Assembly: GCA_017521605.1 (NCBI GenBank)
Contig: JAFXCD010000046.1
Span: 51,796 to 115,795, forward strand
DNA: 64,000 nt
Source of the DNA: Lachnospiraceae bacterium
GTDB lineage: Bacteria > Bacillota > Clostridia > Lachnospirales > Lachnospiraceae
Direction: 5' to 3'
This document shows positions 1-64,000 of this stretch, in pieces. The notes beneath the pieces are model-generated. The model was not told the origin of the DNA. It ran no database searches and saw only the letters and a list, made by a program, of their open reading frames with translations. The stretch's first letter is position 1. Every line of letters starts with the position of its first letter. The position numbers were made by a program, and so were the translations under genes.

Positions 1-618
1 ATACTTCTGAAAGACCACCTCCTCCTTCAAAAAAGTCTCCCTTTTTAGGAAAGAAAACATATCTTCCCCTTTTAATTCTTCCAGCCGGTCTGTTGGGATT
101 CCCCCATGAACAAATACATAATTGCCTATTTCTAATATGGTAGATGCTTCCTCAAATAAACTTAGCTCCCTTGCATACTCCCTACGTATCCGTTCCTTTA
201 TAAGAGAAATCTTCTCTCCCGTCAATTCCTCTAAATCTACCCGCATTTCCTCCAGAATATCCAAGAAAAAACCTCGTTTCCACACCTTTCGGGTCCATTG
301 CTGGGTTCCCGCAAAGTCATAATCTGCCTGTTCTCCTTCCCTATAGAAAAGCTCCAGTCTGTCATAATCCACATTACCCAAGGTTACATAAACGTAAGGA
401 TTTTCTTCCTTCAATTTTAGGATACGACGTACCGTCTTTAGACTTTCCTCCCCTTTTTCAATCACATCTCCCACGATTACCAACACATCCTTTGTGGTAT
501 AACCAACCTTTTTCAGTACCCCTTCCAGATAATTGTCCATGCCGTGAATATCACTAAGTGCAATGATTCGGGTATTTGCTTCTACTTCCACTTTTTGTAT
601 CTTTAACTCTTTGTCCAT
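1..618 (-). CDS. Metallophosphoesterase, calcineurin-like (3' end cut off by window)
   Basis: Reading the minus strand from the ATG at 618 gives an open frame of 206 codons that runs off the window edge without a stop. Metal-binding motifs of the calcineurin-like phosphoesterase fold are visible in order: DIHG at residues 23-26, GDVIEKG at 50-56 (the GDxxDRG position), GNVD at 81-84 and HGG at 171-173. This points to a two-metal phosphatase or phosphodiesterase, probably cytosolic because no signal peptide is present. The third motif is GNxD rather than GNHE, as in several bacterial subfamilies. The substrate cannot be named. The gene is divergent from the PadR operon. Confidence 0.85.
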   Translation of the reverse strand, partial: MDKELKIQKVEVEANTRIIALSDIHGMDNYLEGVLKKVGYTTKDVLVIVGDVIEKGEESLKTVRRILKLKEENPYVYVTLGNVDYDRLELFYREGEQADYDFAGTQQWTRKVWKRGFFLDILEEMRVDLEELTGEKISLIKERIRREYARELSLFEEASTILEIGNYVFVHGGIPTDRLEELKGEDMFSFLKRETFLKEEVVFQKY

Positions 619-704
619 GTGCCTTCACCTCTGTTATACATTCTACTATATATACCTTAAAAAGTCATTCAGAACATAGGTCCAAAAAATTATCAACTTC
701 CCTC

Positions 705-733
705 TTGACAAATCTTTCCACCTACATTATTAT
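705..733 (+). promoter_or_regulatory. Sigma-A type promoter of the PadR operon
   Basis: TTGACA at 705-710, a 17-nt spacer and TATTAT at 728-733 form a near-consensus promoter about 100 bp upstream of the PadR start. Nothing else with this quality lies between the divergent genes. Confidence 0.8.
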
Positions 734-746
734 GTCTATACAATAC

Positions 747-763
747 ATGTCGAGCCTCGACAT
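747..763. promoter_or_regulatory. Probable PadR operator (inverted repeat)
   Basis: ATGTCGAG (747-754), one C, then CTCGACAT (756-763) is a perfect 8-bp-arm palindrome that begins 13 bp after the -10 box. Partial copies follow at once: ATATCGAG at 762-769 and ACATGTCGACGT at 775-786. The position over the start of transcription fits repression. PadR binding is inferred from adjacency. Confidence 0.65.
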
Positions 764-829
764 ATCGAGCAAAGACATGTCGACGTGAAACATATCTCGC
801 TAGACAGTCAAAAGAAATGGAGGATACGT

Positions 830-1159
830 ATGGAGGATAAGTTACTTAAAAAATACTGTCCCATGACAGAAACCATATTTTACACATTACTGGCTTTGCT
901 GGAGCCTAACCATGGTTACGGCATCATGAAATTCGTCAAGGAACTGACGGATGAACGGATTAAGATGGGCACCGGCACCCTGTACACCATGCTGGGACGT
1001 CTGGTAGAAGACCAGATGATTATCGTAGTTAACGAAGTAGATGGAAAGAAAACCTATCAAATCACCGAGGATGGCAAAAATCTTCTGCTACTGGAGCAGG
1101 AACGTCTGGAAAAACAATGTGAAAACGGAGAGAAAATCTTAGGAGGAATCAACGCATGA
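830..1159 (+). CDS. PadR family transcriptional regulator
   Basis: A 109-residue winged-helix repressor. The N-terminal half carries the PadR signature (HGYGIMKFV, then GTLYTMLGRLVEDQMI for the recognition helix and wing), followed by a short helical dimerisation tail. The start at 830 is chosen because GGAGG at 819-823 lies six bases upstream; an upstream in-frame GTG at 785 falls inside the operator region and would lengthen the protein beyond the family norm. The stop overlaps the start of the DUF2812 gene (ATGA), so the two are translationally coupled. It probably represses its own operon through the palindrome at 747-763. Confidence 0.92.
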   Translation: MEDKLLKKYCPMTETIFYTLLALLEPNHGYGIMKFVKELTDERIKMGTGTLYTMLGRLVEDQMIIVVNEVDGKKTYQITEDGKNLLLLEQERLEKQCENGEKILGGINA

Positions 1160-2247
1160 AAAAAATAAAATTCTTTGCAAGTTTGTTAAAAGAAAGAGAC
1201 TGGCTGGAGGAAATGGCCACCCAGGGTTGGTTGTTAACCGACATGACATTGGGCATCATTTATAATTTCAAAGAAATCCCCCCTTGCGAAAAGGTATATG
1301 AAATTGAGCGTTTCGCAGTATCTCCCCACTCTACCATAGCAGACCTCACTGCCAGAACCAACGCGATCAGTCTGGCAAAGGAATTCGGTTGGGAGGTGGC
1401 TACCCACGATGAAGATATGAATTATTACTTTGTCAAGGACAAAGCCGGCGACGAATCCGATGAGTTTTATGATAATGAAGAAACCCGAAAGGAAAGAGCA
1501 GAACGCTATCGCAATCGCTTGTGTATCGAACACCCACACTTATTAGCAAAGTTTGATATGGTACTTACTGTTTTTTATCTTATCCTTATTGCCTTAATTG
1601 CAACCCTTACAATGAAATCCGACATGGATAAATTAGGATTAATCGTGATATGTGTACTATTGGGTCTTTATTCCTTCAGCGCCTTGAGTACAACCCTTTC
1701 CAATTTACTATACAACAAATGGGGAAATCAATGGTACAAGGAACTTTGTATGACACGTGCCGAATGGGAAAACTACAAAAACTTCACCGAAAAGAAATCC
1801 TTCGGAAAAGTACAGCACCTTCGCTCCTACTTGCAGGAAAAAAGTGAATTCGGATTATCCTTCATCGGATACGAAGGCGGTGTTTACCAGTTTGAAGAGG
1901 ATACCCAGAGGTACAATTATTTCATTGATACAAAAAAGAATCTATTGAAGCGTATGAAAAAAGCAGGTGTCAAATTTACAGCAGAAGCAAAGGATTTGTT
2001 TTCGACAAGTCTGAAATGGTATGAAACCAGTATCGCAGATGCCGCTCAATATGATTTAAAGCCGGTGGCAGTTATCAACCAAAGCATCCTGGTTTACAAG
2101 AGACCTTACTCTGATAAGCATTTGCCTTGGGAAAACGGAAATGAAACCATTGGATACTCGAAACCGACCAGCAAATTCATAATCGCTATGCTTATTCTTT
2201 TCTTAATTGGTTTTTGTCTGGGTACTGTTTTAAGCCATATTATATAA
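1156..2247 (+). CDS. DUF2812 domain-containing membrane protein
   Basis: A 363-residue protein whose first ~120 residues match the DUF2812 pattern (KKxKFFASLLKERDWLEEMATQGW, later FAVSPHSTIADLT). Two membrane helices follow at about residues 132-180, then a soluble region and a C-terminal membrane helix at about 340-361. DUF2812 proteins are very often encoded directly after a PadR regulator in Clostridia, as here, where the genes overlap by four bases. The molecular function of the family is unknown; a sensor or effector of the PadR repressor is a reasonable guess only. Confidence 0.85.
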   Translation: MKKIKFFASLLKERDWLEEMATQGWLLTDMTLGIIYNFKEIPPCEKVYEIERFAVSPHSTIADLTARTNAISLAKEFGWEVATHDEDMNYYFVKDKAGDESDEFYDNEETRKERAERYRNRLCIEHPHLLAKFDMVLTVFYLILIALIATLTMKSDMDKLGLIVICVLLGLYSFSALSTTLSNLLYNKWGNQWYKELCMTRAEWENYKNFTEKKSFGKVQHLRSYLQEKSEFGLSFIGYEGGVYQFEEDTQRYNYFIDTKKNLLKRMKKAGVKFTAEAKDLFSTSLKWYETSIADAAQYDLKPVAVINQSILVYKRPYSDKHLPWENGNETIGYSKPTSKFIIAMLILFLIGFCLGTVLSHII

Positions 2248-2266
2248 ATACCGGGAGGATTTTAAA

Positions 2267-3259
2267 ATGAATCACAAAAAAACTTTTTCAAAAATCGGTC
2301 TTATCCTGTTTATAGGAACTATCCTGAATATTATGATAAGAAGACTCGCCGGCTATTTAAGCATGTTCGTTACATATAGCATCCCAAGTGGAGACTTCCA
2401 CTTTCTGGTCCAAATGCTGAGTATGTATTTTGTCACCTTTCCGATTATATTTTTTCTGTTCAAAGCAGTTCCTACACAGCCTGTGATTGAACAGAAAAAG
2501 ATGAAAATCAGCCACCTGATTACCACTATTCTGATTAGTTATGCTACCACCTTTTTACTGAATCTCTTGGGTACTCTGATTATCGGAGCTATCGGTATGA
2601 TGATGAGCAATGAAGTAGAACATGTAATGATGACCATAACCGGTTCTATCAGCCCTTTTACCAACTTCCTGATTATTGTCATTTGTGCACCGATTATGGA
2701 AGAGTTACTGTTCCGTAAAGCTATTATTAGCAGAGTCTCCCACTACGGAGAAAAAATAGCCATTCTATTTTCCGCAACCCTTTTCGGATTATTCCATGGC
2801 AATCTGTTACAATTCGGATACGCCTTTGTTCTGGGCTTGTTCTTTGGCTTTATCTTTGTTAAAACCGGGCGGCTCCTTTACACCATCCTCCTACATATGT
2901 CCGTGAATTTCCTAGGGTCTTTCATTGGTCCCATTATCTTAGAGAAAACCGGTGCTTTAGAGTTCCTGAACAAATTCAACGAATTATCCGGTAACGAAAC
3001 ATTCTATAGCGAGCTGATGGATATTACCATGGAACATATGAATGGTCTGCTACTATTAGGACTGTATGAAATCTTCCTACTGGTAATGGTTATCACCGGT
3101 CTGGTGTTACTCATCAAAAGCAGAAAAAAATTCATCTGTAATCCGGGCGAAATCACCATCGAAAAAGGGAAACGCTTCACCACTATGTTTATTAACTTAG
3201 GAGCCATTCTGTTTTGCGGTTTCTGGCTGGCACAAATGGTATTGCAGTTATTTGGCTAA
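2267..3259 (+). CDS. CPBP family intramembrane glutamic endopeptidase
   Basis: A 330-residue polytopic membrane protein with about eight hydrophobic helices. The CPBP/Abi signature is complete: EELLFR at residues 145-150 (catalytic Glu pair and Arg), FGLFHGN near 173-179 and HMSVNF near 209-214. Members cleave prenylated CAAX proteins or act in bacteriocin self-immunity and envelope functions. A good ribosome binding site (GGGAGG) lies 19 bp after the DUF2812 stop, so it belongs to the PadR operon. Its substrate cannot be predicted. Confidence 0.9.
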   Translation: MNHKKTFSKIGLILFIGTILNIMIRRLAGYLSMFVTYSIPSGDFHFLVQMLSMYFVTFPIIFFLFKAVPTQPVIEQKKMKISHLITTILISYATTFLLNLLGTLIIGAIGMMMSNEVEHVMMTITGSISPFTNFLIIVICAPIMEELLFRKAIISRVSHYGEKIAILFSATLFGLFHGNLLQFGYAFVLGLFFGFIFVKTGRLLYTILLHMSVNFLGSFIGPIILEKTGALEFLNKFNELSGNETFYSELMDITMEHMNGLLLLGLYEIFLLVMVITGLVLLIKSRKKFICNPGEITIEKGKRFTTMFINLGAILFCGFWLAQMVLQLFG

Positions 3260-3286
3260 TTATACTATCGAAAGGAACTGTTAAAA

Positions 3287-4432
3287 ATGAAAAAAACAAA
3301 AAAGAAAAAAAGGAACTGGAAAAGTCTGCTCGGTAGTACTATATATTTACTTATCTGTTTTTGTATCGGAATGGGCATGGGCAGATTTTTATCCGCCAAC
3401 AAAACACCAAATAAAGATGTCGGAAGTATACTCTTCATTTTCTTTTTTAGTATATTTATTTTTTACCTGTCCTGCTTACTGCAGATGATTGTACATGAAG
3501 CAGGACACCTGGTTTGCGGTCTGTTAACCGGATATCAGTTTTCTTCCTTCCGTATTGGCAGCTTTATGTGGATAAAAGATAATGACAAACTACGACTGAA
3601 ACGCTATTCACTGGCAGGCACCGGGGGACAATGCCTAATGTCCCCACCGGATTTGCAAGACGATAAAATCCCTTATGTACTATACAATTTGGGCGGTTGC
3701 CTGGCCAATCTGTTACTTTCTGTCATTTGCCTGTTGCTTTTCCTATTCTTTCGGGAATATCGATACACAGCCCTATTCCTGATTATATGCGCAATTGTAG
3801 GGCTACTGTTTGCCTTACTGAATGGTATCCCCATACGCGATATAAGTAACGATGGCTACAATGCACTGAATCTCGGCAAAGATAAGGAGGCTCTCAGAGC
3901 CTTCTGGATTCAGCTGAAAACAAATCAGCAATACTCTTTAGGAAAGCATCTCAAGGATTTACCAGAGGAGTGGTTTACTCTTCCCCCCGAGGATAAGCTG
4001 GACAATAGCATCATTGCAACCATTGCCGTTTTTCGTTGCAATTATTTGATGGACCAGGGCAAATACGAAGAAGCAGATTCCTTAATGGAAGACCTTCTAC
4101 AGAAGAAAACAGGTATGGTAGGTATTCATCGTCACCTACTGATTAATGACCGTATCTTTTGTAAAATAATCAGTGAAAACAGCAAAGAGCAGATTGATGA
4201 ACTTCTTACAAAAGAACAAATGAACTTCATGAAAAGCATGAAAACCAATCCCAGCATCCTACGAACCGGTTACCTATATACCAAATATATTAAAAAGGAT
4301 GAATCGCTGGCGAACAAAGCTATGGCTGCCTTTGAAAAAACAGCCGCCAGATATCCCTATCCACAGGATATCGAGTCCGAGCGGGAAATGATTGTATATG
4401 CAACAGAGAAAAAAGAGACCAGCAACGAATAA
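3287..4432 (+). CDS. M50-like membrane metalloprotease with long C-terminal soluble region
   Basis: A 381-residue protein. It starts with a Lys-rich cytosolic stretch and two membrane helices; the second carries HEAGH at residues 70-74, the zinc motif of site-2-protease-like (M50) enzymes. Two further helices at about 140-185 contain GGCLANLLLS and NGIPIRDISNDG, the latter fitting the third zinc ligand segment (NxxPxxxxDG). Residues from about 195 to 381 are soluble, helical and vaguely TPR-like (MDQGKYEEADSLMEDLLQ). It is the last gene of the PadR operon, followed by a hairpin terminator. Residue-level assignment of the third ligand is inference. Confidence 0.75.
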   Translation: MKKTKKKKRNWKSLLGSTIYLLICFCIGMGMGRFLSANKTPNKDVGSILFIFFFSIFIFYLSCLLQMIVHEAGHLVCGLLTGYQFSSFRIGSFMWIKDNDKLRLKRYSLAGTGGQCLMSPPDLQDDKIPYVLYNLGGCLANLLLSVICLLLFLFFREYRYTALFLIICAIVGLLFALLNGIPIRDISNDGYNALNLGKDKEALRAFWIQLKTNQQYSLGKHLKDLPEEWFTLPPEDKLDNSIIATIAVFRCNYLMDQGKYEEADSLMEDLLQKKTGMVGIHRHLLINDRIFCKIISENSKEQIDELLTKEQMNFMKSMKTNPSILRTGYLYTKYIKKDESLANKAMAAFEKTAARYPYPQDIESEREMIVYATEKKETSNE

Positions 4433-4439
4433 TATTCAA

Positions 4440-4464
4440 GCCGTCCGGTTTTCAACCGGGCGGC
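4440..4464. terminator. Hairpin terminator after the PadR operon
   Basis: GCCGTCCGGT (4440-4449) pairs with ACCGGGCGGC (4455-4464), including one G-U pair. It separates the PadR operon from convergent metK. The trailing T-run is short, so it may be weak or bidirectional. Confidence 0.6.
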
Positions 4465-4480
4465 TCGCCTTATTCTCTCG

Positions 4481-5674
4481 TTATAAGTATTTCTTCAAAT
4501 CCTCTACCTTATCCAGTGCTTCCCAAGGTAAATTCAAATCATTACGTCCGAAATGTCCGTATGCAGAAGTCTGCTTGTAGATAGGTCTGCGCAGGTCAAG
4601 CATCTTAATGATACCTGCCGGACGCAGATCAAAGTTCTCTCGGATGATACCTACCAGCTTCTCGTCTGCAATCTTGCCGGTACCAAAGGTATCCACCATT
4701 ACAGAAGTAGGATGTGCCACACCGATAGCATAGGAAAGCTGAATTTCACACTTATCGGCAAGGCCTGCTGCTACGATGTTCTTTGCTACATAACGTGCTG
4801 CATATGCTGCTGAACGATCTACCTTGGTACAGTCCTTTCCGGAAAAAGCACCGCCGCCATGGCGAGCATATCCACCATAGGTATCTACGATAATCTTACG
4901 ACCGGTCAAACCGCTGTCACCATTAGGTCCGCCGATAACGAAACGTCCGGTAGGGTTGATGAAGAATTTGGTATCTGCATCAATCATCTCTGCGGGAAGT
5001 ACCGGGTCAAATACATACTTCTTGATATCTGCATGAATCTGCTCCTGAGTTACTGCCGCATCATGCTGGGTAGATAAAACTACCGCTTCCAGACGATAAG
5101 GCTTACCGTTTTCATCATATTCTACAGAAACCTGGCTCTTTCCATCAGGTCTTAAATAAGTCAATGTACCGTCCTTACGAACCTCGGTCAGCTTCTTGGT
5201 TAATTTATGAGCCAAAGAAATAGGGTAAGGCATATATTCTTCTGTTTCATTAGAAGCATAACCAAACATCATACCCTGGTCACCTGCGCCGATGGCTTCG
5301 ATTTCTGCATCAGTCATTTCGCCATCCTTTGCTTCCTTTGCCTTATCAACACCCATAGCGATATCTGTGGACTGCTTGTCCAAAGAAACCATTACCGCAC
5401 AGGTATTGCCGTCAAAGCCCTTTTCTGAGCTGTCATAACCGATTTCGGTCACGGTCTGACGTACAATGCTTGGGATATCCACGTTCGCCTTGGTAGTGAT
5501 TTCGCCCATTACCAGTACGAAACCGGTATTGGTACAGGTCTCACAAGCTACACGACTATAAGGGTCCTGTGCCATTAACGCATCTAAAACAGCGTCAGAA
5601 ACTGCATCACAAATTTTGTCCGGATGACCTTCGGTTACAGATTCGGAAGTAAATAATCTTTTTTCTTTTTCCAT
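4481..5674 (-). CDS. metK: S-adenosylmethionine synthetase
   Basis: A 397-residue MetK of normal length. It makes S-adenosylmethionine from ATP and methionine in the cytosol. Family motifs are intact: GHPDK near residues 15-19, [12 protein letters not shown] in the middle and [16 protein letters not shown] towards the C-terminus. The start at 5674 is preceded by AAAGGAG six bases upstream; the open frame continues upstream into the riboswitch leader, which is not coding. Expression is controlled by the SAM-I riboswitch and terminator just upstream. Confidence 0.98.
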
Positions 5675-5727
5675 GTTTTTCTCCTTTTGTTGGTTGGGGT
5701 GGTCTGCACCGACTCTAAATATAGAAA

Positions 5728-5749
5728 GAGTCCGCAATAATGCGGACTC
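5728..5749 (-). terminator. Riboswitch expression-platform terminator
   Basis: GAGTCCGCA (5728-5736) and TGCGGACTC (5741-5749) form a perfect 9-bp stem with an ATAA loop. On the transcribed minus strand it is followed by a T-rich stretch. It lies between the SAM aptamer and metK and fits an OFF switch at high SAM. Confidence 0.85.
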
Positions 5750-5773
5750 CTATCATGTCGATAATCAAATCCA

Positions 5774-5873
5774 CTTATTGTTCAAGCTGTTACTCTTGCT
5801 CAGGTTGGCACCTTCCTTTTCAGGGGTTGCCGTGGCTTCACAGGTCCTCTGTACCTCCACCACTCTGAATAAG
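5774..5873 (-). promoter_or_regulatory. SAM-I (S-box) riboswitch
   Basis: Read on the minus strand, the leader contains the S-box core: a P1 strand CTTATT, AGAGTGGTGGAGG, then CCTGTGAAGCC, CGGCAACC, GGTGCCAA and the closing AATAAG. P1 strands map to 5868-5873 and 5774-5779. The order and wording match the SAM-I consensus (AGAGxxGGxGGAGGGA, GAAACCCGGCAACC, GGTGCxAATTC). It senses S-adenosylmethionine and controls metK by transcription termination. Confidence 0.95.
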
Positions 5874-5902
5874 TCGAAATCCTATTAAATTCTTTCGTGA
5901 TT

Positions 5903-5931
5903 ACAATACACTATTCAAAGGTACTTGTCAA
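5903..5931 (-). promoter_or_regulatory. metK promoter
   Basis: On the minus strand TTGACA (5931-5926), a 17-nt spacer and TATTGT (5908-5903) lie about 30 bp upstream of the aptamer's first stem. Confidence 0.8.
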
Positions 5932-5965
5932 TCGCTTTTCTTCAAAATCCAGCAATTTCCTTCAT

Positions 5966-8251
5966 TTATTTCTGCTCATCCAGATATAATTGCACGCGAC
6001 TATCAACATTATCTGCCGTCTTATTCGCATCCTGCACACCATTATAGAACAATTCTGCCTCCTGCATGATAATATCTGATATTGCTTCTATACGGAAGGG
6101 TGTGGGGCCACAATTCTCCAAAAAGTCCAGATATTCATCAAAGTAAGGGGTTCCATCCGGCTTGGCTTCCAGAATAATATAACTGCCCGCACTTGTCTTA
6201 TAATGTGGTCTGGTATCCCACTCAGGAATAAACATACTCTCCTCTACTACCTTTCTGTGAATGGTATTCCCCTGTACCTTTCTTTGATTCCTAAGAGACA
6301 ATACCTCCTCTAAATAATCTGCAATATCCTCTTTATATTGAGAATTCTTATTGACCACCAAAAACTCCGTGCATATCCAATTTCCCACATACTTCTTTTC
6401 CGAAGGTTGCCCTACCGGATGACACTCTTCACCCATCCTACGCATATCCTCGCAAAAAGCATACACTGCCGGTATAGTTGTATTCACACCCAAATATTGT
6501 CCGTTTTGCACATCCTCTATACTTGCATGCTGTGCCTTCTCGGTATATTGCTTAGTCAGTTCTAAAATCCGCGCAAATTCCTTTCTGTCAAAATGACTTT
6601 CCCCTTTCACGAAATCAACAAAGGGAGAATCTGTCATATCATAACAAACCAGATTATACAACATACTTTTACCCGGGTATACATTTCCAGCAGCATCACA
6701 AAACAGTCCTTCCAGATCCTGTTTCTTTTCCATAAGCTCCAAAATATCCAATGCACTCCAACCGGCTTCCGGCCAAGTAGACTTTGCTGTAAAAATTGTT
6801 TCTGCATATCCCTGCGTAACCAATCCCACGAACTCACCATTTATGGTGCCGGAAGCAATAATGCCATCAAAAATCCCTTCTATCATTTCCGGTTCAATCA
6901 GTTCTGACAATTCCACAATCATACCTTTTTCCTGCAAAAGACGCATATCCTCCGCACTGACCCAAAGCATATCCGGTCCACCACCATTTGCCATATCCGT
7001 CAGAATTCTGGTACGCGTAGCATCCATCTCACCGGATTTCTTTTCATACTTTATCACAGTACCGGGATGCTTACGGGAATATGAAGCCGCACAGCTTTGA
7101 AGATAATTATTATCAAATGTAAGACTGGCTATTGTTATGGTCTTCTCCCCATCTCCTAACTCACCGGGACTTAACACATATGCTGCCTTTTCTTCACCTC
7201 CATACTGATACAAAAGCACTTCACCCTTCTCATCGCAATCTACAAATACCCATTGTAAGTCACTAATTCCATTGTCACTGAATGAAAAAATACTTTCACA
7301 GACTCCGGTTCTTATATTCCAACGATACAGCATATTTCCCAAAACATAATATACATAACTGTACTCTGTCACTCTTGCATTATTAAAATAGGCTTTACTG
7401 ATAGAAGCTAATGTTTTGGGCACAGTACTCTCTCCATCCAGCCAAAGAAGCTTACCTACCCATTCATTATAATCAGACAGGCTAAATGCTACCGTACCAT
7501 CCGGCAACAAAATCTGTCCTTGGATATTTACCTTCTTATCATTGGAATAGTCGCAGACCAGTGTTTCTTTTCCCTCCTTATCTATCATAAACACCTCCGA
7601 TGTCCCCATATCAAGATAGTAAGAATTTCCATAGTTATCAAAAAACGGTTCTCTTGGCAACATAATCCCCAATGGACTCTCTTCCAGAAGTCCATGTCCC
7701 TCATAAAATGGATACAAGGAGGTTTCATATAAAAACTTCCCTTCCATGTTCATATGTAATGCAATACAATCTATTATTTTTGTATCTTCCGTTTCGATGA
7801 CAAAAAATACAATTTCCTCTCCACTTACTACCTGCATATGAACTATAGTTCTATGAGTTATTCCCAGCTCTTCTTTATCCAATTCCATACAGCTTTTTTC
7901 TTTGGTATCTCCATCCAGCTTATGCAAAAAATACCGCATTCCACCTTCTATGCTATATTCTTGTAAAAGATATAAATCTCCCCCATAATTGGCATAAGAT
8001 TCACTCAGAAAAGTATACTCAAATTCCGGCACCTCCCACTCTAAGGGAATATACTCCATGATAGACAAAGGAGTTCCTTCCACTATTTCTTCAAACGCTT
8101 TCCACTCCTGGCTTTTCCAGTCATATTCTACCAAGGGTTCCTGCGTAGGCACCGGTGTTTCCTGTGTTTTCTCTTCCACAGAAGCCTTATTGCATCCGGT
8201 AATTAGACACAGTAACAATAGCAATAGTATGCATTTAATCTTTCCTCTCAT
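5966..8251 (-). CDS. Two-domain lipoprotein: N-terminal propeller-like region plus extracellular solute-binding (SBP) domain (paralogue A)
   Basis: A 761-residue exported lipoprotein. The N-terminus is MRGK, a Leu-rich core and lipobox LITGC; start 8251 has GGAGG seven bases upstream. Residues ~45-365 are beta-rich and repetitive, resembling a propeller. From about 368 a family-1 SBP-like domain begins (GPDMLWVSAEDMRLLQEKGMI). The C-terminal motif VQLYLDE is shared with the two other paralogues in this window (12900-15110 and 61016-63145). No permease or ATPase gene is adjacent, so transport is doubtful and a ligand-sensing role is possible. It has its own promoter with a palindrome upstream. 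Confidence 0.8.
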   Translation of the reverse strand: MRGKIKCILLLLLLCLITGCNKASVEEKTQETPVPTQEPLVEYDWKSQEWKAFEEIVEGTPLSIMEYIPLEWEVPEFEYTFLSESYANYGGDLYLLQEYSIEGGMRYFLHKLDGDTKEKSCMELDKEELGITHRTIVHMQVVSGEEIVFFVIETEDTKIIDCIALHMNMEGKFLYETSLYPFYEGHGLLEESPLGIMLPREPFFDNYGNSYYLDMGTSEVFMIDKEGKETLVCDYSNDKKVNIQGQILLPDGTVAFSLSDYNEWVGKLLWLDGESTVPKTLASISKAYFNNARVTEYSYVYYVLGNMLYRWNIRTGVCESIFSFSDNGISDLQWVFVDCDEKGEVLLYQYGGEEKAAYVLSPGELGDGEKTITIASLTFDNNYLQSCAASYSRKHPGTVIKYEKKSGEMDATRTRILTDMANGGGPDMLWVSAEDMRLLQEKGMIVELSELIEPEMIEGIFDGIIASGTINGEFVGLVTQGYAETIFTAKSTWPEAGWSALDILELMEKKQDLEGLFCDAAGNVYPGKSMLYNLVCYDMTDSPFVDFVKGESHFDRKEFARILELTKQYTEKAQHASIEDVQNGQYLGVNTTIPAVYAFCEDMRRMGEECHPVGQPSEKKYVGNWICTEFLVVNKNSQYKEDIADYLEEVLSLRNQRKVQGNTIHRKVVEESMFIPEWDTRPHYKTSAGSYIILEAKPDGTPYFDEYLDFLENCGPTPFRIEAISDIIMQEAELFYNGVQDANKTADNVDSRVQLYLDEQK

Positions 8252-8328
8252 AAAAACGCCTCCAATCCATTCTCTCATAAGCACTTGGAGCCATACAATA
8301 AAACAACTGTATGGCCCCTGTCATCTTG

Positions 8329-8358
8329 ATTATACCTTATTTCAACAGAAACGTTTCT
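8329..8358 (-). promoter_or_regulatory. Promoter of SBP lipoprotein A with LacI-type palindrome
   Basis: On the minus strand TATAAT lies at 8334-8329. The perfect 12-bp palindrome AGAAACGTTTCT occupies 8347-8358, over the expected -35 zone, where no good -35 is seen. A palindrome centred on CG with AAA/TTT flanks is typical of LacI-family operators. The cognate regulator is not in the window. Confidence 0.55.
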
Positions 8359-8365
8359 TATATCT

Positions 8366-8404
8366 TTCTTACAAATTCTTACGAATTCTTACGAATTCCT
8401 TACG
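8366..8404. repeat. Short tandem repeat across the stop codon of the MutS-like gene
   Basis: Three to four imperfect copies of a 10-bp unit (TTCTTACGAA) run across the last codons, the stop and the 3' flank of the MutS-like gene. Each unit contains an in-frame or near-frame TAA on the minus strand. Confidence 0.7.
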
Positions 8405-10002
8405 ATTTTGTCATACAAATCCAGACCAAAGCTGGTCAGCTCCGGCTCGTGCTGAATCATCTTAAAGGTACGGTTACCATTGGGTAAACGCTGGGCACTG
8501 AAAAACTCCACACCATGTGCCGCTTCATCGTACATTCTCTGTGCAAAGGAAAGCAGATGGGTTACGGTCAGTACTTTTACCCCGGCCTCATTCAATGCCT
8601 TAATAATATCATAAGCAATTACAGAGCCTTCCTTCTCCGTGGTAGTAGCGAAAGACTCATTAAGAAGCACCAGGCTTCTGTCACCCAGATGCTCAATAAT
8701 CTGGTTCATACGTCCCAACTCCTCATCCAGACGGCCACTGTTCATGGCACTGTCCTCGCGTCTGGTAAAGTGTGTAAACAGTGACGGAAAGATGCCACTT
8801 TCGAAGCTTTGGGCTGTTACCATAAGTCCACACTGCATCAGTACCTGGGCAATTCCCACACTACGCAGGAAGGTGGATTTACCACCCTGATTGGCACCGG
8901 TAACAATAAGTAACATCATATCCTCCATATCGCAGGTATTACCTACCGGCAGGATACGCTGTTCCATAGCCATAACCACTTCCTTCAGCTCCTTAAAACG
9001 AAGAGTTCCCTTATCGGTAACCTTGGGATAACAATACTCTAACTCAAATCGTTTAAAGTGATCTGCCAGATTTACTGCTCCACGATAGAAGGCAGTCTGA
9101 AAATGCAAGTGGTCAAAGAATTTTTGGAATCGGAACATGAATTTGCTACAATAATTCATCACATGTCGCACAATTCCCCAATCCAAGTGATCCGCATCAT
9201 CCTTCAAAAGGGTATCCTCCGGAATCTGTATACTATCCGGTACTCTGGAATGAATAAAGGTCTGCACCTTACTAATGGTGCTTGCCGGAGAACGATATTT
9301 CTTTATCTCACTAGTCAGGGACTCCAACTTAAAACCTTCCAGCTTAAAGCCCTCTCCTAAGGTACATTCCATGACCATATGGGGACGCATAATCAATTTA
9401 TTACCGCTTATCTCATCCACTGTCATACCTTCCCCATAAAAGGATATATCCATCAATATTTGCTGCAGACTCTCCTGCACCTTATCGGTGAAAATTACAT
9501 CCAGTCGATTCTTCAGTTCTTTATAGCCGGGAGACATTAGCTTTCCTTCATACTCCTGACAAAGTGCTTTTATTCTAGTCAAACCATCACAAAAGAGCTC
9601 CATCAGATGAATATCGCCTACCAGATTACTGACAGGGTCCTTGTATCCTACCTTTTGCTTGTCCTTACGCCCCAACTCATCCCACTTTTTCAGCACTTCA
9701 CTGCTGATATTATACAATCGTATGGTAAATTCCGGATTCTCCAAACTATCCCTTAACACCTGCTGCCGATAACGAATCTCCTCCTCTGTTTCCAAAGGTA
9801 CCATCATCACCGTCTTCATGGTCTCCTCTATGAAGGTGTCCGGAGTACTAATTTCCTTTACATTATCACCATCCCAAATCACTTCCCGGGCAGCCATCAT
9901 ATACAAAATACGCAGTCCTAAATCCTGAATAATACTCTTTTCATCAAAATAAGGCTTTACATCTATCCATTCTTTATCCTGATACAATAAATAGGTCTTC
10001 AT
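8389..10002 (-). CDS. MutS-like ATPase (clamp and ATPase domains only), second of pair
   Basis: A 537-residue protein with the MutS C-terminal ATPase: Walker A GANQGGKST near residue 370, the D-loop-like segment RREDSAMNSGRLDEELGR near 410, Walker B LVLLNES near 446 and TVTHL near 490. The N-terminal ~330 residues are helical (core/clamp type) and no mismatch-recognition domain is visible. Walker B has Asn where MutS proteins have the magnesium-binding Asp. The start overlaps the preceding MutS-like gene by four bases, so the two are co-translated and may form a heterodimer. Role in mismatch repair is unlikely without domain I; substrate unknown. Confidence 0.85.
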   Translation of the reverse strand: MKTYLLYQDKEWIDVKPYFDEKSIIQDLGLRILYMMAAREVIWDGDNVKEISTPDTFIEETMKTVMMVPLETEEEIRYRQQVLRDSLENPEFTIRLYNISSEVLKKWDELGRKDKQKVGYKDPVSNLVGDIHLMELFCDGLTRIKALCQEYEGKLMSPGYKELKNRLDVIFTDKVQESLQQILMDISFYGEGMTVDEISGNKLIMRPHMVMECTLGEGFKLEGFKLESLTSEIKKYRSPASTISKVQTFIHSRVPDSIQIPEDTLLKDDADHLDWGIVRHVMNYCSKFMFRFQKFFDHLHFQTAFYRGAVNLADHFKRFELEYCYPKVTDKGTLRFKELKEVVMAMEQRILPVGNTCDMEDMMLLIVTGANQGGKSTFLRSVGIAQVLMQCGLMVTAQSFESGIFPSLFTHFTRREDSAMNSGRLDEELGRMNQIIEHLGDRSLVLLNESFATTTEKEGSVIAYDIIKALNEAGVKVLTVTHLLSFAQRMYDEAAHGVEFFSAQRLPNGNRTFKMIQHEPELTSFGLDLYDKIVRNS

Positions 10003-11498
10003 GATAGTCTCTCCTTTAACTGCTCATATTTCAGACGATACTTATTCACCTGATTGATGGCACAGGCTATATCTTCCGCTTCCTTGCGGACAATCTTGTG
10101 ATTTTGTTTGCCCTGTTCATCCAGCATGGCACGCATACTTACCACACTTTCATGAGCCTCCGTCAGCTCTTTCAAATGGGTCACATATATACCTCTGCAT
10201 TTTTGTCCGATAAAATGTTGCAATACACGTTGTCCCATAATAATGGCATCATAATTAGCCGCAGTAGTAAACAACTCATTAATAACCACAAAATCATTAT
10301 GACTCTCTACATTCATCATAGGCTTTAAACGCACCAATTCCTCCTGCAGCTTACCTCTACCGGTTTCCACACTTTCCTCCACTGTAAAATGGGTTAGTAT
10401 GTGGTTAAAATAGTGGACATTGGCTGCCATAGCCGGCACATCCAGCCCCATCTTGGTAAAGTACATCATCTGTCCTAAGCTTCTGGCAAAGGTAGTCTTA
10501 CCACCCTGATTAGGACCTGTCAGAACAATAAAGGTTTCCCCTTCATGATACACAAAATCATTGCTGGTTACTTCCTTGTTATCCTCACTGTTTACACAAG
10601 CCAGTGCCAAATCATAAAGTCCTGTAGCAAACATATCTTGCTTTGCATCTACAGAAGGTGCCGTAAAAGCAAAGCCCAGCTTTTGCATCTTTTCTTCATA
10701 TTTATAGAAGGCAAGATAATATGGCAATTCCTTACCCAGCTGTATGTATACCTCTTTTGCATAGTCCTTGTACTTTTCATAGAAACCAGTGGTCTTTTTA
10801 AACAGTTCCGGCTTCTTTTTTTGCAAAATCTCTATAATCAGCATTTCTAAAGATACCAAATCCGGATTTTCTACAAAAGGACTCTTCATAGGTTTCTCCG
10901 GCTCGGTAAGATTGTCTTTCAGGAAGGTATCATAAGTTCCCGGAATATCCCCCTCCGACACAACCACCTGATTATCATTATAACTAATTGTAAAATGAAA
11001 GCTGTTTCTCTCCTGTACAAGCTCTCCTGCCTGCTGATACATGGTTTTGAACTCTTCCGAAGTAAGGTACTGTTCCAAATCGGTTCTTAGCTCAATCATT
11101 CCCTGAGAACGGATATCTGCTTCCTGTAAAGCTGCAAGCAGCTCCTGCAAAGCTTTCCCATATTGAAGCACCTCTGAAATATGCCAGGCAGCTTTCTGAA
11201 TCTCTCTTTTCACAAACTCTTTCGTCTTAATAATTTCCCCATGCTGCTTCATACCCTTTACAAAATTCATCAAAGCAACATTTAAACTTTCTATTTTTAT
11301 GTCTGCCATAACAGCACGGCGGTAATCCTCGCTCTCCTTATCTGCGGGCAAATAATAATAGAAGGAGCTGATATTCTCTCCCCAATTCCTACAAATCCTG
11401 TCAATAATCTGATCCAGATTAAAATCTACATAAAAGCTGGGGCGTATCTCGTCCTTATAGGAGCTGTTATGTAAATCTAAAATACTCTCAAATGCCAT
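9999..11498 (-). CDS. MutS-like ATPase, first of pair
   Basis: A 499-residue protein with MutS-type Walker A GPNQGGKTT at about residues 327-335, FTVEESVETGRGKLQEELVRL near 370, Walker B VVINEL near 405 and YVTHLKEL near 440. The first ~310 residues are predicted helical and resemble the lever/clamp part of MutS; the mismatch-binding domain is absent. As in its partner, Walker B has Asn in place of Asp. It is the promoter-proximal gene of a two-gene operon, overlapping the next start by four bases. The two are clearly diverged from one another, arguing for a heterodimer rather than a recent duplicate. Confidence 0.85.
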   Translation of the reverse strand: MAFESILDLHNSSYKDEIRPSFYVDFNLDQIIDRICRNWGENISSFYYYLPADKESEDYRRAVMADIKIESLNVALMNFVKGMKQHGEIIKTKEFVKREIQKAAWHISEVLQYGKALQELLAALQEADIRSQGMIELRTDLEQYLTSEEFKTMYQQAGELVQERNSFHFTISYNDNQVVVSEGDIPGTYDTFLKDNLTEPEKPMKSPFVENPDLVSLEMLIIEILQKKKPELFKKTTGFYEKYKDYAKEVYIQLGKELPYYLAFYKYEEKMQKLGFAFTAPSVDAKQDMFATGLYDLALACVNSEDNKEVTSNDFVYHEGETFIVLTGPNQGGKTTFARSLGQMMYFTKMGLDVPAMAANVHYFNHILTHFTVEESVETGRGKLQEELVRLKPMMNVESHNDFVVINELFTTAANYDAIIMGQRVLQHFIGQKCRGIYVTHLKELTEAHESVVSMRAMLDEQGKQNHKIVRKEAEDIACAINQVNKYRLKYEQLKERLS

Positions 11499-11537
11499 GG
11501 TTTCCCTCCCAAAATAGCTGTTTCTACCTTACCTTTT

Positions 11538-11566
11538 ATGATAGCTTTTATGGGGCTTGGTGTCAA
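11538..11566 (-). promoter_or_regulatory. Promoter of the MutS-like operon
   Basis: On the minus strand TTGACA (11566-11561), a 17-nt spacer and TATCAT (11543-11538), about 40 bp upstream of the start codon. Confidence 0.75.
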
Positions 11567-11691
11567 CTCAATCATATAGTTCCGGCACATCCCACTTTAA
11601 GATTCTGGTAATACCACAGTATCAGTTTGTCAATCCTCTCTCCTGTTTCCTGTTAGTTAAAAAATGTATAGGAAATTAAAATTCTGCTCAA

Positions 11692-11720
11692 TTGTAGAAT
11701 CTCCCTTGTGTTGATATAAT
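11692..11720 (+). promoter_or_regulatory. Promoter of XRE regulator gene
   Basis: TTGTAG at 11692-11697, a 17-nt spacer and a perfect TATAAT at 11715-11720, 50 bp upstream of the start codon. Confidence 0.7.
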
Positions 11721-11769
11721 ATCATTACAAGGAATTCTTTGATAACTCTTATGGAAGGGAGTAAATATA

Positions 11770-12837
11770 ATGGTAATCCATACAATAATTCAAGAACGAC
11801 GTAAAGCTCTGGGCTTAACACAGGAGCAGGTAGCAGAATATCTTGGCATCACTACACCCGCAGTCAATAAATGGGAAAAGGGCAGTACCTGCCCTGATAT
11901 AACATTACTGCCACCCCTGGCCCGACTATTAAAAATTGACTTGAACACCCTGTTCGGTTTTTACGAGGACATTACCCAACAGGAGCTTATACTTTTCTGC
12001 AAAGAAATACACGAAGTGGCTCTTTCCGATGGATTTGATGCAGGATTTTCTGCTGCTCAGGAGAAAATTTGTGAGTATCCCAATAGCGATACGCTCCTTC
12101 ATAATTTCGCTCTTCTGCTTCAAGGCTTGCTGATGATTGCTGGGCTGGAAGAATCGCAAACAAATGCATATATGGCAAAAATCGATGCCTGGTACGAGCG
12201 CTTAACCCAAAGCGATGAAGCTGTTATTCGTAACGGTGCGTGTTTCATGCTAGCTAGTCGCGCTATCAGTGGCGGACAGTATGACAAGGCTCAGGAATAC
12301 CTCGACCAAATGCCAAATCGCAACGATACTCCGGACAAGAAAATGCTACAAGCCACCATATATCTTGACCGAAATCAGGCTGAAGATGCCGTCAAGCTAT
12401 TGGAGCAGTCGCTTCTCACAGCAGTAAACGATGTGCAAACGGTGATGTATAAATTGATTGATGCAAACATTGCGTTGGGTGATAAGGATACGGCAGCTTA
12501 TGTGGCTGAGCGAATAACAAAATTGGCAGAAACTTTTGATTTAAATCCATATAATACCGCAGTGGCTCACTTTACGATTGCCGCCGCCAATCAGGATGCC
12601 GGGCAGACGGTGGCATTCCTCCGGAAAATGTTTGATTCCATGTTATCTGTCTGGAAGGTTCAAAAGTCCCCTTTATATCACCGGGTGCCTACCAATGATA
12701 CCGGATCATCTCTGAAAGAAATGATCCGCCCACTGATGCAGGAACTAAAGCATTCGCCGGAATATGAGTATTTACAAACAAATGAAGAGTTTCAGACACT
12801 GATTACAGAATTGGAAGAAAGACTCACATTGACGTAA
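11770..12837 (+). CDS. XRE family regulator with helical C-terminal domain
   Basis: A 355-residue cytosolic protein. Residues ~5-60 form a canonical HTH_3 domain (RRKALGLTQEQVAEYLGITTPAVNKWEKG). The remaining ~290 residues are helical with TPR-like repeats (AQEYLDQMPNR, AEDAVKLLEQSL), as in regulators that bind peptides or proteins through a TPR array. The start has GGAAGGGAG upstream. It is a single-gene unit ending at a strong bidirectional terminator. Its targets cannot be inferred. Confidence 0.88.
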   Translation: MVIHTIIQERRKALGLTQEQVAEYLGITTPAVNKWEKGSTCPDITLLPPLARLLKIDLNTLFGFYEDITQQELILFCKEIHEVALSDGFDAGFSAAQEKICEYPNSDTLLHNFALLLQGLLMIAGLEESQTNAYMAKIDAWYERLTQSDEAVIRNGACFMLASRAISGGQYDKAQEYLDQMPNRNDTPDKKMLQATIYLDRNQAEDAVKLLEQSLLTAVNDVQTVMYKLIDANIALGDKDTAAYVAERITKLAETFDLNPYNTAVAHFTIAAANQDAGQTVAFLRKMFDSMLSVWKVQKSPLYHRVPTNDTGSSLKEMIRPLMQELKHSPEYEYLQTNEEFQTLITELEERLTLT

Positions 12838-12842
12838 TTTAA

Positions 12843-12889
12843 AATGCACACCTTAGGGCTTTTACACGAAAAATCCCAAGGTGTGCATT
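12843..12889. terminator. Bidirectional terminator
   Basis: AATGCACACCTT (12843-12854) pairs perfectly with AAGGTGTGCATT (12878-12889). It serves the convergent XRE gene and SBP lipoprotein B. Confidence 0.8.
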
Positions 12890-12899
12890 ATCACTTTTC

Positions 12900-15110
12900 C
12901 TATCTGCTTTCATCCAAATACAGCTGACACCGATTCTGTATAATATCAACCGTTTCTTCCAAAGTTTTTTGCCCATAGAAATACGCAGAAGATTCCTCAA
13001 AAATAATATTTTGAATGGTTTGTGCATCCTTAGAAACCGGTAGTGCACTTTCTATTACCTCATGAATATGCTCAGCATTTTCTTCCGACATTGCATATAA
13101 TGGCACCATATCGCCCTGATAAAAGAATTGGCTTACCGGCACTTCCTCCAATTCACCATTTTCATCCTCTTCATATTTTGGCGTCTTTGCTTCATTCCAT
13201 TCCTTTTCAAAGCTGTACTCATCTGCCGGTATTCCATGGGGAACATGATAATTCAGGAGATAATATTTTAGAAATTCCCATGCACCTTCTTTATTGGGAC
13301 TATTGGCCGCAATCCCTAAGCTGGCCTCCGGTCTGACTTCACCTGCCAAACTGCCATCCGGTGACGGATATCCTAAGAAGAGTAACTCCTCACCATAATC
13401 CATAGCATATTTTTCCAGCGTATAAAAATCATACAAATGAACTTCTGATAACAGTATCTCGTCGCTTTTTAGCAATGTGTCCCACTGCCCACTGGTTACC
13501 GCATGAGCATTATTGGTGTTCTTAATTCGTAGCATTAAATCCTTAAACTCTTTTTGATCAAAAGAGCAGATTCCCTTTTCAAAATCCACATACTCATCTA
13601 AGCCAAACTTCATACAAGTCCTTAGCAGTCCGCAGTATTCTCCATCATACTCAAACTTTGCAGTTGGGTTCTTCTCAAGAAAGTCCAAAAAGTAATCCAC
13701 CGTCATCTTCTTATATAAGCTCTCCACCTGACTTTTCTTTCCAATCCACCCTTGTACATTCAGTATTTTAGGAATCCCATAAATGGCCTCCCCACTCCGG
13801 TATGGTGCCACAGCATTCTCCAAATAATCCTCTGTTGTAATCAGGGAACTTTGCTCTATATAGGGTGTTAAATCTTCCAAGGCCCCTGCATCTGCGTAGG
13901 TTTCATACATGAAATAATTGATTAGTAACAAATCCGGACAATCCTCTGATACCAGACGGGAGTTGATAAATAATGCAAAATCTTCCTCACTTGCCAGCCC
14001 CAGCGATTCATAGGTTACCGTATATTTTTCACTCTGTTTATTAAACTCCATGATGAAATTCAATAAATATGTATCTTCTCCGTCTGTGCCCGGTGCCACC
14101 AGCCGTATCTCCGTCTTTTCTACATCTGAAACACTGTTTGCAACAACACTCTCCTCTAAGGTAATCAGCTCTAACTTATTTATGGTAAAAGCTTTATCTT
14201 CTGAAAGATTTAATACAAATGTATATTTCTTTGTGTCATTTACCGAAAAAGCACAGATACTGCCTGCCTTTATATAATGCTTAGCCAAATCCAAAATAGC
14301 AGTATATTCTCCCGTAAATCCATCCATTTCATAAAGATAGCGGGCATCATATGTAATTATTTTTGCTTTAGTACCGGGATATAGCTTCCCTGAACCCTGG
14401 AAAGAAAATGGTTCACCAAACTTCTTGTTTTCCACATCCACTTTCGCCAGATAGATATGAATATCACCTTCACTATTATAGCTAATATATACCTTACCAT
14501 CCGTTCCACTTACCATATCCAGTATATTTTTTGATGGTAGCTCCACCCTTCCAAGATACAATCCATCCTTATCAAATAACCATATACTACCCTTAGCCAT
14601 AGCATAGACTGTACCGCTTTCATCTATAACTGTTTTAGCGAACAGAATATCTTCCTGATTTTGGAGCGTTAATGTGGTAATATCCTGTTCTACCATTATA
14701 ATACCCTGGGATGTATATGTTCTTAAGAAATACTGTTCCTTCTCATCCTTCAGAAAGCAGTATGCATTGTTTTCCTTATCTACCACAAAAGACAACAGCA
14801 TCTCAGAAGCCCCAAAATCAATGGGCATCTTTTGTAAGTCGCCTTCCCTGTCAATGGGTTCATAATAAATCCCGGCTCCTTCTTGGTCATTACTTTGAAA
14901 ATACAGCGTATTTCCTATGATTTGGAAGTTCCGATTTATAGCAAAAGCATCCGTATTAAGCTCCAGTGTCCGGCTGTTTATGGTATAGGTTTTTGTAGCA
15001 GACTCTGACAATACCACACTCTCCTCCGGATTTCTTTTGCCACAACCGGCAAAGAATATGGTCAGTATCCCTAAAAGTACTATTAACTTGATAAACTTGC
15101 GTTGATACAT
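12900..15110 (-). CDS. Two-domain lipoprotein: propeller-like region plus SBP domain (paralogue B)
   Basis: A 736-residue exported lipoprotein with signal peptide and lipobox FAGC near residue 22. Residues ~45-320 are beta-rich; the SBP part begins at about 329 (VEKTEIRLVAPG) and contains CPDLLLINYFMYETYADAGALEDL, typical of family-1 solute-binding proteins. The end IQNRCQLYLDESR is almost the same as that of paralogue C. The gene follows the secreted 101-residue protein by 25 bp without a terminator, so both are one operon, divergent from a membrane-bound XRE regulator. No transporter permease is nearby. Confidence 0.8.
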   Translation of the reverse strand: MYQRKFIKLIVLLGILTIFFAGCGKRNPEESVVLSESATKTYTINSRTLELNTDAFAINRNFQIIGNTLYFQSNDQEGAGIYYEPIDREGDLQKMPIDFGASEMLLSFVVDKENNAYCFLKDEKEQYFLRTYTSQGIIMVEQDITTLTLQNQEDILFAKTVIDESGTVYAMAKGSIWLFDKDGLYLGRVELPSKNILDMVSGTDGKVYISYNSEGDIHIYLAKVDVENKKFGEPFSFQGSGKLYPGTKAKIITYDARYLYEMDGFTGEYTAILDLAKHYIKAGSICAFSVNDTKKYTFVLNLSEDKAFTINKLELITLEESVVANSVSDVEKTEIRLVAPGTDGEDTYLLNFIMEFNKQSEKYTVTYESLGLASEEDFALFINSRLVSEDCPDLLLINYFMYETYADAGALEDLTPYIEQSSLITTEDYLENAVAPYRSGEAIYGIPKILNVQGWIGKKSQVESLYKKMTVDYFLDFLEKNPTAKFEYDGEYCGLLRTCMKFGLDEYVDFEKGICSFDQKEFKDLMLRIKNTNNAHAVTSGQWDTLLKSDEILLSEVHLYDFYTLEKYAMDYGEELLFLGYPSPDGSLAGEVRPEASLGIAANSPNKEGAWEFLKYYLLNYHVPHGIPADEYSFEKEWNEAKTPKYEEDENGELEEVPVSQFFYQGDMVPLYAMSEENAEHIHEVIESALPVSKDAQTIQNIIFEESSAYFYGQKTLEETVDIIQNRCQLYLDESR

Positions 15111-15135
15111 ATGATACCCCCTACCTAATTCTATT

Positions 15136-15441
15136 TTATTGTGTCATATGTTCATAAAATGTTACATCCAACTCTGGTAATGTAAACTCAATGTTGCATT
15201 TCGAACATCTTTGCTTAACCTCAAAGTAATAATTATATGATGTACAGTTATATGTAAGTCCTGTCGCTTGATCCGTATGCGTATGTCTGCTTACAACTTC
15301 TCTATGGTGAAAAGTTCTAGTTGTAGAAAATAAATGTCCATTTTCTAAACAATCATATGCAAATACAGTTAAACTACTTCCAAACATCATCAACATTAGC
15401 ATTGTTCCTGCCAATAATTTCTTAAATCCTTTTTTATACAT
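15136..15441 (-). CDS. Small secreted protein, unknown
   Basis: A 101-residue protein with a clear Sec signal peptide (basic MYKKGFKK, Met/Leu-rich core, cleavage probably after VFA). The mature ~73 residues are rich in His, Tyr and Thr and hold a CSKC pair near residues 84-87, with Cys also at ~31 and ~68, so disulfides or metal binding are possible. AAAGGAG precedes the start. It heads an operon with SBP lipoprotein B. I do not recognise the family. Confidence 0.75.
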   Translation of the reverse strand: MYKKGFKKLLAGTMLMLMMFGSSLTVFAYDCLENGHLFSTTRTFHHREVVSRHTHTDQATGLTYNCTSYNYYFEVKQRCSKCNIEFTLPELDVTFYEHMTQ

Positions 15442-15548
15442 TTTTGTTATTGTCTCCTTTCATTTGTGAAAATATAGTTCTTTTGTACTTATAAATAGAC
15501 TGCGCACTCTATCTGTCTCCACCCTAACATCCTCTGTCGGAATTTATC

Positions 15549-15599
15549 TATGGAGCAGTTGGAAAATTTAGGTTATCTAAATTTTCCAACTGCTCCATA
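15549..15599. promoter_or_regulatory. Long perfect palindrome between divergent operons (probable operator)
   Basis: Arms 15549-15571 and 15577-15599 are perfectly complementary over 23 bp with a 5-bp loop (GTTAT). The arm includes ATTTTCCAACTGCTCCAT (15581-15598). Neither neighbouring gene is transcribed towards it, so a terminator role is unlikely. A near copy of the half-site lies in the downstream promoter. Confidence 0.75.
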
Positions 15600-15608
15600 T
15601 CCTTTTAA

Positions 15609-15637
15609 TTGATTTTCCAATTATTCCATTGTATAAT
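15609..15637 (+). promoter_or_regulatory. Promoter of membrane-bound XRE gene with embedded half-site
   Basis: TTGATT at 15609-15614, 17-nt spacer and TATAAT at 15632-15637. The spacer holds ATTTTCCAATTATTCCAT (15612-15629), which matches the upstream palindrome arm (15581-15598) at 15 of 18 positions and lies 31 bp away, about three helical turns. Confidence 0.75.
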
Positions 15638-15677
15638 TTTTACATAAAATGTATGCCAGAAGAGGAGACAATGTAAA

Positions 15678-16322
15678 GTGAACACAATACAACTAGGTGA
15701 GCTTATCAAGGTTTTAAGAAAAAGACATCATATGACACAGGAAGATTTAGCAGAGAAGCTTGATGTCACTGTTTCTGCAGTTAGCAAATGGGAAACCGGC
15801 AAAAATCTTCCCGACATTGATATCCTTCATCGACTATCTACCATCTTCAGTATATCAATTGATGATTTATATCATGCAGAAGATACCTTATCTGTGTTAA
15901 ACAACCCCAACACAGGGAATATAGCTTTTAATTCAAAACAGAAGGAAGCAACTTATTATACATTACCTTTGAAAAAACTTCTGGTTGTTTTGAGTATATC
16001 CACTCTACTGCTCCTTTCCATTGTAGGAATATACAAGGTTTTTGAAAACCAACAATCCAGTTCTACCAATCTATATCCTATCTCTTCCAGAATTACAAAA
16101 GATGAACACTTTGGAACTGTATATGAGGTGGCATATATTTATACCGGTAATCCGGAGAATATTACATCCACATCTCCATTCATAGTACAACTATCAGAAG
16201 ATTGGGCAAAGAATTCATCCATTCAAGAAAATATCAGCTATATGAAAGTTTCCTTTTATGCAAAAGAAACCGATGCACTACAATGGAACTCACCGTCACA
16301 TAGTACCTATGTGGTACGCTAA
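15678..16322 (+). CDS. Membrane-anchored XRE regulator (HTH, one TM, extracytoplasmic domain)
   Basis: A 214-residue protein. Residues 6-61 are a canonical HTH_3 domain (RKRHHMTQEDLAEKLDVTVSAVSKWETG). After a linker, one hydrophobic helix at 101-119 is followed by about 95 polar residues outside the cell. This is the one-component layout in which DNA binding is coupled to an external signal. The start is GTG at 15678, with AGGAG ten bases upstream; the ATG seven bases upstream is followed directly by a stop. The next gene, for a secreted protein, follows by 14 bp. Autoregulation through the repeated half-site is likely. Confidence 0.85.
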   Translation: MNTIQLGELIKVLRKRHHMTQEDLAEKLDVTVSAVSKWETGKNLPDIDILHRLSTIFSISIDDLYHAEDTLSVLNNPNTGNIAFNSKQKEATYYTLPLKKLLVVLSISTLLLLSIVGIYKVFENQQSSSTNLYPISSRITKDEHFGTVYEVAYIYTGNPENITSTSPFIVQLSEDWAKNSSIQENISYMKVSFYAKETDALQWNSPSHSTYVVR

Positions 16323-16336
16323 TCAAAAGAGGTCAT

Positions 16337-16687
16337 ATGAACAAATCACTAACTACTCTATTTATTTTTTTGCTTTCTACCCTATTATCCTTTCCTGTTC
16401 ACGCAAGTGAAAACACCATGATTTCTGATGGTTATACTTCGAATGGTATATACTATACTGTTTACGAACTCGAAACGGATACAATATCATCACGTGCTGT
16501 AGGAGATACCATAGAAGTTCTCCGCGAATTTCATTATTCAGGAATCATCGCTCCACCTTCTCCTGTTACTTGGACAGAGATACATAATGGCATAACCTAT
16601 ACAGGCTCCCTGAAATTATATAATTTCTACATTAAAGACGGAAATACCATTGCCGCTTACAAGGGCACACTTACCGCTATAGAGTAA
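16337..16687 (+). CDS. Small secreted protein, unknown
   Basis: A 116-residue protein with a signal peptide (MNKSLTT, hydrophobic core, cleavage likely after VHA at about residue 23). The mature ~93 residues are rich in Thr, Tyr and Ile and look like a beta-sandwich. AGAGGT precedes the start. It is co-transcribed with the membrane-anchored XRE regulator, so it may be the signal, the target or an immunity component of that regulator. No family recognised. Confidence 0.75.
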   Translation: MNKSLTTLFIFLLSTLLSFPVHASENTMISDGYTSNGIYYTVYELETDTISSRAVGDTIEVLREFHYSGIIAPPSPVTWTEIHNGITYTGSLKLYNFYIKDGNTIAAYKGTLTAIE

Positions 16688-16779
16688 TATACTCATATTA
16701 TCCTTTGCACTATGCAATGTAAACATCCTTAAACACATTGTAAAAAAGTGTAAGAAATTCGTAAACATTTATCTCTTCC

Positions 16780-16973
16780 TGCCGGTTCCATAAAAGACAC
16801 AGGGGCATACCCTTCACGCAATACTACTCTGAAAAACACAGCAAATAAAAAATGTATGTCCGGGGACGAACACACTTGTGTGTACGGACCTCGACATACA
16901 TTTTATGTTTGATGTTTTTTCATTAGTGTGTGAGTGAAGGGTATGCCCCCTGTGTCCCTTTATGGAACCGGCA
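16780..16973. repeat. 194-bp near-palindromic element (MITE-like or structured RNA)
   Basis: Outer arms 16780-16817 and 16934-16973 start with TGCCGGTTCCATAAA and match at nearly every position, apart from one substitution and two single-base indels. Inner arms AAAATGTATGTC (16849-16860) and GACATACATTTT (16893-16904) are perfect, with further pairing (CACACTTGTGTG) at the tip. The element lies between convergent genes. No transposase, obvious target duplication or second copy in the window was seen. Confidence 0.7.
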
Positions 16974-16980
16974 AACTCCA

Positions 16981-18273
16981 TCATCCAATCTTCAACTTAA
17001 ACTTCTGTAAATCCCTGTCAGAATTTACCAGTTCAATCTGTGCACCCAGACTCTGAAGCTTCAAGTGGAAATCCTCGTAGCCTCTTGCAATGTAATGGAT
17101 ATCATCCACTACTGTAAACCCATCTGCACTTAAGCCTGCAATAACCAGTGCTGCACCTGCTCTTAAGTCAGGAGCACATATGGTAGCTCCGGTATAGTTT
17201 TCCACACCATCTATAATGGCTGTGGTACCTTCTACCTTAATGCTGGCACCCATACGTATCAATTCATCAACATATTTAAAACGATTCTCAAAAATCGTAT
17301 CTGTTACAATACTGGTACCCTTAGATAACGCAAGTGCCACTGCAATCTGTGGTTGCATATCCGTAGGGAAGCCCGGATAGGGTAAAGTTTTCACATGAGT
17401 AGGCTTCAAACGCTTGGAAGCCACGACACGCATACAATCATCAGATTCTTTGATTTCACAACCGATTTCTATGAGTTTTGCAGAAATAGATTCCAAATGT
17501 TTGGGAATTACATTTTTTACAGTAATATCTCCCCTAGTTACTGCCGCTGCAAACATAAAGGTTCCTGCTTCAATCTGGTCAGGAATAATGGCATACTCGG
17601 TACCATGAAGTCTGCTTACACCCTTAATACGAATGACATCCGTACCGGCACCTTTAATGCTGGCACCCATGCTGTTTAAAAAGTTGGCCAAATCAACTAC
17701 ATGGGGCTCCTTTGCCGCATTTTCAATTACAGTCTGGCCTTCTGCCAATGCCGCTGCCATCATCACATTAATGGTTGCCCCCACACTAACACAGTCCATA
17801 TAAATATGAGCACCTTTAAGTTTTTCTGCATGAGCTTTAATCAAACCATACTCTATACGTACATCTGCACCTAAAGCACGGAAGCCTTTCAGATGCTGGT
17901 CAATGGCACGACAACCGATATCACAACCACCGGGAAGCGCCACCTCTGCATGCTTATATTTACCTAATAATGCACCCAGCAAATAGTAACCGGCGCGAAT
18001 CTTTCTGATATGATCATCATCTACTACAAAGCTGTTTATCTGACCTGCATTGATGGTGACGCTGTGTCTGCTGTTTCTATCCAACATTACTCCAATGTTT
18101 CTCATAGCTTTTAAAAGCACATTGGTATCCTGCACATCCGGCATATTCTCTATATATACGGTTTCATCCGTCATAATCGACGCAGCAAGAATAGGAAGTG
18201 CGGCATTTTTAGCACCCCCTATTTCCACTTCTCCTACTAATGGATTACCGCCTTTTATTGCGTACTGTTCCAT
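16981..18273 (-). CDS. murA: UDP-N-acetylglucosamine 1-carboxyvinyltransferase
   Basis: A 430-residue MurA of normal length. It transfers enolpyruvate from PEP to UDP-GlcNAc, the first committed step of peptidoglycan synthesis. The catalytic Cys is present in LPGGCDIGCRAIDQH near residue 115-118, together with the start motif GGxxLxGEVxIxGAKNAALPI and the FPTDMQ loop near 300. Sensitivity to fosfomycin would be expected from the Cys. AGAGGT precedes the ATG. It is monocistronic, lying downstream of the M23 peptidase gene on the same strand. Confidence 0.97.
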   Translation of the reverse strand: MEQYAIKGGNPLVGEVEIGGAKNAALPILAASIMTDETVYIENMPDVQDTNVLLKAMRNIGVMLDRNSRHSVTINAGQINSFVVDDDHIRKIRAGYYLLGALLGKYKHAEVALPGGCDIGCRAIDQHLKGFRALGADVRIEYGLIKAHAEKLKGAHIYMDCVSVGATINVMMAAALAEGQTVIENAAKEPHVVDLANFLNSMGASIKGAGTDVIRIKGVSRLHGTEYAIIPDQIEAGTFMFAAAVTRGDITVKNVIPKHLESISAKLIEIGCEIKESDDCMRVVASKRLKPTHVKTLPYPGFPTDMQPQIAVALALSKGTSIVTDTIFENRFKYVDELIRMGASIKVEGTTAIIDGVENYTGATICAPDLRAGAALVIAGLSADGFTVVDDIHYIARGYEDFHLKLQSLGAQIELVNSDRDLQKFKLKIG

Positions 18274-18437
18274 TGTTCGTTACCTCTTTTACTTCTCAAT
18301 CTATTTATACGGGAGAGAATATCCAACTCAACCACTAGATATTCCCCCTTTTCGGAAAATATACACTATTTGTAGTTATATTATCACATTTGTTTTAATC
18401 TGTAAACTGAACAGATGTTCATCACACAGTATACAAC

Positions 18438-20024
18438 TTACTCCAGATATTTCAAAGGATTTACCTGCTTGCCACCAATCAGCATTTCAAAATGTAAATG
18501 TGGACCACTACTGATACCGGTATTACCACTTAAAGCAATCTTTTCACCCTGCTTAACTGTCTGACCGGCCTTAACCAATACCTTACTCAAGTGCGCATAA
18601 CGAGTCTGGCGACCATCTGTATGGTTGATATAAACCACATAACCATAACCACTACCCCATCCGGCCTTGGCTACTGTACCACCGCTGGAAGCATAAATAG
18701 GTGTTCCCACCGGTGTTGCCCAGTCCTGACCTTTGTGGTAAGTGCTGGCGCCCTTGGTAGGTGCTTTTCTGGGTCCAAATCCGGAACTGCTGCGTCCACC
18801 GGATAAAGGCTTGATATAGGTAGGAGGCACAATGGTACCACGTTTCACAATTTTGGGTACCGCTTCCATTTCTACCTTTTCCTTTAAAATTTCGCGGTTT
18901 ATCAGCTCCTTGTTTTCAAAGGTTTCATTAACCACAACTCTTCTGAAGCCTGCTGAAGGCTGCTGTACAACCTCCGTCTGATAAGTATACCAATCATCTA
19001 CATCAATATAGATAATATCCGCATTGTAAATTTCTTCGTAATAATTCACTTCCTGACGAACAACGGAAAGCTCCGGCTCCGGCACAGTAATAATCAGCTC
19101 CTGACCAATCTGCAATACGGATCTTTCATTTTCCAAGCTGGCATTCATGGCAATAATATCATCCATAGGAATATTTACTTTAATAGCAATCTCTGATAGT
19201 GTATCCCCGCTTTGCACCTCATAAATCACCTGCTGTTCCTGTTCCTCAACCAATTCCTGTACGGCGTTTTCTACCGACTGTATCTGATACTCCGGCAAAT
19301 AAACTTCCACGATTTCTATTTCTTCCTTAAAGTTCATCTGCTGTATTCCCAGCTCATAGTCCTCGAAATCCAGTTCCCTTTCCGGTTCATACTCTGCAAA
19401 CATTATATCCATCTGTTCACCGATTCCGGCTTTTACAAAAGGATCCTGCTCCTGTTTCTGCGCTATGGTAGCCTGTACCTGTCCGCTATCTACCACCTTG
19501 GCCTGCAGCATATTAAATTCTCTCTTAGGATCCTGCTCCAAAGCAATTCCGTAGCGTCCATAGGTATCATATTTACCAATCGCCGCCTCCAAAAGCTGCT
19601 TTACTTCTGCTTCTGTGGAAAGGTTTGTCATATATTCATTTACCTTCACTGTATAAGAACGCTGTAAGGTTTCCAGCACGCTGGCCTCTAATACATTCTT
19701 AATATTAGCCTTTACAACTTCTTCCTCATCCACTTCGCCAAAATCAATAGCCTCTCCTGTATAGGAAAATTCCACTTCCAAAAATACCAGCTCAGGACTC
19801 TTTCTGGCTATTTCCTTTCTGGCTGTCTGTACCCATTCTTTTGCTTCCTGAGGGTCATTAACAGTTCCCACTTCCGTAGCATTCACAAAAATGTGGAACC
19901 TATTCTCTTTTGCTTCTTCAAATGTCACATATTCTCCAAAAAGAAGTACTCCCAAAAGTAGAGTAACCCAAGTTCCAAACAAATATGTAAACTTTAATTT
20001 TTTACTGTATTTTGTCAATTTCAT
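18438..20024 (-). CDS. Cell-wall endopeptidase: LysM, G5-like and M23 peptidase domains
   Basis: A 528-residue protein with an N-terminal membrane anchor (FTYLFGTWVTLLLGVLLFG). A helical/coiled region follows, then LysM near residues 275-320 (YEVQSGDTLSEIAIKVNIP), a G5-like segment (~330-410) and a C-terminal M23 (lysostaphin-type) domain with HKGQDWATPVGTP and HLHFE zinc motifs. It probably cuts peptidoglycan cross-bridges during growth, division or sporulation. I prefer the start at 20024: the alternative ATG at 20078 overlaps the -10 box of a well-formed promoter (TTTACA-N17-TAGAAT, 20105-20077). The chosen start has only a weak ribosome binding site. Confidence 0.9.
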   Translation of the reverse strand: MKLTKYSKKLKFTYLFGTWVTLLLGVLLFGEYVTFEEAKENRFHIFVNATEVGTVNDPQEAKEWVQTARKEIARKSPELVFLEVEFSYTGEAIDFGEVDEEEVVKANIKNVLEASVLETLQRSYTVKVNEYMTNLSTEAEVKQLLEAAIGKYDTYGRYGIALEQDPKREFNMLQAKVVDSGQVQATIAQKQEQDPFVKAGIGEQMDIMFAEYEPERELDFEDYELGIQQMNFKEEIEIVEVYLPEYQIQSVENAVQELVEEQEQQVIYEVQSGDTLSEIAIKVNIPMDDIIAMNASLENERSVLQIGQELIITVPEPELSVVRQEVNYYEEIYNADIIYIDVDDWYTYQTEVVQQPSAGFRRVVVNETFENKELINREILKEKVEMEAVPKIVKRGTIVPPTYIKPLSGGRSSSGFGPRKAPTKGASTYHKGQDWATPVGTPIYASSGGTVAKAGWGSGYGYVVYINHTDGRQTRYAHLSKVLVKAGQTVKQGEKIALSGNTGISSGPHLHFEMLIGGKQVNPLKYLE

Positions 20025-20076
20025 ATCTATATAAATCCAATCCGCTTGTGAATTGTAACAATTTCGTAACAGTTTC

Positions 20077-20128
20077 ATTCTACCAATTATTTTTTTAATT
20101 GTAAAGTACCACTTATTAGGTGTATAAT
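20077..20128. promoter_or_regulatory. Divergent promoters of the M23 peptidase and dinB with overlapping -35 boxes
   Basis: Plus strand: TTGTAA (20099-20104), 18-nt spacer, TATAAT (20123-20128) towards dinB. Minus strand: TTTACA (20105-20100), 17-nt spacer, TAGAAT (20082-20077) towards the peptidase. The two -35 hexamers share five bases. Confidence 0.65.
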
Positions 20129-20187
20129 ACGAAAAGAATTTCTAAATTTCGTTTAATAGCATTGTAATCTTTAAAAAGGAAAACACC

Positions 20188-21378
20188 ATGAGCATTTTCT
20201 TTCATATTGATGTAAATTCCGCATTTCTTAGCTGGACTGCTTTGGATATGCTGGAAAAAGGAGAAAATATCGATATCCGAACCATACCGGCCATTGTAGG
20301 TGGTGATACTCATACTCGGCACGGAATTGTACTGGCCAAGTCCATACCTGCTAAAGCCTATGGAATCCGTACTGCCGAACCGGTTGTCAATGCTTTCCGC
20401 AAATGTCCCAATCTGACTATGGTTCCTCCCAACCATCAGATGTATCAGGAGAGAAGTCAAAAGCTGATGCAATTTCTGTCACAGATTTGTCCGGATATCC
20501 AACAGGTCAGTATTGATGAATGTTATATGGATTATACCCCTATCACCAATAAATATACTTCTCCGGAGGCAGCTGCGCATATCATAAAGGATTCTGTTTA
20601 TAAGGAATTCGGTTTCACAGTAAATGTAGGCATTTCTGACCGCAAGGTATTGGCCAAAATGGCCTCAGATTTTAAGAAGCCTAACCTGGTACACACCTTA
20701 TACTCCCCTGAAATTTCCACCAAGCTATGGCCATTGCCGGTATCCTCCCTCTTTATGTGCGGACATTCCAGCGTAGAAACTTTACGAAAATTAGGCATCC
20801 TTACTATAGGTGACTTGGCACATTCCGACCCTGAAATTCTTCAGGCCCACCTTAAAAGTCATGGTCTGACACTATGGGAATATGCCAATGGTATTGATTC
20901 CTCCGGCATAATGGCGGAACCGGTTAAAATGAAGGGAATCGGCAACTCTACTACTTTAACTAATGATGCCGTCACTAAAGAAGAGGCCTATCATACACTT
21001 CTCCAATTGGCAGAAAGTGTAGGAAGAAGAGTTCGTGCCTCCCATGAACTAGCCGGCATGGTCAGCACGGAAATCAAATATGCATCCTTTCAGTCCGTTT
21101 CCCATCAGACCACTTTGGACATTCCCTCTGCTTCTACGGATGTTATTTATCAAACTGCATGCCATTTATTTGATGAATTGTGGAATGGTAAGCCCATACG
21201 ATTATTGGGCATTCGTACCTCCAAGCTGGTACCCGATACAGCACCACGCCAAATGAGCCTTTTTGAACTTCAGGAAGCCACACCTAAAAGTGAGAAACAG
21301 CAAAAGCTGGATTCTGCTTTGGATTCTCTGCGTGATAAATATGGTAAAGACATTATAAAAAGGGGCAGCCTGCTTTAA
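20188..21378 (+). CDS. dinB: Y-family DNA polymerase (DNA polymerase IV)
   Basis: A 396-residue translesion polymerase. The N-terminus carries the Y-family metal site (FFHIDVNSAFLSW) and the second catalytic motif SIDECYMDYT near residues 110-119. A helix-hairpin-helix region follows near 180-220 and a little-finger domain at the C-terminus. A beta-clamp-binding-like peptide (QMSLF) lies near residue 358. It synthesises past damaged bases, at the price of mutations. AAAAGGA precedes the start. No LexA box was recognised in the promoter. The terminator stem includes its stop codon. Confidence 0.93.
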   Translation: MSIFFHIDVNSAFLSWTALDMLEKGENIDIRTIPAIVGGDTHTRHGIVLAKSIPAKAYGIRTAEPVVNAFRKCPNLTMVPPNHQMYQERSQKLMQFLSQICPDIQQVSIDECYMDYTPITNKYTSPEAAAHIIKDSVYKEFGFTVNVGISDRKVLAKMASDFKKPNLVHTLYSPEISTKLWPLPVSSLFMCGHSSVETLRKLGILTIGDLAHSDPEILQAHLKSHGLTLWEYANGIDSSGIMAEPVKMKGIGNSTTLTNDAVTKEEAYHTLLQLAESVGRRVRASHELAGMVSTEIKYASFQSVSHQTTLDIPSASTDVIYQTACHLFDELWNGKPIRLLGIRTSKLVPDTAPRQMSLFELQEATPKSEKQQKLDSALDSLRDKYGKDIIKRGSLL

Positions 21379-21388
21379 CAGGTGCCCC
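21362..21388. terminator. Terminator overlapping the dinB stop codon
   Basis: GGGGCAGCCTG (21362-21372) pairs with CAGGTGCCCC (21379-21388), with one bulge; the TAA stop is in the loop. It serves convergent dinB and the flavin reductase gene. Confidence 0.65.
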
Positions 21389-21401
21389 TTATATACTTTA
21401 A

Positions 21402-21962
21402 CTATTTCTTTACACTATATCCAAAGGTTCCCAACAATTCACCGGTTGCCAGATAGTCCCCATGGGAATAAGCAATTGGCTCTGCCTTATCCAGATGGAA
21501 CTTACCCTTTTCATCCATATATTTCTCATCCACATGAACTGCCACTACTTCTGCCAGAAACATATCATGACTTCCCAGTGGAATCACCTGTGTTACCTTG
21601 CATTCAATATTCACAGGACTTTCAGCAATTAAGGGAGCTTTTACTTCTTTTCCGGAAAGTGCAGTCAACCCCATCTCCCTAAACTTGTCTACATCCCGGC
21701 CACTCTTCACACCACAATAATCCGTAGCATAGGTCAAATCCTTTGTGGTCAGGTTAATCACAAACTCACCGGTTTCTTTAATAATATCATAAGAATATCT
21801 TTCCGGTCTTACAGAAATGGACACCATAGGCGGATTGGAACAAATCGTTCCTGCCCAGGCAATAGTAATAATGTTATTTCTGCCCTCTTTATCAGCTACA
21901 CTGACCATTACAACCGGTAAAGGATACAGCATATTTCCGGGTTTCCAAAGTTGTTTTGCCAT
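21402..21962 (-). CDS. Flavin reductase family protein
   Basis: A 186-residue FMN-binding split-barrel protein. The N-terminal pattern (PLPVVMVSVAD, TIAWAGTICSNPPMVSISVRPERYSYDII, GEFVINL) is that of the flavin reductase/flavoredoxin family. It probably binds FMN and passes electrons to a partner, which cannot be named. AGGAG precedes the start. It lies one base after the stop of the upstream coiled-coil gene, so the two are co-transcribed, although a functional link is not obvious. Confidence 0.9.
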   Translation of the reverse strand: MAKQLWKPGNMLYPLPVVMVSVADKEGRNNIITIAWAGTICSNPPMVSISVRPERYSYDIIKETGEFVINLTTKDLTYATDYCGVKSGRDVDKFREMGLTALSGKEVKAPLIAESPVNIECKVTQVIPLGSHDMFLAEVVAVHVDEKYMDEKGKFHLDKAEPIAYSHGDYLATGELLGTFGYSVKK

Positions 21963-21963
21963 A

Positions 21964-22851
21964 TTAGAACACTCCTGACATTACCAACCACATTACAATG
22001 GATGCAACAATAGATGCTGCTGATACACACAATGAAGTAAATGCGATTGTGGTAAGTGATTTATTCTTTGCCAATAAAATTTCCAGCTTAGGTACAATTT
22101 GTTCAGTCTGTTTATTTACCTCTTCCATTACAGAAGCCTGAACATTACGATACACCTTTACATTCTCCTTGTGGAGATAATCCATAAATTGATCATTCTG
22201 TCCTTCTAATAACATCTTTAAACTATCTTGCGACTCTGCCTGTTCCTTTAAAGCTGCAAGCTGTGCTGCAGATTGTTCTCTCATGGCTGCAATCTGTGCA
22301 TCACCTTGTGTCTTTAAGGATACTAACTGCGCATCACCTTGTGACTTGGTGGTGGAAATCTGCTTCTCTGCTAATTCACGCATCGCTAAGAACTGTGCCT
22401 TAGTTACTTCCTTACTGGTCTCAATTGTGGAAATCTGGTTTTCAAGCTGTTCCAATAGCTGAGCCTTCAGTTCCTGAATCTGGTCATTAAAGGATTTTTC
22501 CAAATCACCCTTCATGGAATCTGCATTATACTGCATGGACTTAATCTGAGCCAGACTGCTTTCTACCAGTTCATTGATACCCTCTGTAGGTACCTGTGCT
22601 TCATTGATTCTCTCCACGCCAACTAATAAGGCCTGCTCCAACTGTTCTCTTGCCTGCTGATTAAACTCTGCAAACTGTTCCAGTGCCTCTTTGGTTGAGT
22701 CATTCACCTGCTTCATCTCGTCCAGACACTCTTCGTACTGTCTTACCTGTTCTCTGGCACGATGTAATTCTTCTGCTTCCGCGGAAGCATTTGCCTTTAT
22801 AATTTCCTGTGCAGTAAATTTCTGCGCCAGCTTATCAATAAATGAATCCAT
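21964..22851 (-). CDS. Tail-anchored coiled-coil protein, unknown
   Basis: A 295-residue protein made almost entirely of helical heptads rich in Glu, Gln, Ala and Lys (residues ~15-265), with a C-terminal membrane helix (~270-292). Near residues 155-205 an 11-residue repeat is visible (TTKSQGDAQLV, LKTQGDAQIAA, MREQSAAQLAA, LKEQAESQ), which suggests a right-handed coiled coil. The start at 22851 has GGGAGG seven bases upstream. The layout suggests a membrane-tethered spacer or scaffold on the cytosolic face. It precedes the flavin reductase gene. No named family recognised. Confidence 0.75.
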   Translation of the reverse strand: MDSFIDKLAQKFTAQEIIKANASAEAEELHRAREQVRQYEECLDEMKQVNDSTKEALEQFAEFNQQAREQLEQALLVGVERINEAQVPTEGINELVESSLAQIKSMQYNADSMKGDLEKSFNDQIQELKAQLLEQLENQISTIETSKEVTKAQFLAMRELAEKQISTTKSQGDAQLVSLKTQGDAQIAAMREQSAAQLAALKEQAESQDSLKMLLEGQNDQFMDYLHKENVKVYRNVQASVMEEVNKQTEQIVPKLEILLAKNKSLTTIAFTSLCVSAASIVASIVMWLVMSGVF

Positions 22852-23037
22852 AACTTTTCCTCCCAATAGACAAAAGTACCTTCTTTTTTCCTATTTTAAC
22901 ATTTTTTTGTAAACAATACAATACAAAGCTTTTTGGGGGTTTTTGTGCACTTTGTACAATTATTTCAAATATAATTTTACATTTTTGGAACGTTAACACA
23001 CGCTTCAAATTTTATTCACATTTTGTTCACAATTAAT

Positions 23038-23141
23038 TGTTATACTGAAATAGTCAAATGAATGACTCTTTTAAAATTGAATGAATAAATTTTTTCATAA
23101 TAGCCTGGGTGCCGCAAGGTGCCTGGGCACTCCTCATTTTT
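23038..23141 (+). ncRNA. Possible small RNA with G-U-rich hairpin
   Basis: An extended -10 (TGTTATACT, 23038-23046) is followed about 55 bp later by GCCTGGGTGCC-GCAA-GGTGCCTGGGC (23103-23128). As plus-strand RNA the two 11-mers pair completely using four G-U pairs and a GNRA loop; on the minus strand these become A-C mismatches. A T-rich tract follows. A tiny frame (ATG at 23058, eight codons) has no ribosome binding site. The rest of the 340-bp gap (22852-23037) is AT-rich and I see nothing in it. Confidence 0.35.
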
Positions 23142-23148
23142 AGGAACT

Positions 23149-23186
23149 AAAAAGGACGTTTCCCTTCATTTTGAAACGTCCTTTTT
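23149..23186. terminator. Bidirectional terminator after the alarmone synthetase gene
   Basis: AAAAAGGACGTTTC (23149-23162) is perfectly complementary to GAAACGTCCTTTTT (23173-23186), with A/T runs on both sides. Confidence 0.9.
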
Positions 23187-23192
23187 CTTTTC

Positions 23193-23840
23193 TTATTTTC
23201 CTTTTCTTTCCTGACTGGTCTGATTAATCTCTTCATTCAAGGACAGCATCTTTGCATCCAAATCCATTACCATACGGGCACATTCAATCAACTGATTCCT
23301 AATATGCTCCGGAGCATCTCCCTCCAGTTTATAATGAATCTTATGCTCAAGACTTGCCCAGAAATCCATGGCTACTGTACGAATCTGTATTTCCACTTTA
23401 GTATCCACAATTTTGTCTGACAAATACACCGGTACCGTAACCACCATATGGTAGCTTCTATAACCACTGGCCTTGGGATATGTAATATAATCCTTGGTAG
23501 CTATCACCTTAATATCCTTTTGTGCACGAATCGTTTCTGCTATGGTATAAATATCTGATGTAAAAGAACAGATAATTCGTATTCCTGCTATATCATTTAC
23601 ATGCTCCACCATGTTCTCGATGGTGGACTCAAAGCCCTGTCGTTTCAGCTTCTTTACAATACTCTCCGGACTCTTAATACGAGCCTTTAAATGTTCAATA
23701 GGATTATATTGATGTACATGCTGAAATTCCTGATTCAGAATCTCCATCTTGGTCTGCACCTGTTTTAATGCTGCATTATAAACCAGCGTGACCTCCTGCC
23801 AGCTTTCAATGCCATCCCCATTTTCTTTATTTATCTGCAT
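23193..23840 (-). CDS. relQ: Small alarmone synthetase ((p)ppGpp synthetase, RelQ/YjbM type)
   Basis: A 215-residue single-domain synthetase. It transfers pyrophosphate from ATP to GDP or GTP. The RelA/SpoT synthetase motifs are present: RIKSPESIVKKLKRQG near the start, DIAGIRIICSFTSDIY, YPKASGYRSYHMVV and VEIQIRTVAMDFWASLEHKIHYK. There is no hydrolase, TGS or ACT domain, so it is of the RelQ/RelP class and regulated by expression or allostery. The start at 23840 follows GGAGGAG by five bases; an upstream in-frame ATG would add 13 residues without a good ribosome binding site. Confidence 0.92.
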   Translation of the reverse strand: MQINKENGDGIESWQEVTLVYNAALKQVQTKMEILNQEFQHVHQYNPIEHLKARIKSPESIVKKLKRQGFESTIENMVEHVNDIAGIRIICSFTSDIYTIAETIRAQKDIKVIATKDYITYPKASGYRSYHMVVTVPVYLSDKIVDTKVEIQIRTVAMDFWASLEHKIHYKLEGDAPEHIRNQLIECARMVMDLDAKMLSLNEEINQTSQERKGK

Positions 23841-24021
23841 TTTAACTCCTCCATACAGTTTCATACTGACGTATGTCAACTGCTTTCACCCCTTATAGAT
23901 TCAGTATATCATATCCTTATTCATATTTGTATCTTTTTGCCTAAAATTTATGTTTTTTTAAGACTCCCGTTTGTGATATACTCTATATGATACATTATAA
24001 CTTTGATAGGAGGAATCCGAC

Positions 24022-24288
24022 ATGTTTCGTTTATGGGCCAAAGAATTTAAGGACAACCGAATGCTTCGGGATATTGTAATAGAAGATAACACTTTAGACA
24101 CGCGCACCCACAAGGTCATTAACGCCTTGGACAAGGTATGCTATGCCTTTGATTTGAGCAAACCTATCTGGCTGGATAAAACGGTTGCAGAATTCAAACG
24201 CCATGATAAAGCACGTTTTACCAAGGACAATTTCATAGACTCCATCGAATTTGATTATCTTGAAATCCATGTGATCGAGGAGGATTAG
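24022..24288 (+). CDS. Conserved small protein, unknown
   Basis: An 88-residue acidic, soluble protein (MFRLWAKEFK at the start, IEFDYLEIHVIEED at the end) with no signal peptide or membrane segment. A strong ribosome binding site (TAGGAGG) lies eight bases upstream and a strong terminator follows at once, so it is a single-gene transcript. I recognise the pattern only as a short cytosolic protein of Clostridia and cannot give a function. Confidence 0.75.
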   Translation: MFRLWAKEFKDNRMLRDIVIEDNTLDTRTHKVINALDKVCYAFDLSKPIWLDKTVAEFKRHDKARFTKDNFIDSIEFDYLEIHVIEED

Positions 24289-24297
24289 AGTCTTCCC

Positions 24298-24339
24298 AAA
24301 AATCCCATAGGGGGCACGCAACCCCTCTGGGATTTTTTT
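24298..24339 (+). terminator. Intrinsic terminator
   Basis: AAAAATCCC-AT-AGGGG (24298-24313) pairs with CCCC-TCT-GGGATTTTT (24322-24337), followed by a run of T. Confidence 0.9.
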
Positions 24340-24454
24340 GCGAAAACGATTGACAAGCTTTTCCACATGATGTAATATTAACTCAATCACATATAGTTTT
24401 TAAAACTACATATAATAGTTCGGAGATATTTTTATGATTGAGGAGGTAAACATT

Positions 24455-25105
24455 ATGCAAATAACAGTTCGTGATCCGGGTAGCGCATTAACTCATTCCA
24501 TCGCCATGATGACGGCCTTAATAGCCGCAGCACCTTTGCTGGTAAAAACTGCTTTAAATTCCACAGGAAGGGAATTTACTGCCATGTGCGTATTCATTTT
24601 CAGCATGGTTTTATTATATGCAGCCAGCACCACCTATCATACGGTAAATGTAACCGGCGAAAAGCTGAAGCTTTTTAAGAAAATTGACCATATGATGATT
24701 TTTGTATTGATTGCAGGCACCTACACTCCTGTATGTCTGATTATCCTGGGTGGAGAAATCGGCTACACCTTGCTTTCAGTAGTATGGGGAATCGCTCTTG
24801 TAGGTATTTTGATTAAGGCCTTCTGGGTAACCTGTCCCAAGTGGTTTTCATCCCTTATTTACATTGCCATGGGTTGGGTGTGCATTTTTGTATTTGGTCA
24901 GCTTTGGAGTTCTTTACCTAAAGCAGCCTTTGGTTGGTTATTGGCCGGTGGTATTATTTATACCATAGGAGGCATCATTTACGCATTGAAGCTTCCCCTT
25001 TTTAACGCAAAGCACAAGTATTTTGGTTCTCACGAAATCTTCCACCTGTTCGTAATGGGTGGCAGTGTGTGCCACTTCATCTTTATGTATATGTATGTGG
25101 CATAG
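24455..25105 (+). CDS. Hemolysin III family (PAQR/YqfA) membrane protein
   Basis: A 216-residue protein with seven membrane helices. The PAQR zinc-site residues are visible: AASTTYHTV in the second helix region and SHEIFHLFV plus H near the C-terminus (GGSVCHF). The family is related to adiponectin receptors and ceramidases; bacterial members affect membrane homeostasis, and true haemolytic activity is not implied. The start at 24455 follows GAGGAGGT by seven bases, so an in-frame ATG at 24434 is not used. Single-gene unit, terminated at 25121-25158. Confidence 0.92.
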   Translation: MQITVRDPGSALTHSIAMMTALIAAAPLLVKTALNSTGREFTAMCVFIFSMVLLYAASTTYHTVNVTGEKLKLFKKIDHMMIFVLIAGTYTPVCLIILGGEIGYTLLSVVWGIALVGILIKAFWVTCPKWFSSLIYIAMGWVCIFVFGQLWSSLPKAAFGWLLAGGIIYTIGGIIYALKLPLFNAKHKYFGSHEIFHLFVMGGSVCHFIFMYMYVA

Positions 25106-25120
25106 TTTTATTAATAGTGC

Positions 25121-25158
25121 AAGCCCCGAAACGGACTCCTAATACCGTTTCGGGGCTT
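25121..25158. terminator. Bidirectional terminator
   Basis: AAGCCCCGAAACGG (25121-25134) is perfectly complementary to CCGTTTCGGGGCTT (25145-25158). It serves the PAQR gene and the convergent ABC operon. Confidence 0.9.
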
Positions 25159-25187
25159 TTCCTTTCACACTTTCGAGAAGATATTAT

Positions 25188-25430
25188 TTAATTCTTTTTA
25201 ACTTTACTAATCCCCCACTTAATTAACAAAATTCCACCTGTAATTACTACTACTTTAACCATAGAAACAATAATCGTTGTGATCATAAGGGGAAGGACTT
25301 CTTCCTGCGGCATAGTGGTATAAATTGATACAATGTCCTTTTTAACCCACATAAAGACGATATATGCCATTGCAATTACTCCTACGATAATTCTCCATGC
25401 TTCTGTTTTCTTTTTGCTCACGTTATTCAT
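25188..25430 (-). CDS. Small two-helix membrane protein, unknown
   Basis: An 80-residue protein with two membrane helices (about residues 12-29 and 46-70) separated by a polar loop and flanked by Lys-rich ends. GGGAG lies upstream of the ATG. It is the last gene of the GntR/ABC operon, 57 bp after the permease, and may be an accessory subunit of that transporter. No family recognised. Confidence 0.7.
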   Translation of the reverse strand: MNNVSKKKTEAWRIIVGVIAMAYIVFMWVKKDIVSIYTTMPQEEVLPLMITTIIVSMVKVVVITGGILLIKWGISKVKKN

Positions 25431-25487
25431 ATTATTTATTCTCCCATCTAAATTATATTTTTTATTCTCTTATCCTTGAAAATACCA

Positions 25488-26144
25488 TTAATATTCCTTC
25501 TTATCTAATCCTTTGATTGTGATTAGTATGGACACTGTCACGAGTACCAGCAGGATTCCTCCAACAAGTAAAAAGGTTTGCAAATTACTTAAACTATCCA
25601 ACTTCATAAGAAACTGCGGAACACTATCCAATCTATCTCCAAATACCGTTGTAATCACATAATAAAGAGCAAACGAAATTCCCATAATTACTACTATCGC
25701 CACTCTTGATTTCTCCACACCAAAAATCACTAAAACAGGTATCATTAAAGAAATCATTACCATACCAAAAGCAATACCCACCAGCAAGGCTTCCTTAAAT
25801 GCTTCTGCTGTAAATGCTGTAAATCCTAATGCATTACACACAAATGTAAGCACTGCCATAACTACTCCCATCAACATAATTATCACAAAGCTAAAAAGGT
25901 ACTTTTCTAACACATAATACTTTCTCTTAAACGGAAGTGTCAGTAAGAAAGCCATTCCGTTTTCATGACTGTCAAGGGCTATACTATTGGTAGAAAATAT
26001 AGACATCATCAGCATAGCATACATAACCCCAAAGCCAACCTCTTCGCCTGTAAGTAAAAAGAATAATCCTAATGCCACAAATATAATAAAACTGCTCTTC
26101 TGACTTAATATATATCGAAAATCTTTCACTAATAAACCCTTCAT
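25488..26144 (-). CDS. ABC-2 type transporter permease
   Basis: A 218-residue membrane protein with six hydrophobic helices. It begins MKGLLVKDFRYILSQKSSF, the typical ABC-2 permease entry, with a conserved ...DSHENGMAFLLTLPFKRKYYVLEKYL segment after the first helices (the coupling region). Start 26144 follows GGAAGG; the ATPase stop lies two bases upstream, so the genes are translationally coupled. With the ATPase it probably forms an exporter or a drug/bacitracin-type resistance pump of the YtrB class. Confidence 0.88.
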   Translation of the reverse strand: MKGLLVKDFRYILSQKSSFIIFVALGLFFLLTGEEVGFGVMYAMLMMSIFSTNSIALDSHENGMAFLLTLPFKRKYYVLEKYLFSFVIIMLMGVVMAVLTFVCNALGFTAFTAEAFKEALLVGIAFGMVMISLMIPVLVIFGVEKSRVAIVVIMGISFALYYVITTVFGDRLDSVPQFLMKLDSLSNLQTFLLVGGILLVLVTVSILITIKGLDKKEY

Positions 26145-26145
26145 A

Positions 26146-27003
26146 TTACCTTCCTTCCTTTCTGTCACTAAGCATCAATGTAATAATTTCATCAATTTCG
26201 CTCTTTTCTATTACAATGTCCGGATGATTTTCCATAAAATACTGTTTTTCATTGGTTAAGCAGGTATAACCATACTTATCCTTTTTGGTGCAGAGGATGT
26301 ATTCCTGCGCCAGCTTCTGATACTGTTCAGGGGTTACCTTCAATATACCGTAAGCATCCATCAGTGTATCCGTTTCCTCATGCATAATGATCTTTCCATT
26401 TTCAATAAAGTACACATCATCACACAATCCTTCTAAATCTGAAGAAATGTGAGAGCTGATTAATATACTGTTTTCTTCGTCCTCCATATATTCCCGAAGC
26501 AAATCCAGTATTTCATTACGTACCACTACATCCAGACCGGATGTGGGCTCGTCCAGAATCAACAATTTTGCACCATGGGATATAGCCAAAAGCACTTTTA
26601 ACTTTGCTTTCATGCCGGTGGAAAATTCTTTGATTTTCTGATTTAAGGGAATGTCAAAATGCTCACATTTGGATACAAAGTCTGCCTTATCAAACTTTTT
26701 ATACATAGCACTCATGGTAGCAATCACATCCTTTACGGTCATATATCCGTTAAATCCGGAATCGGAAAGCACCACACCGATTTTTTCCTTATCTGCCGGT
26801 TCTAAATCCTTAGGTTCTTTGCCATCTATCAATATCTTACCATCGGTCAATTTAATCAAACCTAAAATTGCCTTAAAGGTAGTACTCTTACCTGCACCGT
26901 TTCTACCAATTAAACCGGTGATTGTACCCGGCTCCAAGGTCATACTCAGATCCAGTTCAAATGTTTTATATTTCTTCTTTACATTTTCTAATACCAAATT
27001 CAT
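26146..27003 (-). CDS. ABC transporter ATP-binding protein
   Basis: A 285-residue ATPase with Walker A GRNGAGKST (~33-41), signature FSTGMKAKLKVLLAIS (~127), Walker B LLILDEPTSGLD (~146-158) and switch His in SSHISSDLEGL. A C-terminal ~70-residue tail follows, as in YtrB-like exporters. GGAGGAG precedes the start. The gene lies between a GntR regulator and the permease. Confidence 0.95.
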   Translation of the reverse strand: MNLVLENVKKKYKTFELDLSMTLEPGTITGLIGRNGAGKSTTFKAILGLIKLTDGKILIDGKEPKDLEPADKEKIGVVLSDSGFNGYMTVKDVIATMSAMYKKFDKADFVSKCEHFDIPLNQKIKEFSTGMKAKLKVLLAISHGAKLLILDEPTSGLDVVVRNEILDLLREYMEDEENSILISSHISSDLEGLCDDVYFIENGKIIMHEETDTLMDAYGILKVTPEQYQKLAQEYILCTKKDKYGYTCLTNEKQYFMENHPDIVIEKSEIDEIITLMLSDRKEGR

Positions 27004-27007
27004 AATT

Positions 27008-27379
27008 TTACTCCTCCAAAATCAATTCAAACAATTCTGCCAGTTCTTCGTTACTCATACCATAGGTCCTGCCCTTACGAATCACTGTTTCCAGCTCCTG
27101 TTCTATTTCTTTCTTCTGTTCTTCCTGACGCAGTCCCACATTCACACCTGCCACGAAGCTTCCCTTACCATGAACGGTTACGATGAAGCCATCCTGTTCC
27201 AGGGTATCATAGGCTTTTTTTACAGTCAGGGCACTGATACGCAAATCCTTGGATAAGGTTCGTACGGAAGGAAGGCTTTCCTCCTTCTTTAATTCCTCTT
27301 TCATAATGGCTGTTTTAATCTGTTCCACTATCTGCTCATATATGGGCTGCATGGATGAATTGTTAATAATAATGTTCAT
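27008..27379 (-). CDS. GntR family regulator, YtrA subfamily
   Basis: A 123-residue protein with the short YtrA layout: a winged HTH (PIYEQIVEQIKTAIMKEELKKEESLPSVRTLSKDLRISALTVKKAYDTLEQDGF) and a short helical tail, with no effector domain. Members repress the ABC operon they head and respond to cell-envelope antibiotics. AGAGGT lies upstream. A palindrome (GTAAA-N7-TTTAC) sits 22 bp upstream of the start. Confidence 0.93.
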   Translation of the reverse strand: MNIIINNSSMQPIYEQIVEQIKTAIMKEELKKEESLPSVRTLSKDLRISALTVKKAYDTLEQDGFIVTVHGKGSFVAGVNVGLRQEEQKKEIEQELETVIRKGRTYGMSNEELAELFELILEE

Positions 27380-27400
27380 ATTAGGTACCTCTCTACATTT

Positions 27401-27417
27401 GTAAAATACTGATTTAC
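27401..27417. promoter_or_regulatory. Probable GntR operator overlapping zinc-ribbon stop codon
   Basis: GTAAAATACTGATTTAC (27401-27417) has perfect 5-bp outer arms and lies between the GntR gene and the small zinc-ribbon gene, covering the latter's stop codon. Binding by the adjacent GntR protein is inferred. Confidence 0.5.
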
Positions 27418-27575
27418 ATGAAAAATGTATTTATAATTAGTGCCTCATCATTCTCCTTTTTTATTTTCTCAAGCTCCTCTTGTGTATACTCTCTCTTCAG
27501 CCTTTTTCCGCATATAGGACACTTTTTCATATTTTCATCATATTGTTTATTGCACTTAGGGCATACATGAATCAT
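27414..27575 (-). CDS. Small zinc-ribbon protein (53 residues)
   Basis: An ATG at 27575 with AAAGGAG nine bases upstream opens a 53-codon frame ending at a TAA at 27414-27416. The protein has two CxxC pairs, CPKC (5-8) and CPIC (19-22), a zinc ribbon of the kind found in small regulatory or adaptor proteins, then a Lys/Glu-rich helix and a hydrophobic end. It is the first gene of the GntR/ABC operon. Its short length makes it easy to miss. Confidence 0.75.
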   Translation of the reverse strand: MIHVCPKCNKQYDENMKKCPICGKRLKREYTQEELEKIKKENDEALIINTFFM

Positions 27576-27642
27576 AATTAGCAACTCCTTTCTTAATGGA
27601 ACAACTTCTTACCATTGTTCCTTAACTCCTGTCGACATAAAC

Positions 27643-27671
27643 ACTATATAACAGTTTATAACTGTTGTCAA
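27643..27671 (-). promoter_or_regulatory. Promoter and operator of the zinc-ribbon/GntR/ABC operon
   Basis: On the minus strand TTGACA (27671-27666), 17-nt spacer, TATAGT (27648-27643). The spacer is filled by the perfect palindrome AACAGTTTATAACTGTT (27650-27666). Further AACAGT copies lie upstream (27670-27687). A repressor here would block RNA polymerase directly. Confidence 0.8.
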
Positions 27672-27754
27672 CTGTTTTATACTGTTTATTTTGTATTTTC
27701 TTATTTTTGTTTATTTTGCACTATTTCAATCAAGTTCATTTGGTAGTTTTTCCC

Positions 27755-27808
27755 TTGACTTGTGTATATATCCGTGTTATTCTGTGTATACCGTATATAT
27801 ACAGAATA
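27755..27808 (+). promoter_or_regulatory. Promoter and operator of the second GntR/ABC operon
   Basis: TTGACT (27755-27760), 17-nt spacer, TATTCT (27778-27783). A palindrome starts on the -10: TATTCTGTGTATA (27778-27790) against TATATACAGAATA (27796-27808), 12 of 13 paired. This fits autorepression by the YtrA-type GntR encoded next. Confidence 0.85.
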
Positions 27809-27822
27809 ACAAGGAGTGTGCC

Positions 27823-28206
27823 ATGGACATTATTTTAAGTAATACTTCGGACGAGCCTATTTATCAGCAGATTATCTCTCAAATAAAGGCTCAGATTATA
27901 AGCGGTAAGCTGGCAGCTGGGGACGCCCTGCCTTCCATGCGATTACTGGCGACACAATTACGAATCAGTGTAATTACCACCAAGCGTGCCTACGAGGAGC
28001 TGGAACGGGATGGTTATATCGAAACTATCGCCTCCAAGGGCTGCTATGTAAAAAAACAAAACTCCGATTTCCTTCGGGAAGAGGTCATTCAGCAGACTGA
28101 GGAACTTTTGGAAAAAGCCTGCCAGAAAGGAAAGATGTGTGATCTTTCTTTAGACGAAATGAAGGAAATGCTGGAGCTTGTGTATGGAGGAGAAGCAAAT
28201 GAATAA
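27823..28206 (+). CDS. GntR family regulator, YtrA subfamily
   Basis: A 127-residue regulator with winged HTH (EPIYQQIISQIKAQIISGKLAAGDALPSMRLLATQLRISVITTKRAYEELERDGYI) and a short helical tail. The start at 27823 follows AAGGAG; the open frame extends 44 codons upstream but that part covers the promoter and operator and is not translated. Its stop overlaps the start of the ABC ATPase gene. It is paralogous to the GntR at 27008-27379, but the operators differ. Confidence 0.94.
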   Translation: MDIILSNTSDEPIYQQIISQIKAQIISGKLAAGDALPSMRLLATQLRISVITTKRAYEELERDGYIETIASKGCYVKKQNSDFLREEVIQQTEELLEKACQKGKMCDLSLDEMKEMLELVYGGEANE

Positions 28207-29077
28207 TTATGAAAATGCCATAGAGATTAAGAATCTTACCAAGAAATACGATGGCTTTACCTTGGATAATATCAGTTTTAATGTGCCAAGGGGAAGTATC
28301 ATGGGCTTTATCGGACAAAACGGTGCCGGCAAAACCACCACCATCCGTGCCCTGCTTAATATCACCAAAATCGATAGCGGTACTATCAATATGCTTGGCA
28401 TGGATTTATATGAAAACGAATATGTCATCAAGGAACAGATTGCTGCAGTATTCGATGAGCTTCCTTTTTATGATGGTTTTACTGCCAAGACTCTGGGAAT
28501 TATGTTCGAAGGCATGTATGGAGGCTGGAACAAGGAACAGTACTATGCTTATCTGGAACGCTTTAATTTACCTATGAAGAAGAAAATCAGCAAATTCTCC
28601 AAGGGTATGAAAATGAAGCTTCAGATTGCTACTGCCCTTTCTCATGGTGCCAAGCTTCTGATTATGGACGAAGCCACCACCGGGCTTGACCCGGTAGTAC
28701 GTAACGAAATTCTGGATATTTTCAGAGAGTACTTAAATGATGATACCAACAGCATTCTTATGTCTTCTCATATCACCAGTGACCTTGATAAAATTGCTGA
28801 CTCCGTAACCTTTATTGACCATGGTAAAATTCTTCTTACCGGCTATAAGGATGAAATCCTGGAAAGCCATGGTATGGCAAGATGCAGCAGGGAGGATTTC
28901 AAGGAAATCAATCCTAACGACTACATCAGTGCCCGCATGAATGATTTTGGCGTGGATTTCCTGGTTCCCGACAAGACTGCCTGCAAACAGAAGTATTCGG
29001 GACTGTTAATTGAAAATACCAATCTGGAAGAAATTATGCTGTTCTATGTGAACAAGGAGAAAAAGGAGTGGTCATAA
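28199..29077 (+). CDS. ABC transporter ATP-binding protein
   Basis: A 292-residue ATPase: Walker A GQNGAGKTT, signature FSKGMKMKLQIATALS, Walker B LLIMDEATTGLD, switch SSHITSD, with a ~70-residue C-terminal tail. The start at 28199 lies within the end of the GntR gene and follows GGAGGAG. It pairs with two permease genes that overlap by one base each, so the transporter is probably a heteromer. Confidence 0.95.
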   Translation: MNNYENAIEIKNLTKKYDGFTLDNISFNVPRGSIMGFIGQNGAGKTTTIRALLNITKIDSGTINMLGMDLYENEYVIKEQIAAVFDELPFYDGFTAKTLGIMFEGMYGGWNKEQYYAYLERFNLPMKKKISKFSKGMKMKLQIATALSHGAKLLIMDEATTGLDPVVRNEILDIFREYLNDDTNSILMSSHITSDLDKIADSVTFIDHGKILLTGYKDEILESHGMARCSREDFKEINPNDYISARMNDFGVDFLVPDKTACKQKYSGLLIENTNLEEIMLFYVNKEKKEWS

Positions 29078-29823
29078 TGAAAAAAGGAACCTTCAAAGGA
29101 CTACTGTTTCGAGAATTTTATGTAGCAAGAAAAACGATAGTAAGTTACTTTTTAATCTATATTTTCTTCATCATTTTAGCCTTATTGGCACTACTTAGTT
29201 ATAAATGTGGTAATTTACACCGATATGCTCACTTGATAAATGAAGAAACAACAAAAATGATTGATTTTTTCATTAAAATTATTCCGGTTACCATGGCCAT
29301 CGGCTTTACCAGTAGTGGAACGGACTCTACCCCCAACGACGAAAAAACACCTTGGCAGCGTTTTCGTACTGCTTGCCCGGTGACTCCTTTTCGTCTCGCT
29401 TTAGCTAAATACGCCTGCACTCTGATTCTATTTTTGTTTTCCCTTGGACTTACCTTTGGTTGGTTAGGACTGCACAGTCTCCTAACCGGCTCTACGCTTA
29501 CCCGAGACAACATAGTTATTATTGCAATCACATATTCCTTTATTATGGTACTCATTGCCTACGTACAGAATATCAGCATTTGGCTTAGAACCATGGAAAG
29601 AGTTATACTTGCTATCATGATACCCATGTATGGCGGACTTTTCTTTGTTTTCATAAAGTTCCCGCAGATTATAGACATACTGTATCCTTCCAATCCTGCC
29701 GGCATGAACAAACTTGTGGAGGGGTGTACCAAACTTCTCCCCTTTGCACCGCTGATTTTTGCAGGGTCACTCCTTGTAGGAATCCTCTGTACCACCATGC
29801 TTTATAAAAGGAGGGAAAAATAA
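29077..29823 (+). CDS. ABC-2 type permease subunit 1
   Basis: A 248-residue membrane protein with six helices. The entry MKKGTFKGLLFREFYVARK and the segment TPWQRFRTACPVTPFRLALAKY (coupling region) are those of ABC-2 permeases of the YtrC/D kind. The start at 29077 shares its first base with the ATPase stop (TAATG). It precedes a second, different permease. Confidence 0.85.
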   Translation: MKKGTFKGLLFREFYVARKTIVSYFLIYIFFIILALLALLSYKCGNLHRYAHLINEETTKMIDFFIKIIPVTMAIGFTSSGTDSTPNDEKTPWQRFRTACPVTPFRLALAKYACTLILFLFSLGLTFGWLGLHSLLTGSTLTRDNIVIIAITYSFIMVLIAYVQNISIWLRTMERVILAIMIPMYGGLFFVFIKFPQIIDILYPSNPAGMNKLVEGCTKLLPFAPLIFAGSLLVGILCTTMLYKRREK

Positions 29824-30560
29824 TGAAAGGTCTTCTTTACAAAGATTATGTACTTTTTAAAAATACACTTCGTACACTGATAGGCATGGGCGCATTCATC
29901 CTTATTGTCATTTGTATAGGGATAACAGAAATGAATATCGCCTTTGGAATAGCTTCTCCGGAGGATGCTTACAGCATTTCTTATTTAAATGCCGTCGGTT
30001 ATTGTTGCTTTTTTATCATGCTTACTCCTCTATCATCCAGTCTGTTTACCCCAGATGAGAAGCCAACCACTGTAAGTTTTCTTTTCTCCACTCCACAGGC
30101 TGCCAAAGGTCAGATACAGAGTAAGTACTACTTTTTACTAATATTAAATACTGTCATTCTGCTATTATGTTTTCTTACGGATACTATCATTATGGGCAGA
30201 GTAGGAGAATATGCTTCCTCAGCCTCTTTACCTTGCCTTATGTTCTTCTGCATGAACTTAATATTGTTAGCCCTAAGAATACCCCTTCATGTACGTTTTG
30301 GCTCTGCCGTGAGTTTCCCCTTACAGATAGCAGGTATCATCCTGATTTTCTTTGGAATTATATTATATGCTTTGTTTGGCGACCTTTCCTTCTTTATGGA
30401 AGAGCACGACCTCTTAGCCATGCTAAAAGAATATTTATCCAGTGGAAAAGTGATTTTTGCTCTTTCCCTGGTTCCCTATATTTCGGTAGCCATGTATTAC
30501 CTCTCCTACCGGATTTCTCTGGCACTTTACAGAAAGGGGGTAGAATCTTATGAACAATAA
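29823..30560 (+). CDS. ABC-2 type permease subunit 2
   Basis: A 245-residue membrane protein with six helices, starting MKGLLYKDYVLFKNTLRTL and containing TVSFLFSTPQAAKGQIQSKYYF after the second helix. Its start overlaps the previous stop (TAATG), and its end overlaps the CPBP gene by 11 bp, so all five genes from 27823 form one operon. Confidence 0.87.
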   Translation: MKGLLYKDYVLFKNTLRTLIGMGAFILIVICIGITEMNIAFGIASPEDAYSISYLNAVGYCCFFIMLTPLSSSLFTPDEKPTTVSFLFSTPQAAKGQIQSKYYFLLILNTVILLLCFLTDTIIMGRVGEYASSASLPCLMFFCMNLILLALRIPLHVRFGSAVSFPLQIAGIILIFFGIILYALFGDLSFFMEEHDLLAMLKEYLSSGKVIFALSLVPYISVAMYYLSYRISLALYRKGVESYEQ

Positions 30561-31446
30561 AGAGAAGAAACTATTAATCATCCGTTTGGTGATTTTCTGT
30601 GTACTGGCTTATCTGCCCCTTTATGTAATGACACCCATATTAAACACGGTGTGCGGGGAGTATATTTTCTCCCAAACTGCCAGTGGCAGTACCCTTATTG
30701 CCGCCCAGGTTTTTGGCATATTCGGTATGTTTGCCCCCTCTGTGGCACATATACTGACCAGGGTGTTTACAAAAGAGGGATTTAAGAATACATACTTAGG
30801 CCTGAATCTTAAGGGAAATATCCGCTACTACATTGCATCTGTAGTCGTAAAGCTTGTGGAAGCCACATTTGTAATGTTCCTTATGTGGACTATATGGCTA
30901 AAGGACTTTTCCTTCTCAGAGGTCTTCCCGGGCGGAGACTGGCAGTTAAAAATTGGTATCTTCCTGCTTCAACTGGCCGCTTCCATTATTCTTTTCTTCC
31001 CCGGCTTTGGTGAAGAATGGGGCTGGCGCGGTTATATGATGCCCAAGCTTTTGGAACTAATGCCTAAGCCTGTGGCCATTATCGTAGGTGGCGTGATTTG
31101 GGGGCTGTGGCATGCACCCCTTACGGTTTCCGGACACAATTTCGGTTTAGAGTATAAGTTCTATCCTTGGTTAGGAATCCTGCTAATGAGTGTATTCTGT
31201 GTCTTAATGAATGCCTTTTTGACCTTGCTTACGGAGCGCACCAAATCCATTTACCCGGCAGCTTTCTGCCATGCCGTAAACAACAACCTTGGTGCCGGAA
31301 TACTCCTTAGCATCTTTGCAAGCCAAACCGTACTGGCATCCGTGACCGATGTTTCCAATATTAGTGCTTTCTGGATTATGCTACCCGTTACCGGTGTCAC
31401 TGCGGTTGTGAGTATGGTGTTGTTTATGAAGAAACAAAAGTCATAA
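30550..31446 (+). CDS. CPBP family intramembrane endopeptidase (copy 1)
   Basis: A 298-residue membrane protein with about eight helices and the CPBP motifs GEEWGWRGY (EEWGWR at 155-160), GLWHAP (185-190) and CHAVNN near the end. It is the last gene of the GntR/ABC operon. A protease of this kind beside an envelope-stress exporter may provide immunity or process a peptide. It closely resembles the gene at 32835-33737 throughout (for example KEGFKNTYLxLNxKGNIRYY). Confidence 0.92.
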   Translation: MNNKEKKLLIIRLVIFCVLAYLPLYVMTPILNTVCGEYIFSQTASGSTLIAAQVFGIFGMFAPSVAHILTRVFTKEGFKNTYLGLNLKGNIRYYIASVVVKLVEATFVMFLMWTIWLKDFSFSEVFPGGDWQLKIGIFLLQLAASIILFFPGFGEEWGWRGYMMPKLLELMPKPVAIIVGGVIWGLWHAPLTVSGHNFGLEYKFYPWLGILLMSVFCVLMNAFLTLLTERTKSIYPAAFCHAVNNNLGAGILLSIFASQTVLASVTDVSNISAFWIMLPVTGVTAVVSMVLFMKKQKS

Positions 31447-31467
31447 TACTAGTGTCATTTCACCAAA

Positions 31468-31497
31468 AAGAGTGCGTGGTTCGTCCACGCACTCTTC
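31468..31497. terminator. Bidirectional terminator
   Basis: AAGAGTGCGTGG and CCACGCACTCTT form a perfect 12-bp stem with a 5-nt loop, between the convergent CPBP and Rpn genes. Confidence 0.9.
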
Positions 31498-31514
31498 TTT
31501 TCATAGAATCTATA

Positions 31515-32459
31515 TTACTGCAATTCCTGCATTCTGCTTCGAAACATCTCTTCCGACATATCCATCCGTTTCGCAGCATCCTCCAATTTCAAAATACCAT
31601 CCTTTACCAGACTACATAACATGGCAAAGGCACCTTTCTCACGTCCAATACGTTCTCCTTCTGCTTTTCCTTCTGCTTTTCCTTCTGCTCTTTCATCCTC
31701 AAATGCCTTACACATATCTAATCCTCCTTCTTTCTGTGGAAACAATTTCAAACTTCTCTTTCCTATCAAAACACCCATGGTATCTATGGAAATTTCATCT
31801 AACTGCCGGAATCGTTCCTTATGCTCCAGATAATATTGTTTCATAGCCTCCCTATCCTTGCTTCTCTTAAAAATAGCTATAATCTCCCGCAGACTAGTCT
31901 CATAATTCTCTTCTTCTAACTCTCTCAGGTTATAAATCTTTACCCGATAATCCTTTAACAACTTACGATAGTCATTCCCAAGGCCTTCTACATCCAGCAT
32001 ATCCATGATTCCTTGAGGGCCATCATAAATTTCCTCTCCACAATACAACCCTATGGTATGAACCGGTAGCAGTTTGTCTGTTTTCTTCAAACCATATAAA
32101 AAGGTACCGGCAGGTATTTTCTTCTCCATACGGTTTTTCTGACCTATGTCCCTGATTTGCCGCTGTAACTCCTGGGCATTATAATCCATCACTCTCACAG
32201 GTATGGTGTAATCCAACGTATCCAATAGTTCTACTCCAAGTAGTACGTCCCTTTTTCCCTTACACCGCATCTGTACATCCCTGCGAACATTTCCGGTTTT
32301 GCCATTTCTATTTTTGTTCTTGTAATACTCCCTGTCATGGCGCTGCAACTGCCAGATTTTAATCTTTCGTTTCCCGCGAAACACCGTACCGTTCCAGAAA
32401 TCTGCATAATACCCGGGAAGTCCCAGATAATCACAGACAATATTATTCACTTCTCCCAT
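31515..32459 (-). CDS. Rpn family recombination-promoting nuclease / PD-(D/E)XK transposase-like protein
   Basis: A 314-residue protein. The layout is that of the Rpn-type PD-(D/E)XK family common in Clostridia: MGEVNNIVxDYL, the core LLGVELLDTLDYTIPVRVMDYNAQ and the C-terminal EEMFRSRM tail. A low-complexity stretch AEGKAEGKAEG near residue 268 is encoded by a 12-bp repeat, which can change copy number without breaking the frame. The start at 32459 follows AAAGGAGG; the open frame continues 69 codons upstream through promoter DNA and is not used. A mobile or domesticated nuclease; activity not certain. Confidence 0.82.
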   Translation of the reverse strand: MGEVNNIVCDYLGLPGYYADFWNGTVFRGKRKIKIWQLQRHDREYYKNKNRNGKTGNVRRDVQMRCKGKRDVLLGVELLDTLDYTIPVRVMDYNAQELQRQIRDIGQKNRMEKKIPAGTFLYGLKKTDKLLPVHTIGLYCGEEIYDGPQGIMDMLDVEGLGNDYRKLLKDYRVKIYNLRELEEENYETSLREIIAIFKRSKDREAMKQYYLEHKERFRQLDEISIDTMGVLIGKRSLKLFPQKEGGLDMCKAFEDERAEGKAEGKAEGERIGREKGAFAMLCSLVKDGILKLEDAAKRMDMSEEMFRSRMQELQ

Positions 32460-32543
32460 AAAGAATCCTCCTTTCGGACGAACCTGCCATGGGAAAAGAA
32501 GACGTACATCACGTACTAACAGCTTCCATAACGAAAAAAACAA

Positions 32544-32648
32544 ATCCGCCACTACAATTATTTTAAAGAGTAAAATGGCTGATTTGCCGCGAATGTGCTG
32601 AATGCACTTAACTTTTAGATTACTCGATATAATAATTGTAGAGCGGAT
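32544..32648. repeat. 105-bp inverted-repeat element upstream of the Rpn gene
   Basis: The ends are ATCCGC-CA-CTACAATTATT (32544-32562) and AATAATTGTAGAGCGGAT (32631-32648), complementary except for two bases against one in the middle. A small internal hairpin (GTGCTGAATGCAC) lies near 32594-32607. No target-site duplication seen. The right arm holds the Rpn -10 box. MITE-like or a regulatory structure. Confidence 0.6.
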
Positions 32649-32663
32649 GAATAATTTTGTCAA
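32635..32663 (-). promoter_or_regulatory. Promoter of the Rpn-type gene
   Basis: On the minus strand TTGACA (32663-32658), a 17-nt spacer and TACAAT (32640-32635). The 5' untranslated region is about 170 nt and holds the inverted-repeat element. Confidence 0.75.
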
Positions 32664-32782
32664 CACTGAATTCTTTCGAACAAAATCCCTCAGCCAACAT
32701 AAATATGAGCTTTCTATTTAGTTGTTTTTCCTTGACCCCTATCTGATAACCATGCTAATCTGTATATAGACACGTAAATAAT

Positions 32783-32813
32783 ACCTATTGCGCATAGGTT
32801 ATATATAAACCTA
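32783..32813 (+). promoter_or_regulatory. Two overlapping hairpins in the leader of CPBP copy 2
   Basis: ACCTAT-TGCGC-ATAGGT (32783-32799) and TAGGTT-ATATATA-AACCTA (32795-32813) share the TAGGT strand, so only one can form at a time. They lie between the promoter (TTGACC-N18-TAATCT, about 32733-32762) and the start codon at 32835. They could be operators or an RNA switch. Confidence 0.4.
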
Positions 32814-32834
32814 CCTGAAAGGAATTCAATACCT

Positions 32835-33737
32835 ATGAACACGAAAGAGAAAAAAATCACCATCCTACGTCTGGTGATTTTCTGCGTGCTGGCTTACATG
32901 CCACTTTATGTGATAACCCCTATCCTAAATAAGATGTGTGGAGAACTCATTTTTTCAGAAAATGCAAATAATTATTCTATCATGATAAATAATACATACA
33001 GTTTATTTATCATGTTTGCACCTTCTGTCGCCTTATTACTAACCCGACTATTTACCAAAGAAGGCTTTAAAAATACCTATTTAAGATTAAACATAAAAGG
33101 CAACATTCGCTACTATATAGCTTCTATTATTATTCGTCTTATAGCATCCTTTATAATAATGTTTCTTATCTGGGCCATATTTATAGACGGCATTTCCTTT
33201 CGTATTACTTTTTTGATAGGCAACTGGCAAGTTAAAGCATCTAATTTCTTTTTTCAACTGGGATATTCACTTCTTATCATATTTTTACCGGCTCTTGGAG
33301 AAGAGTGGGGCTGGCGTGGTTATATGATGCCCAAACTAATGAAGCTGATGCCCAAGTCTCTTGCCATCATTATAGGGGGTATTATCTGGGGGCTATGGCA
33401 TGCACCTTTAACCATTTCCGGACATAATTTTGGCATAAGGTACAAGTTTTATCCTTGGCTGGGCATTCTAATCATGTGTGTGTTCTGCATTTTTATGAAT
33501 GCCTTCTTAACATTTCTTACCGAACGAACCAAGTCAGTTTATCCCGCAGCCTTGTGCCATGCAATAAACAATGGTATGGGAGACTACGTTTTACTACAAA
33601 TTTTTGCCGTCCCTACTGCATTGTACAAAATGCCATATGTGCCAGGTACTATTCTCGCCTTAGTAAGACTTCCTGTCTTAGGTATCATTGCATTGATAAG
33701 CTATCTGTTACTAATGCGGAAAGAGAAAGAAAAATAA
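32835..33737 (+). CDS. CPBP family intramembrane endopeptidase (copy 2)
   Basis: A 300-residue membrane protein with the same motifs as copy 1 (GEEWGWRGYMMPKL, GLWHAPLTISGHNF, CHAINN) and strong similarity over its full length. Unlike copy 1 it is a single-gene unit with its own promoter and a terminator at 33758-33780. The pair flanks the Rpn nuclease gene and appears to be a tandem duplication that has since diverged. Confidence 0.92.
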   Translation: MNTKEKKITILRLVIFCVLAYMPLYVITPILNKMCGELIFSENANNYSIMINNTYSLFIMFAPSVALLLTRLFTKEGFKNTYLRLNIKGNIRYYIASIIIRLIASFIIMFLIWAIFIDGISFRITFLIGNWQVKASNFFFQLGYSLLIIFLPALGEEWGWRGYMMPKLMKLMPKSLAIIIGGIIWGLWHAPLTISGHNFGIRYKFYPWLGILIMCVFCIFMNAFLTFLTERTKSVYPAALCHAINNGMGDYVLLQIFAVPTALYKMPYVPGTILALVRLPVLGIIALISYLLLMRKEKEK

Positions 33738-33757
33738 ACATATTCTTATCATAAGAG

Positions 33758-33786
33758 AAGAGTGGGTACTCCCCACTCTTTTTTAG
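33758..33786. terminator. Bidirectional terminator
   Basis: AAGAGTGGG (33758-33766) and CCCACTCTT (33772-33780) with a 5-nt loop, then a T-run. It serves convergent CPBP copy 2 and helD. Confidence 0.9.
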
Positions 33787-33796
33787 TATTACTTAT

Positions 33797-36034
33797 TTAC
33801 TGTAGCTCCTGGACCATCTCCAGATACTCCCTACACTCCTGCCACCTAATAGGCAATTCACAAGCCTCTACAAAGTATAATTCATGAAGAGCTCTGGTAC
33901 ATGCCAGATACATCTTGCCGGCAAAGCTGTCATCCCCATCTCCTTGCATAAAATCATAGGTTATTACCGCATCAAATTCCAAGCCTTTACTATACACCAG
34001 TGGCAGCACAATGATTCTCTCCTTCATCTCATCATAAGGCTTATCAATAAGTTGCACTATTTCTCCACACTTGGTTAGTTCTTCATAAATACGGCGAGCC
34101 GTACTCTCATCTTTTGTAAGAATCCCTACCATGTTGTAATTCTCCAGTACTTTTAACTTCTCTTGAATAGTCTGATATTTATTCCTACTGCATATATACT
34201 GGGGCTTCTTTCCCTCTCTTTGGAAATAAGAATAGGTCTCACTATATTCCTTTTGAAACTGACTCATCATGCGAAAAGCCAAGGCGTTGATACTACCGGA
34301 AGAACGATAACTCTTGAACAGTGGCAACTGTTCTAAATCATCTCCAAATACCCACTGAAACTCCCCATAGCTTCTTATTGTAGTTACCGGGCTGATGGCC
34401 TGACACACATCCGCAAGCAGTGTATAAGAGCTCTTTGGATACAGCATCTTAAGAATTAGCAAATGCAGGATACTGTAATCCTGGGCTTCGTCAATCAGTA
34501 CATGTAGCACATTCTGCAAGGGGTGAACCTCTCCCATGTAGATACGAACCAAAAGGTATAGTAAAGCATCCTCATACCACAAATGCTTTCTCTCCATATC
34601 CTTCTGCAACTGAGCATGCATACCCGATGCTGTACCGTTCTGCTGAGTTAATTGAGCCTCATAAGTTTTCATAATCTGTAAAAGTTGGGCTGCACCATCC
34701 AGTTTGTTTCGCTCCTTTAGTCTTTCCAAAGCATTCTGTATTACCTGCTTCTTGGTTTTAATATACAAAACCTCCAGCTCCTGCTGACTGATATAATCCT
34801 CTACTTTTTCTTCTATTTCTTTGTATATCTCTTCCTTGTGCTCCGCAAAATAATCCTCATACAGCTTCCTTATGGTACCCTCCACAATCTCATATTTTCG
34901 CTTGAAGCTACCACATATCACCCGTGCCACCTTCCTACTTAAATCTTCTGCACTCAGTATTAAATGACCGCTATATTTCAAATCCGGAAGTTCAAATTTA
35001 TACTCTTCAAAATAATTCCCAATAAATATTAACATCTCCTTGGAGTATTTTAGCTCCAGAAATTTTTTACGTTCACGCAAGACTTCCTCTCCATCAAGTC
35101 CCTCCAACGCCTTATATTGCTGATAGTATCCCTCAATACGGATATCTCTCGGGAGTCCCTTTTGCAGGATGTCTTGGAAAATACTGTGAGACACTTCATC
35201 CTCACACAAGGCGGGCAAAATCCCGGACACATAGGAGTGATAAATATTGCTATTGGATAAAATTACAATATTCTTTGCAGTCAGCTGCTCTCTCTGATGA
35301 TACAAAATATATGCCAAACGATGTAGCCCCACACTAGTTTTGCCACTTCCGGCAGGACCATAAATTAGCACAGCCTTCTTATCTATCTTACGAATGGCAG
35401 TATTCTGCTCCTTCTGAATGCTGCTGACTATAACACGCAATTTATTCACCGTATTTTCGGACAATATTTTCCCCAGAATAGCGTCATGCATGGAGGAATC
35501 CGTATCATAAATATTCTGTAGCTGACCTTCCTCAATCTGTATCTGACGCTTCCGCTGTAAGGTCACATCCATGCGGCGACCATCCACCTCATACCAGGCA
35601 TCTCCTACATCAAAGCCATAAAACAGGGAACTGATAGGCGCACGCCAGTCACAGACATACATCTCATAGGTCTTCTCATCCTTCAGACCCACTGCCCCGA
35701 TATAAAAGCTCTCCTCCGGACCGTATTCATCCTGTACATCAATCCTTGCAAAATAGGGATTCTCCTTCATCTTTTCCAGCTTTTGCAATTCCTTCAGATT
35801 CTCCACGTACTGCTTTTCATCTGCTACAATTACTTCGCTACGCTGACAAATATCCACAATATCATCAAAGTCACTAACAACATGTCTGCCCTCTTCCCAC
35901 ATGTCTTTTCTTCCTTTGCTGATATCCTCACGCAGTTCTTCCTTTTTTTCCTGTAGTGTCAGAATACGCTTCTCAATATACTCCTCCACCTGCTCCAGAT
36001 TGTTTTGTTCTTCCTGAAATTCCCTGGTTTCCAT
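33797..36034 (-). CDS. helD: UvrD-like helicase HelD (RNA polymerase recycling factor)
   Basis: A 745-residue superfamily-1 ATPase. The N-terminal ~65 residues are a long coiled coil, followed by the HelD-specific segment (FYIGAVGLKD, CDWRAPISSLFY), Walker A GPAGSGKTS near residue 231 and later LIDEAQDYS, ADVCQAI and SYRSSGSI motifs. HelD binds RNA polymerase, uses ATP to pull it from nucleic acid and helps recycle it. GGGGAG precedes the start. Monocistronic. Confidence 0.92.
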   Translation of the reverse strand: METREFQEEQNNLEQVEEYIEKRILTLQEKKEELREDISKGRKDMWEEGRHVVSDFDDIVDICQRSEVIVADEKQYVENLKELQKLEKMKENPYFARIDVQDEYGPEESFYIGAVGLKDEKTYEMYVCDWRAPISSLFYGFDVGDAWYEVDGRRMDVTLQRKRQIQIEEGQLQNIYDTDSSMHDAILGKILSENTVNKLRVIVSSIQKEQNTAIRKIDKKAVLIYGPAGSGKTSVGLHRLAYILYHQREQLTAKNIVILSNSNIYHSYVSGILPALCEDEVSHSIFQDILQKGLPRDIRIEGYYQQYKALEGLDGEEVLRERKKFLELKYSKEMLIFIGNYFEEYKFELPDLKYSGHLILSAEDLSRKVARVICGSFKRKYEIVEGTIRKLYEDYFAEHKEEIYKEIEEKVEDYISQQELEVLYIKTKKQVIQNALERLKERNKLDGAAQLLQIMKTYEAQLTQQNGTASGMHAQLQKDMERKHLWYEDALLYLLVRIYMGEVHPLQNVLHVLIDEAQDYSILHLLILKMLYPKSSYTLLADVCQAISPVTTIRSYGEFQWVFGDDLEQLPLFKSYRSSGSINALAFRMMSQFQKEYSETYSYFQREGKKPQYICSRNKYQTIQEKLKVLENYNMVGILTKDESTARRIYEELTKCGEIVQLIDKPYDEMKERIIVLPLVYSKGLEFDAVITYDFMQGDGDDSFAGKMYLACTRALHELYFVEACELPIRWQECREYLEMVQELQ

Positions 36035-36176
36035 CGTTTCCCACTCCCCTTATACAAATCAGTTCTTTGTTTTTATAACCGCTACACAAACTATAACAAT
36101 AATAGTATAAGCATACTTTCTGTCAAATTTACAGACTTGTAATGAAGCTCATTTTGTGGTATTATATCTACAGAAG

Positions 36177-36211
36177 AAAAGAGTGCAAGGACAATCCCTG
36201 CACTCTTTTTT
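36177..36211 (-). terminator. Intrinsic terminator of the long ECF sigma gene
   Basis: On the minus strand AAAGAGTGCAGGG pairs with CCTTGCACTCTTT, followed by a T-rich stretch. Confidence 0.85.
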
Positions 36212-36213
36212 GA

Positions 36214-37485
36214 TTATATAATATAGTCTGTTATACAATCATACCACTGAACATAAGTCTGTCCATTGATGATTAACTGCTCATTCTCCGGCAACTGTTC
36301 ACTCCAAAGCTTCCCATACCTGTCATAAGCCCAGTCATTTCGATTAAATCTGCGCCATAGAATGGTTCTTCCGTTTTTATCCAGAAATTGCTCAGAAACC
36401 ACTCCCGCATTGTAGGTTTCGATGTCCATAACACATATCGTATCATAGCTTTTACCATTGATGGTAACAGTATAGCGACCTACAATATCCAGTAAAAACT
36501 TTTTATCCAGGCTGGTAATCTCCTGGCCCTCTCTTTTGATGTCTCCCTTAGGTGAAAGGTTGGTTTCATTACCGCAATTGTCTTCTCCAAAGCCCCAGTT
36601 GGGCATAAATTCCTCTCCATCTAAAAAAGTAATATAATTCCTCACATCTCCATCGGTCCGTAAAGAAGCCAAAAATCTGCAGTGGGTATCCGTCAACTGT
36701 GCCACAAAGGTACGGTTAATAACCTCCTTTTTCGCAGAATAGCTTGCTTCCCTGGCGGTCAGCTCCACTCCTTCGATGCCGTGGACCTTAGCCTTTCCGG
36801 TGACCTTCAGGTCGTAGATATGATTGCATTTCCGAGAAGGAATATCATACATCCCCCAGGATAATTCTTCTCCCGGCTTGGGTACCAAAAACCATCCCAT
36901 CAGCTCCTCCCATTTCACCGGGAATGGTGCTTCCGTGGATGCTTCTATGGTATATGTTGGTAAATATTCAGGTAATCTTTTCATTGCTTTGTCTCCTTTA
37001 TCCTCATCTCTATGGCCCGGATATTGCTTCTTGAAATTTTGCTTGGCAGTATGGAGTCTGCTTTTCACAGTACCCACCGGTATTTCCAACCGTTTGGCAA
37101 TTTCCGCTTGTGGCAGTTCTTTCCAAAAATACAGGTACAGAATCTGCCTATCCTTATCTCCCAGCTTTTCCAAGGTTTCCTGCAGCACACTTACTTCTGT
37201 CATGCCATATCGGCTATCGGTAAACTGTTTCTCTTCCAGTGCTTCAATGGGTATTTCCAGCCTGACAGCCTGCTTGCGAAAATAGTCATTACACTTATTC
37301 CGTGCAATGCTAATCAACCAGAATTTAAAGCTGTCCTTATTCTTCAGTTGTGCAAAATTCTGATATGCAAGAGCATATACCTCCTGCAAAACATCCTCTG
37401 CATCTGCTTTAAGGGGTATTCGAAACTTCACAAAACGCTCCGCAACAACACCATGCTCCTTCAGCAATTGTTCAAAAAGTGACAT
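36214..37485 (-). CDS. ECF-type sigma factor with ~255-residue C-terminal extension
   Basis: A 423-residue protein. Residues ~8-75 are sigma region 2 (DAEDVLQEVYALAYQNFAQLK, WLISIARNKCNDYFRK) and ~105-160 are region 4 (LGDKDRQILYLYFWKELPQAEIAKRLEIPVGTVKSRLH). Instead of stopping near 180 residues, the frame goes on through a soluble, Trp- and Cys-containing C-terminal part without membrane helices. No anti-sigma gene is adjacent, so the extension may itself control activity. Start 37485 follows GGGAGGTGA by four bases. It has an ECF-like promoter (TGAACC-N16-CGTCTT) of its own, suggesting autoregulation. Confidence 0.85.
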   Translation of the reverse strand: MSLFEQLLKEHGVVAERFVKFRIPLKADAEDVLQEVYALAYQNFAQLKNKDSFKFWLISIARNKCNDYFRKQAVRLEIPIEALEEKQFTDSRYGMTEVSVLQETLEKLGDKDRQILYLYFWKELPQAEIAKRLEIPVGTVKSRLHTAKQNFKKQYPGHRDEDKGDKAMKRLPEYLPTYTIEASTEAPFPVKWEELMGWFLVPKPGEELSWGMYDIPSRKCNHIYDLKVTGKAKVHGIEGVELTAREASYSAKKEVINRTFVAQLTDTHCRFLASLRTDGDVRNYITFLDGEEFMPNWGFGEDNCGNETNLSPKGDIKREGQEITSLDKKFLLDIVGRYTVTINGKSYDTICVMDIETYNAGVVSEQFLDKNGRTILWRRFNRNDWAYDRYGKLWSEQLPENEQLIINGQTYVQWYDCITDYII

Positions 37486-37530
37486 ATTCTCACCTCCCGC
37501 CATTGGTATTTGAAATCGACTTCACCTATA

Positions 37531-37558
37531 AAGACGTAGGGGAACACGAAAAGGTTCA
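37531..37558 (-). promoter_or_regulatory. ECF-type promoter of the long sigma gene
   Basis: On the minus strand TGAACC (37558-37553), a 16-nt spacer and CGTCTT (37536-37531). This is the usual ECF layout (AAC-containing -35, CGTC-type -10). GTGAAG follows at 37525-37520, at the same distance as in the two other ECF-like promoters in this window. Confidence 0.75.
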
Positions 37559-37569
37559 GTATTATAAAA

Positions 37570-37605
37570 AATCCCGGAATAATTTTACTAAAACCTTCCG
37601 GGATT
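37570..37605 (-). terminator. Terminator of the UDP-sugar operon
   Basis: AATCCCGGAA (37570-37579) pairs with TTCCGGGATT (37596-37605); on the minus strand a run of T follows. Confidence 0.85.
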
Positions 37606-37615
37606 CGCTTTTTAT

Positions 37616-38632
37616 TTATTCCTCATATCCATTAGGGTTATTACTTTGCCATCTCCAAGAGTCAGCACACATTTCTCTAATACCGTACTGTGCTTCCCAG
37701 CCAAGTTCTTCCTTCGCTTTGCTTGCATCTGCATAGCAGATGGCAATGTCTCCGGGACGCCGTTCCTTAATCACATAAGGCACCTGTACACCTGTAGCTT
37801 CTTCAAAATTCTTTACTATATCAAGCACACTGTAACCGGTTCCGGTTCCCAGATTATAAATCTTAAGACCGGCATTTTCCTCTACCTTTTTCAGTGCCTT
37901 CACGTGCCCCATAGCCAAATCTACCACATGGATATAGTCACGCACACCGGTACCGTCATGGGTATCATAATCATTACCGAATACACCCAGCTCACTTCTC
38001 TTGCCTACTGCCACCTGTGTAATGTAAGGCATCAGATTGTTTGGAATACCGCTGGGATTTTCACCGATGGTTCCGCTCTTATGCGCACCAATAGGATTAA
38101 AATAACGAAGCAGTATTACATTCCATTCCGGATCTGCTTTCTGAATATCAGACAATACCTGCTCCAGCATGGATTTAGTCCAGCCGTAAGGATTGGTGCA
38201 CTGTCCCTTGGGACATTCCTCGGTAATCGGAATAAACGCAGGATTGCCATAAACAGTAGCACTGGAAGAGAAAATAATATTTTTACAACCATGCTTCCTC
38301 ATCACATCCACCAAAGTCAAGGTACCTGCAATATTGTTCTCATAATATTCCCAAGGCTTCTGTACAGATTCTCCCACTGCCTTAAGACCTGCAAAATGGA
38401 TCACGGCGTTAGGTTTTTCCTTGGAGAATATCTCCTCCAAAGCCTCTCTGTCCAAAATATCCGCTTTATAAAAAGGCACCTTCTTACCGGTAATGGAAGC
38501 TACTCTTTCCAGGGACTTCTCACTGGAATTGCTTAAATTGTCCAAAACCACTACATCATAACCGGTATTCTGCAATTCTACTACGGTATGGCTACCGATA
38601 TAGCCGGCACCGCCTGTTACTAATATTTTCAT
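37616..38632 (-). CDS. galE: UDP-glucose 4-epimerase
   Basis: A 338-residue SDR-fold epimerase of standard length. It interconverts UDP-glucose and UDP-galactose with bound NAD. Motifs: GGAGYIGSH at residues 7-15, the catalytic Ser in SSSATVYG and YxxxK in [14 protein letters not shown] precedes the start. Third gene of an operon with a UDP-sugar pyrophosphorylase and a small protein; the operon would link galactose use (compare lacZ at 53875) to nucleotide sugars for polysaccharide synthesis. Confidence 0.97.
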
Positions 38633-38652
38633 ATTCTTTTCCTCCAGTATCT

Positions 38653-38844
38653 CTACTCCGCCAAAAATTCCGTCTGAAACTCCGCATTAATCTCTGCGAT
38701 TTCCTTCTTGCCGTCTATGTAATCCTTATACATATCCCACAAATCGATTTCGCAATCTTCCAGTCCGTCATCTACAGGCTGCCACTCCTTAATCAGGGCA
38801 ATTCTTTCCTGTAAAGTTGTATCTTTTATCAATATACTCTTCAT
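38653..38844 (-). CDS. Small conserved protein in the UDP-sugar operon, unknown
   Basis: A 63-residue acidic, helical protein ([36 protein letters not shown]). Its ATG lies two bases after the stop of the pyrophosphorylase gene, with no strong ribosome binding site of its own, so translation is probably coupled. The position between UDPGP and galE suggests a role in that pathway, but no motif tells what. Confidence 0.7.
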
Positions 38845-38846
38845 AG

Positions 38847-40073
38847 TTATAGCACCACACCATTTTGCTTCAGAAGTGCTTTTGCACTCTCTACGGAATC
38901 CACACCGGTTTTATTCTTAATAGGCGCAAACTCCCTCTCTCGTACTACCTCGTAAGGCAAACATGTATCCAGCTGATGAATCATATCCAGCACCAGATTC
39001 TCATACTTATAGCCATTGGGCTCTTCAGGCTTTACCAATTCACCGGCTTCATTCAAATAAGGAATCTTTTTCTCTACGATATGAAGCGGCAGGCTACCAT
39101 CCAACAGCCCTTCCAATGCTTTTTCATTAAATAAATAATTTAAAATCACACCAAAGTTATAGGCCGGATCACCCTTTGTATCCTTGGCATTCATTAATTC
39201 CTCAGTCAGTTCATAATACTCCACTATAGAAGGTCTGCCATCCTCCAGGCACATTACTCCTACCTTTTCATCCGGAGCATTCTTACGAACCACCTTTGCA
39301 CCCACCACACAATTTCTCGCTAAAGTAGCACCAATAAAACAAGGGTCTGCAATTCTTTGTAATACATTATCTACTGCAAAAATATTCAGCCACTCGATAC
39401 CTTCTCTCTTTACCACTTCTAAAAGTCCGGCATTCTTCATGGATACAAACCATCCGCCATTTCCGTTAGGAGAGGTAGAAAGCTTACCCTTTTCTTCCAA
39501 ATAAATCTTTCCACTATAATCAGTAGCTGCTGCCATTTCCTGCTTGAAAAAATGAATATATTCTGCTTTATAACCAAAGAACTCATGCTCTGTTAAGAAC
39601 TTGATGGTGGCATCATTGTTTTTATCACTGGTCATGATAAAAAAATGAATCCAAGTACCCGTCTGCTTCACCACATCCATGAGATTATTCACCAGACACT
39701 CAAATATGTATAAATCCTTGGTTTCACCGATATTGTACATACCCTTAGGGTCGTCAGAGCCAAGTCTGGTACCCATGCCACCTGCAAGAAGCACTGCAGC
39801 TATTTTGCCATCCTGAATCGCCTTGATGCCAATAGCTGTAAAACTCTCTTTATTGGTTTCAATTTCGTCCAACTCCATAGCCGCCAAAGGACTAATTTCG
39901 CCCTTCTTGACCAGTTCCTCCATGTTTTTGCACTTCTCTAAAATACTCATATCCGTTTGTTCAATCTGAGTCAAAAGTGCCTCCTGTTCTGTAGAAGACA
40001 ATTCATTATAATATCTCAGGACATGCTCTTGTCCATATTCTTCACATTTCTGTTTTGCTACTTCGAATGTCAT
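38847..40073 (-). CDS. UDPGP-type UDP-sugar pyrophosphorylase
   Basis: A 408-residue nucleotidyltransferase of the eukaryote-like UDPGP family. The nucleotide-binding motif AVLLAGGMGTRLGSDDPKGMYN is at about residues 92-114, with NGNGGWF and the IFAVDNVLQRIADP metal-site segment downstream. It makes UDP-glucose or UDP-GlcNAc/GalNAc from UTP and the sugar phosphate; the sequence alone does not settle which. GAGGGAG precedes the start. First gene of the galE operon. Confidence 0.9.
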   Translation of the reverse strand: MTFEVAKQKCEEYGQEHVLRYYNELSSTEQEALLTQIEQTDMSILEKCKNMEELVKKGEISPLAAMELDEIETNKESFTAIGIKAIQDGKIAAVLLAGGMGTRLGSDDPKGMYNIGETKDLYIFECLVNNLMDVVKQTGTWIHFFIMTSDKNNDATIKFLTEHEFFGYKAEYIHFFKQEMAAATDYSGKIYLEEKGKLSTSPNGNGGWFVSMKNAGLLEVVKREGIEWLNIFAVDNVLQRIADPCFIGATLARNCVVGAKVVRKNAPDEKVGVMCLEDGRPSIVEYYELTEELMNAKDTKGDPAYNFGVILNYLFNEKALEGLLDGSLPLHIVEKKIPYLNEAGELVKPEEPNGYKYENLVLDMIHQLDTCLPYEVVREREFAPIKNKTGVDSVESAKALLKQNGVVL

Positions 40074-40203
40074 AATACTCCCTCACTTTTAGAAATACTT
40101 TCCAATTATACTTATGCAAGTATACATCATTTACTGATTTTAAGCAATGAATTACACTGATTCTTTAAGTTTTCTTAATATTTCTGTAACATTTCAAAGC
40201 CGT

Positions 40204-41112
40204 CTACAACTCCAATCCTGCAAAGAAATCTTTGTATCCAAGCTTTTCTGCCTTGTATCGTAGGAAATAAGCTTTCATCTCCGGATAGTTCTCTCCCATA
40301 TCCCCAAGCAGTCCTTCCATATTTTCTCCGTTGGCACAGCCCAAATCTAAAAACAAATCCCAGCTTTCCTTGTCAAAGCTACGCTCCTGTAAAAGCACCT
40401 GCCAGGTTTCTTCCTGCTCACAGCCTTTGGTATGCTTCTGTAAATATCTGCTTAAATAGACACGCACTTCCTCTAAAAGCACCTCACTATGCTGCAGGCG
40501 CAACATGCTGAGACGTACCTTTTTCTTTCGTTTTCCTGACAAAAAAGCTTCTAAATCTGTACTACCATAATCCTCTTCGCCACAAAGTACCTGCTTTAAA
40601 TAACCTTCATTATCATCCTCTTCCATTACAGCAAGCAATCTGGCATCCCACTTAGCAAACCACTCTTTGCTACCTGCCGCCGGTAAATCCAGTAAATAAT
40701 AGGCTTCCAAATCCTTCACGGCACCAGCCAGCAAATAAGCAACATCCTCTGACCACTGGTGAAGTTTGTCGTTTTGTACACAGTTGATTTTTTGCAGTGA
40801 ATCTGCATTTGCCAAAACAGCCTTTCCCAGCTCTGTAATCCCCCCCGGCAAAGTAATTTTCTCCAGCCGGCTGCAATAAGCAAAGGCCCAATCTTCTATT
40901 TTCTTTATGGTAGAGGGCAGTATCAACTCTCGGATATGCTTTCGGCTTAAGAAGGCCTTCTTAGCAATCCCGGTCACCTGTCTGCCTTTCACAGTTTCCG
41001 GCACTTGAACTAAAGAAGCACGGCCACCACACGCGGTCACCCACAGTCCATCCTCTGCCTCGTGCAGCTTCAGATAATACCCCTCTCCCTGATACTCGTA
41101 TTCTTTTTTCAT
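40204..41112 (-). CDS. Leucine-rich repeat (BspA-like) protein of the MoxR/VWA operon
   Basis: A 302-residue cytosolic protein. Residues ~30-105 hold two to three LRR_5 repeats (VTGIAKKAFLSRKHIRELILPSTIKKIEDWAFAYCSRLEKITLP). The rest is helical and acidic (~120-300). BspA-type repeats are usually on surface proteins, but no signal peptide is present here. I use the ATG at 41112, six bases downstream of a possible TTG start; it follows the MoxR stop by seven bases. The operon context makes it a likely partner or substrate receptor of the MoxR/VWA pair. Confidence 0.75.
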   Translation of the reverse strand: MKKEYEYQGEGYYLKLHEAEDGLWVTACGGRASLVQVPETVKGRQVTGIAKKAFLSRKHIRELILPSTIKKIEDWAFAYCSRLEKITLPGGITELGKAVLANADSLQKINCVQNDKLHQWSEDVAYLLAGAVKDLEAYYLLDLPAAGSKEWFAKWDARLLAVMEEDDNEGYLKQVLCGEEDYGSTDLEAFLSGKRKKKVRLSMLRLQHSEVLLEEVRVYLSRYLQKHTKGCEQEETWQVLLQERSFDKESWDLFLDLGCANGENMEGLLGDMGENYPEMKAYFLRYKAEKLGYKDFFAGLEL

Positions 41113-41119
41113 AGCCAAA

Positions 41120-42628
41120 TTACAGTCCTAATTCTCCGATTTTCTTCTTGATATCATCCTGGCGCTCACTGAGCATCAGCTCCTGATTGTGACGCTGGTA
41201 GTCCGGGCTCCCAAAGGATGCCAGAAATCGACTGCTTGCGCTGTTTACAGTAAGCTCTGTTACCAAGATAAGCATTTCATTACCCTGTTCAAAGGCTTCC
41301 TCCACAAAGGTAAACAAATAATGTAGCATATCCTGAGTAGATGTTGTTTTTTCCTTCATAGTCGAAACCTCTGCCTCGAACTTCGCCTTCAGGCAGGCAA
41401 ACATGTCATCTTCTGCTAACAATAATAAAGCTTCTTTTCTGGCTTCAGCTAAAAAGCGTAACACCTTTTTATACTTCCTACGCTCCTCTCTGGATAGTGC
41501 ATTGGAACGCTCTAATCCATACATCTGCTTTTGCTTCTGTTCTGCCAGTTTCTCCAATAATTCTACACGGTCAGTACCATCCTGCTTTTCATAAGTATTT
41601 TTTACTACCAGTAGTAGAGCACGGGTATCTGTTAAATAAGCTGCCTGCTCCACCACTTCCTTCATTTCAGCCATGCAACAGTCCAGAAGCATACCCAGCA
41701 AAGATAATCTTTCATCAAAAGCAGCAGCCTTTGCTCTGGTCACGGACTGTTCCGAAGCCTGTCCCTGTAAAATCTCCTCAATATGATAATCTCTCTTATA
41801 TTTATTATACAAATCATAATATGCCGTAAATTCTTTTACGATTCTGTCATTGCGGATATACTGCCCCACCAAGGTTTCATCCACGGGCAGCTTTCCCTCT
41901 TCGTAATGGTACAGGATTTCCGACAAGTCCTCCCAACCACGGGCAGTCACATAACTTCTGCCTTTTGTAGTCATCTCCATATGATAAAAATGCTCCTTCT
42001 TTAAATCCAAGAAGCTTAAAATTGCATTGTGCACCTGTCTTTCGACAGCATATTCCTTCCACACACCATAATCCGCTTCCACCTCCAAAAGCTTCATACG
42101 GTCCATGGTTACCACATCAAATTCCCGTACAGATTTATTATATTCCGGTGGATTTCCTGCAGTAACGATGACCCAGCCCTCCGGCACCTTATGAGGGCCG
42201 AAAACCTTATACTGTAAAAACTGTAGCATGGAAGGTGCCAGAGTTTCTGACACACAATTGATTTCGTCCAGAAACAAAATCCCTTCTTTTAAACCGCCTT
42301 CTTCCATAGTTTCATAAATTGAAGAAATGATTTCACTCATAGTATATTCAGAAACATTATAATCTTTGCCCCCATAGGTTTTGTGGGCGATAAAGGGAAG
42401 TCCAAGTGCTGATTGGCGGGTATGATGAGTCATGGAATAGCTCACCAGTGCAATCCCCATTTCCTGGGCAATCTGCTCCATCACCGCCGTCTTACCGATA
42501 CCCGGTGCTCCCAGCAAAAAGATGGGACGCTGGCGTACTACCGGAATACAATATTCTCCAAACTCATCTTTCTTTAAATAGATATTCACGGAGCTCTTAA
42601 TATACTCCTTTGCCTGCTTTATGTTCAT
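41120..42628 (-). CDS. MoxR-type AAA+ ATPase
   Basis: A 502-residue ATPase. The N-terminal ~270 residues are a MoxR-like AAA+ module with Walker A GAPGIGKTA near residue 41, Walker B GILFLDEIN near 122 and sensor 1 TAGNPPEYNKS near 155. The C-terminal half is helical. Start 42628 is chosen since GGATAGGA is just upstream; the longer frame reaches into the VWA gene. MoxR ATPases act with VWA-domain partners as chaperones that insert cofactors or remodel complexes; the partner gene is directly upstream. Confidence 0.9.
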   Translation of the reverse strand: MNIKQAKEYIKSSVNIYLKKDEFGEYCIPVVRQRPIFLLGAPGIGKTAVMEQIAQEMGIALVSYSMTHHTRQSALGLPFIAHKTYGGKDYNVSEYTMSEIISSIYETMEEGGLKEGILFLDEINCVSETLAPSMLQFLQYKVFGPHKVPEGWVIVTAGNPPEYNKSVREFDVVTMDRMKLLEVEADYGVWKEYAVERQVHNAILSFLDLKKEHFYHMEMTTKGRSYVTARGWEDLSEILYHYEEGKLPVDETLVGQYIRNDRIVKEFTAYYDLYNKYKRDYHIEEILQGQASEQSVTRAKAAAFDERLSLLGMLLDCCMAEMKEVVEQAAYLTDTRALLLVVKNTYEKQDGTDRVELLEKLAEQKQKQMYGLERSNALSREERRKYKKVLRFLAEARKEALLLLAEDDMFACLKAKFEAEVSTMKEKTTSTQDMLHYLFTFVEEAFEQGNEMLILVTELTVNSASSRFLASFGSPDYQRHNQELMLSERQDDIKKKIGELGL

Positions 42629-42642
42629 CTTTCCTATCCTTT

Positions 42643-43932
42643 CTATTCCTCTATAGGTACAACTACCTGCAAACTCCAAGGTGGCACCGGAGAGCGATGT
42701 TCATCCTCCTCCAAAAAAGCAAAAATCACATCATATCCGGGCATCCTCTCCGGATATATGCCATATCCGTCCGTAAAGTAAATCAAACCCTTCAGATTTT
42801 CGAATTCACCCTGTTGCTGTAATTGCTCCACATAATCAAAAACCGGTCTGAAATCCGTACCACCAAACCCTTGTAAACGACCATTTTTCAAGAATCTTTC
42901 AAAATCCTCATCACTTGTGACTTTGGTATCCTGCTGTATGCTATTGTCACACTGAATAATGTGCACATTTATTTTAGAAAAAAAGTTTTCACTACTCTTT
43001 AATATAGAATAGGTCTTTTTCAAAAACTCCCGAACAATCTGCCCTCTACAGGAAGCGGAGGTATCCAAGGCTATGACAAACTCCTTTACCTTCTTACTCT
43101 CCCGATATTCCAGGGGCTCTACCAAAGGCATATTGCCATACAGCTCCAGTCCGTAGGTATAATAAATATAATCAAATTCCTCATCATTTACAGTGATATT
43201 CTCTCCCATTACCGTAAACCGACGCAAGATTTCTCCATAATCATACCTTTCCTTTGTGGCCTCCGAAAGATTCTTTTCCAAACTTTCTGTGTTATTCCTT
43301 GCCTTACTGAAGGCCTTTAAATCCGCTTTGATTCGTTCACTGATTTTCTGCCACTGTTCCTGAGATACTACCAACTCCTCCTTAGGTTGCCAGAGGTAAT
43401 GACTGTCCCGATGAAACAATCGGTTCAACTCTTCCTTCTCCCGTGAAGATATAGGGTTGGTCCGTATATATTTATAAATTCGCTCTGCTGTCAGCACACC
43501 AACATCTTCCTTCCAGACTCGCAGCTTAGCCACCGCCTCTCTATCTGTTTCCACTTGCACCGAGGGTACCTGCAATTCCAGGATGGTATTTTCCACCGCC
43601 AAATCCACTGCTAAATCCCAACACTCCTTTTCCACCTTATCATACTGGAAATTGTGATAAAAAATACAATGAAGTAAGGTATGCAAAAGCATTCTTGTGA
43701 CTCTTTTAGGTTCTTTTTCATATTCATAAAGAACGTACACCGGATCATACTGTAGATCTTTACCATCTGTAGTAATCACGCTGGTTCCCGGGACTTCTTT
43801 CCAAGTAAGCCCGGCCAGTGCCACGTCAAAAAAGCGCAAAGAAACCAGAATATTGTCCCTGGCAAGGGATAATACCTGTCTGGCCAATGCACTGATTTGT
43901 TCTGTTTTTTCCTGTTCCAGTCTATTTGCCAT
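42643..43932 (-). CDS. VWA-like protein with degenerate metallopeptidase domain (DUF2201 type)
   Basis: A 429-residue protein. The N-terminal ~280 residues resemble the putative metallopeptidase part of DUF2201 proteins, but the zinc motif HExxH reads HTLLH (84-88), so the catalytic Glu is missing. The C-terminal ~140 residues are a VWA-like domain with MIDAS motif DTSAS and GGTDFRPVF. ATG at 43932 follows AGAAGG; a GTG six bases upstream is the alternative. First gene of the VWA-MoxR-LRR operon. Probably a binding platform, not an active protease. Confidence 0.85.
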   Translation of the reverse strand: MANRLEQEKTEQISALARQVLSLARDNILVSLRFFDVALAGLTWKEVPGTSVITTDGKDLQYDPVYVLYEYEKEPKRVTRMLLHTLLHCIFYHNFQYDKVEKECWDLAVDLAVENTILELQVPSVQVETDREAVAKLRVWKEDVGVLTAERIYKYIRTNPISSREKEELNRLFHRDSHYLWQPKEELVVSQEQWQKISERIKADLKAFSKARNNTESLEKNLSEATKERYDYGEILRRFTVMGENITVNDEEFDYIYYTYGLELYGNMPLVEPLEYRESKKVKEFVIALDTSASCRGQIVREFLKKTYSILKSSENFFSKINVHIIQCDNSIQQDTKVTSDEDFERFLKNGRLQGFGGTDFRPVFDYVEQLQQQGEFENLKGLIYFTDGYGIYPERMPGYDVIFAFLEEDEHRSPVPPWSLQVVVPIEE

Positions 43933-44034
43933 TTGCACCCTTCTTTCGTCTTTAATCTATCACTATCTGTACCCATTCAGGGTGAGTTTCATTCATAGCT
44001 TTCACCTATTCTACCACATCCCCGGGAACACTAG

Positions 44035-44073
44035 CAAGGGGAACAGGACGTGGAATATGCCCCATTCCCCTTG
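44035..44073 (-). terminator. Terminator after the deacetylase gene
   Basis: CAAGGGGAA (44035-44043) and TTCCCCTTG (44065-44073) form a perfect 9-bp stem with additional pairing in a long loop. Confidence 0.6.
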
Positions 44074-44081
44074 TAAGGATT

Positions 44082-44915
44082 CTACTCTTCTTCCATCAGT
44101 TCCTCCAAAGTTCCAAAGCGGTAACCCATCTCCTCCCACTTCGTCAGCAGTTCATCCATAATCTCTCCATTGGTCCGGGAAGTATTATGTAATAATACAA
44201 TTGCACCGGGATGAATACGGTTTAACAGCTTATCAAAAGCCTCCTCATGACTGGGCTGTTTATCCTGATACCAATCCACATAAGCCAAACTCCAGAAAAA
44301 GGTATGATACCCCAATTCCTTGGCCATCTCCATATTGGAAATACTGTATTTACCCTGAGGAGGACGATAATAAGGCTTCATATCCTCTCCGGTTATTTCC
44401 TTATATAATTTTTCCACATCCTGCATTTCTTTAGTAAAGGCAGCTTTATCAGATATCTTGGACATATCCGGATGGTGATAGGTATGGTTTCCCACGGTGT
44501 GTCCCTCTTCCACCATGCGTTTAATCAGCTCTGGTGCTGTTTCCAGATAATGTCCTACCACAAAAAAAGTTCCCTTGGCATTATGTTTCTTTAGAGCATC
44601 CAAAATAGGCTCTGTATTGCCGTTTTCGAAGCCTGCATCAAAGGTCAGATAAATAACCTTTTCCTTATCATCCCCCACATAATAGGCTTCATATTCCTTC
44701 AATGCCTGAGCCGATTCATTTCCCGTAGGTTGTGTGCCTTTTTCACCAAATCCCAGTCCCCAATTTTCTGTCTGGGTCACAATTCCTGCTGTGGGTGTTG
44801 CTGCATAAGCAATGGCCCTTCCCACAAAAAACATAGCCAATAAAAATACTACTGTCAAAACATTCCTTGCATTCAACCACTCCGGCATTGCTCCCATACT
44901 TCCTAATTGTTTCAT
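44082..44915 (-). CDS. pdaA: PdaA-like polysaccharide deacetylase (sporulation muramic-delta-lactam type)
   Basis: A protein of up to 277 residues with an N-terminal signal/anchor helix (VLTVVFLLAMFFVG). The sequence ENWGLGF, then KYLxxY-type segment and IYLTFDAGFENGNTEPILD match PdaA enzymes, which deacetylate N-acetylmuramic acid during spore cortex synthesis. The NodB motifs are TFDAG (PdaA enzymes vary at the fourth position), HTYHHPDMS and PPQGKYS. The start is uncertain: 44915, 44897 and 44888 are possible, but a longer frame to 44972 would read through the dgt terminator hairpin and is unlikely. Confidence 0.85.
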   Translation of the reverse strand: MKQLGSMGAMPEWLNARNVLTVVFLLAMFFVGRAIAYAATPTAGIVTQTENWGLGFGEKGTQPTGNESAQALKEYEAYYVGDDKEKVIYLTFDAGFENGNTEPILDALKKHNAKGTFFVVGHYLETAPELIKRMVEEGHTVGNHTYHHPDMSKISDKAAFTKEMQDVEKLYKEITGEDMKPYYRPPQGKYSISNMEMAKELGYHTFFWSLAYVDWYQDKQPSHEEAFDKLLNRIHPGAIVLLHNTSRTNGEIMDELLTKWEEMGYRFGTLEELMEEE

Positions 44916-44921
44916 AAAAAT

Positions 44922-44961
44922 AAACCCAACATATATTCTTTGTAGAATATATGCCGGGTTT
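44922..44961 (-). terminator. Terminator of dgt
   Basis: AAACCCAACATATATTC (44922-44938) pairs along its whole length with GAATATATGCCGGGTTT (44945-44961), with two G-U pairs on the minus-strand RNA, followed by ATTTTT. It lies between dgt and the deacetylase gene. Confidence 0.85.
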
Positions 44962-44971
44962 TTCTTCTTCA

Positions 44972-46384
44972 TTACAGGATTCCGCTAAGCTCCTGATAAA
45001 GTCTTTTGGCATAACTGTCCGTCATACCGCAGATGGAATCCGTCACTAAAAGCAAGCGCAAATACAGCTTTTCTTCTTCACTTTTTCCTTCACTGTAAAT
45101 CTTATAAATTGCTTTATAATTATCGGAAACCAGTGCCATCATTTTCTTCTGTACATCTGTTTTATATTCCTGGGTATCATATAAAATTGCCGCTCCAACA
45201 AAACGCTCCAACAGGAAATTCAGGGTTGTCTCTGCTGCAATTTCCAGCTTATAAATAGGCACGGTGATAAAAGCATACTGATAAGCAATATCTCCCAAAA
45301 CATAGGCTAATTTAGCTTCGTAACCTTCGGAAATCAACTCTTTCGTAAATTGTCCATTCATGATTTCATCATAATGCCTTACAAAGGTATTGGTCGCACA
45401 GCTTATAAGCCTCCCTTGTACTGTTACAATCCAGTTTTGTACAGCATTCATATCCGGTCTTGTCATACCCCGCTCTTTTGCCTGGGCATATCGCTTCTCC
45501 AAAAGACGAATAAGCTCAAAATATTCTCCATCCTCGGGTTCTCCCCGACCACCTTGCTTCAATTCAAATAAAAGTTGTTCAAATGTCAAACATCCTTTCT
45601 TAAATGCATCCTCCACATCCGCTGTCTTATAGGCGATATCATCTGCTGCCTCCAACACAAAAGCTAAGGGGTGACGACGTCCATTGGTACCCAGTGTCCT
45701 TTGTATTTCTTCAAAGACTGTTTCTTCTGCATAATAATAACCCATCTTCTTAGTATGTATATCCCCACTGCTTTTATCTATCTTCAAAGAAGAACCGGGA
45801 TATTTAATAATAGTTCCCAAAAGCCCCATGGTCAGATTCATACCATGCTCATCTATTAAATAATGAAGCTTAGTTACCAGGCGAAGCGCCTGAGTATTAC
45901 CTTCAAAATGATAGAAATCATTCAGCATCTGGGGAGTCAGATATTCAGTCAACGCCATTCCTTTAAAGGTCATCCTGCCCATATTATTACGAAACCATTC
46001 TCTGATTACAGTCTCACCAAAATGGCCAAAAGGAGGATTTCCAATATCATGAAGCAATCCTGCACATTCCAGAATATCGCAAACATCATTCTGATTCTCC
46101 GGTGCAAATCCCGGATCCTTAATTTCCTTTAATATCTTCTGAGAAATATTCTGTCCCAAAGACTTGGCAAAGGACGCCACCTCCAACGAATGGGTCAGAC
46201 GGGTACGGATAAAATCGCTCTTATCCAATGGAAACACTTGTGTCTTGTCCTGTAAACGTCGAAAAGATGCACTCCCAATGATTCTATGATAATCCTTTTC
46301 AAATTCTGTCCGCAAATCATTACTCCCATGATTACTTTTCACCCTGCGGATTCTCTCCGGACATAACAATCGGCTCCACTCCAT
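44972..46384 (-). CDS. dgt: Deoxyguanosinetriphosphate triphosphohydrolase-like protein
   Basis: A 470-residue HD-domain enzyme. It hydrolyses dGTP (or other dNTPs) to the nucleoside and tripolyphosphate. Motifs: SASFRRLQDKTQVFPL, RTRLTHSLEVA, GLLHDIGNPPFGHFGE with the HD pair, and ADDIAYKTADVED. The start at 46384 follows AGAAGGAG; the open frame continues 19 codons upstream without a ribosome binding site. It has its own terminator. Confidence 0.95.
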   Translation of the reverse strand: MEWSRLLCPERIRRVKSNHGSNDLRTEFEKDYHRIIGSASFRRLQDKTQVFPLDKSDFIRTRLTHSLEVASFAKSLGQNISQKILKEIKDPGFAPENQNDVCDILECAGLLHDIGNPPFGHFGETVIREWFRNNMGRMTFKGMALTEYLTPQMLNDFYHFEGNTQALRLVTKLHYLIDEHGMNLTMGLLGTIIKYPGSSLKIDKSSGDIHTKKMGYYYAEETVFEEIQRTLGTNGRRHPLAFVLEAADDIAYKTADVEDAFKKGCLTFEQLLFELKQGGRGEPEDGEYFELIRLLEKRYAQAKERGMTRPDMNAVQNWIVTVQGRLISCATNTFVRHYDEIMNGQFTKELISEGYEAKLAYVLGDIAYQYAFITVPIYKLEIAAETTLNFLLERFVGAAILYDTQEYKTDVQKKMMALVSDNYKAIYKIYSEGKSEEEKLYLRLLLVTDSICGMTDSYAKRLYQELSGIL

Positions 46385-46607
46385 AATTCTTCTCCTTCTG
46401 TATAGTGACTTTATTTTACTCTTATCTTCTGTTTTTAGCAACCTAAAACCTTATTATTACACATGTCTTTTTTAGTTATACTAAATTTTCATAAATATTT
46501 TAAACATATTTTACACATCATCTGTAATATAAATGCAATTCCAAGGGGTTGTCCTAAAATATTTTTATAGATACTAAAATACTTATTACTATTTCAGAGG
46601 GAGAATT

Positions 46608-47039
46608 ATGGATAAGCAAATTGAAGAACCTATTGTAGACAAGACCTCTCTGGGTTATAAAATATATGAATTACGTGAAAACAGAAATGTTGGGCAAAAA
46701 GAACTGGCTCGCTTATTGCATGTAAGTATCAGTACCATTTCCAATTATGAAAATAATGTACATCAACCCGCTCTGCGTACACTTATAAAGATTGCAGACT
46801 ACTTCAATGTATCTGTTGACTATTTGCTGAATCGTACAAATTACCAGTATCCCATGTCTTATCTGGAACAGCCTTTAATTGATGATTATACCTGCTCGGA
46901 TGTTCTCAATACAGTGATACAACTTTCCAAACCCAGCAGAATCAATCTCATGGAACAACTTGACATGCTAAGCTTACGTGACAAAACTACACGTATATCC
47001 ACTTCAACAAATGCGAAAAATAAACCAAAGAAAAATTAA
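46608..47039 (+). CDS. XRE family regulator
   Basis: A 143-residue protein with an HTH_3 domain at residues ~16-71 (LRENRNVGQKELARLLHVSISTISNYENNVHQPALRTLIKIADYFNVSVDYLL) and a polar, unstructured C-terminus. AGAGGGAG precedes the start. Single-gene unit. It is followed by a second small XRE gene with its own promoter; target genes are unknown. Confidence 0.9.
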   Translation: MDKQIEEPIVDKTSLGYKIYELRENRNVGQKELARLLHVSISTISNYENNVHQPALRTLIKIADYFNVSVDYLLNRTNYQYPMSYLEQPLIDDYTCSDVLNTVIQLSKPSRINLMEQLDMLSLRDKTTRISTSTNAKNKPKKN

Positions 47040-47047
47040 GCTTTTAC

Positions 47048-47076
47048 TTGCTTATACGCAAATTATGATATATAAT
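47048..47076 (+). promoter_or_regulatory. Promoter of the second XRE gene
   Basis: TTGCTT (47048-47053), 17-nt spacer and TATAAT (47071-47076), about 60 bp upstream of the start codon. Confidence 0.6.
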
Positions 47077-47138
47077 ACCATTAGTTTGTAAACGCAATGA
47101 CAAATACTTGACATTCAGACACATTATAGGAGGCATTT

Positions 47139-47471
47139 ATGATTACATCTAATACGGATATGGATCTGGCTAAAAGAATCCGTCAAATCAGAATTGACAA
47201 TCATCTTACTCAGGAACAGGTGGCAAAGGCTTTGGATGCCACTCCCGGATATATTTGCAATGTGGAAAACGGCAGAACTGCAATGTCCTTACGTATGTTG
47301 GTTTATTTTGCAAAGCTGACCAATGTTACTTTAGACTCTTTGGTTGGAAGCATGGATTCTTCCTATACAGCAACTGCTATTGACAACGAAATTATGGGAT
47401 TATTGGCAGATTTAAGTGATAGCGAAAAGATAAAATTAATTAAAATGATTCGGATCTGGAAGGACAAATAG
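47139..47471 (+). CDS. XRE family regulator
   Basis: A 110-residue protein with HTH_3 at residues ~9-64 (IRQIRIDNHLTQEQVAKALDATPGYICNVENGRTAMSLRMLVYFAKLTNVTLDSLV) and a short helical tail similar to Clostridia SinR-like proteins. TAGGAGG precedes the start. It is not closely similar to the upstream XRE protein beyond the HTH. Confidence 0.9.
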   Translation: MITSNTDMDLAKRIRQIRIDNHLTQEQVAKALDATPGYICNVENGRTAMSLRMLVYFAKLTNVTLDSLVGSMDSSYTATAIDNEIMGLLADLSDSEKIKLIKMIRIWKDK

Positions 47472-47549
47472 TCCTTCCTTTTTCTTTGTGTAGAATTGCT
47501 TGTGAAAATTACCATATATTTACTGTAAATACCCCAAAATTTCTAACGA

Positions 47550-47595
47550 TTTTTACGTAAAAAACTCTTGTGCTTTTTTGTATTTCCTATATAAT
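47550..47595 (+). promoter_or_regulatory. carB promoter region with upstream palindrome
   Basis: TTGTGC (47568-47573), 16-nt spacer, TATAAT (47590-47595). The perfect 14-bp palindrome TTTTTACGTAAAAA lies at 47550-47563, just upstream of the -35. The short leader (about 60 nt) shows no PyrR-type attenuator. Confidence 0.55.
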
Positions 47596-47661
47596 ATTAT
47601 GAGAAGAAAATATGTTACTCTGGATTACTATGAGATTCGGAGGACAAAGGAGGATATTTCA

Positions 47662-50600
47662 ATGCCAAAAAGAACAGATATTAACAAAGTACTGATTATT
47701 GGCTCCGGTCCTATCATCATCGGTCAGGCATGCGAATTTGACTACTCAGGTACACAGGCTTGCAAAGCTTTACGTAAGCTGGGTTATGAAATCGTATTGG
47801 TGAATTCCAATCCTGCAACCATTATGACCGACCCTGAGACGGCGGATGTAACCTACATCGAACCGTTGAATGTAGAGAGATTAGAGCAGATTATTGCAAA
47901 AGAACGTCCCGATGCACTTCTTCCCAACTTAGGTGGACAGTCTGCATTAAACCTGTGTTCAGAATTAAACAATGCAGGTATCTTGGACAAATACAATGTA
48001 AAAGTTATCGGTGTTCAGGTAGATGCTATTGAACGTGGTGAAGACCGTGTTGAATTTAAAAAAGCAATGGATGCTTTAGGCATTGAAATGGCTCGAAGCG
48101 AAGTGGCTTATTCAGTAGAAGAAGCTTTGGATATTGCTGACCGTTTGAATTATCCCGTAGTTCTCCGCCCTGCATATACTATGGGTGGTGTAGGCGGTGG
48201 TCTCGTTTACAACAAAGAAGAATTAAAGACCGTATGTGCACGTGGTTTACAGGCCAGTTTGGTAGGACAGGTTCTGGTAGAAGAATCCATCTTAGGCTGG
48301 GAAGAGCTGGAAGTAGAGGTGGTTCGTGACGCAGACAACAACATGATTACTGTTTGCTTCATTGAAAACATTGACCCTCTTGGTGTTCATACCGGTGACT
48401 CCTTCTGTTCTGCACCCATGCTGACTATTTCCAAAGAATGTCAGGCGCGTTTGAAGGAACAGGCTTTTAAAATTGTAGAATCCGTACAGGTTATTGGTGG
48501 TACCAATGTACAGTTTGCACATGACCCTGTAAGCGACAGAATTATTGTTATTGAAATCAATCCTCGTACCTCTCGTTCTTCCGCTCTTGCTTCCAAAGCA
48601 ACCGGTTTCCCTATTGCATTGGTATCCGCAATGTTGGCAGCCGGTCTTACCCTGAAGGATATTCCTTGTGGTAAGTATGGTACTCTGGACAAGTATGAGC
48701 CGGACGGAGATTATATTGTTATTAAGTTTGCCCGCTGGGCATTTGAAAAGTTTAAAGGTGTTGAAGACAAGCTGGGAACTCAGATGCGTGCCGTTGGTGA
48801 AGTTATGAGTATCGGTAAAACCTACAAGGAAGCTTTCCAGAAGGCAATCCGTAGCTTGGAAAATGGCCGTTATGGTCTGGGACATGCCAAGAACTTTGAT
48901 ACACTTACCAAGGAAGAATTGTTGAAAATGCTTATCACTGCTTCCAGTGAGCGTCATTTCGTAATGTATGAAGCATTAAGAAAAGGTGCTACTGTAGAAG
49001 AAATCCATGAATTGACCAAGGTTAAGCACTACTTTATTGAACAGATGAAGGAATTGGTTGAGGAAGAAGAAGCTCTTATGGCATCTAAGGGCAGCCTTCC
49101 TGCTGACGAAGCTCTTGTTCAGGCAAAAAAGAACGGTTTCTCTGATAAGTATTTAAGCCAGATTCTTGCAATTCCTGAGGCAGATATCCGTAACAAGCGT
49201 ATTGAACTGGGTGTGGAAGAAAACTGGGAAGGTGTGCACGTAAGTGGTACCGAAAACAATGCTTACTACTACTCAACTTATAATGGCGAAGATAAGAACC
49301 CTGTATCTACCGACAGACCTAAGATTATGATTTTAGGTGGTGGTCCAAACCGTATCGGTCAGGGTATCGAATTTGACTACTGCTGTGTACATGCGGCATT
49401 GGCACTTAAAAAGCTCGGTTTTGAAACTATCATCGTTAACTGTAACCCTGAAACCGTTTCAACCGATTATGATACCTCAGATAAATTGTATTTTGAGCCA
49501 CTCACATTGGAAGATGTTCTCAGTATATACAATAAGGAAAAGCCTCTTGGCGTTATCGCTCAGTTTGGTGGACAGACACCTCTGAACTTAGCTGCTGATT
49601 TGGAAAAGAATGGTGTAAAAATTCTCGGCACCTCTCCTGCAGTTATTGATCTTGCAGAAGACCGTGACTTATTCCGTGAAATGATGGAAAAGCTGGAAAT
49701 TCCTATGCCTGAATCAGGTATGGCGGTTACCGTTGATGAAGCTTTGGAAATCGCTCACAAGATAGGTTATCCTACCATGGTTCGTCCTTCCTATGTACTG
49801 GGTGGACGTGGTATGGAAGTGGTATATGACGATGCCGGTATGATTAACTATATGAATGCTGCTATCGGTGTTACCCCTGACAGACCCATCCTTATCGACC
49901 GTTTCCTGAATCATGCTTTGGAGTGTGAGGCAGACGCTATCAGCGATGGTACTCACGCATTTGTTCCTGCAGTCATGGAGCACATTGAGCTTGCAGGTGT
50001 TCACTCCGGTGACTCCGCTTGTATTATTCCTTCCGCTCACATATCTGAGGAAAATGTAGCAACCATTAAGGAATATACCAGAAAAATTGCTGAGGAAATG
50101 CATGTACGCGGTCTTATGAACATGCAGTACGCTATTGAAAACGACAAGGTTTATGTACTTGAGGCAAATCCTCGTGCTTCCCGTACTGTTCCATTGGTAT
50201 CTAAAGTATGCAATATCCGCATGGTACCTTTGGCAACCGAAATTATTACTTCGGAATTAACCGGAAGACCTTCTCCCGTTCCAGCATTAAAGGAACAGGT
50301 TATTCCTAACTATGGTGTAAAGGAAGCTGTCTTCCCCTTCAATATGTTCCCTGAGGTTGACCCCTTACTTGGACCGGAAATGCGTTCTACCGGTGAAGTT
50401 TTAGGATTGTCCGCTTCTTACGGCGAAGCATTCTACAAGGCACAGGAAGCAACACAATCTAAGCTTCCTTTGGAAGGAACCGTACTGATTTCTGTAAATC
50501 GCAAGGATAAAGCTGAAATCGTAGAAGTAGCTCAGATGCTTCACGAAGATGGTTTCCATATCTTGGCAACCGGCGGAAACTGTGACATCTTGACTGAGGC

Positions 50601-50886
50601 CGGTATCCCTGCTGAAAAGATTAAAAAGCTTTCAGAAGGTCGTCCTAATGTATTAGACGTAATCACCAATGGCAAGGTTGATTTAATCATCAACTCTCCT
50701 GTTGGTAAGGACAGTGCAAATGATGACAGCTATTTAAGAAAGGCTGCTATCAAAGCAAAGATTCCTTATATGACTACTATCGCTGCTGCCAAGGCTACTG
50801 CTGAAGGTATCCGTTATATTAAAGCAAATTCAGATAGTCCACTCAAGTCTTTACAGGAATTACATGCTGAAATTCATGACAAATAA
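47662..50886 (+). CDS. carB: Carbamoyl-phosphate synthase large subunit
   Basis: A 1074-residue CarB of full length. It makes carbamoyl phosphate for arginine and pyrimidine synthesis. Two homologous ATP-grasp halves are visible (IIGSGPIIIGQACEFDYSGTQ near the start; ILGGGPNRIGQGIEFDYCC near 560), and a C-terminal MGS-like allosteric domain (~935-1074). The start at 47662 follows AAAGGAGG; a longer frame begins inside the promoter. The small subunit gene carA is not adjacent, which is unusual but not rare. Codon use is optimised, suggesting strong expression. Confidence 0.98.
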   Translation: MPKRTDINKVLIIGSGPIIIGQACEFDYSGTQACKALRKLGYEIVLVNSNPATIMTDPETADVTYIEPLNVERLEQIIAKERPDALLPNLGGQSALNLCSELNNAGILDKYNVKVIGVQVDAIERGEDRVEFKKAMDALGIEMARSEVAYSVEEALDIADRLNYPVVLRPAYTMGGVGGGLVYNKEELKTVCARGLQASLVGQVLVEESILGWEELEVEVVRDADNNMITVCFIENIDPLGVHTGDSFCSAPMLTISKECQARLKEQAFKIVESVQVIGGTNVQFAHDPVSDRIIVIEINPRTSRSSALASKATGFPIALVSAMLAAGLTLKDIPCGKYGTLDKYEPDGDYIVIKFARWAFEKFKGVEDKLGTQMRAVGEVMSIGKTYKEAFQKAIRSLENGRYGLGHAKNFDTLTKEELLKMLITASSERHFVMYEALRKGATVEEIHELTKVKHYFIEQMKELVEEEEALMASKGSLPADEALVQAKKNGFSDKYLSQILAIPEADIRNKRIELGVEENWEGVHVSGTENNAYYYSTYNGEDKNPVSTDRPKIMILGGGPNRIGQGIEFDYCCVHAALALKKLGFETIIVNCNPETVSTDYDTSDKLYFEPLTLEDVLSIYNKEKPLGVIAQFGGQTPLNLAADLEKNGVKILGTSPAVIDLAEDRDLFREMMEKLEIPMPESGMAVTVDEALEIAHKIGYPTMVRPSYVLGGRGMEVVYDDAGMINYMNAAIGVTPDRPILIDRFLNHALECEADAISDGTHAFVPAVMEHIELAGVHSGDSACIIPSAHISEENVATIKEYTRKIAEEMHVRGLMNMQYAIENDKVYVLEANPRASRTVPLVSKVCNIRMVPLATEIITSELTGRPSPVPALKEQVIPNYGVKEAVFPFNMFPEVDPLLGPEMRSTGEVLGLSASYGEAFYKAQEATQSKLPLEGTVLISVNRKDKAEIVEVAQMLHEDGFHILATGGNCDILTEAGIPAEKIKKLSEGRPNVLDVITNGKVDLIINSPVGKDSANDDSYLRKAAIKAKIPYMTTIAAAKATAEGIRYIKANSDSPLKSLQELHAEIHDK

Positions 50887-50904
50887 ATAGAGAATTTATT
50901 TCAT

Positions 50905-50933
50905 AGGGGCCGTTATTAATGGCCCCTGTTTTT
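50905..50933 (+). terminator. Terminator of carB
   Basis: AGGGGCC (50905-50911) and GGCCCCT (50921-50927), then a G and five T. Confidence 0.9.
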
Positions 50934-50961
50934 AAGGGAATTATCTAGGGAGAATATACAA

Positions 50962-51795
50962 ATGACTAAAATAACAAATCAAACATTTGATGAAGAGCGG
51001 GCCTTATACGATAGTAATGGTATTGAACTGACCAATTGCCGTTTTGATGGTCCTGCAGATGGGGAAAGCGCGTTAAAAGAAAGTAGCAACATATTAGTAA
51101 CAGATAGTTTTTTCAACTTACGTTATCCTTTTTGGCACGACCACAAAATATCTATCAACAACTGTGATTTAACAGAAAATTGTCGTGCTGCTCTTTGGTA
51201 TTCGGTAGATATTGCCATTCAGGACACCAAACTACATGGAATTAAAGCACTAAGAGAATGCTCCAATATCCGTATTATCAATTGTGACATCCTTTCACAG
51301 GAATTTGGCTGGTTTTCCAAGGACATTAACATAGAATCCACTAAAGTTATGAGTGAATATTTTATGATGCAAAGTAATAATTTGAACTTTACAGATGTTA
51401 CCTTACAAGGCAAATACTCCTTCCAATACATTACCAATTCTGTTTTTGAAGACTGTAACTTTGACACTAAAGATGCTTTCTGGCATGCCAAAAATACAGT
51501 GATTCGCAATAGTGTGATAAAAGGAGAATATTTAGCATGGTATTGTGAAAATCTGACTTTTGAAAACTGTGTGATTATAGGAACTCAACCTTTCTGCTAT
51601 TGTAAAAATCTCACACTAATTAACTGCGAAATGCATGAAACAGACTTAGCTTTTGAAAAATCAGAGGTTAATGCTTCTATCACGACACCCATAATTAGTA
51701 TTAAGAATCCCCTCCGTGGACAAATCCAAGTTCCGTCCGTAAATGAATTAATTGTGAATGATCCAATGTCAACCTGTAAAATTGACATTTCATAA
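50962..51795 (+). CDS. DUF3737 family protein (right-handed beta-helix)
   Basis: A 277-residue cytosolic protein of the DUF3737 family (NQTFDEERALYDSNGIELTNCRFDGPADGESALKES at the start). About ten short repeats of the type 'N-hydrophobic-xx-N/D-C-x-hydrophobic' indicate a parallel beta-helix. Family proteins are widespread in gut Firmicutes; no activity is established. AGGGAG precedes the start. Single-gene unit closed by a terminator. Confidence 0.9.
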   Translation: MTKITNQTFDEERALYDSNGIELTNCRFDGPADGESALKESSNILVTDSFFNLRYPFWHDHKISINNCDLTENCRAALWYSVDIAIQDTKLHGIKALRECSNIRIINCDILSQEFGWFSKDINIESTKVMSEYFMMQSNNLNFTDVTLQGKYSFQYITNSVFEDCNFDTKDAFWHAKNTVIRNSVIKGEYLAWYCENLTFENCVIIGTQPFCYCKNLTLINCEMHETDLAFEKSEVNASITTPIISIKNPLRGQIQVPSVNELIVNDPMSTCKIDIS

Positions 51796-51799
51796 AAAC

Positions 51800-51830
51800 A
51801 ACCCTGAAAGTTTTACCGACTTTCGGGGTT
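51800..51830 (+). terminator. Terminator of the DUF3737 gene
   Basis: AACCCTGAAAGT (51800-51811) pairs with ACTTTCGGGGTT (51819-51830) with one G-U pair, followed by T-rich DNA. Confidence 0.85.
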
Positions 51831-51923
51831 TTCATTTCTCTGACACACCAAATATCTATTGTCGTACCTTTAGATATATGTTATTATAATACAAAATTTC
51901 TTGCATAAACAGAAAGTGTTGTT

Positions 51924-52301
51924 ATGGAACCCACTATATTGATATTATTAATTTCGGCTTTATTAATTACTTTACTAATTGAAAGTGTTATTGTGTTACC
52001 TCTTTTTCATAAACATTGCAACAGTTTTTCTAAATTAGTAATTAATTTTATCTTGATTAATGCTATTACTAATTTAACACTCAACACTCTTATAGTAATT
52101 GGAATAGCAAGTGCCAATTGGCTGGAACTAATAATTCCACTTATTGAAGCTGCCCTGTTCTCATATACCGGCATAAAGAGGAGCCGGAAAGCCATTATTC
52201 TTATTTGTTACATTGCAAACTTTTTCTCATGGGCTATTGGTCTCCCTTTGATTGATATTTTATTTGCAGGTAATTTAGGTTTCCTCATACCTGTATTCTG
52301 A
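51924..52301 (+). CDS. Small polytopic membrane protein, unknown
   Basis: A 125-residue protein with four predicted membrane helices (about 5-28, 40-62, 66-85, 92-120). The only upstream purine stretch is weak (AGAAAG), so expression may be low. It is followed after 10 bp by an MFS-like gene, then a 52-residue membrane protein, and the three seem to be one operon. No family recognised. Confidence 0.7.
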   Translation: MEPTILILLISALLITLLIESVIVLPLFHKHCNSFSKLVINFILINAITNLTLNTLIVIGIASANWLELIIPLIEAALFSYTGIKRSRKAIILICYIANFFSWAIGLPLIDILFAGNLGFLIPVF

Positions 52302-52311
52302 GGAATTATTT

Positions 52312-53337
52312 ATGAACAAAATTACTAATAACCTATCCTTTACTTACTTTGTTATTCATGCATTGGTAGAACTAATCTGTTTTTCACTTTTGTACAATGG
52401 ATTAGGACCGGGAATAACCTTTATTATTGCTTTTACCTTTGATTTTTTTGCATTTGTTCCACAAGCAATATTTGGTGAATTAAGCAATCACTTTCCCAAA
52501 CTTGATATTGGTTCCATCGGTGTCCTATTAATGGGGATATCCATATTTTTTCTAAATCAGCAGGAATTATCACTGTACATATGTGGTGTCCTCATCCTTG
52601 GTTTGGGAAATGCACTGTTACATGAGGCAGGCGCTATTGCTACCGTAATTGTCAGCAACGGACGTTTATTTCCCAGCGCCTTATTTGTTAGTGGCGGTTC
52701 TTTTGGTCTTATTATTGGACAAACTATAGGGAAAGCAGGACTCAATACTTATTGGTTGCTTCTCCCATTACTTATTATTGAAATAATGGTCTTATATTCA
52801 AATAAACATTGGTTGCTTGCAGAACGCAAAATGCCTGTTTTTCAAATTACTAAAGAAAACAAAAGTGAACAGCTTATTATCTTAGTGGCTTTCCTGGTGA
52901 CAGTTATTCGTTCCCACATTGGATATGCTATTCCTATATCTTGGAACAAAACTCTATGGCAAGCATTTTTGCTTTTCTTTATTATGGGACTTGGAAAAGC
53001 CATGGGTGGTTATTGGTCCGACAAATATGGAGCACGAAAAGTTGGTGTATTCTCAACCCTGTTTTGCATTCCCTTTTTAATAATCGGAAAAAACATAATG
53101 TTATTATCCATTATCGGTGTATTTCTATTTTCACTAACCATGTCCATCTGTTTTGGCATGTTACTTAGTGTCATTAAAGACAATCCCGGAGTGGCCTTTG
53201 GCATTACTACCATAGGCTTGTTCCTCGGTTTATGTCCTGTAATGTTTTTTGGTTCTATGGGTTATCTTTTTGATAGTATACTGATAGTTATTTTATCACT
53301 GCTAAGTGCCTTTGGGCTACATAAAACACTACGTTGA
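52312..53337 (+). CDS. Major-facilitator-like membrane protein
   Basis: A 341-residue membrane protein with about ten to eleven helices, shorter than typical 12-helix MFS transporters. The segment GKAMGGYWSDKYGARKVG near residue 230 is an MFS motif A (GxxxDrxGrrk type) between helices. GAGGAA precedes the start. It lies between two small membrane-protein genes that may be accessory subunits. The substrate cannot be predicted. Confidence 0.75.
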   Translation: MNKITNNLSFTYFVIHALVELICFSLLYNGLGPGITFIIAFTFDFFAFVPQAIFGELSNHFPKLDIGSIGVLLMGISIFFLNQQELSLYICGVLILGLGNALLHEAGAIATVIVSNGRLFPSALFVSGGSFGLIIGQTIGKAGLNTYWLLLPLLIIEIMVLYSNKHWLLAERKMPVFQITKENKSEQLIILVAFLVTVIRSHIGYAIPISWNKTLWQAFLLFFIMGLGKAMGGYWSDKYGARKVGVFSTLFCIPFLIIGKNIMLLSIIGVFLFSLTMSICFGMLLSVIKDNPGVAFGITTIGLFLGLCPVMFFGSMGYLFDSILIVILSLLSAFGLHKTLR

Positions 53338-53351
53338 AAGGAGGTTATTCT

Positions 53352-53510
53352 ATGTTGACTTTATTAAATCACTCATTCCCATTGGATGCGATTGTTTCAC
53401 CCTTTGAAGAGTTATCCTATACACTCCGTTCTTACTGGCCATTAGCTATAGCTATTTTATTGGTTGTAATTATTTTGATTTTCATCTTTAAAAAAATCAA
53501 TAAAAAATAG
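53352..53510 (+). CDS. Small single-pass membrane protein (52 residues)
   Basis: An ATG at 53352, with AAAGGAGG upstream, opens a 52-codon frame that ends at the TAG at 53508-53510. The first ~28 residues are polar (HSFPLDAIVSPFEELSY) and the rest is one membrane helix ending in FKKINKK. The ribosome binding site overlaps the end of the MFS-like gene, and the terminator stem includes the stop codon, so it is the last gene of that operon. Confidence 0.75.
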   Translation: MLTLLNHSFPLDAIVSPFEELSYTLRSYWPLAIAILLVVIILIFIFKKINKK

Positions 53511-53536
53511 ACATTTCCGCTGAAATGTCTATTTTT
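53506..53536. terminator. Bidirectional terminator
   Basis: AATAGACATTTC (53506-53517) and GAAATGTCTATT (53522-53533) form a perfect 12-bp stem with a CGCT loop, followed by T-runs on both sides. Confidence 0.9.
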
Positions 53537-53542
53537 ATTCTA

Positions 53543-53848
53543 TTAAATCTCATAATCCATACAAGCTCTGGTTTTAGTATACGGCCTTACCTTTGTATCT
53601 GCTACTTCCACATGTGCAGGATGTACTGCATATCTCTTTAAAGAAGCTTCATCTGTAAAAGTTGAATCCAGCATCACATCTACATTAGAAGATGCAAGAC
53701 AATCTGTCTGCACTTTAATCTCCACCAAACCATCAATCTGCCCCTGCAAACCTTCCAAACCAGTCTTAATACCTGTTTTGACACTTTCCTTCTCCTCTGC
53801 ACTCAACTCATCCTTCAACTGCCATAAAATCACATGCTTTACCATCAT
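53543..53848 (-). CDS. Dabb family protein (stress-responsive alpha/beta barrel)
   Basis: A 101-residue protein of the Dabb ferredoxin-like fold: VKHVILWQLKDE at the start, a central LVEIKVQ and the end HPAHVEVADTKVRPYTKTRACMDYE. Such proteins dimerise and have mostly unknown roles. Two successive ATGs are possible (53848 and 53845); GAGAGGA is just upstream. It lies downstream of lacZ on the same strand, 26 bp away, and may be co-transcribed with it. Confidence 0.9.
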   Translation of the reverse strand: MMVKHVILWQLKDELSAEEKESVKTGIKTGLEGLQGQIDGLVEIKVQTDCLASSNVDVMLDSTFTDEASLKRYAVHPAHVEVADTKVRPYTKTRACMDYEI

Positions 53849-53874
53849 ATGTTCCTCTCTTTCTATATTTATAT

Positions 53875-56904
<3,030 letters not shown>

Positions 56905-56939
56905 CTATACGACTCTGAATAGTTCTATTTTGCATGGAA

Positions 56940-56955
56940 TTGACTCATAAGTCAA
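56940..56955. promoter_or_regulatory. Shared palindrome of the lacZ/araC divergent promoters
   Basis: TTGACT-CATA-AGTCAA is a perfect 6-bp-arm palindrome. On the plus strand its left arm is the -35 of an araC promoter (TTGACT-N17-TATTGT, 56940-56968). On the minus strand the other arm is a -35 hexamer TTGACT facing lacZ, with a weaker -10 (CAAAAT) 17 nt further. RNA polymerase could probably use only one direction at a time. Confidence 0.5.
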
Positions 56956-57003
56956 TAAATGATATTGTCATTATATAACAATATGAACATGGAGATAAAA
57001 TTT

Positions 57004-57810
57004 ATGGCTTTTTATGACTTTCCCATTATCGGTACCGAAAGCGAATTACCCCTCTACCTAGTGAATGTAGGACTTCATGAAAGACAGAACCACATCATCC
57101 GCGAAGAAGGCTTCAGCTATCCTCAGATACTTTATTGTACAAAGGGTAGCGGCACCCTGATTTTGGAAGGCAGACATTATAGTATTCAACCCTACATGGC
57201 CTTCTTTTTGCCTACAGGCTATCCTCACGAATACTGGGCAGAAGAAGATATTTGGGACATTCACTGGGTCGTGCCATCCGGCTTTGCGATAAATGAACTT
57301 TTGAAACATTTTGGTCTGAATAAGCCCAGAATCTTTGAACTGGGAGACACCCGTACTTTGGACCATCATTTTCGAAAGTTGCACGATGCCTTGATAGGAG
57401 ACCGGTTTTTTGGCAACTATCGCGCCGCCGGTTTTTTGTACGATTTTCTCATTGAGTTTTATCGTCTTACCTCTCAGGTCAACACCGGCATTACTGCCCA
57501 TTCCGCTGTTATCAGAGCCATGGACTATATCCACACCCACTACCGGGAAGAGATAACCATGGAAGATCTCTGTGCTTGTACCGGAGTATCCAAACAGCAT
57601 CTTTGCCGGCTTTTTCAAACCACCTTGCATTCCCGTCCAATGGAATATATTGCCAAGTGCCGAATCCAGGCAGCAAAAGAGCTGCTCTCCAATACCCTTA
57701 CTTCTGTGGAAGAAATCGCAGAAGAAACCGGTTTTTGTACCAGCAGCTACTTTTGTAAACTATTTAAACGTTATGAAGGAATGACTCCTACTCAATTTAG
57801 AAAAGGATAG
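57004..57810 (+). CDS. AraC family regulator with cupin sensor domain
   Basis: A 268-residue regulator. Residues ~1-150 form a cupin-like sugar sensor (EEGFSYPQILYCTKGSGTLILEGRHYSIQPYMAFFLPTGYPHEYW). The C-terminal ~100 residues hold two HTH motifs (TMEDLCACTGVSKQHLCRLFQ; VEEIAEETGFCTSSYFCKLFKRYEGMTPTQFRK). The start at 57004 follows GGAG by nine bases; the longer frame begins inside the promoter. It very likely activates divergent lacZ in response to a sugar. Confidence 0.92.
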   Translation: MAFYDFPIIGTESELPLYLVNVGLHERQNHIIREEGFSYPQILYCTKGSGTLILEGRHYSIQPYMAFFLPTGYPHEYWAEEDIWDIHWVVPSGFAINELLKHFGLNKPRIFELGDTRTLDHHFRKLHDALIGDRFFGNYRAAGFLYDFLIEFYRLTSQVNTGITAHSAVIRAMDYIHTHYREEITMEDLCACTGVSKQHLCRLFQTTLHSRPMEYIAKCRIQAAKELLSNTLTSVEEIAEETGFCTSSYFCKLFKRYEGMTPTQFRKG

Positions 57811-57826
57811 CTCTCACTATCCTTTT
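57801..57826. terminator. Bidirectional terminator overlapping the araC stop
   Basis: AAAAGGATAG (57801-57810) and CTATCCTTTT (57817-57826) form a perfect 10-bp stem. It includes the TAG stop of the AraC gene and serves the convergent anti-sigma gene. Confidence 0.85.
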
Positions 57827-57840
57827 CCGGTTTCTACTCT

Positions 57841-59442
57841 TTACTTCAACATCTTCACAATCATATAATATCTCTCTGCGTCTAATTCCAACAAAACTTC
57901 CTTTATGCCCTTCTCCAAGTCAAAGCCATAATTCTGGTCTTCAATACAAATATTTCCGTTCTCCAGGATTGCAGCCGCCTGCTCTGTAAATCTAAGATTG
58001 GTCAACAGATTGGGCATGTTATCGTAACAATAATTATCCCTAAACTCCGCCTGTGGCTCGTAGGTGTTGCATGCACCGGACTTTTTATAGTCAAAATCCA
58101 CCTTTACGCTGCTGTCTGCAGGGATGGTAATGGTTTCGCTCAGCAGATACACTGACTCATAATCCCATACCGCATAGGCAATATCCGAAATACTTTTCTC
58201 ATAAAACACCTGATCCTTAGGGGTATCCACTCCGTCATTTGCCCAGAGGTACATATCGCTAAACATATGTGCCATACGCTCATAATACAAGTCCATAAGC
58301 TCTCCGGAAGGTCTGTCAGCATCCTTTTCCAGCTTCTTTAGCTGTATATCCATTTGTTCCTTTAATACATCCTTTACGGTTGTTTCATAAATCTTCATCT
58401 TCGCGGTCACCTTATCGGATTTGTTCTCATCCGTTATATCTACATATGTGTATCCCTGCTCTATGCATTCTGTAGGTGCTTCTCCCAGGAAATATACCGC
58501 CGCGTTGGCCTGCTCTGCCAAAAGAGTGCTTAGATTAAAACTTACCTGCAGATATTCACCATCATATTCTGTGGTATAGTTATGAGCTGTAAATACCTTA
58601 TTCGGGGCTTCTACCTCAAACTTTACCACATAGGTGGCGATATTCTGGGGAACATTCTGCGAATCCCAGTCCTCCAATTCGTATGCCCATACCTTCTGCT
58701 TCATCAATTCTTCATCGATTGCACCGTTTAAAGGCTTCACTTCCTTCAGCATAGAAGGATACTCATCTGTGGATACGGTAGGTCCGAACAGGCGAGGCAT
58801 ACCTTCGCTATCCTCTCCCATATAAGCACCATTCAATATCATTGTGTCTCTTACCACACCATCTACCGTAAGCTGAGGCGGATAAGTGCTCAACTCCCAA
58901 ACATCCGTTACATAAGGATAATATACCGTCACTGTTTCATCCTTATCCGTAGTATTGGACAAAACATAGCTGTCTCTAATGGGCACGTAGCCCTTATCTT
59001 CTTTGCTCACTGCACTAAAGTCATAGAGCAGTTCTCTCTCTGCTGTAATCCCTTCCTTTTCCTCTGCTAATGTAAGAGGCATGATGGGACCGGGATTAAA
59101 ATCCACCCAGCCAAGCTCAGGCATCATACCATAATCCTTAGAGGATTCCTGTTGTGTCCAATCATCATCCAGTATAGGTGTGGCTGATGGGTCATAATAA
59201 TCCGGGCCATTGCCGTCTCCCTGATGGTTAGGCTGTGTACTCACAGTAGGTTGATGCTCATCCATAACCGGCCTGTTTACAATATAGTTCGCTCCAAACA
59301 GCAGTGCCAGGCAAGCTGCACTCACCATAAGTCCCCCATATACTCCGAACCAACTTTTTCTCTTCTTTTGTCTATCGCTTCTTAAAATCAATGTATCATC
59401 TATATAACCAATTGCTTGAAATAACTCTTCTGCCTGCGTCAT
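57841..59442 (-). CDS. Putative membrane-bound anti-sigma factor
   Basis: A 533-residue protein with a short cytosolic N-terminus (~1-30), one membrane helix (about 34-52) and a ~480-residue extracytoplasmic part, Asp/Glu- and Tyr-rich and mostly beta. Its start overlaps the stop of the ECF sigma gene (ATGA), the normal arrangement for a sigma/anti-sigma pair. No ZAS-type zinc motif is seen, and the layout resembles DUF4179-type anti-sigma proteins of Clostridia. Assignment rests on position and topology. Confidence 0.75.
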   Translation of the reverse strand: MTQAEELFQAIGYIDDTLILRSDRQKKRKSWFGVYGGLMVSAACLALLFGANYIVNRPVMDEHQPTVSTQPNHQGDGNGPDYYDPSATPILDDDWTQQESSKDYGMMPELGWVDFNPGPIMPLTLAEEKEGITAERELLYDFSAVSKEDKGYVPIRDSYVLSNTTDKDETVTVYYPYVTDVWELSTYPPQLTVDGVVRDTMILNGAYMGEDSEGMPRLFGPTVSTDEYPSMLKEVKPLNGAIDEELMKQKVWAYELEDWDSQNVPQNIATYVVKFEVEAPNKVFTAHNYTTEYDGEYLQVSFNLSTLLAEQANAAVYFLGEAPTECIEQGYTYVDITDENKSDKVTAKMKIYETTVKDVLKEQMDIQLKKLEKDADRPSGELMDLYYERMAHMFSDMYLWANDGVDTPKDQVFYEKSISDIAYAVWDYESVYLLSETITIPADSSVKVDFDYKKSGACNTYEPQAEFRDNYCYDNMPNLLTNLRFTEQAAAILENGNICIEDQNYGFDLEKGIKEVLLELDAERYYMIVKMLK

Positions 59443-59996
59443 AGTAATTCCTCCTCTTTCAAATGCTGTTGCAGCTTTTTACGGGTTCTGGACAAAATCA
59501 TCTGAACATTGCTTTCCTTCAAATCATACTTTTTTGCGATAGTCTTGGCATCCTCTGCAAAAAAGTATCTTCTGATAAATACATTACAGTCTCTTTCCGA
59601 AAGAGTATGTAAATAAGTATTGATGGCTTCGATCAGTTCCTTCTGCTCATACAACGCCTCCACACTGTCCCTACCGGCAATCACCTCTTCCAGCTCCTCC
59701 AGTACCAGTCCGATTTCACCGCCGCCACGCTTTTCGCTATGTAAAAAGCGGTACTTATCAAAGGATAAATTTCTGGTTATCTTTCCCAAGAATACTCTTA
59801 AATAAGTAGGAATGGTAGGAGGTATGCTGTTCCAGGTCTTCATCCAGGTATCATTCACACATTCTTCCGAATCTTCCTTACTATGTAACACATTATTCGC
59901 TATGGAAAAGCAATACTGTCCATATTTCTCTGATGTTTTTTCAATAGCTGTTTCTTTTCTATTTAAATATAATTCAATTATCTTTTGATCTTCCAC
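59439..59996 (-). CDS. ECF-type RNA polymerase sigma factor
   Basis: A 185-residue sigma factor with region 2 (EKYGQYCFSIANNVLHSKEDSEECVNDTWMKTWNSIPP...LRVFLGKITRNLSFDKYR) and region 4 (LSERDCNVFIRRYFFAEDAKTIAKKYDLKESNVQMILSRTRKKL). I prefer a GTG start at 59996 because GAGGAGAGG lies just upstream; an ATG at 60011 precedes that sequence and lacks a good site. The gene overlaps its putative anti-sigma gene. Its upstream promoter is the same type as the divergent lipoprotein promoter, suggesting autoregulation. Confidence 0.92.
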   Translation of the reverse strand: MEDQKIIELYLNRKETAIEKTSEKYGQYCFSIANNVLHSKEDSEECVNDTWMKTWNSIPPTIPTYLRVFLGKITRNLSFDKYRFLHSEKRGGGEIGLVLEELEEVIAGRDSVEALYEQKELIEAINTYLHTLSERDCNVFIRRYFFAEDAKTIAKKYDLKESNVQMILSRTRKKLQQHLKEEELL

Positions 59997-60032
59997 TGTT
60001 CCTCTCCTCATTTTGTAAGGCCTTCACTTTAA

Positions 60033-60060
60033 TAGACGTAATTCGAACAAAATTATAACA
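60033..60060 (-). promoter_or_regulatory. ECF-type promoter of the sigma/anti-sigma operon
   Basis: On the minus strand TGTTAT (60060-60055), a 16-nt spacer and CGTCTA (60038-60033), with GTGAAG at 60027-60022. Same layout as the divergent promoter at 60103-60130. Confidence 0.75.
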
Positions 60061-60102
60061 TATTCAGGGTAGAAAAAAAGAAAAAATTTTTTATAATCTT
60101 TT

Positions 60103-60130
60103 TGTTATGTTTTTTGACAAGTCTCGTCTT
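60103..60130 (+). promoter_or_regulatory. ECF-type promoter of the lipoprotein/SBP operon
   Basis: TGTTAT (60103-60108), a 16-nt spacer and CGTCTT (60125-60130), with GTGAAG at 60136-60141. A TTGACA also lies in the spacer (60114-60119) but has no -10 at the right distance. Confidence 0.75.
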
Positions 60131-60181
60131 ATTAGGTGAAGAACAAAAACGACGCACAAAAAGTGCGGGATGGAGGAAATT

Positions 60182-60976
60182 ATGAAAAGAACAAAAATGA
60201 TTTTAACTTTAGCAGCAATGATTGGAGCCATGTCCCTAACCGGATGCTCTACAAAGGTAACGATTGGCGATGGGGAAGAGACAGGCACTACTTCCATTCA
60301 AATAGAAACCGATGCTACTGAAAACACTGCTACCCAGACGCAGAAAGAAAACACTGCAAGTAAGCAGGATGCTCCTGCAAGTCCGGAAGATAACTCTACC
60401 GAAGAATTTACCATGGAGCCCACCACCGATTGGAGCACCACATTGGATGCGGACAAAGAATGGCACTTTGCACTTCCTGCGGAAGAAGAACTGGCTTATT
60501 CCTTTAACCTTAAAACCGATGAGAATACTTATCAGGAATATGCAACCATTATCTGCCAGGGAGAAAAGGGTAGCTATTGGGTGTATGAAACAGACAGATT
60601 TGAAGTGGCTCAATGTTCTAATGTAGAGCTTATCGCTTCTACTGCATCCTGCATCTATATAAATGAAGGCGGTACTATTACAGCCATTAACTTAACAGAC
60701 GGTAAGGTTCTTTGGAGAAACAGTGATTATCAGGGCGGTGGTACTGTCAGTGAAATGGATGACGACGGCAACCTGTATCTGGCCGGCTACTTCTCTCCTG
60801 CTCTGTTGATTTTAGACCCTAACGGTAATACCGTACTTAAGGTGGATGAATTTGCAGACTATTTCTGGCCCTATGAAATGAGCATCGACGGTAATCAGTT
60901 GACCATCAAATATGATTGTGATGATAATGCAAAGGTTACTATGGATATCACAGACCATTCTTATACCATTGTCTAA
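60182..60976 (+). CDS. Lipoprotein with PQQ/propeller-like repeats
   Basis: A 264-residue lipoprotein (lipobox SLTGC near residue 21). A Thr/Asn-rich linker (~25-80) leads to a beta domain. Two repeats of the PQQ/WD type are visible: GTITAINLTDGKVLWR and DDDGNLYLAGYFSPALLILDPNGNTVLKV. GGAGG precedes the ATG. It is the first gene of an operon with SBP lipoprotein C, under an ECF-type promoter that matches that of the divergent sigma gene. A surface sensor or reporter of envelope state is possible. Confidence 0.78.
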   Translation: MKRTKMILTLAAMIGAMSLTGCSTKVTIGDGEETGTTSIQIETDATENTATQTQKENTASKQDAPASPEDNSTEEFTMEPTTDWSTTLDADKEWHFALPAEEELAYSFNLKTDENTYQEYATIICQGEKGSYWVYETDRFEVAQCSNVELIASTASCIYINEGGTITAINLTDGKVLWRNSDYQGGGTVSEMDDDGNLYLAGYFSPALLILDPNGNTVLKVDEFADYFWPYEMSIDGNQLTIKYDCDDNAKVTMDITDHSYTIV

Positions 60977-61015
60977 TGTTCATTATTATGAGGATAACGG
61001 GGAGAATAAATAGAT

Positions 61016-63145
61016 ATGAGAAGATTCAGAAAATCACTTTGCCTTCTTTTGGCAAGTACGTTACTACTGGCACTGACAGCCTGCCAATCCACAAAAAATG
61101 CAACCGATGATGGCACCGCTAAAAATGCGGCCAGCGTGGACCCGAATCTTACCAAACAGTATGTATTTCGGGAACAGGCATTAGATTTAGGATTGGATTT
61201 GCAAAATACTCAAATATGCGCCATGACCTATCTAAAGGACTGTCTGCATGTCCTTATAAAGGATACTACCATCGGCTTCTATGCAGTTACCATGAATCCG
61301 GATGGAAGCGTTCAAAACAAGCTTCCGCTTGAATTAGAGGATTCTATGATAGGCGGTTCTGTATCCGGCGCACATTTTTTAGAAAATGGCAATATTATCG
61401 GTCTTTACATTATGAATACGGAATATAATTCGGAGTCCGAGGATGCTTATCAGGAGCCTGAATACGCTGTATTAAAGTGGGACTCCGAAGGAAAAATTGT
61501 GGAGAACCAAAAGATTGACCCGGTACAAGTAGGTATCAATAATTTGAGTCAGATGATTCTTCAAAAGGATGGCAGCCTGGTAGCAACATACTACAATAAT
61601 GACTGGAGCAAACGCTATATCAGCAAGCCCGATTTTGCTTCCGGTAACAAGGGGGAAAAGGTGGAATTACCCATAGATTTCCTTGCTTATCAATTTTATC
61701 CCGGAGAAACCTCAGACCTTTTAATAAGTAACGCTAAAGGTCTTTACACTTATAATCTTGGTGATTTGGAACCCTCTATATTTATGGATTTTGCCAATTC
61801 TGATTTTGCAGGACTTGACTTTCAATCTCTTGCTTTTATAAATGATAAGGAGTTTATTGCAACTTACCCGGATACAGACCGGGAAACTTACAAATTATCC
61901 AAATTTACTTATGTAGACAGCACTGAAGTTACAGATAAAATCAATATTGTACTGGGGTGCGAATACTTAAACAGTAATCTCAGCAAACAGATAGCCAATT
62001 TCAACAAAACCAACGATACATATCGCATTGTTATCAAAAACTACGATTCATATAACACCATGGAGGATTACAGCCTTGGAAATATTCAGTTGCACAACGA
62101 TATCATCAGTGGTAATATGCCGGATATTCTGTTGATCAACAGTACCTTAGATATTGATTATTTAGCAAACAAGGGACTATTAGCCGATGTGGGTGAATTA
62201 ATTGAAAATGACAAGGAATTAGCAAACATAGAATATTTGGAAAATGTATTCAATGCCTTTTCTGTAAATGATACTCTTTATACCGTAGTTCCGTCGTTTT
62301 CCGTGTCAACCATGATTGCACGCAAGGATATGGTGAATAGCAGAACCTCCTGGACCATGCCGGAATTTTTGGAGTATATGAATACTTTGCCGGATGATAT
62401 AACCCCCTTTGGATTTCCTATACTTCAGGATACCATGATAAACTATCTTATGGAGTACTGTGTCGATGACTTTTTGGACCTGAATATCGGCACCTGCCGT
62501 TTTGATTCTCCTGAATTTATCGCTTGGCTGGAATTTGCCAAAACATTCCCTGCAGAGCTTAGCGAAAGCTTCTGGAACAATTACGATTGGGACGCTCAGG
62601 AACGCATCTTCCGTGATAAAAAAGCAGTCCTCTCCTATTGTTTCATTTGGGAAATGGGGGAATTGCTCTATGATATTCACGGAACCCTTGGTTCCGAGGC
62701 CTCCTTTATAGGATTTCCCGGCTTAAAAGGAAACAGTTCCGTCATCATTTCCGATTGTGACGGTTTTCTCTTGTCTTCCAAAAGCGAACACCGGGAAGGT
62801 GCCTGGAGCTTTGTAAGATACTTCCTGACAGAAGAATATCAGACAGGTGACCAAATAGAGGGACTGCCGGTTATGAAAAAAGTTTTTGAAGAACAATTAA
62901 CACAAGCCGCCGAGAAGCCCTATCGAGTCGATGCAGAAACCACTCTGGAACCCTTTTCTCAAAAAGAAATCAACGAGATACGTGATTTTATCTATAGCCT
63001 GGAGAAAAGAACTTACAACGATGCAAATGTACTTCAAATTGTTACAGAAGAGGCATACAGCTTCTTTGCCGGTGCCAAGAGCGCCAAAGAAGCCGCCGAA
63101 ATCATACAAAACCGAGTACAGCTTTATCTGGACGAAAGTCGCTAA
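61016..63145 (+). CDS. Two-domain lipoprotein: propeller-like region plus SBP domain (paralogue C)
   Basis: A 709-residue exported lipoprotein (MRRFRKS, Leu-rich core, lipobox LTAC near residue 23). Residues ~45-300 are beta-rich; from about 305 an SBP-like domain starts (INIVLGCEYLN) with MPDILLINSTLDIDYLANKGLLADVGEL. The C-terminal IQNRVQLYLDESR matches paralogue B. It follows the 264-residue lipoprotein by 39 bp under an ECF-type promoter, so it belongs to an envelope-signalling locus rather than a transport operon. Its stop overlaps the convergent nucleotidyltransferase gene. Confidence 0.8.
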   Translation: MRRFRKSLCLLLASTLLLALTACQSTKNATDDGTAKNAASVDPNLTKQYVFREQALDLGLDLQNTQICAMTYLKDCLHVLIKDTTIGFYAVTMNPDGSVQNKLPLELEDSMIGGSVSGAHFLENGNIIGLYIMNTEYNSESEDAYQEPEYAVLKWDSEGKIVENQKIDPVQVGINNLSQMILQKDGSLVATYYNNDWSKRYISKPDFASGNKGEKVELPIDFLAYQFYPGETSDLLISNAKGLYTYNLGDLEPSIFMDFANSDFAGLDFQSLAFINDKEFIATYPDTDRETYKLSKFTYVDSTEVTDKINIVLGCEYLNSNLSKQIANFNKTNDTYRIVIKNYDSYNTMEDYSLGNIQLHNDIISGNMPDILLINSTLDIDYLANKGLLADVGELIENDKELANIEYLENVFNAFSVNDTLYTVVPSFSVSTMIARKDMVNSRTSWTMPEFLEYMNTLPDDITPFGFPILQDTMINYLMEYCVDDFLDLNIGTCRFDSPEFIAWLEFAKTFPAELSESFWNNYDWDAQERIFRDKKAVLSYCFIWEMGELLYDIHGTLGSEASFIGFPGLKGNSSVIISDCDGFLLSSKSEHREGAWSFVRYFLTEEYQTGDQIEGLPVMKKVFEEQLTQAAEKPYRVDAETTLEPFSQKEINEIRDFIYSLEKRTYNDANVLQIVTEEAYSFFAGAKSAKEAAEIIQNRVQLYLDESR

Positions 63146-63900
63146 ATCACCTTCAAAAACACCCGATTCAAAGCACTCCAATCCCCGTACCGGTCGTCTT
63201 CCATCTCCTTGGAAATCTGCTCATAGCGCTTGATTTCCTCTTGGATATAGTTATGTATCACGGGCATTCTGGGATTCAAATCCTTCTCATCGCTATTTGC
63301 CTTTATCGTTAGCATAGTTTGGATTTCATCCGACAATTCTTTAGGAAGGGGCTGCTTTAACAAATCCTCAAACTTCACAGGCGGTATGGTTTCATACTGC
63401 TCGATATATTTGCAAGCCAGTAAGGGACGAAGCGCATAAATGTATTTCTTATACTTTACCTCTTCTCCCTGGAGAAACTGGCAAAAGGTACTATTGGCCG
63501 TTCCGTAATAATGATACAGTGCCACCTTCTTAGAAAAGTACTTCTTACCAACCTCACTAATCTGCTCCCAAGCCTCTGTAGTCTTGTATACTACAGGTGA
63601 ATCAGCCCATTCAAACAAGGTGGCATTGCCTTTACGAAACTGTATCAGGGTCTTTCGCAAATCCCAACCATTGATATCCAGCACCTCGTCCAGCTGCCAT
63701 TCTATCACGTCCCGCTTCTCCTGCAGGGACAAATAATCTTCCTTGGTTCTTACATAAACAAATCTTACATCATAATCGCTGTCCGGTGATTCCACACCCC
63801 AGGCTCTGCTGCCGGATTCCACCGCATACAGGACCCTTACATTCTCCTGCTGTTCAATCTCTTCCAGCTTTTCCAGTATTTCCTTCCTAATATCTCTCAC
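63142..63900 (-). CDS. Nucleotidyltransferase (DNA polymerase beta superfamily, YcgL-like)
   Basis: A 252-residue protein with the minimal nucleotidyltransferase motif near residues 29-45 (ESGSRAWGVESPDSDYDVRFVYV): GSR plus the DxD metal pair DYD. The rest is helical, as in the YcgL/DUF-type members of the family. Start is a GTG at 63900 with AGAGGGGG upstream. It overlaps the truncated upstream gene by 14 bp. The substrate (nucleotide transfer to RNA, protein or small molecule) is unknown. Confidence 0.88.
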   Translation of the reverse strand: MRDIRKEILEKLEEIEQQENVRVLYAVESGSRAWGVESPDSDYDVRFVYVRTKEDYLSLQEKRDVIEWQLDEVLDINGWDLRKTLIQFRKGNATLFEWADSPVVYKTTEAWEQISEVGKKYFSKKVALYHYYGTANSTFCQFLQGEEVKYKKYIYALRPLLACKYIEQYETIPPVKFEDLLKQPLPKELSDEIQTMLTIKANSDEKDLNPRMPVIHNYIQEEIKRYEQISKEMEDDRYGDWSALNRVFLKVI

Positions 63901-64000
63901 CGAAATCCCCCTCTATGGCCTTCCTGTTTACATACTCCACAAACTGCTCCACCTTTTCCATATCCGGATTGTCCGGCAGAGTGGTCTTGGCAGTAGCCAC
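63887..64000 (-). CDS. C-terminal end of an unknown gene (truncated by window)
   Basis: An open frame from the window edge to a TAG at 63887-63889 encodes 37 residues (VATAKTTLPDNPDMEKVEQF at the start). The overlap with the next gene's GTG suggests an operon. Too little remains to name the family; a second nucleotidyltransferase is possible, since the LPDxPD-hydrophobic end resembles C-termini of that group, but this is a guess. Confidence 0.55.
   Translation of the reverse strand: MATAKTTLPDNPDMEKVEQFVEYVNRKAIEGDFGERY

Follow-up and report, generated by a model that had tools for sequence, protein, structure and literature searches.

A start-site-anchored sequence at many ECF sigma gene promoters of Clostridia that looks like a third promoter or leader element

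The window analysed here, a stretch of 64,000 nucleotides from a Lachnospiraceae bacterium, carries three promoters of the ECF type (P1, P2 and P3) in which the same six bases, GTGAAG, stand at the same distance behind the -10 box. Since an ECF promoter is commonly defined by two boxes, the question is whether these six bases are a coincidence, a copy, a signal in the mRNA or a further part of the promoter. The features concerned are the following:

36214..37503, minus strand, long ECF sigma factor gene (429 aa as listed; likely start 37485)
37511..37524, minus strand, imperfect dyad of P1, TGAAGTCGATTTCA, with one G.T pair
37520..37525, minus strand, initial-transcribed element GTGAAG of P1, positions 12-17 counted from the C of CGTCT
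37532..37536, minus strand, -10 box CGTCT of P1 (CGTCT or CGACT in orthologs)
37553..37558, minus strand, -35 box TGAACC of P1, before the long sigma gene
57841..59442, minus strand, putative anti-sigma factor gene (533 aa), downstream of the second sigma gene and overlapping it
59439..60011, minus strand, second ECF sigma factor gene (likely start GTG 59996, after AGGAGAGG)
60022..60027, minus strand, initial-transcribed element GTGAAG of P2
60034..60038, minus strand, -10 box CGTCT of P2
60055..60060, minus strand, -35 box TGTTAT of P2
60103..60108, plus strand, -35 box TGTTAT of P3
60125..60129, plus strand, -10 box CGTCT of P3
60136..60141, plus strand, initial-transcribed element GTGAAG of P3
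60170..60976, plus strand, gene of a lipoprotein (judged by eye) with 60182 as likely start, at the head of the presumed target operon
61016..63145, plus strand, gene of an extracellular solute-binding protein (SBP_bac_8)

All three promoters read (-35)-N16-CGTCT-N6-GTGAAG, as an earlier note on this DNA had described, with TGTTAT in the two facing promoters P2 and P3 and TGAACC in P1 of the long sigma gene; they are also the only exact matches to CGTCT-N6-GTGAAG within the window. Their assignment to the ECF type is borne out by the genes behind P1 and P2, both of which encode sigma regions 2 and 4 only (Pfam scores for Sigma-70 region 2 and region 4, as well as TIGR02937, above cut-off), with no Pfam match to a region 1.1, 1.2 or 3 domain in either protein (E 0.001). 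Compared with solved structures, the long sigma matched ECF-type sigma factors exclusively and the second sigma gave no match; the AlphaFold prediction for the long sigma reached a mean pLDDT of 45.5 and was set aside. The product of 57841..59442 has one N-terminal hydrophobic segment (by eye) and no family match, and no anti-sigma factor gene was recognised near the long sigma gene. The long sigma bears a conserved C-terminal extension of about 265 aa. In ECF41 sigma factors the C-terminal domain is of the SnoaL type. The long sigma resembles these proteins in having an extension but differs in that no Pfam match lies beyond residue 155, so that it was not assigned to ECF41, whose fused C-terminal domain is described in PMC3426412.

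Autoregulated ECF (group IV) promoters are known from Bacillus sigW, sigX and sigM and from E. coli rpoE. The window promoters are like these in their AAC-type -35 core, 16-nt spacer and CGTC-type -10 box directly before a sigma gene; they are unlike them in carrying an additional sequence at the start site, about [GA]TGAAAGG, common to sigmas with different -10 boxes. Autoregulation had been proposed for both window sigmas, and for the long one it is strengthened by conservation: autoregulation predicts that the promoter is kept directly before the gene, and the pattern TGAACYTTT-N13-CGWCT indeed occurs once per genome in the 7 of 61 genomes where the gene is present over its sigma part, in each case immediately 5' of it, the -35 box TGAACC being kept in 7/7 (as TGAACT in one of the seven). 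By itself this pattern is not enriched (12 matches vs 32 in the reversed control). For the 59439-59996 sigma, both autoregulation and control of the lipoprotein and solute-binding protein genes would follow from the identity of the -35 and -10 boxes of P2 and P3; many homologs retain the 16-nt spacer with changed boxes, and in genome G036 the lipoprotein gene does not adjoin the homologous sigma gene. Most likely, both sigmas transcribe their own genes and the second also the lipoprotein/SBP genes.

The earlier note suggested scanning the genome with the promoter patterns. A scan with the short motif alone would not reveal the wider pattern: the 17-mer CGTCT-N6-GTGAAG has 4 matches in the 3.81-Mb genome vs 3 in the reversed control, the fourth lying inside a coding frame, so that the evidence resides in the place of the matches and not in their number. 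Likewise, TGTNA-N17-YGTCW-N6-RTGAAR recovers nothing but P2 and P3 in the own genome (control 0) and is weak outside it (10 matches vs 6 in the control over all 61 genomes), and short patterns by themselves show no enrichment over reversed controls. TANRTGAARGGCCTT without a promoter occurs at 7 places in the 61 genomes, its reversed control at 16; among the seven, L169 and L172 represent ECF promoters from the family of the second sigma, and L173 precedes a further sigma-like gene, as judged by eye.

We further analysed the position of the motif with a promoter model that took in only the sequence from the -35 box to position 11 and was thus blind to the initial transcribed bases. Used in the analysis were 110 of the 129 matches of one search, 60 of at least 161 region-2 matches (the second sigma's family and housekeeping- or sporulation-looking frames having been left out by hand) and 19 of the 29 matches of the own genome, besides those already in the family set. 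The 196 sigma gene upstream regions yielded 90 promoters, and in 39 of these TGAA starts at position 12, 13 or 14 (10+26+3), while elsewhere among 30 positions no count exceeds 3; the share is 22/60 in the second sigma's family and 17/30 among the rest, which include 7 long-sigma orthologs. An earlier model, whose seeds included promoters already seen with the motif and whose count shares sequences with the former, found RTGAAR at the exact offset in 20/68 and once elsewhere, position 12 being mostly A or G. Moreover, among relatives of one ECF sigma collected by protein similarity, the query having originally come from a motif scan, RYGAAR stands 6 nt after GT[AT] in 19/28, with at most 3 at each other gap, and still in 14/23 after removal of the query and its four closest orthologs (the 28 are the 30 loci among the matches listed, minus L450 and L454, where the gene start could not be placed). 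A loose histogram of the distance from the -35 box to RTGAAR in the 60 other sigma upstream regions gave no sharp single peak (3, 2, 0, 3 at 32-35), which probably reflects variation in both the spacer and the N5/N6 gap; it was the blind model that resolved the distance. The element is present in fewer than half of the modelled promoters, and it is missing from several TGAAAC-N16/17-CGTCT promoters within the same sigma family (L010, L011, L015, L029, L030).

That the shared GTGAAG is a chance coincidence, or that the promoters were copied from one another, could be argued from the 17-mer count of 4 vs 3, but is hardly credible given the positional peaks in three counts (two of which share sequences). 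The 39 promoters with TGAA have 17 different -10 pentamers. Their spacers fall into 25 clusters with a mean identity of 0.29, which is at background, so they are not recent copies and recent duplication of one promoter is ruled out (the six motif bases were left out of this pairwise comparison, as the set had been chosen for TGAA). Chance or shared descent is further opposed by a scan of 84,980 species with the -10-free pattern TGTAAC-N22-TATAD-GTGAAAGG, which gave 66 matches: 55 of the 62 downstream proteins tested (58 from the 66 matches and 4 found later) were sigma70-ECF matches, the other eight of the 66 being those for which no open reading frame was extracted (L314, L318, L320, L338, L346, L348, L352, L357). 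The GTGAAG of the earlier note thus stands as a real positioned element; what does not stand is its restriction to P1-P3 or to CGTCT, as it occurs in ECF promoters with many -10 boxes.

Effects of the initial transcribed sequence and of the core recognition element, in which a non-template G at +2 is contacted by the beta subunit, have been described for sigma70-type promoters in general. The sequence discussed here is similar in that it would cover about +1 to +8 and act after promoter recognition. It might reflect a general start-site preference of this RNA polymerase, independent of ECF sigmas, and the first transcribed bases do affect initiation on a sigma70-type promoter (PMC12464699). 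On the other hand, among 30 promoters of the sigmaA type in the own genome, not one has TGAA at offsets 6-8 behind TATAAT (TGAG occurs in one; Fisher p 9e-7 for the contrast with ECF promoters), so that, unlike the core recognition element, the signal goes with ECF promoters, and a general preference appears very improbable. At the level of the sequences, these comparisons demonstrate a fixed position, occurrence in several ECF families with different -35 and -10 boxes, and absence from the 30 sigmaA-type promoters. The consensus appears to be about [GA]TGAAAGG, 6 nt (5 in some families) after the -10 pentamer, and GTGAAG would form about +1 to +6 in P1, the +1 being placed by analogy with the sigmaH complex (PMC6411747). 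At the same place, P1 orthologs have RTGAAR (4) or ACGAAA (2).

Many ECF sigma gene promoters of Clostridia thus carry about GTGAAAGG at the expected transcription start, and this resembles a so far undescribed third element of the promoter or the leader. The earlier note had held that GTGAAG is not a known part of ECF promoters, and no description was found in the literature searched, nor is a start-site [GA]TGAAAGG mentioned in the portions available of two ECF papers (PMC8103513, PMC6411747). The element as such is well supported. As to its nature, we give an even chance to the reading that GTGAAG is the local form of a third, start-site-anchored element which ECF promoters of Clostridia possess and which is used again in the mRNA leader. 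Such an element may help an ECF-type RNA polymerase, without sigma regions 1.2 and 3, to make the first RNA and to leave the promoter; help in initial transcription would explain a link to ECF promoters as a class rather than to the -10 specificity of one sigma. If this holds, promoters in gut Clostridia could be predicted better with the help of a third positioned element shared by sigmas whose boxes differ; the element would also show where transcription of uncharacterised ECF operons begins in metagenomes and would be relevant to the way in which ECF polymerases lacking these two regions begin RNA synthesis. For C. difficile, ECF sigma consensus sequences "remain to be identified", according to PMC7438776.

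Three kinds of continuation occur behind copies of the element: some run on into a Shine-Dalgarno sequence, some into the reverse complement CCTTTC and some into neither. In P1 and P2 a partial complement is present (the ortholog versions of the P1 dyad are TGAAACCGGTTTTA, TGAAGCCGGTTTCA and GAAATGCATTTC; the element of P2 with the bases after it, 60017-60024, reads AAGGCCTT), and in P3 GTGAAG is followed by neither a Shine-Dalgarno sequence nor a complementary arm. By eye, the 19 motif-bearing leaders of the similarity sample divide into 9 with a Shine-Dalgarno sequence and 10 with a complementary arm or palindrome. Arms of at least 6 pairs were counted in 34/153 leaders (null mean 11.9, maximum 18), and single arm mismatches, in a set that includes related sequences, are mostly G.T (12/17 vs 6.3/14.6 in the null, p 0.02); because the leader sets for the arm, mismatch and spacer tests include motif-admitted sequences (66 from the motif scan, counted before near-duplicates were removed), these tests speak only of what follows the motif. 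The excess of complementary arms needs a cause at the RNA or DNA level beyond transcription initiation.

Part of this evidence would suit an effect at the level of the mRNA only, the 5' end GUGAAAGG serving as an extended Shine-Dalgarno or ribosome entry sequence in short leaders and as a 5'-terminal hairpin controlling translation or decay of the sigma mRNA in longer ones. The excess of arms, the G.T mismatches, the continuation of all 19 leaders of one family and clear hairpins with loops of 3-7 nt (L295, L087, L270) all speak for it. Promoters of non-sigma targets can also carry the element (P3 of the window and, in L314, two that precede a STAS/NRPS-type operon, one of which was detected without use of the motif), which favours a part of the promoter; since few such targets are known, a role tied to sigma mRNAs may still apply. 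Moreover, in P3 and some other leaders neither continuation follows the motif, many palindromes would form only weak RNA structures (-0.1 to -3.9 kcal/mol), folding over all leaders has a mean z-score of only -0.45, and each of P1-P3 has a separate Shine-Dalgarno sequence further downstream, which rules out Shine-Dalgarno function as the sole cause. Known leaders with 5'-terminal hairpins or a sequestered Shine-Dalgarno sequence are similar in that the mRNA 5' end can pair a few bases on; they differ from the present case, in which the left arm is anchored at the start site and persists where the right arm is missing. An explanation by the mRNA alone is possible but, in our judgement, rather unlikely.

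A DNA operator, i.e. a common dimeric regulator that holds ECF sigma genes off by binding a start-site palindrome, would account for the occurrence of TGAAAGG(N)CCTTTCA exclusively before ECF-type sigma genes (21/21 places, in 15 of 20 genomes searched, 16 of which were chosen because they carry such leaders) and for the usually self-complementary centre between the arms (of 47 leaders with arms of at least 5, 21 have loop 0 and 12 have loop 1). A length varying from 10 to 15 bp and a changing centre are, however, hardly tolerable for one dimer, the Shine-Dalgarno class and P3 lack the right half, and no candidate regulator protein was identified, all of which makes an operator improbable. The cre operator of CcpA has the consensus TGWAANCGNTNWCA. 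A CcpA site at the dyad was rejected by eye: the P1 dyad has one mismatch, but P2 and P3 depart from the consensus, and relatives most often have GGCC rather than NCGN at the centre.

Returning to the element as part of the promoter, we propose, tentatively though as a serious candidate, that a sigma-independent [GA]TGAAAGG at +1 to +8 is read during initial transcription by ECF holoenzymes as a class and that the same bases act as Shine-Dalgarno sequence or as arm of a masking hairpin, coupling transcription start to sigma translation. In short leaders of sigma genes the element, forming the first mRNA bases, would be extended into a Shine-Dalgarno sequence (GTGAAAGGAGG), and in many longer ones the CCTTTC behind it could fold the element away; such reuse suggests control of sigma dosage at the level of the leader. 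When entire upstream regions are counted, inverted repeats are in excess at every loop length, probably because of terminators, and leader L284, which is included in the arm count, is itself likely a terminator.

The earlier note had described three ECF-like promoters with a common GTGAAG, and the window sequence bears this out, all three having the layout (-35)-N16-CGTCT-N6-GTGAAG:

P1: 37558–37520, minus strand; -35 TGAACC; upstream of the gene of a long ECF sigma factor (long sigma)
P2: 60060–60022, minus strand; -35 TGTTAT; upstream of the gene of a second ECF sigma factor (second sigma)
P3: 60103–60141, plus strand; -35 TGTTAT; faces P2, upstream of lipoprotein-type and solute-binding protein genes

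Since the T of the -10 element is base -9 in the sigmaH open complex, according to excerpts of PMC6411747, position 12 counted from the C of CGTCT would be +1, and the RNA would therefore begin with the six bases GTGAAG. With a partial complement to the motif, P1 reads TGAAGTCGATTTCA and P2 AAGGCCTT; P3 has no complement. The lipoprotein gene leader contains a hairpin, CGCAC-AAAAA-GTGCG (60153–60167), immediately 5' of the Shine-Dalgarno sequence, and AAAAACGACGCACAAA (60145–60160) is found again in L006 (2123–2138), a locus at which no lipoprotein gene was seen.

By itself, the 17-base pattern shows no enrichment in the window's own genome, with 4 matches (one within a coding frame) versus 3 in the reversed control, so the test must be positional. 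Homologs of both sigma factors were drawn from 61 genomes. For the second-sigma family, 110 upstream regions out of 129 homolog matches were used with a model of the -35 and -10 only, seeded partly from promoters known to carry the motif, the motif bases themselves never being in the model. RTGAAR lies at exactly the window distance in 20 of the 68 promoters scoring at least 6, and once at another of 24 positions. Three sets were added: 60 region-2 sigma genes from six genomes, taken from 161 matches and lying outside this family; 19 genes of sigma type in the own genome; and seven long-sigma leaders. A second model, spanning the -35 to position 11, scored 90 promoters above 8 (the 95% point of shuffled sequences being 8.4). 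In 39 of them TGAA begins at one of positions 12–14, and no other position has more than 3 such starts; the 39 comprise 22/60 in the second-sigma family and 17/30 in the rest, where 7 of the 30 are long-sigma orthologs. These 39 promoters display 17 different -10 pentamers, with spacers that show no relatedness (mean identity 0.29; 25 clusters). By comparison, TGAA at offsets 6–8 after TATAAT occurs in none of 30 consensus sigmaA promoters (of 31 found in the own genome; Fisher p 9e-7 for 39/90 versus 0/30), where TGAG is seen once at these offsets and TGAA twice at offset 10.

Upstream of the long sigma, TGAACC or TGAACT followed by 16 nt and CGTCT or CGACT is kept in seven genomes including the own one, these being the genomes among the 61 in which the long sigma is found across its sigma part. 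The motif place holds GTGAAG, ATGAAA, GTGAAA, GTGAAA, ATGAAG, ACGAAA and ACGAAA. TGAACYTTT-N13-CGWCT matches once in each of the seven, directly at the long sigma promoter; over all 61 genomes it gives 12 matches (5 elsewhere) versus 32 in the reversed control, so that the evidence resides in location, not count. The single occurrence per genome points to a sigma factor acting mainly on its own gene. The C-terminal extension of the long sigma (36214–37010, approximately 265 residues) is mostly β in a low-confidence model, has no Pfam match and, judged by eye, is no less conserved across orthologs than the sigma part; it is possibly a fused sensor domain.

Scanning 84,980 species for TGTAAC-N22-TATAD-GTGAAAGG, with the -10 left free, yielded 66 matches, against an arithmetic chance estimate of about 6. 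Judged by record titles, they are mostly from gut and rumen Clostridia, the remainder being a few Lactococcus, Loigolactobacillus, other Bacillota and a few others. Among 62 downstream proteins (from 58 of the 66 matches plus four found later), a family search gave a sigma70-ECF match in 55, with Pfam region 2 in 52. Three matches (L306, L323, L330) precede, by eye, lipoprotein-type genes, and in L314, from a rumen Eubacterium, tandem motif-bearing ECF-type promoters (314–344 and 454–484, -10 CGATT) precede what appears by eye to be an operon of a STAS-type gene and non-ribosomal peptide synthetase-type genes, which shows that non-sigma genes can carry the motif too. Two Patescibacteria records, L318 and L352, have in common TGTAAC...AAGTTATATA-GTGAAAGGTCGA and, before an ATG, an AT-rich stretch; this may be chance, or a promoter of related type in an unrelated phylum.

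A sample that avoids picking leaders by motif was built by protein similarity from relatives, in 79 genomes, of one sigma factor, a query that had itself come out of the motif scan. Of 28 leaders, 19 have RYGAAR exactly 6 nt downstream of GT[AT], and no other gap is found in more than 3; with the query and the four orthologs nearest to it left out, the count is 14/23. In 16 genomes, TGTAAC-N16-TYGYT-WTATA matched nothing beyond the 18 promoters that had served to select those genomes, which likewise points to a sigma factor acting mainly on its own gene. No description of an ECF start-site motif was found in the literature searched, a limited body with few subscription papers and without the ECF classification paper's motif logos, nor in excerpts of PMC8103513, PMC6411747 and PMC7438776.

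What follows the motif varies. By eye, 9 of 19 RYGAAR leaders continue as a Shine-Dalgarno sequence (GTGAAAGGAGG and similar) and 10 as a reverse complement or other palindrome (GTGAAAGGACCTTTCA and similar). Of 153 distinct leaders, 34 have complementary arms of at least 6 pairs; swapping the downstream parts among leaders gives 11.9 on average and never more than 18. A search of 20 genomes, 16 of them selected because they carry such leaders, located the complete form TGAAAGG(N)CCTTTCA at 21 sites in 15 genomes; this exact form is absent from the window's genome and from three further genomes of the same genus. Seventeen of the sites are leaders already known; the remaining four likewise precede ECF-type genes, three of these having a -35 or -10 pentamer unlike the pattern previously searched. 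Among 47 leaders with arms of at least 5, loops range from 0 upward, most commonly 0 (21) and 1 (12).

Single arm mismatches are mostly G.T (12/17 versus a null of 6.3/14.6, p 0.02), an excess that leans towards RNA pairing, but many of the palindromes are weak as RNA hairpins. A role of the motif in the RNA only is a less likely reading. Leaders with a Shine-Dalgarno continuation, leaders with a hairpin and leaders with neither all share the left part, GTGAAAGG, whose distance to the -10 stays constant whatever the -10 sequence. A DNA-binding regulator appears improbable. Because it is shared by all leader classes at a fixed distance from any -10, GTGAAAGG would most simply have a role in transcription common to the whole class of ECF holoenzymes, and the continuations as Shine-Dalgarno sequence or complement would put these bases to a further use in the sigma mRNA. 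The leaders L087 (GTGAAAGG-AGGTG-CCTTTCAC) and L097 (...CCTTTCGC) each present an 8-pair 5' hairpin enclosing the Shine-Dalgarno sequence, with one G.T pair in L097, possibly a translational switch. In another ECF family, the start site in the leaders L237 and L242, from two genomes of the genus, has a perfect palindrome of 14 bp, TGAAACATGTTTCA.
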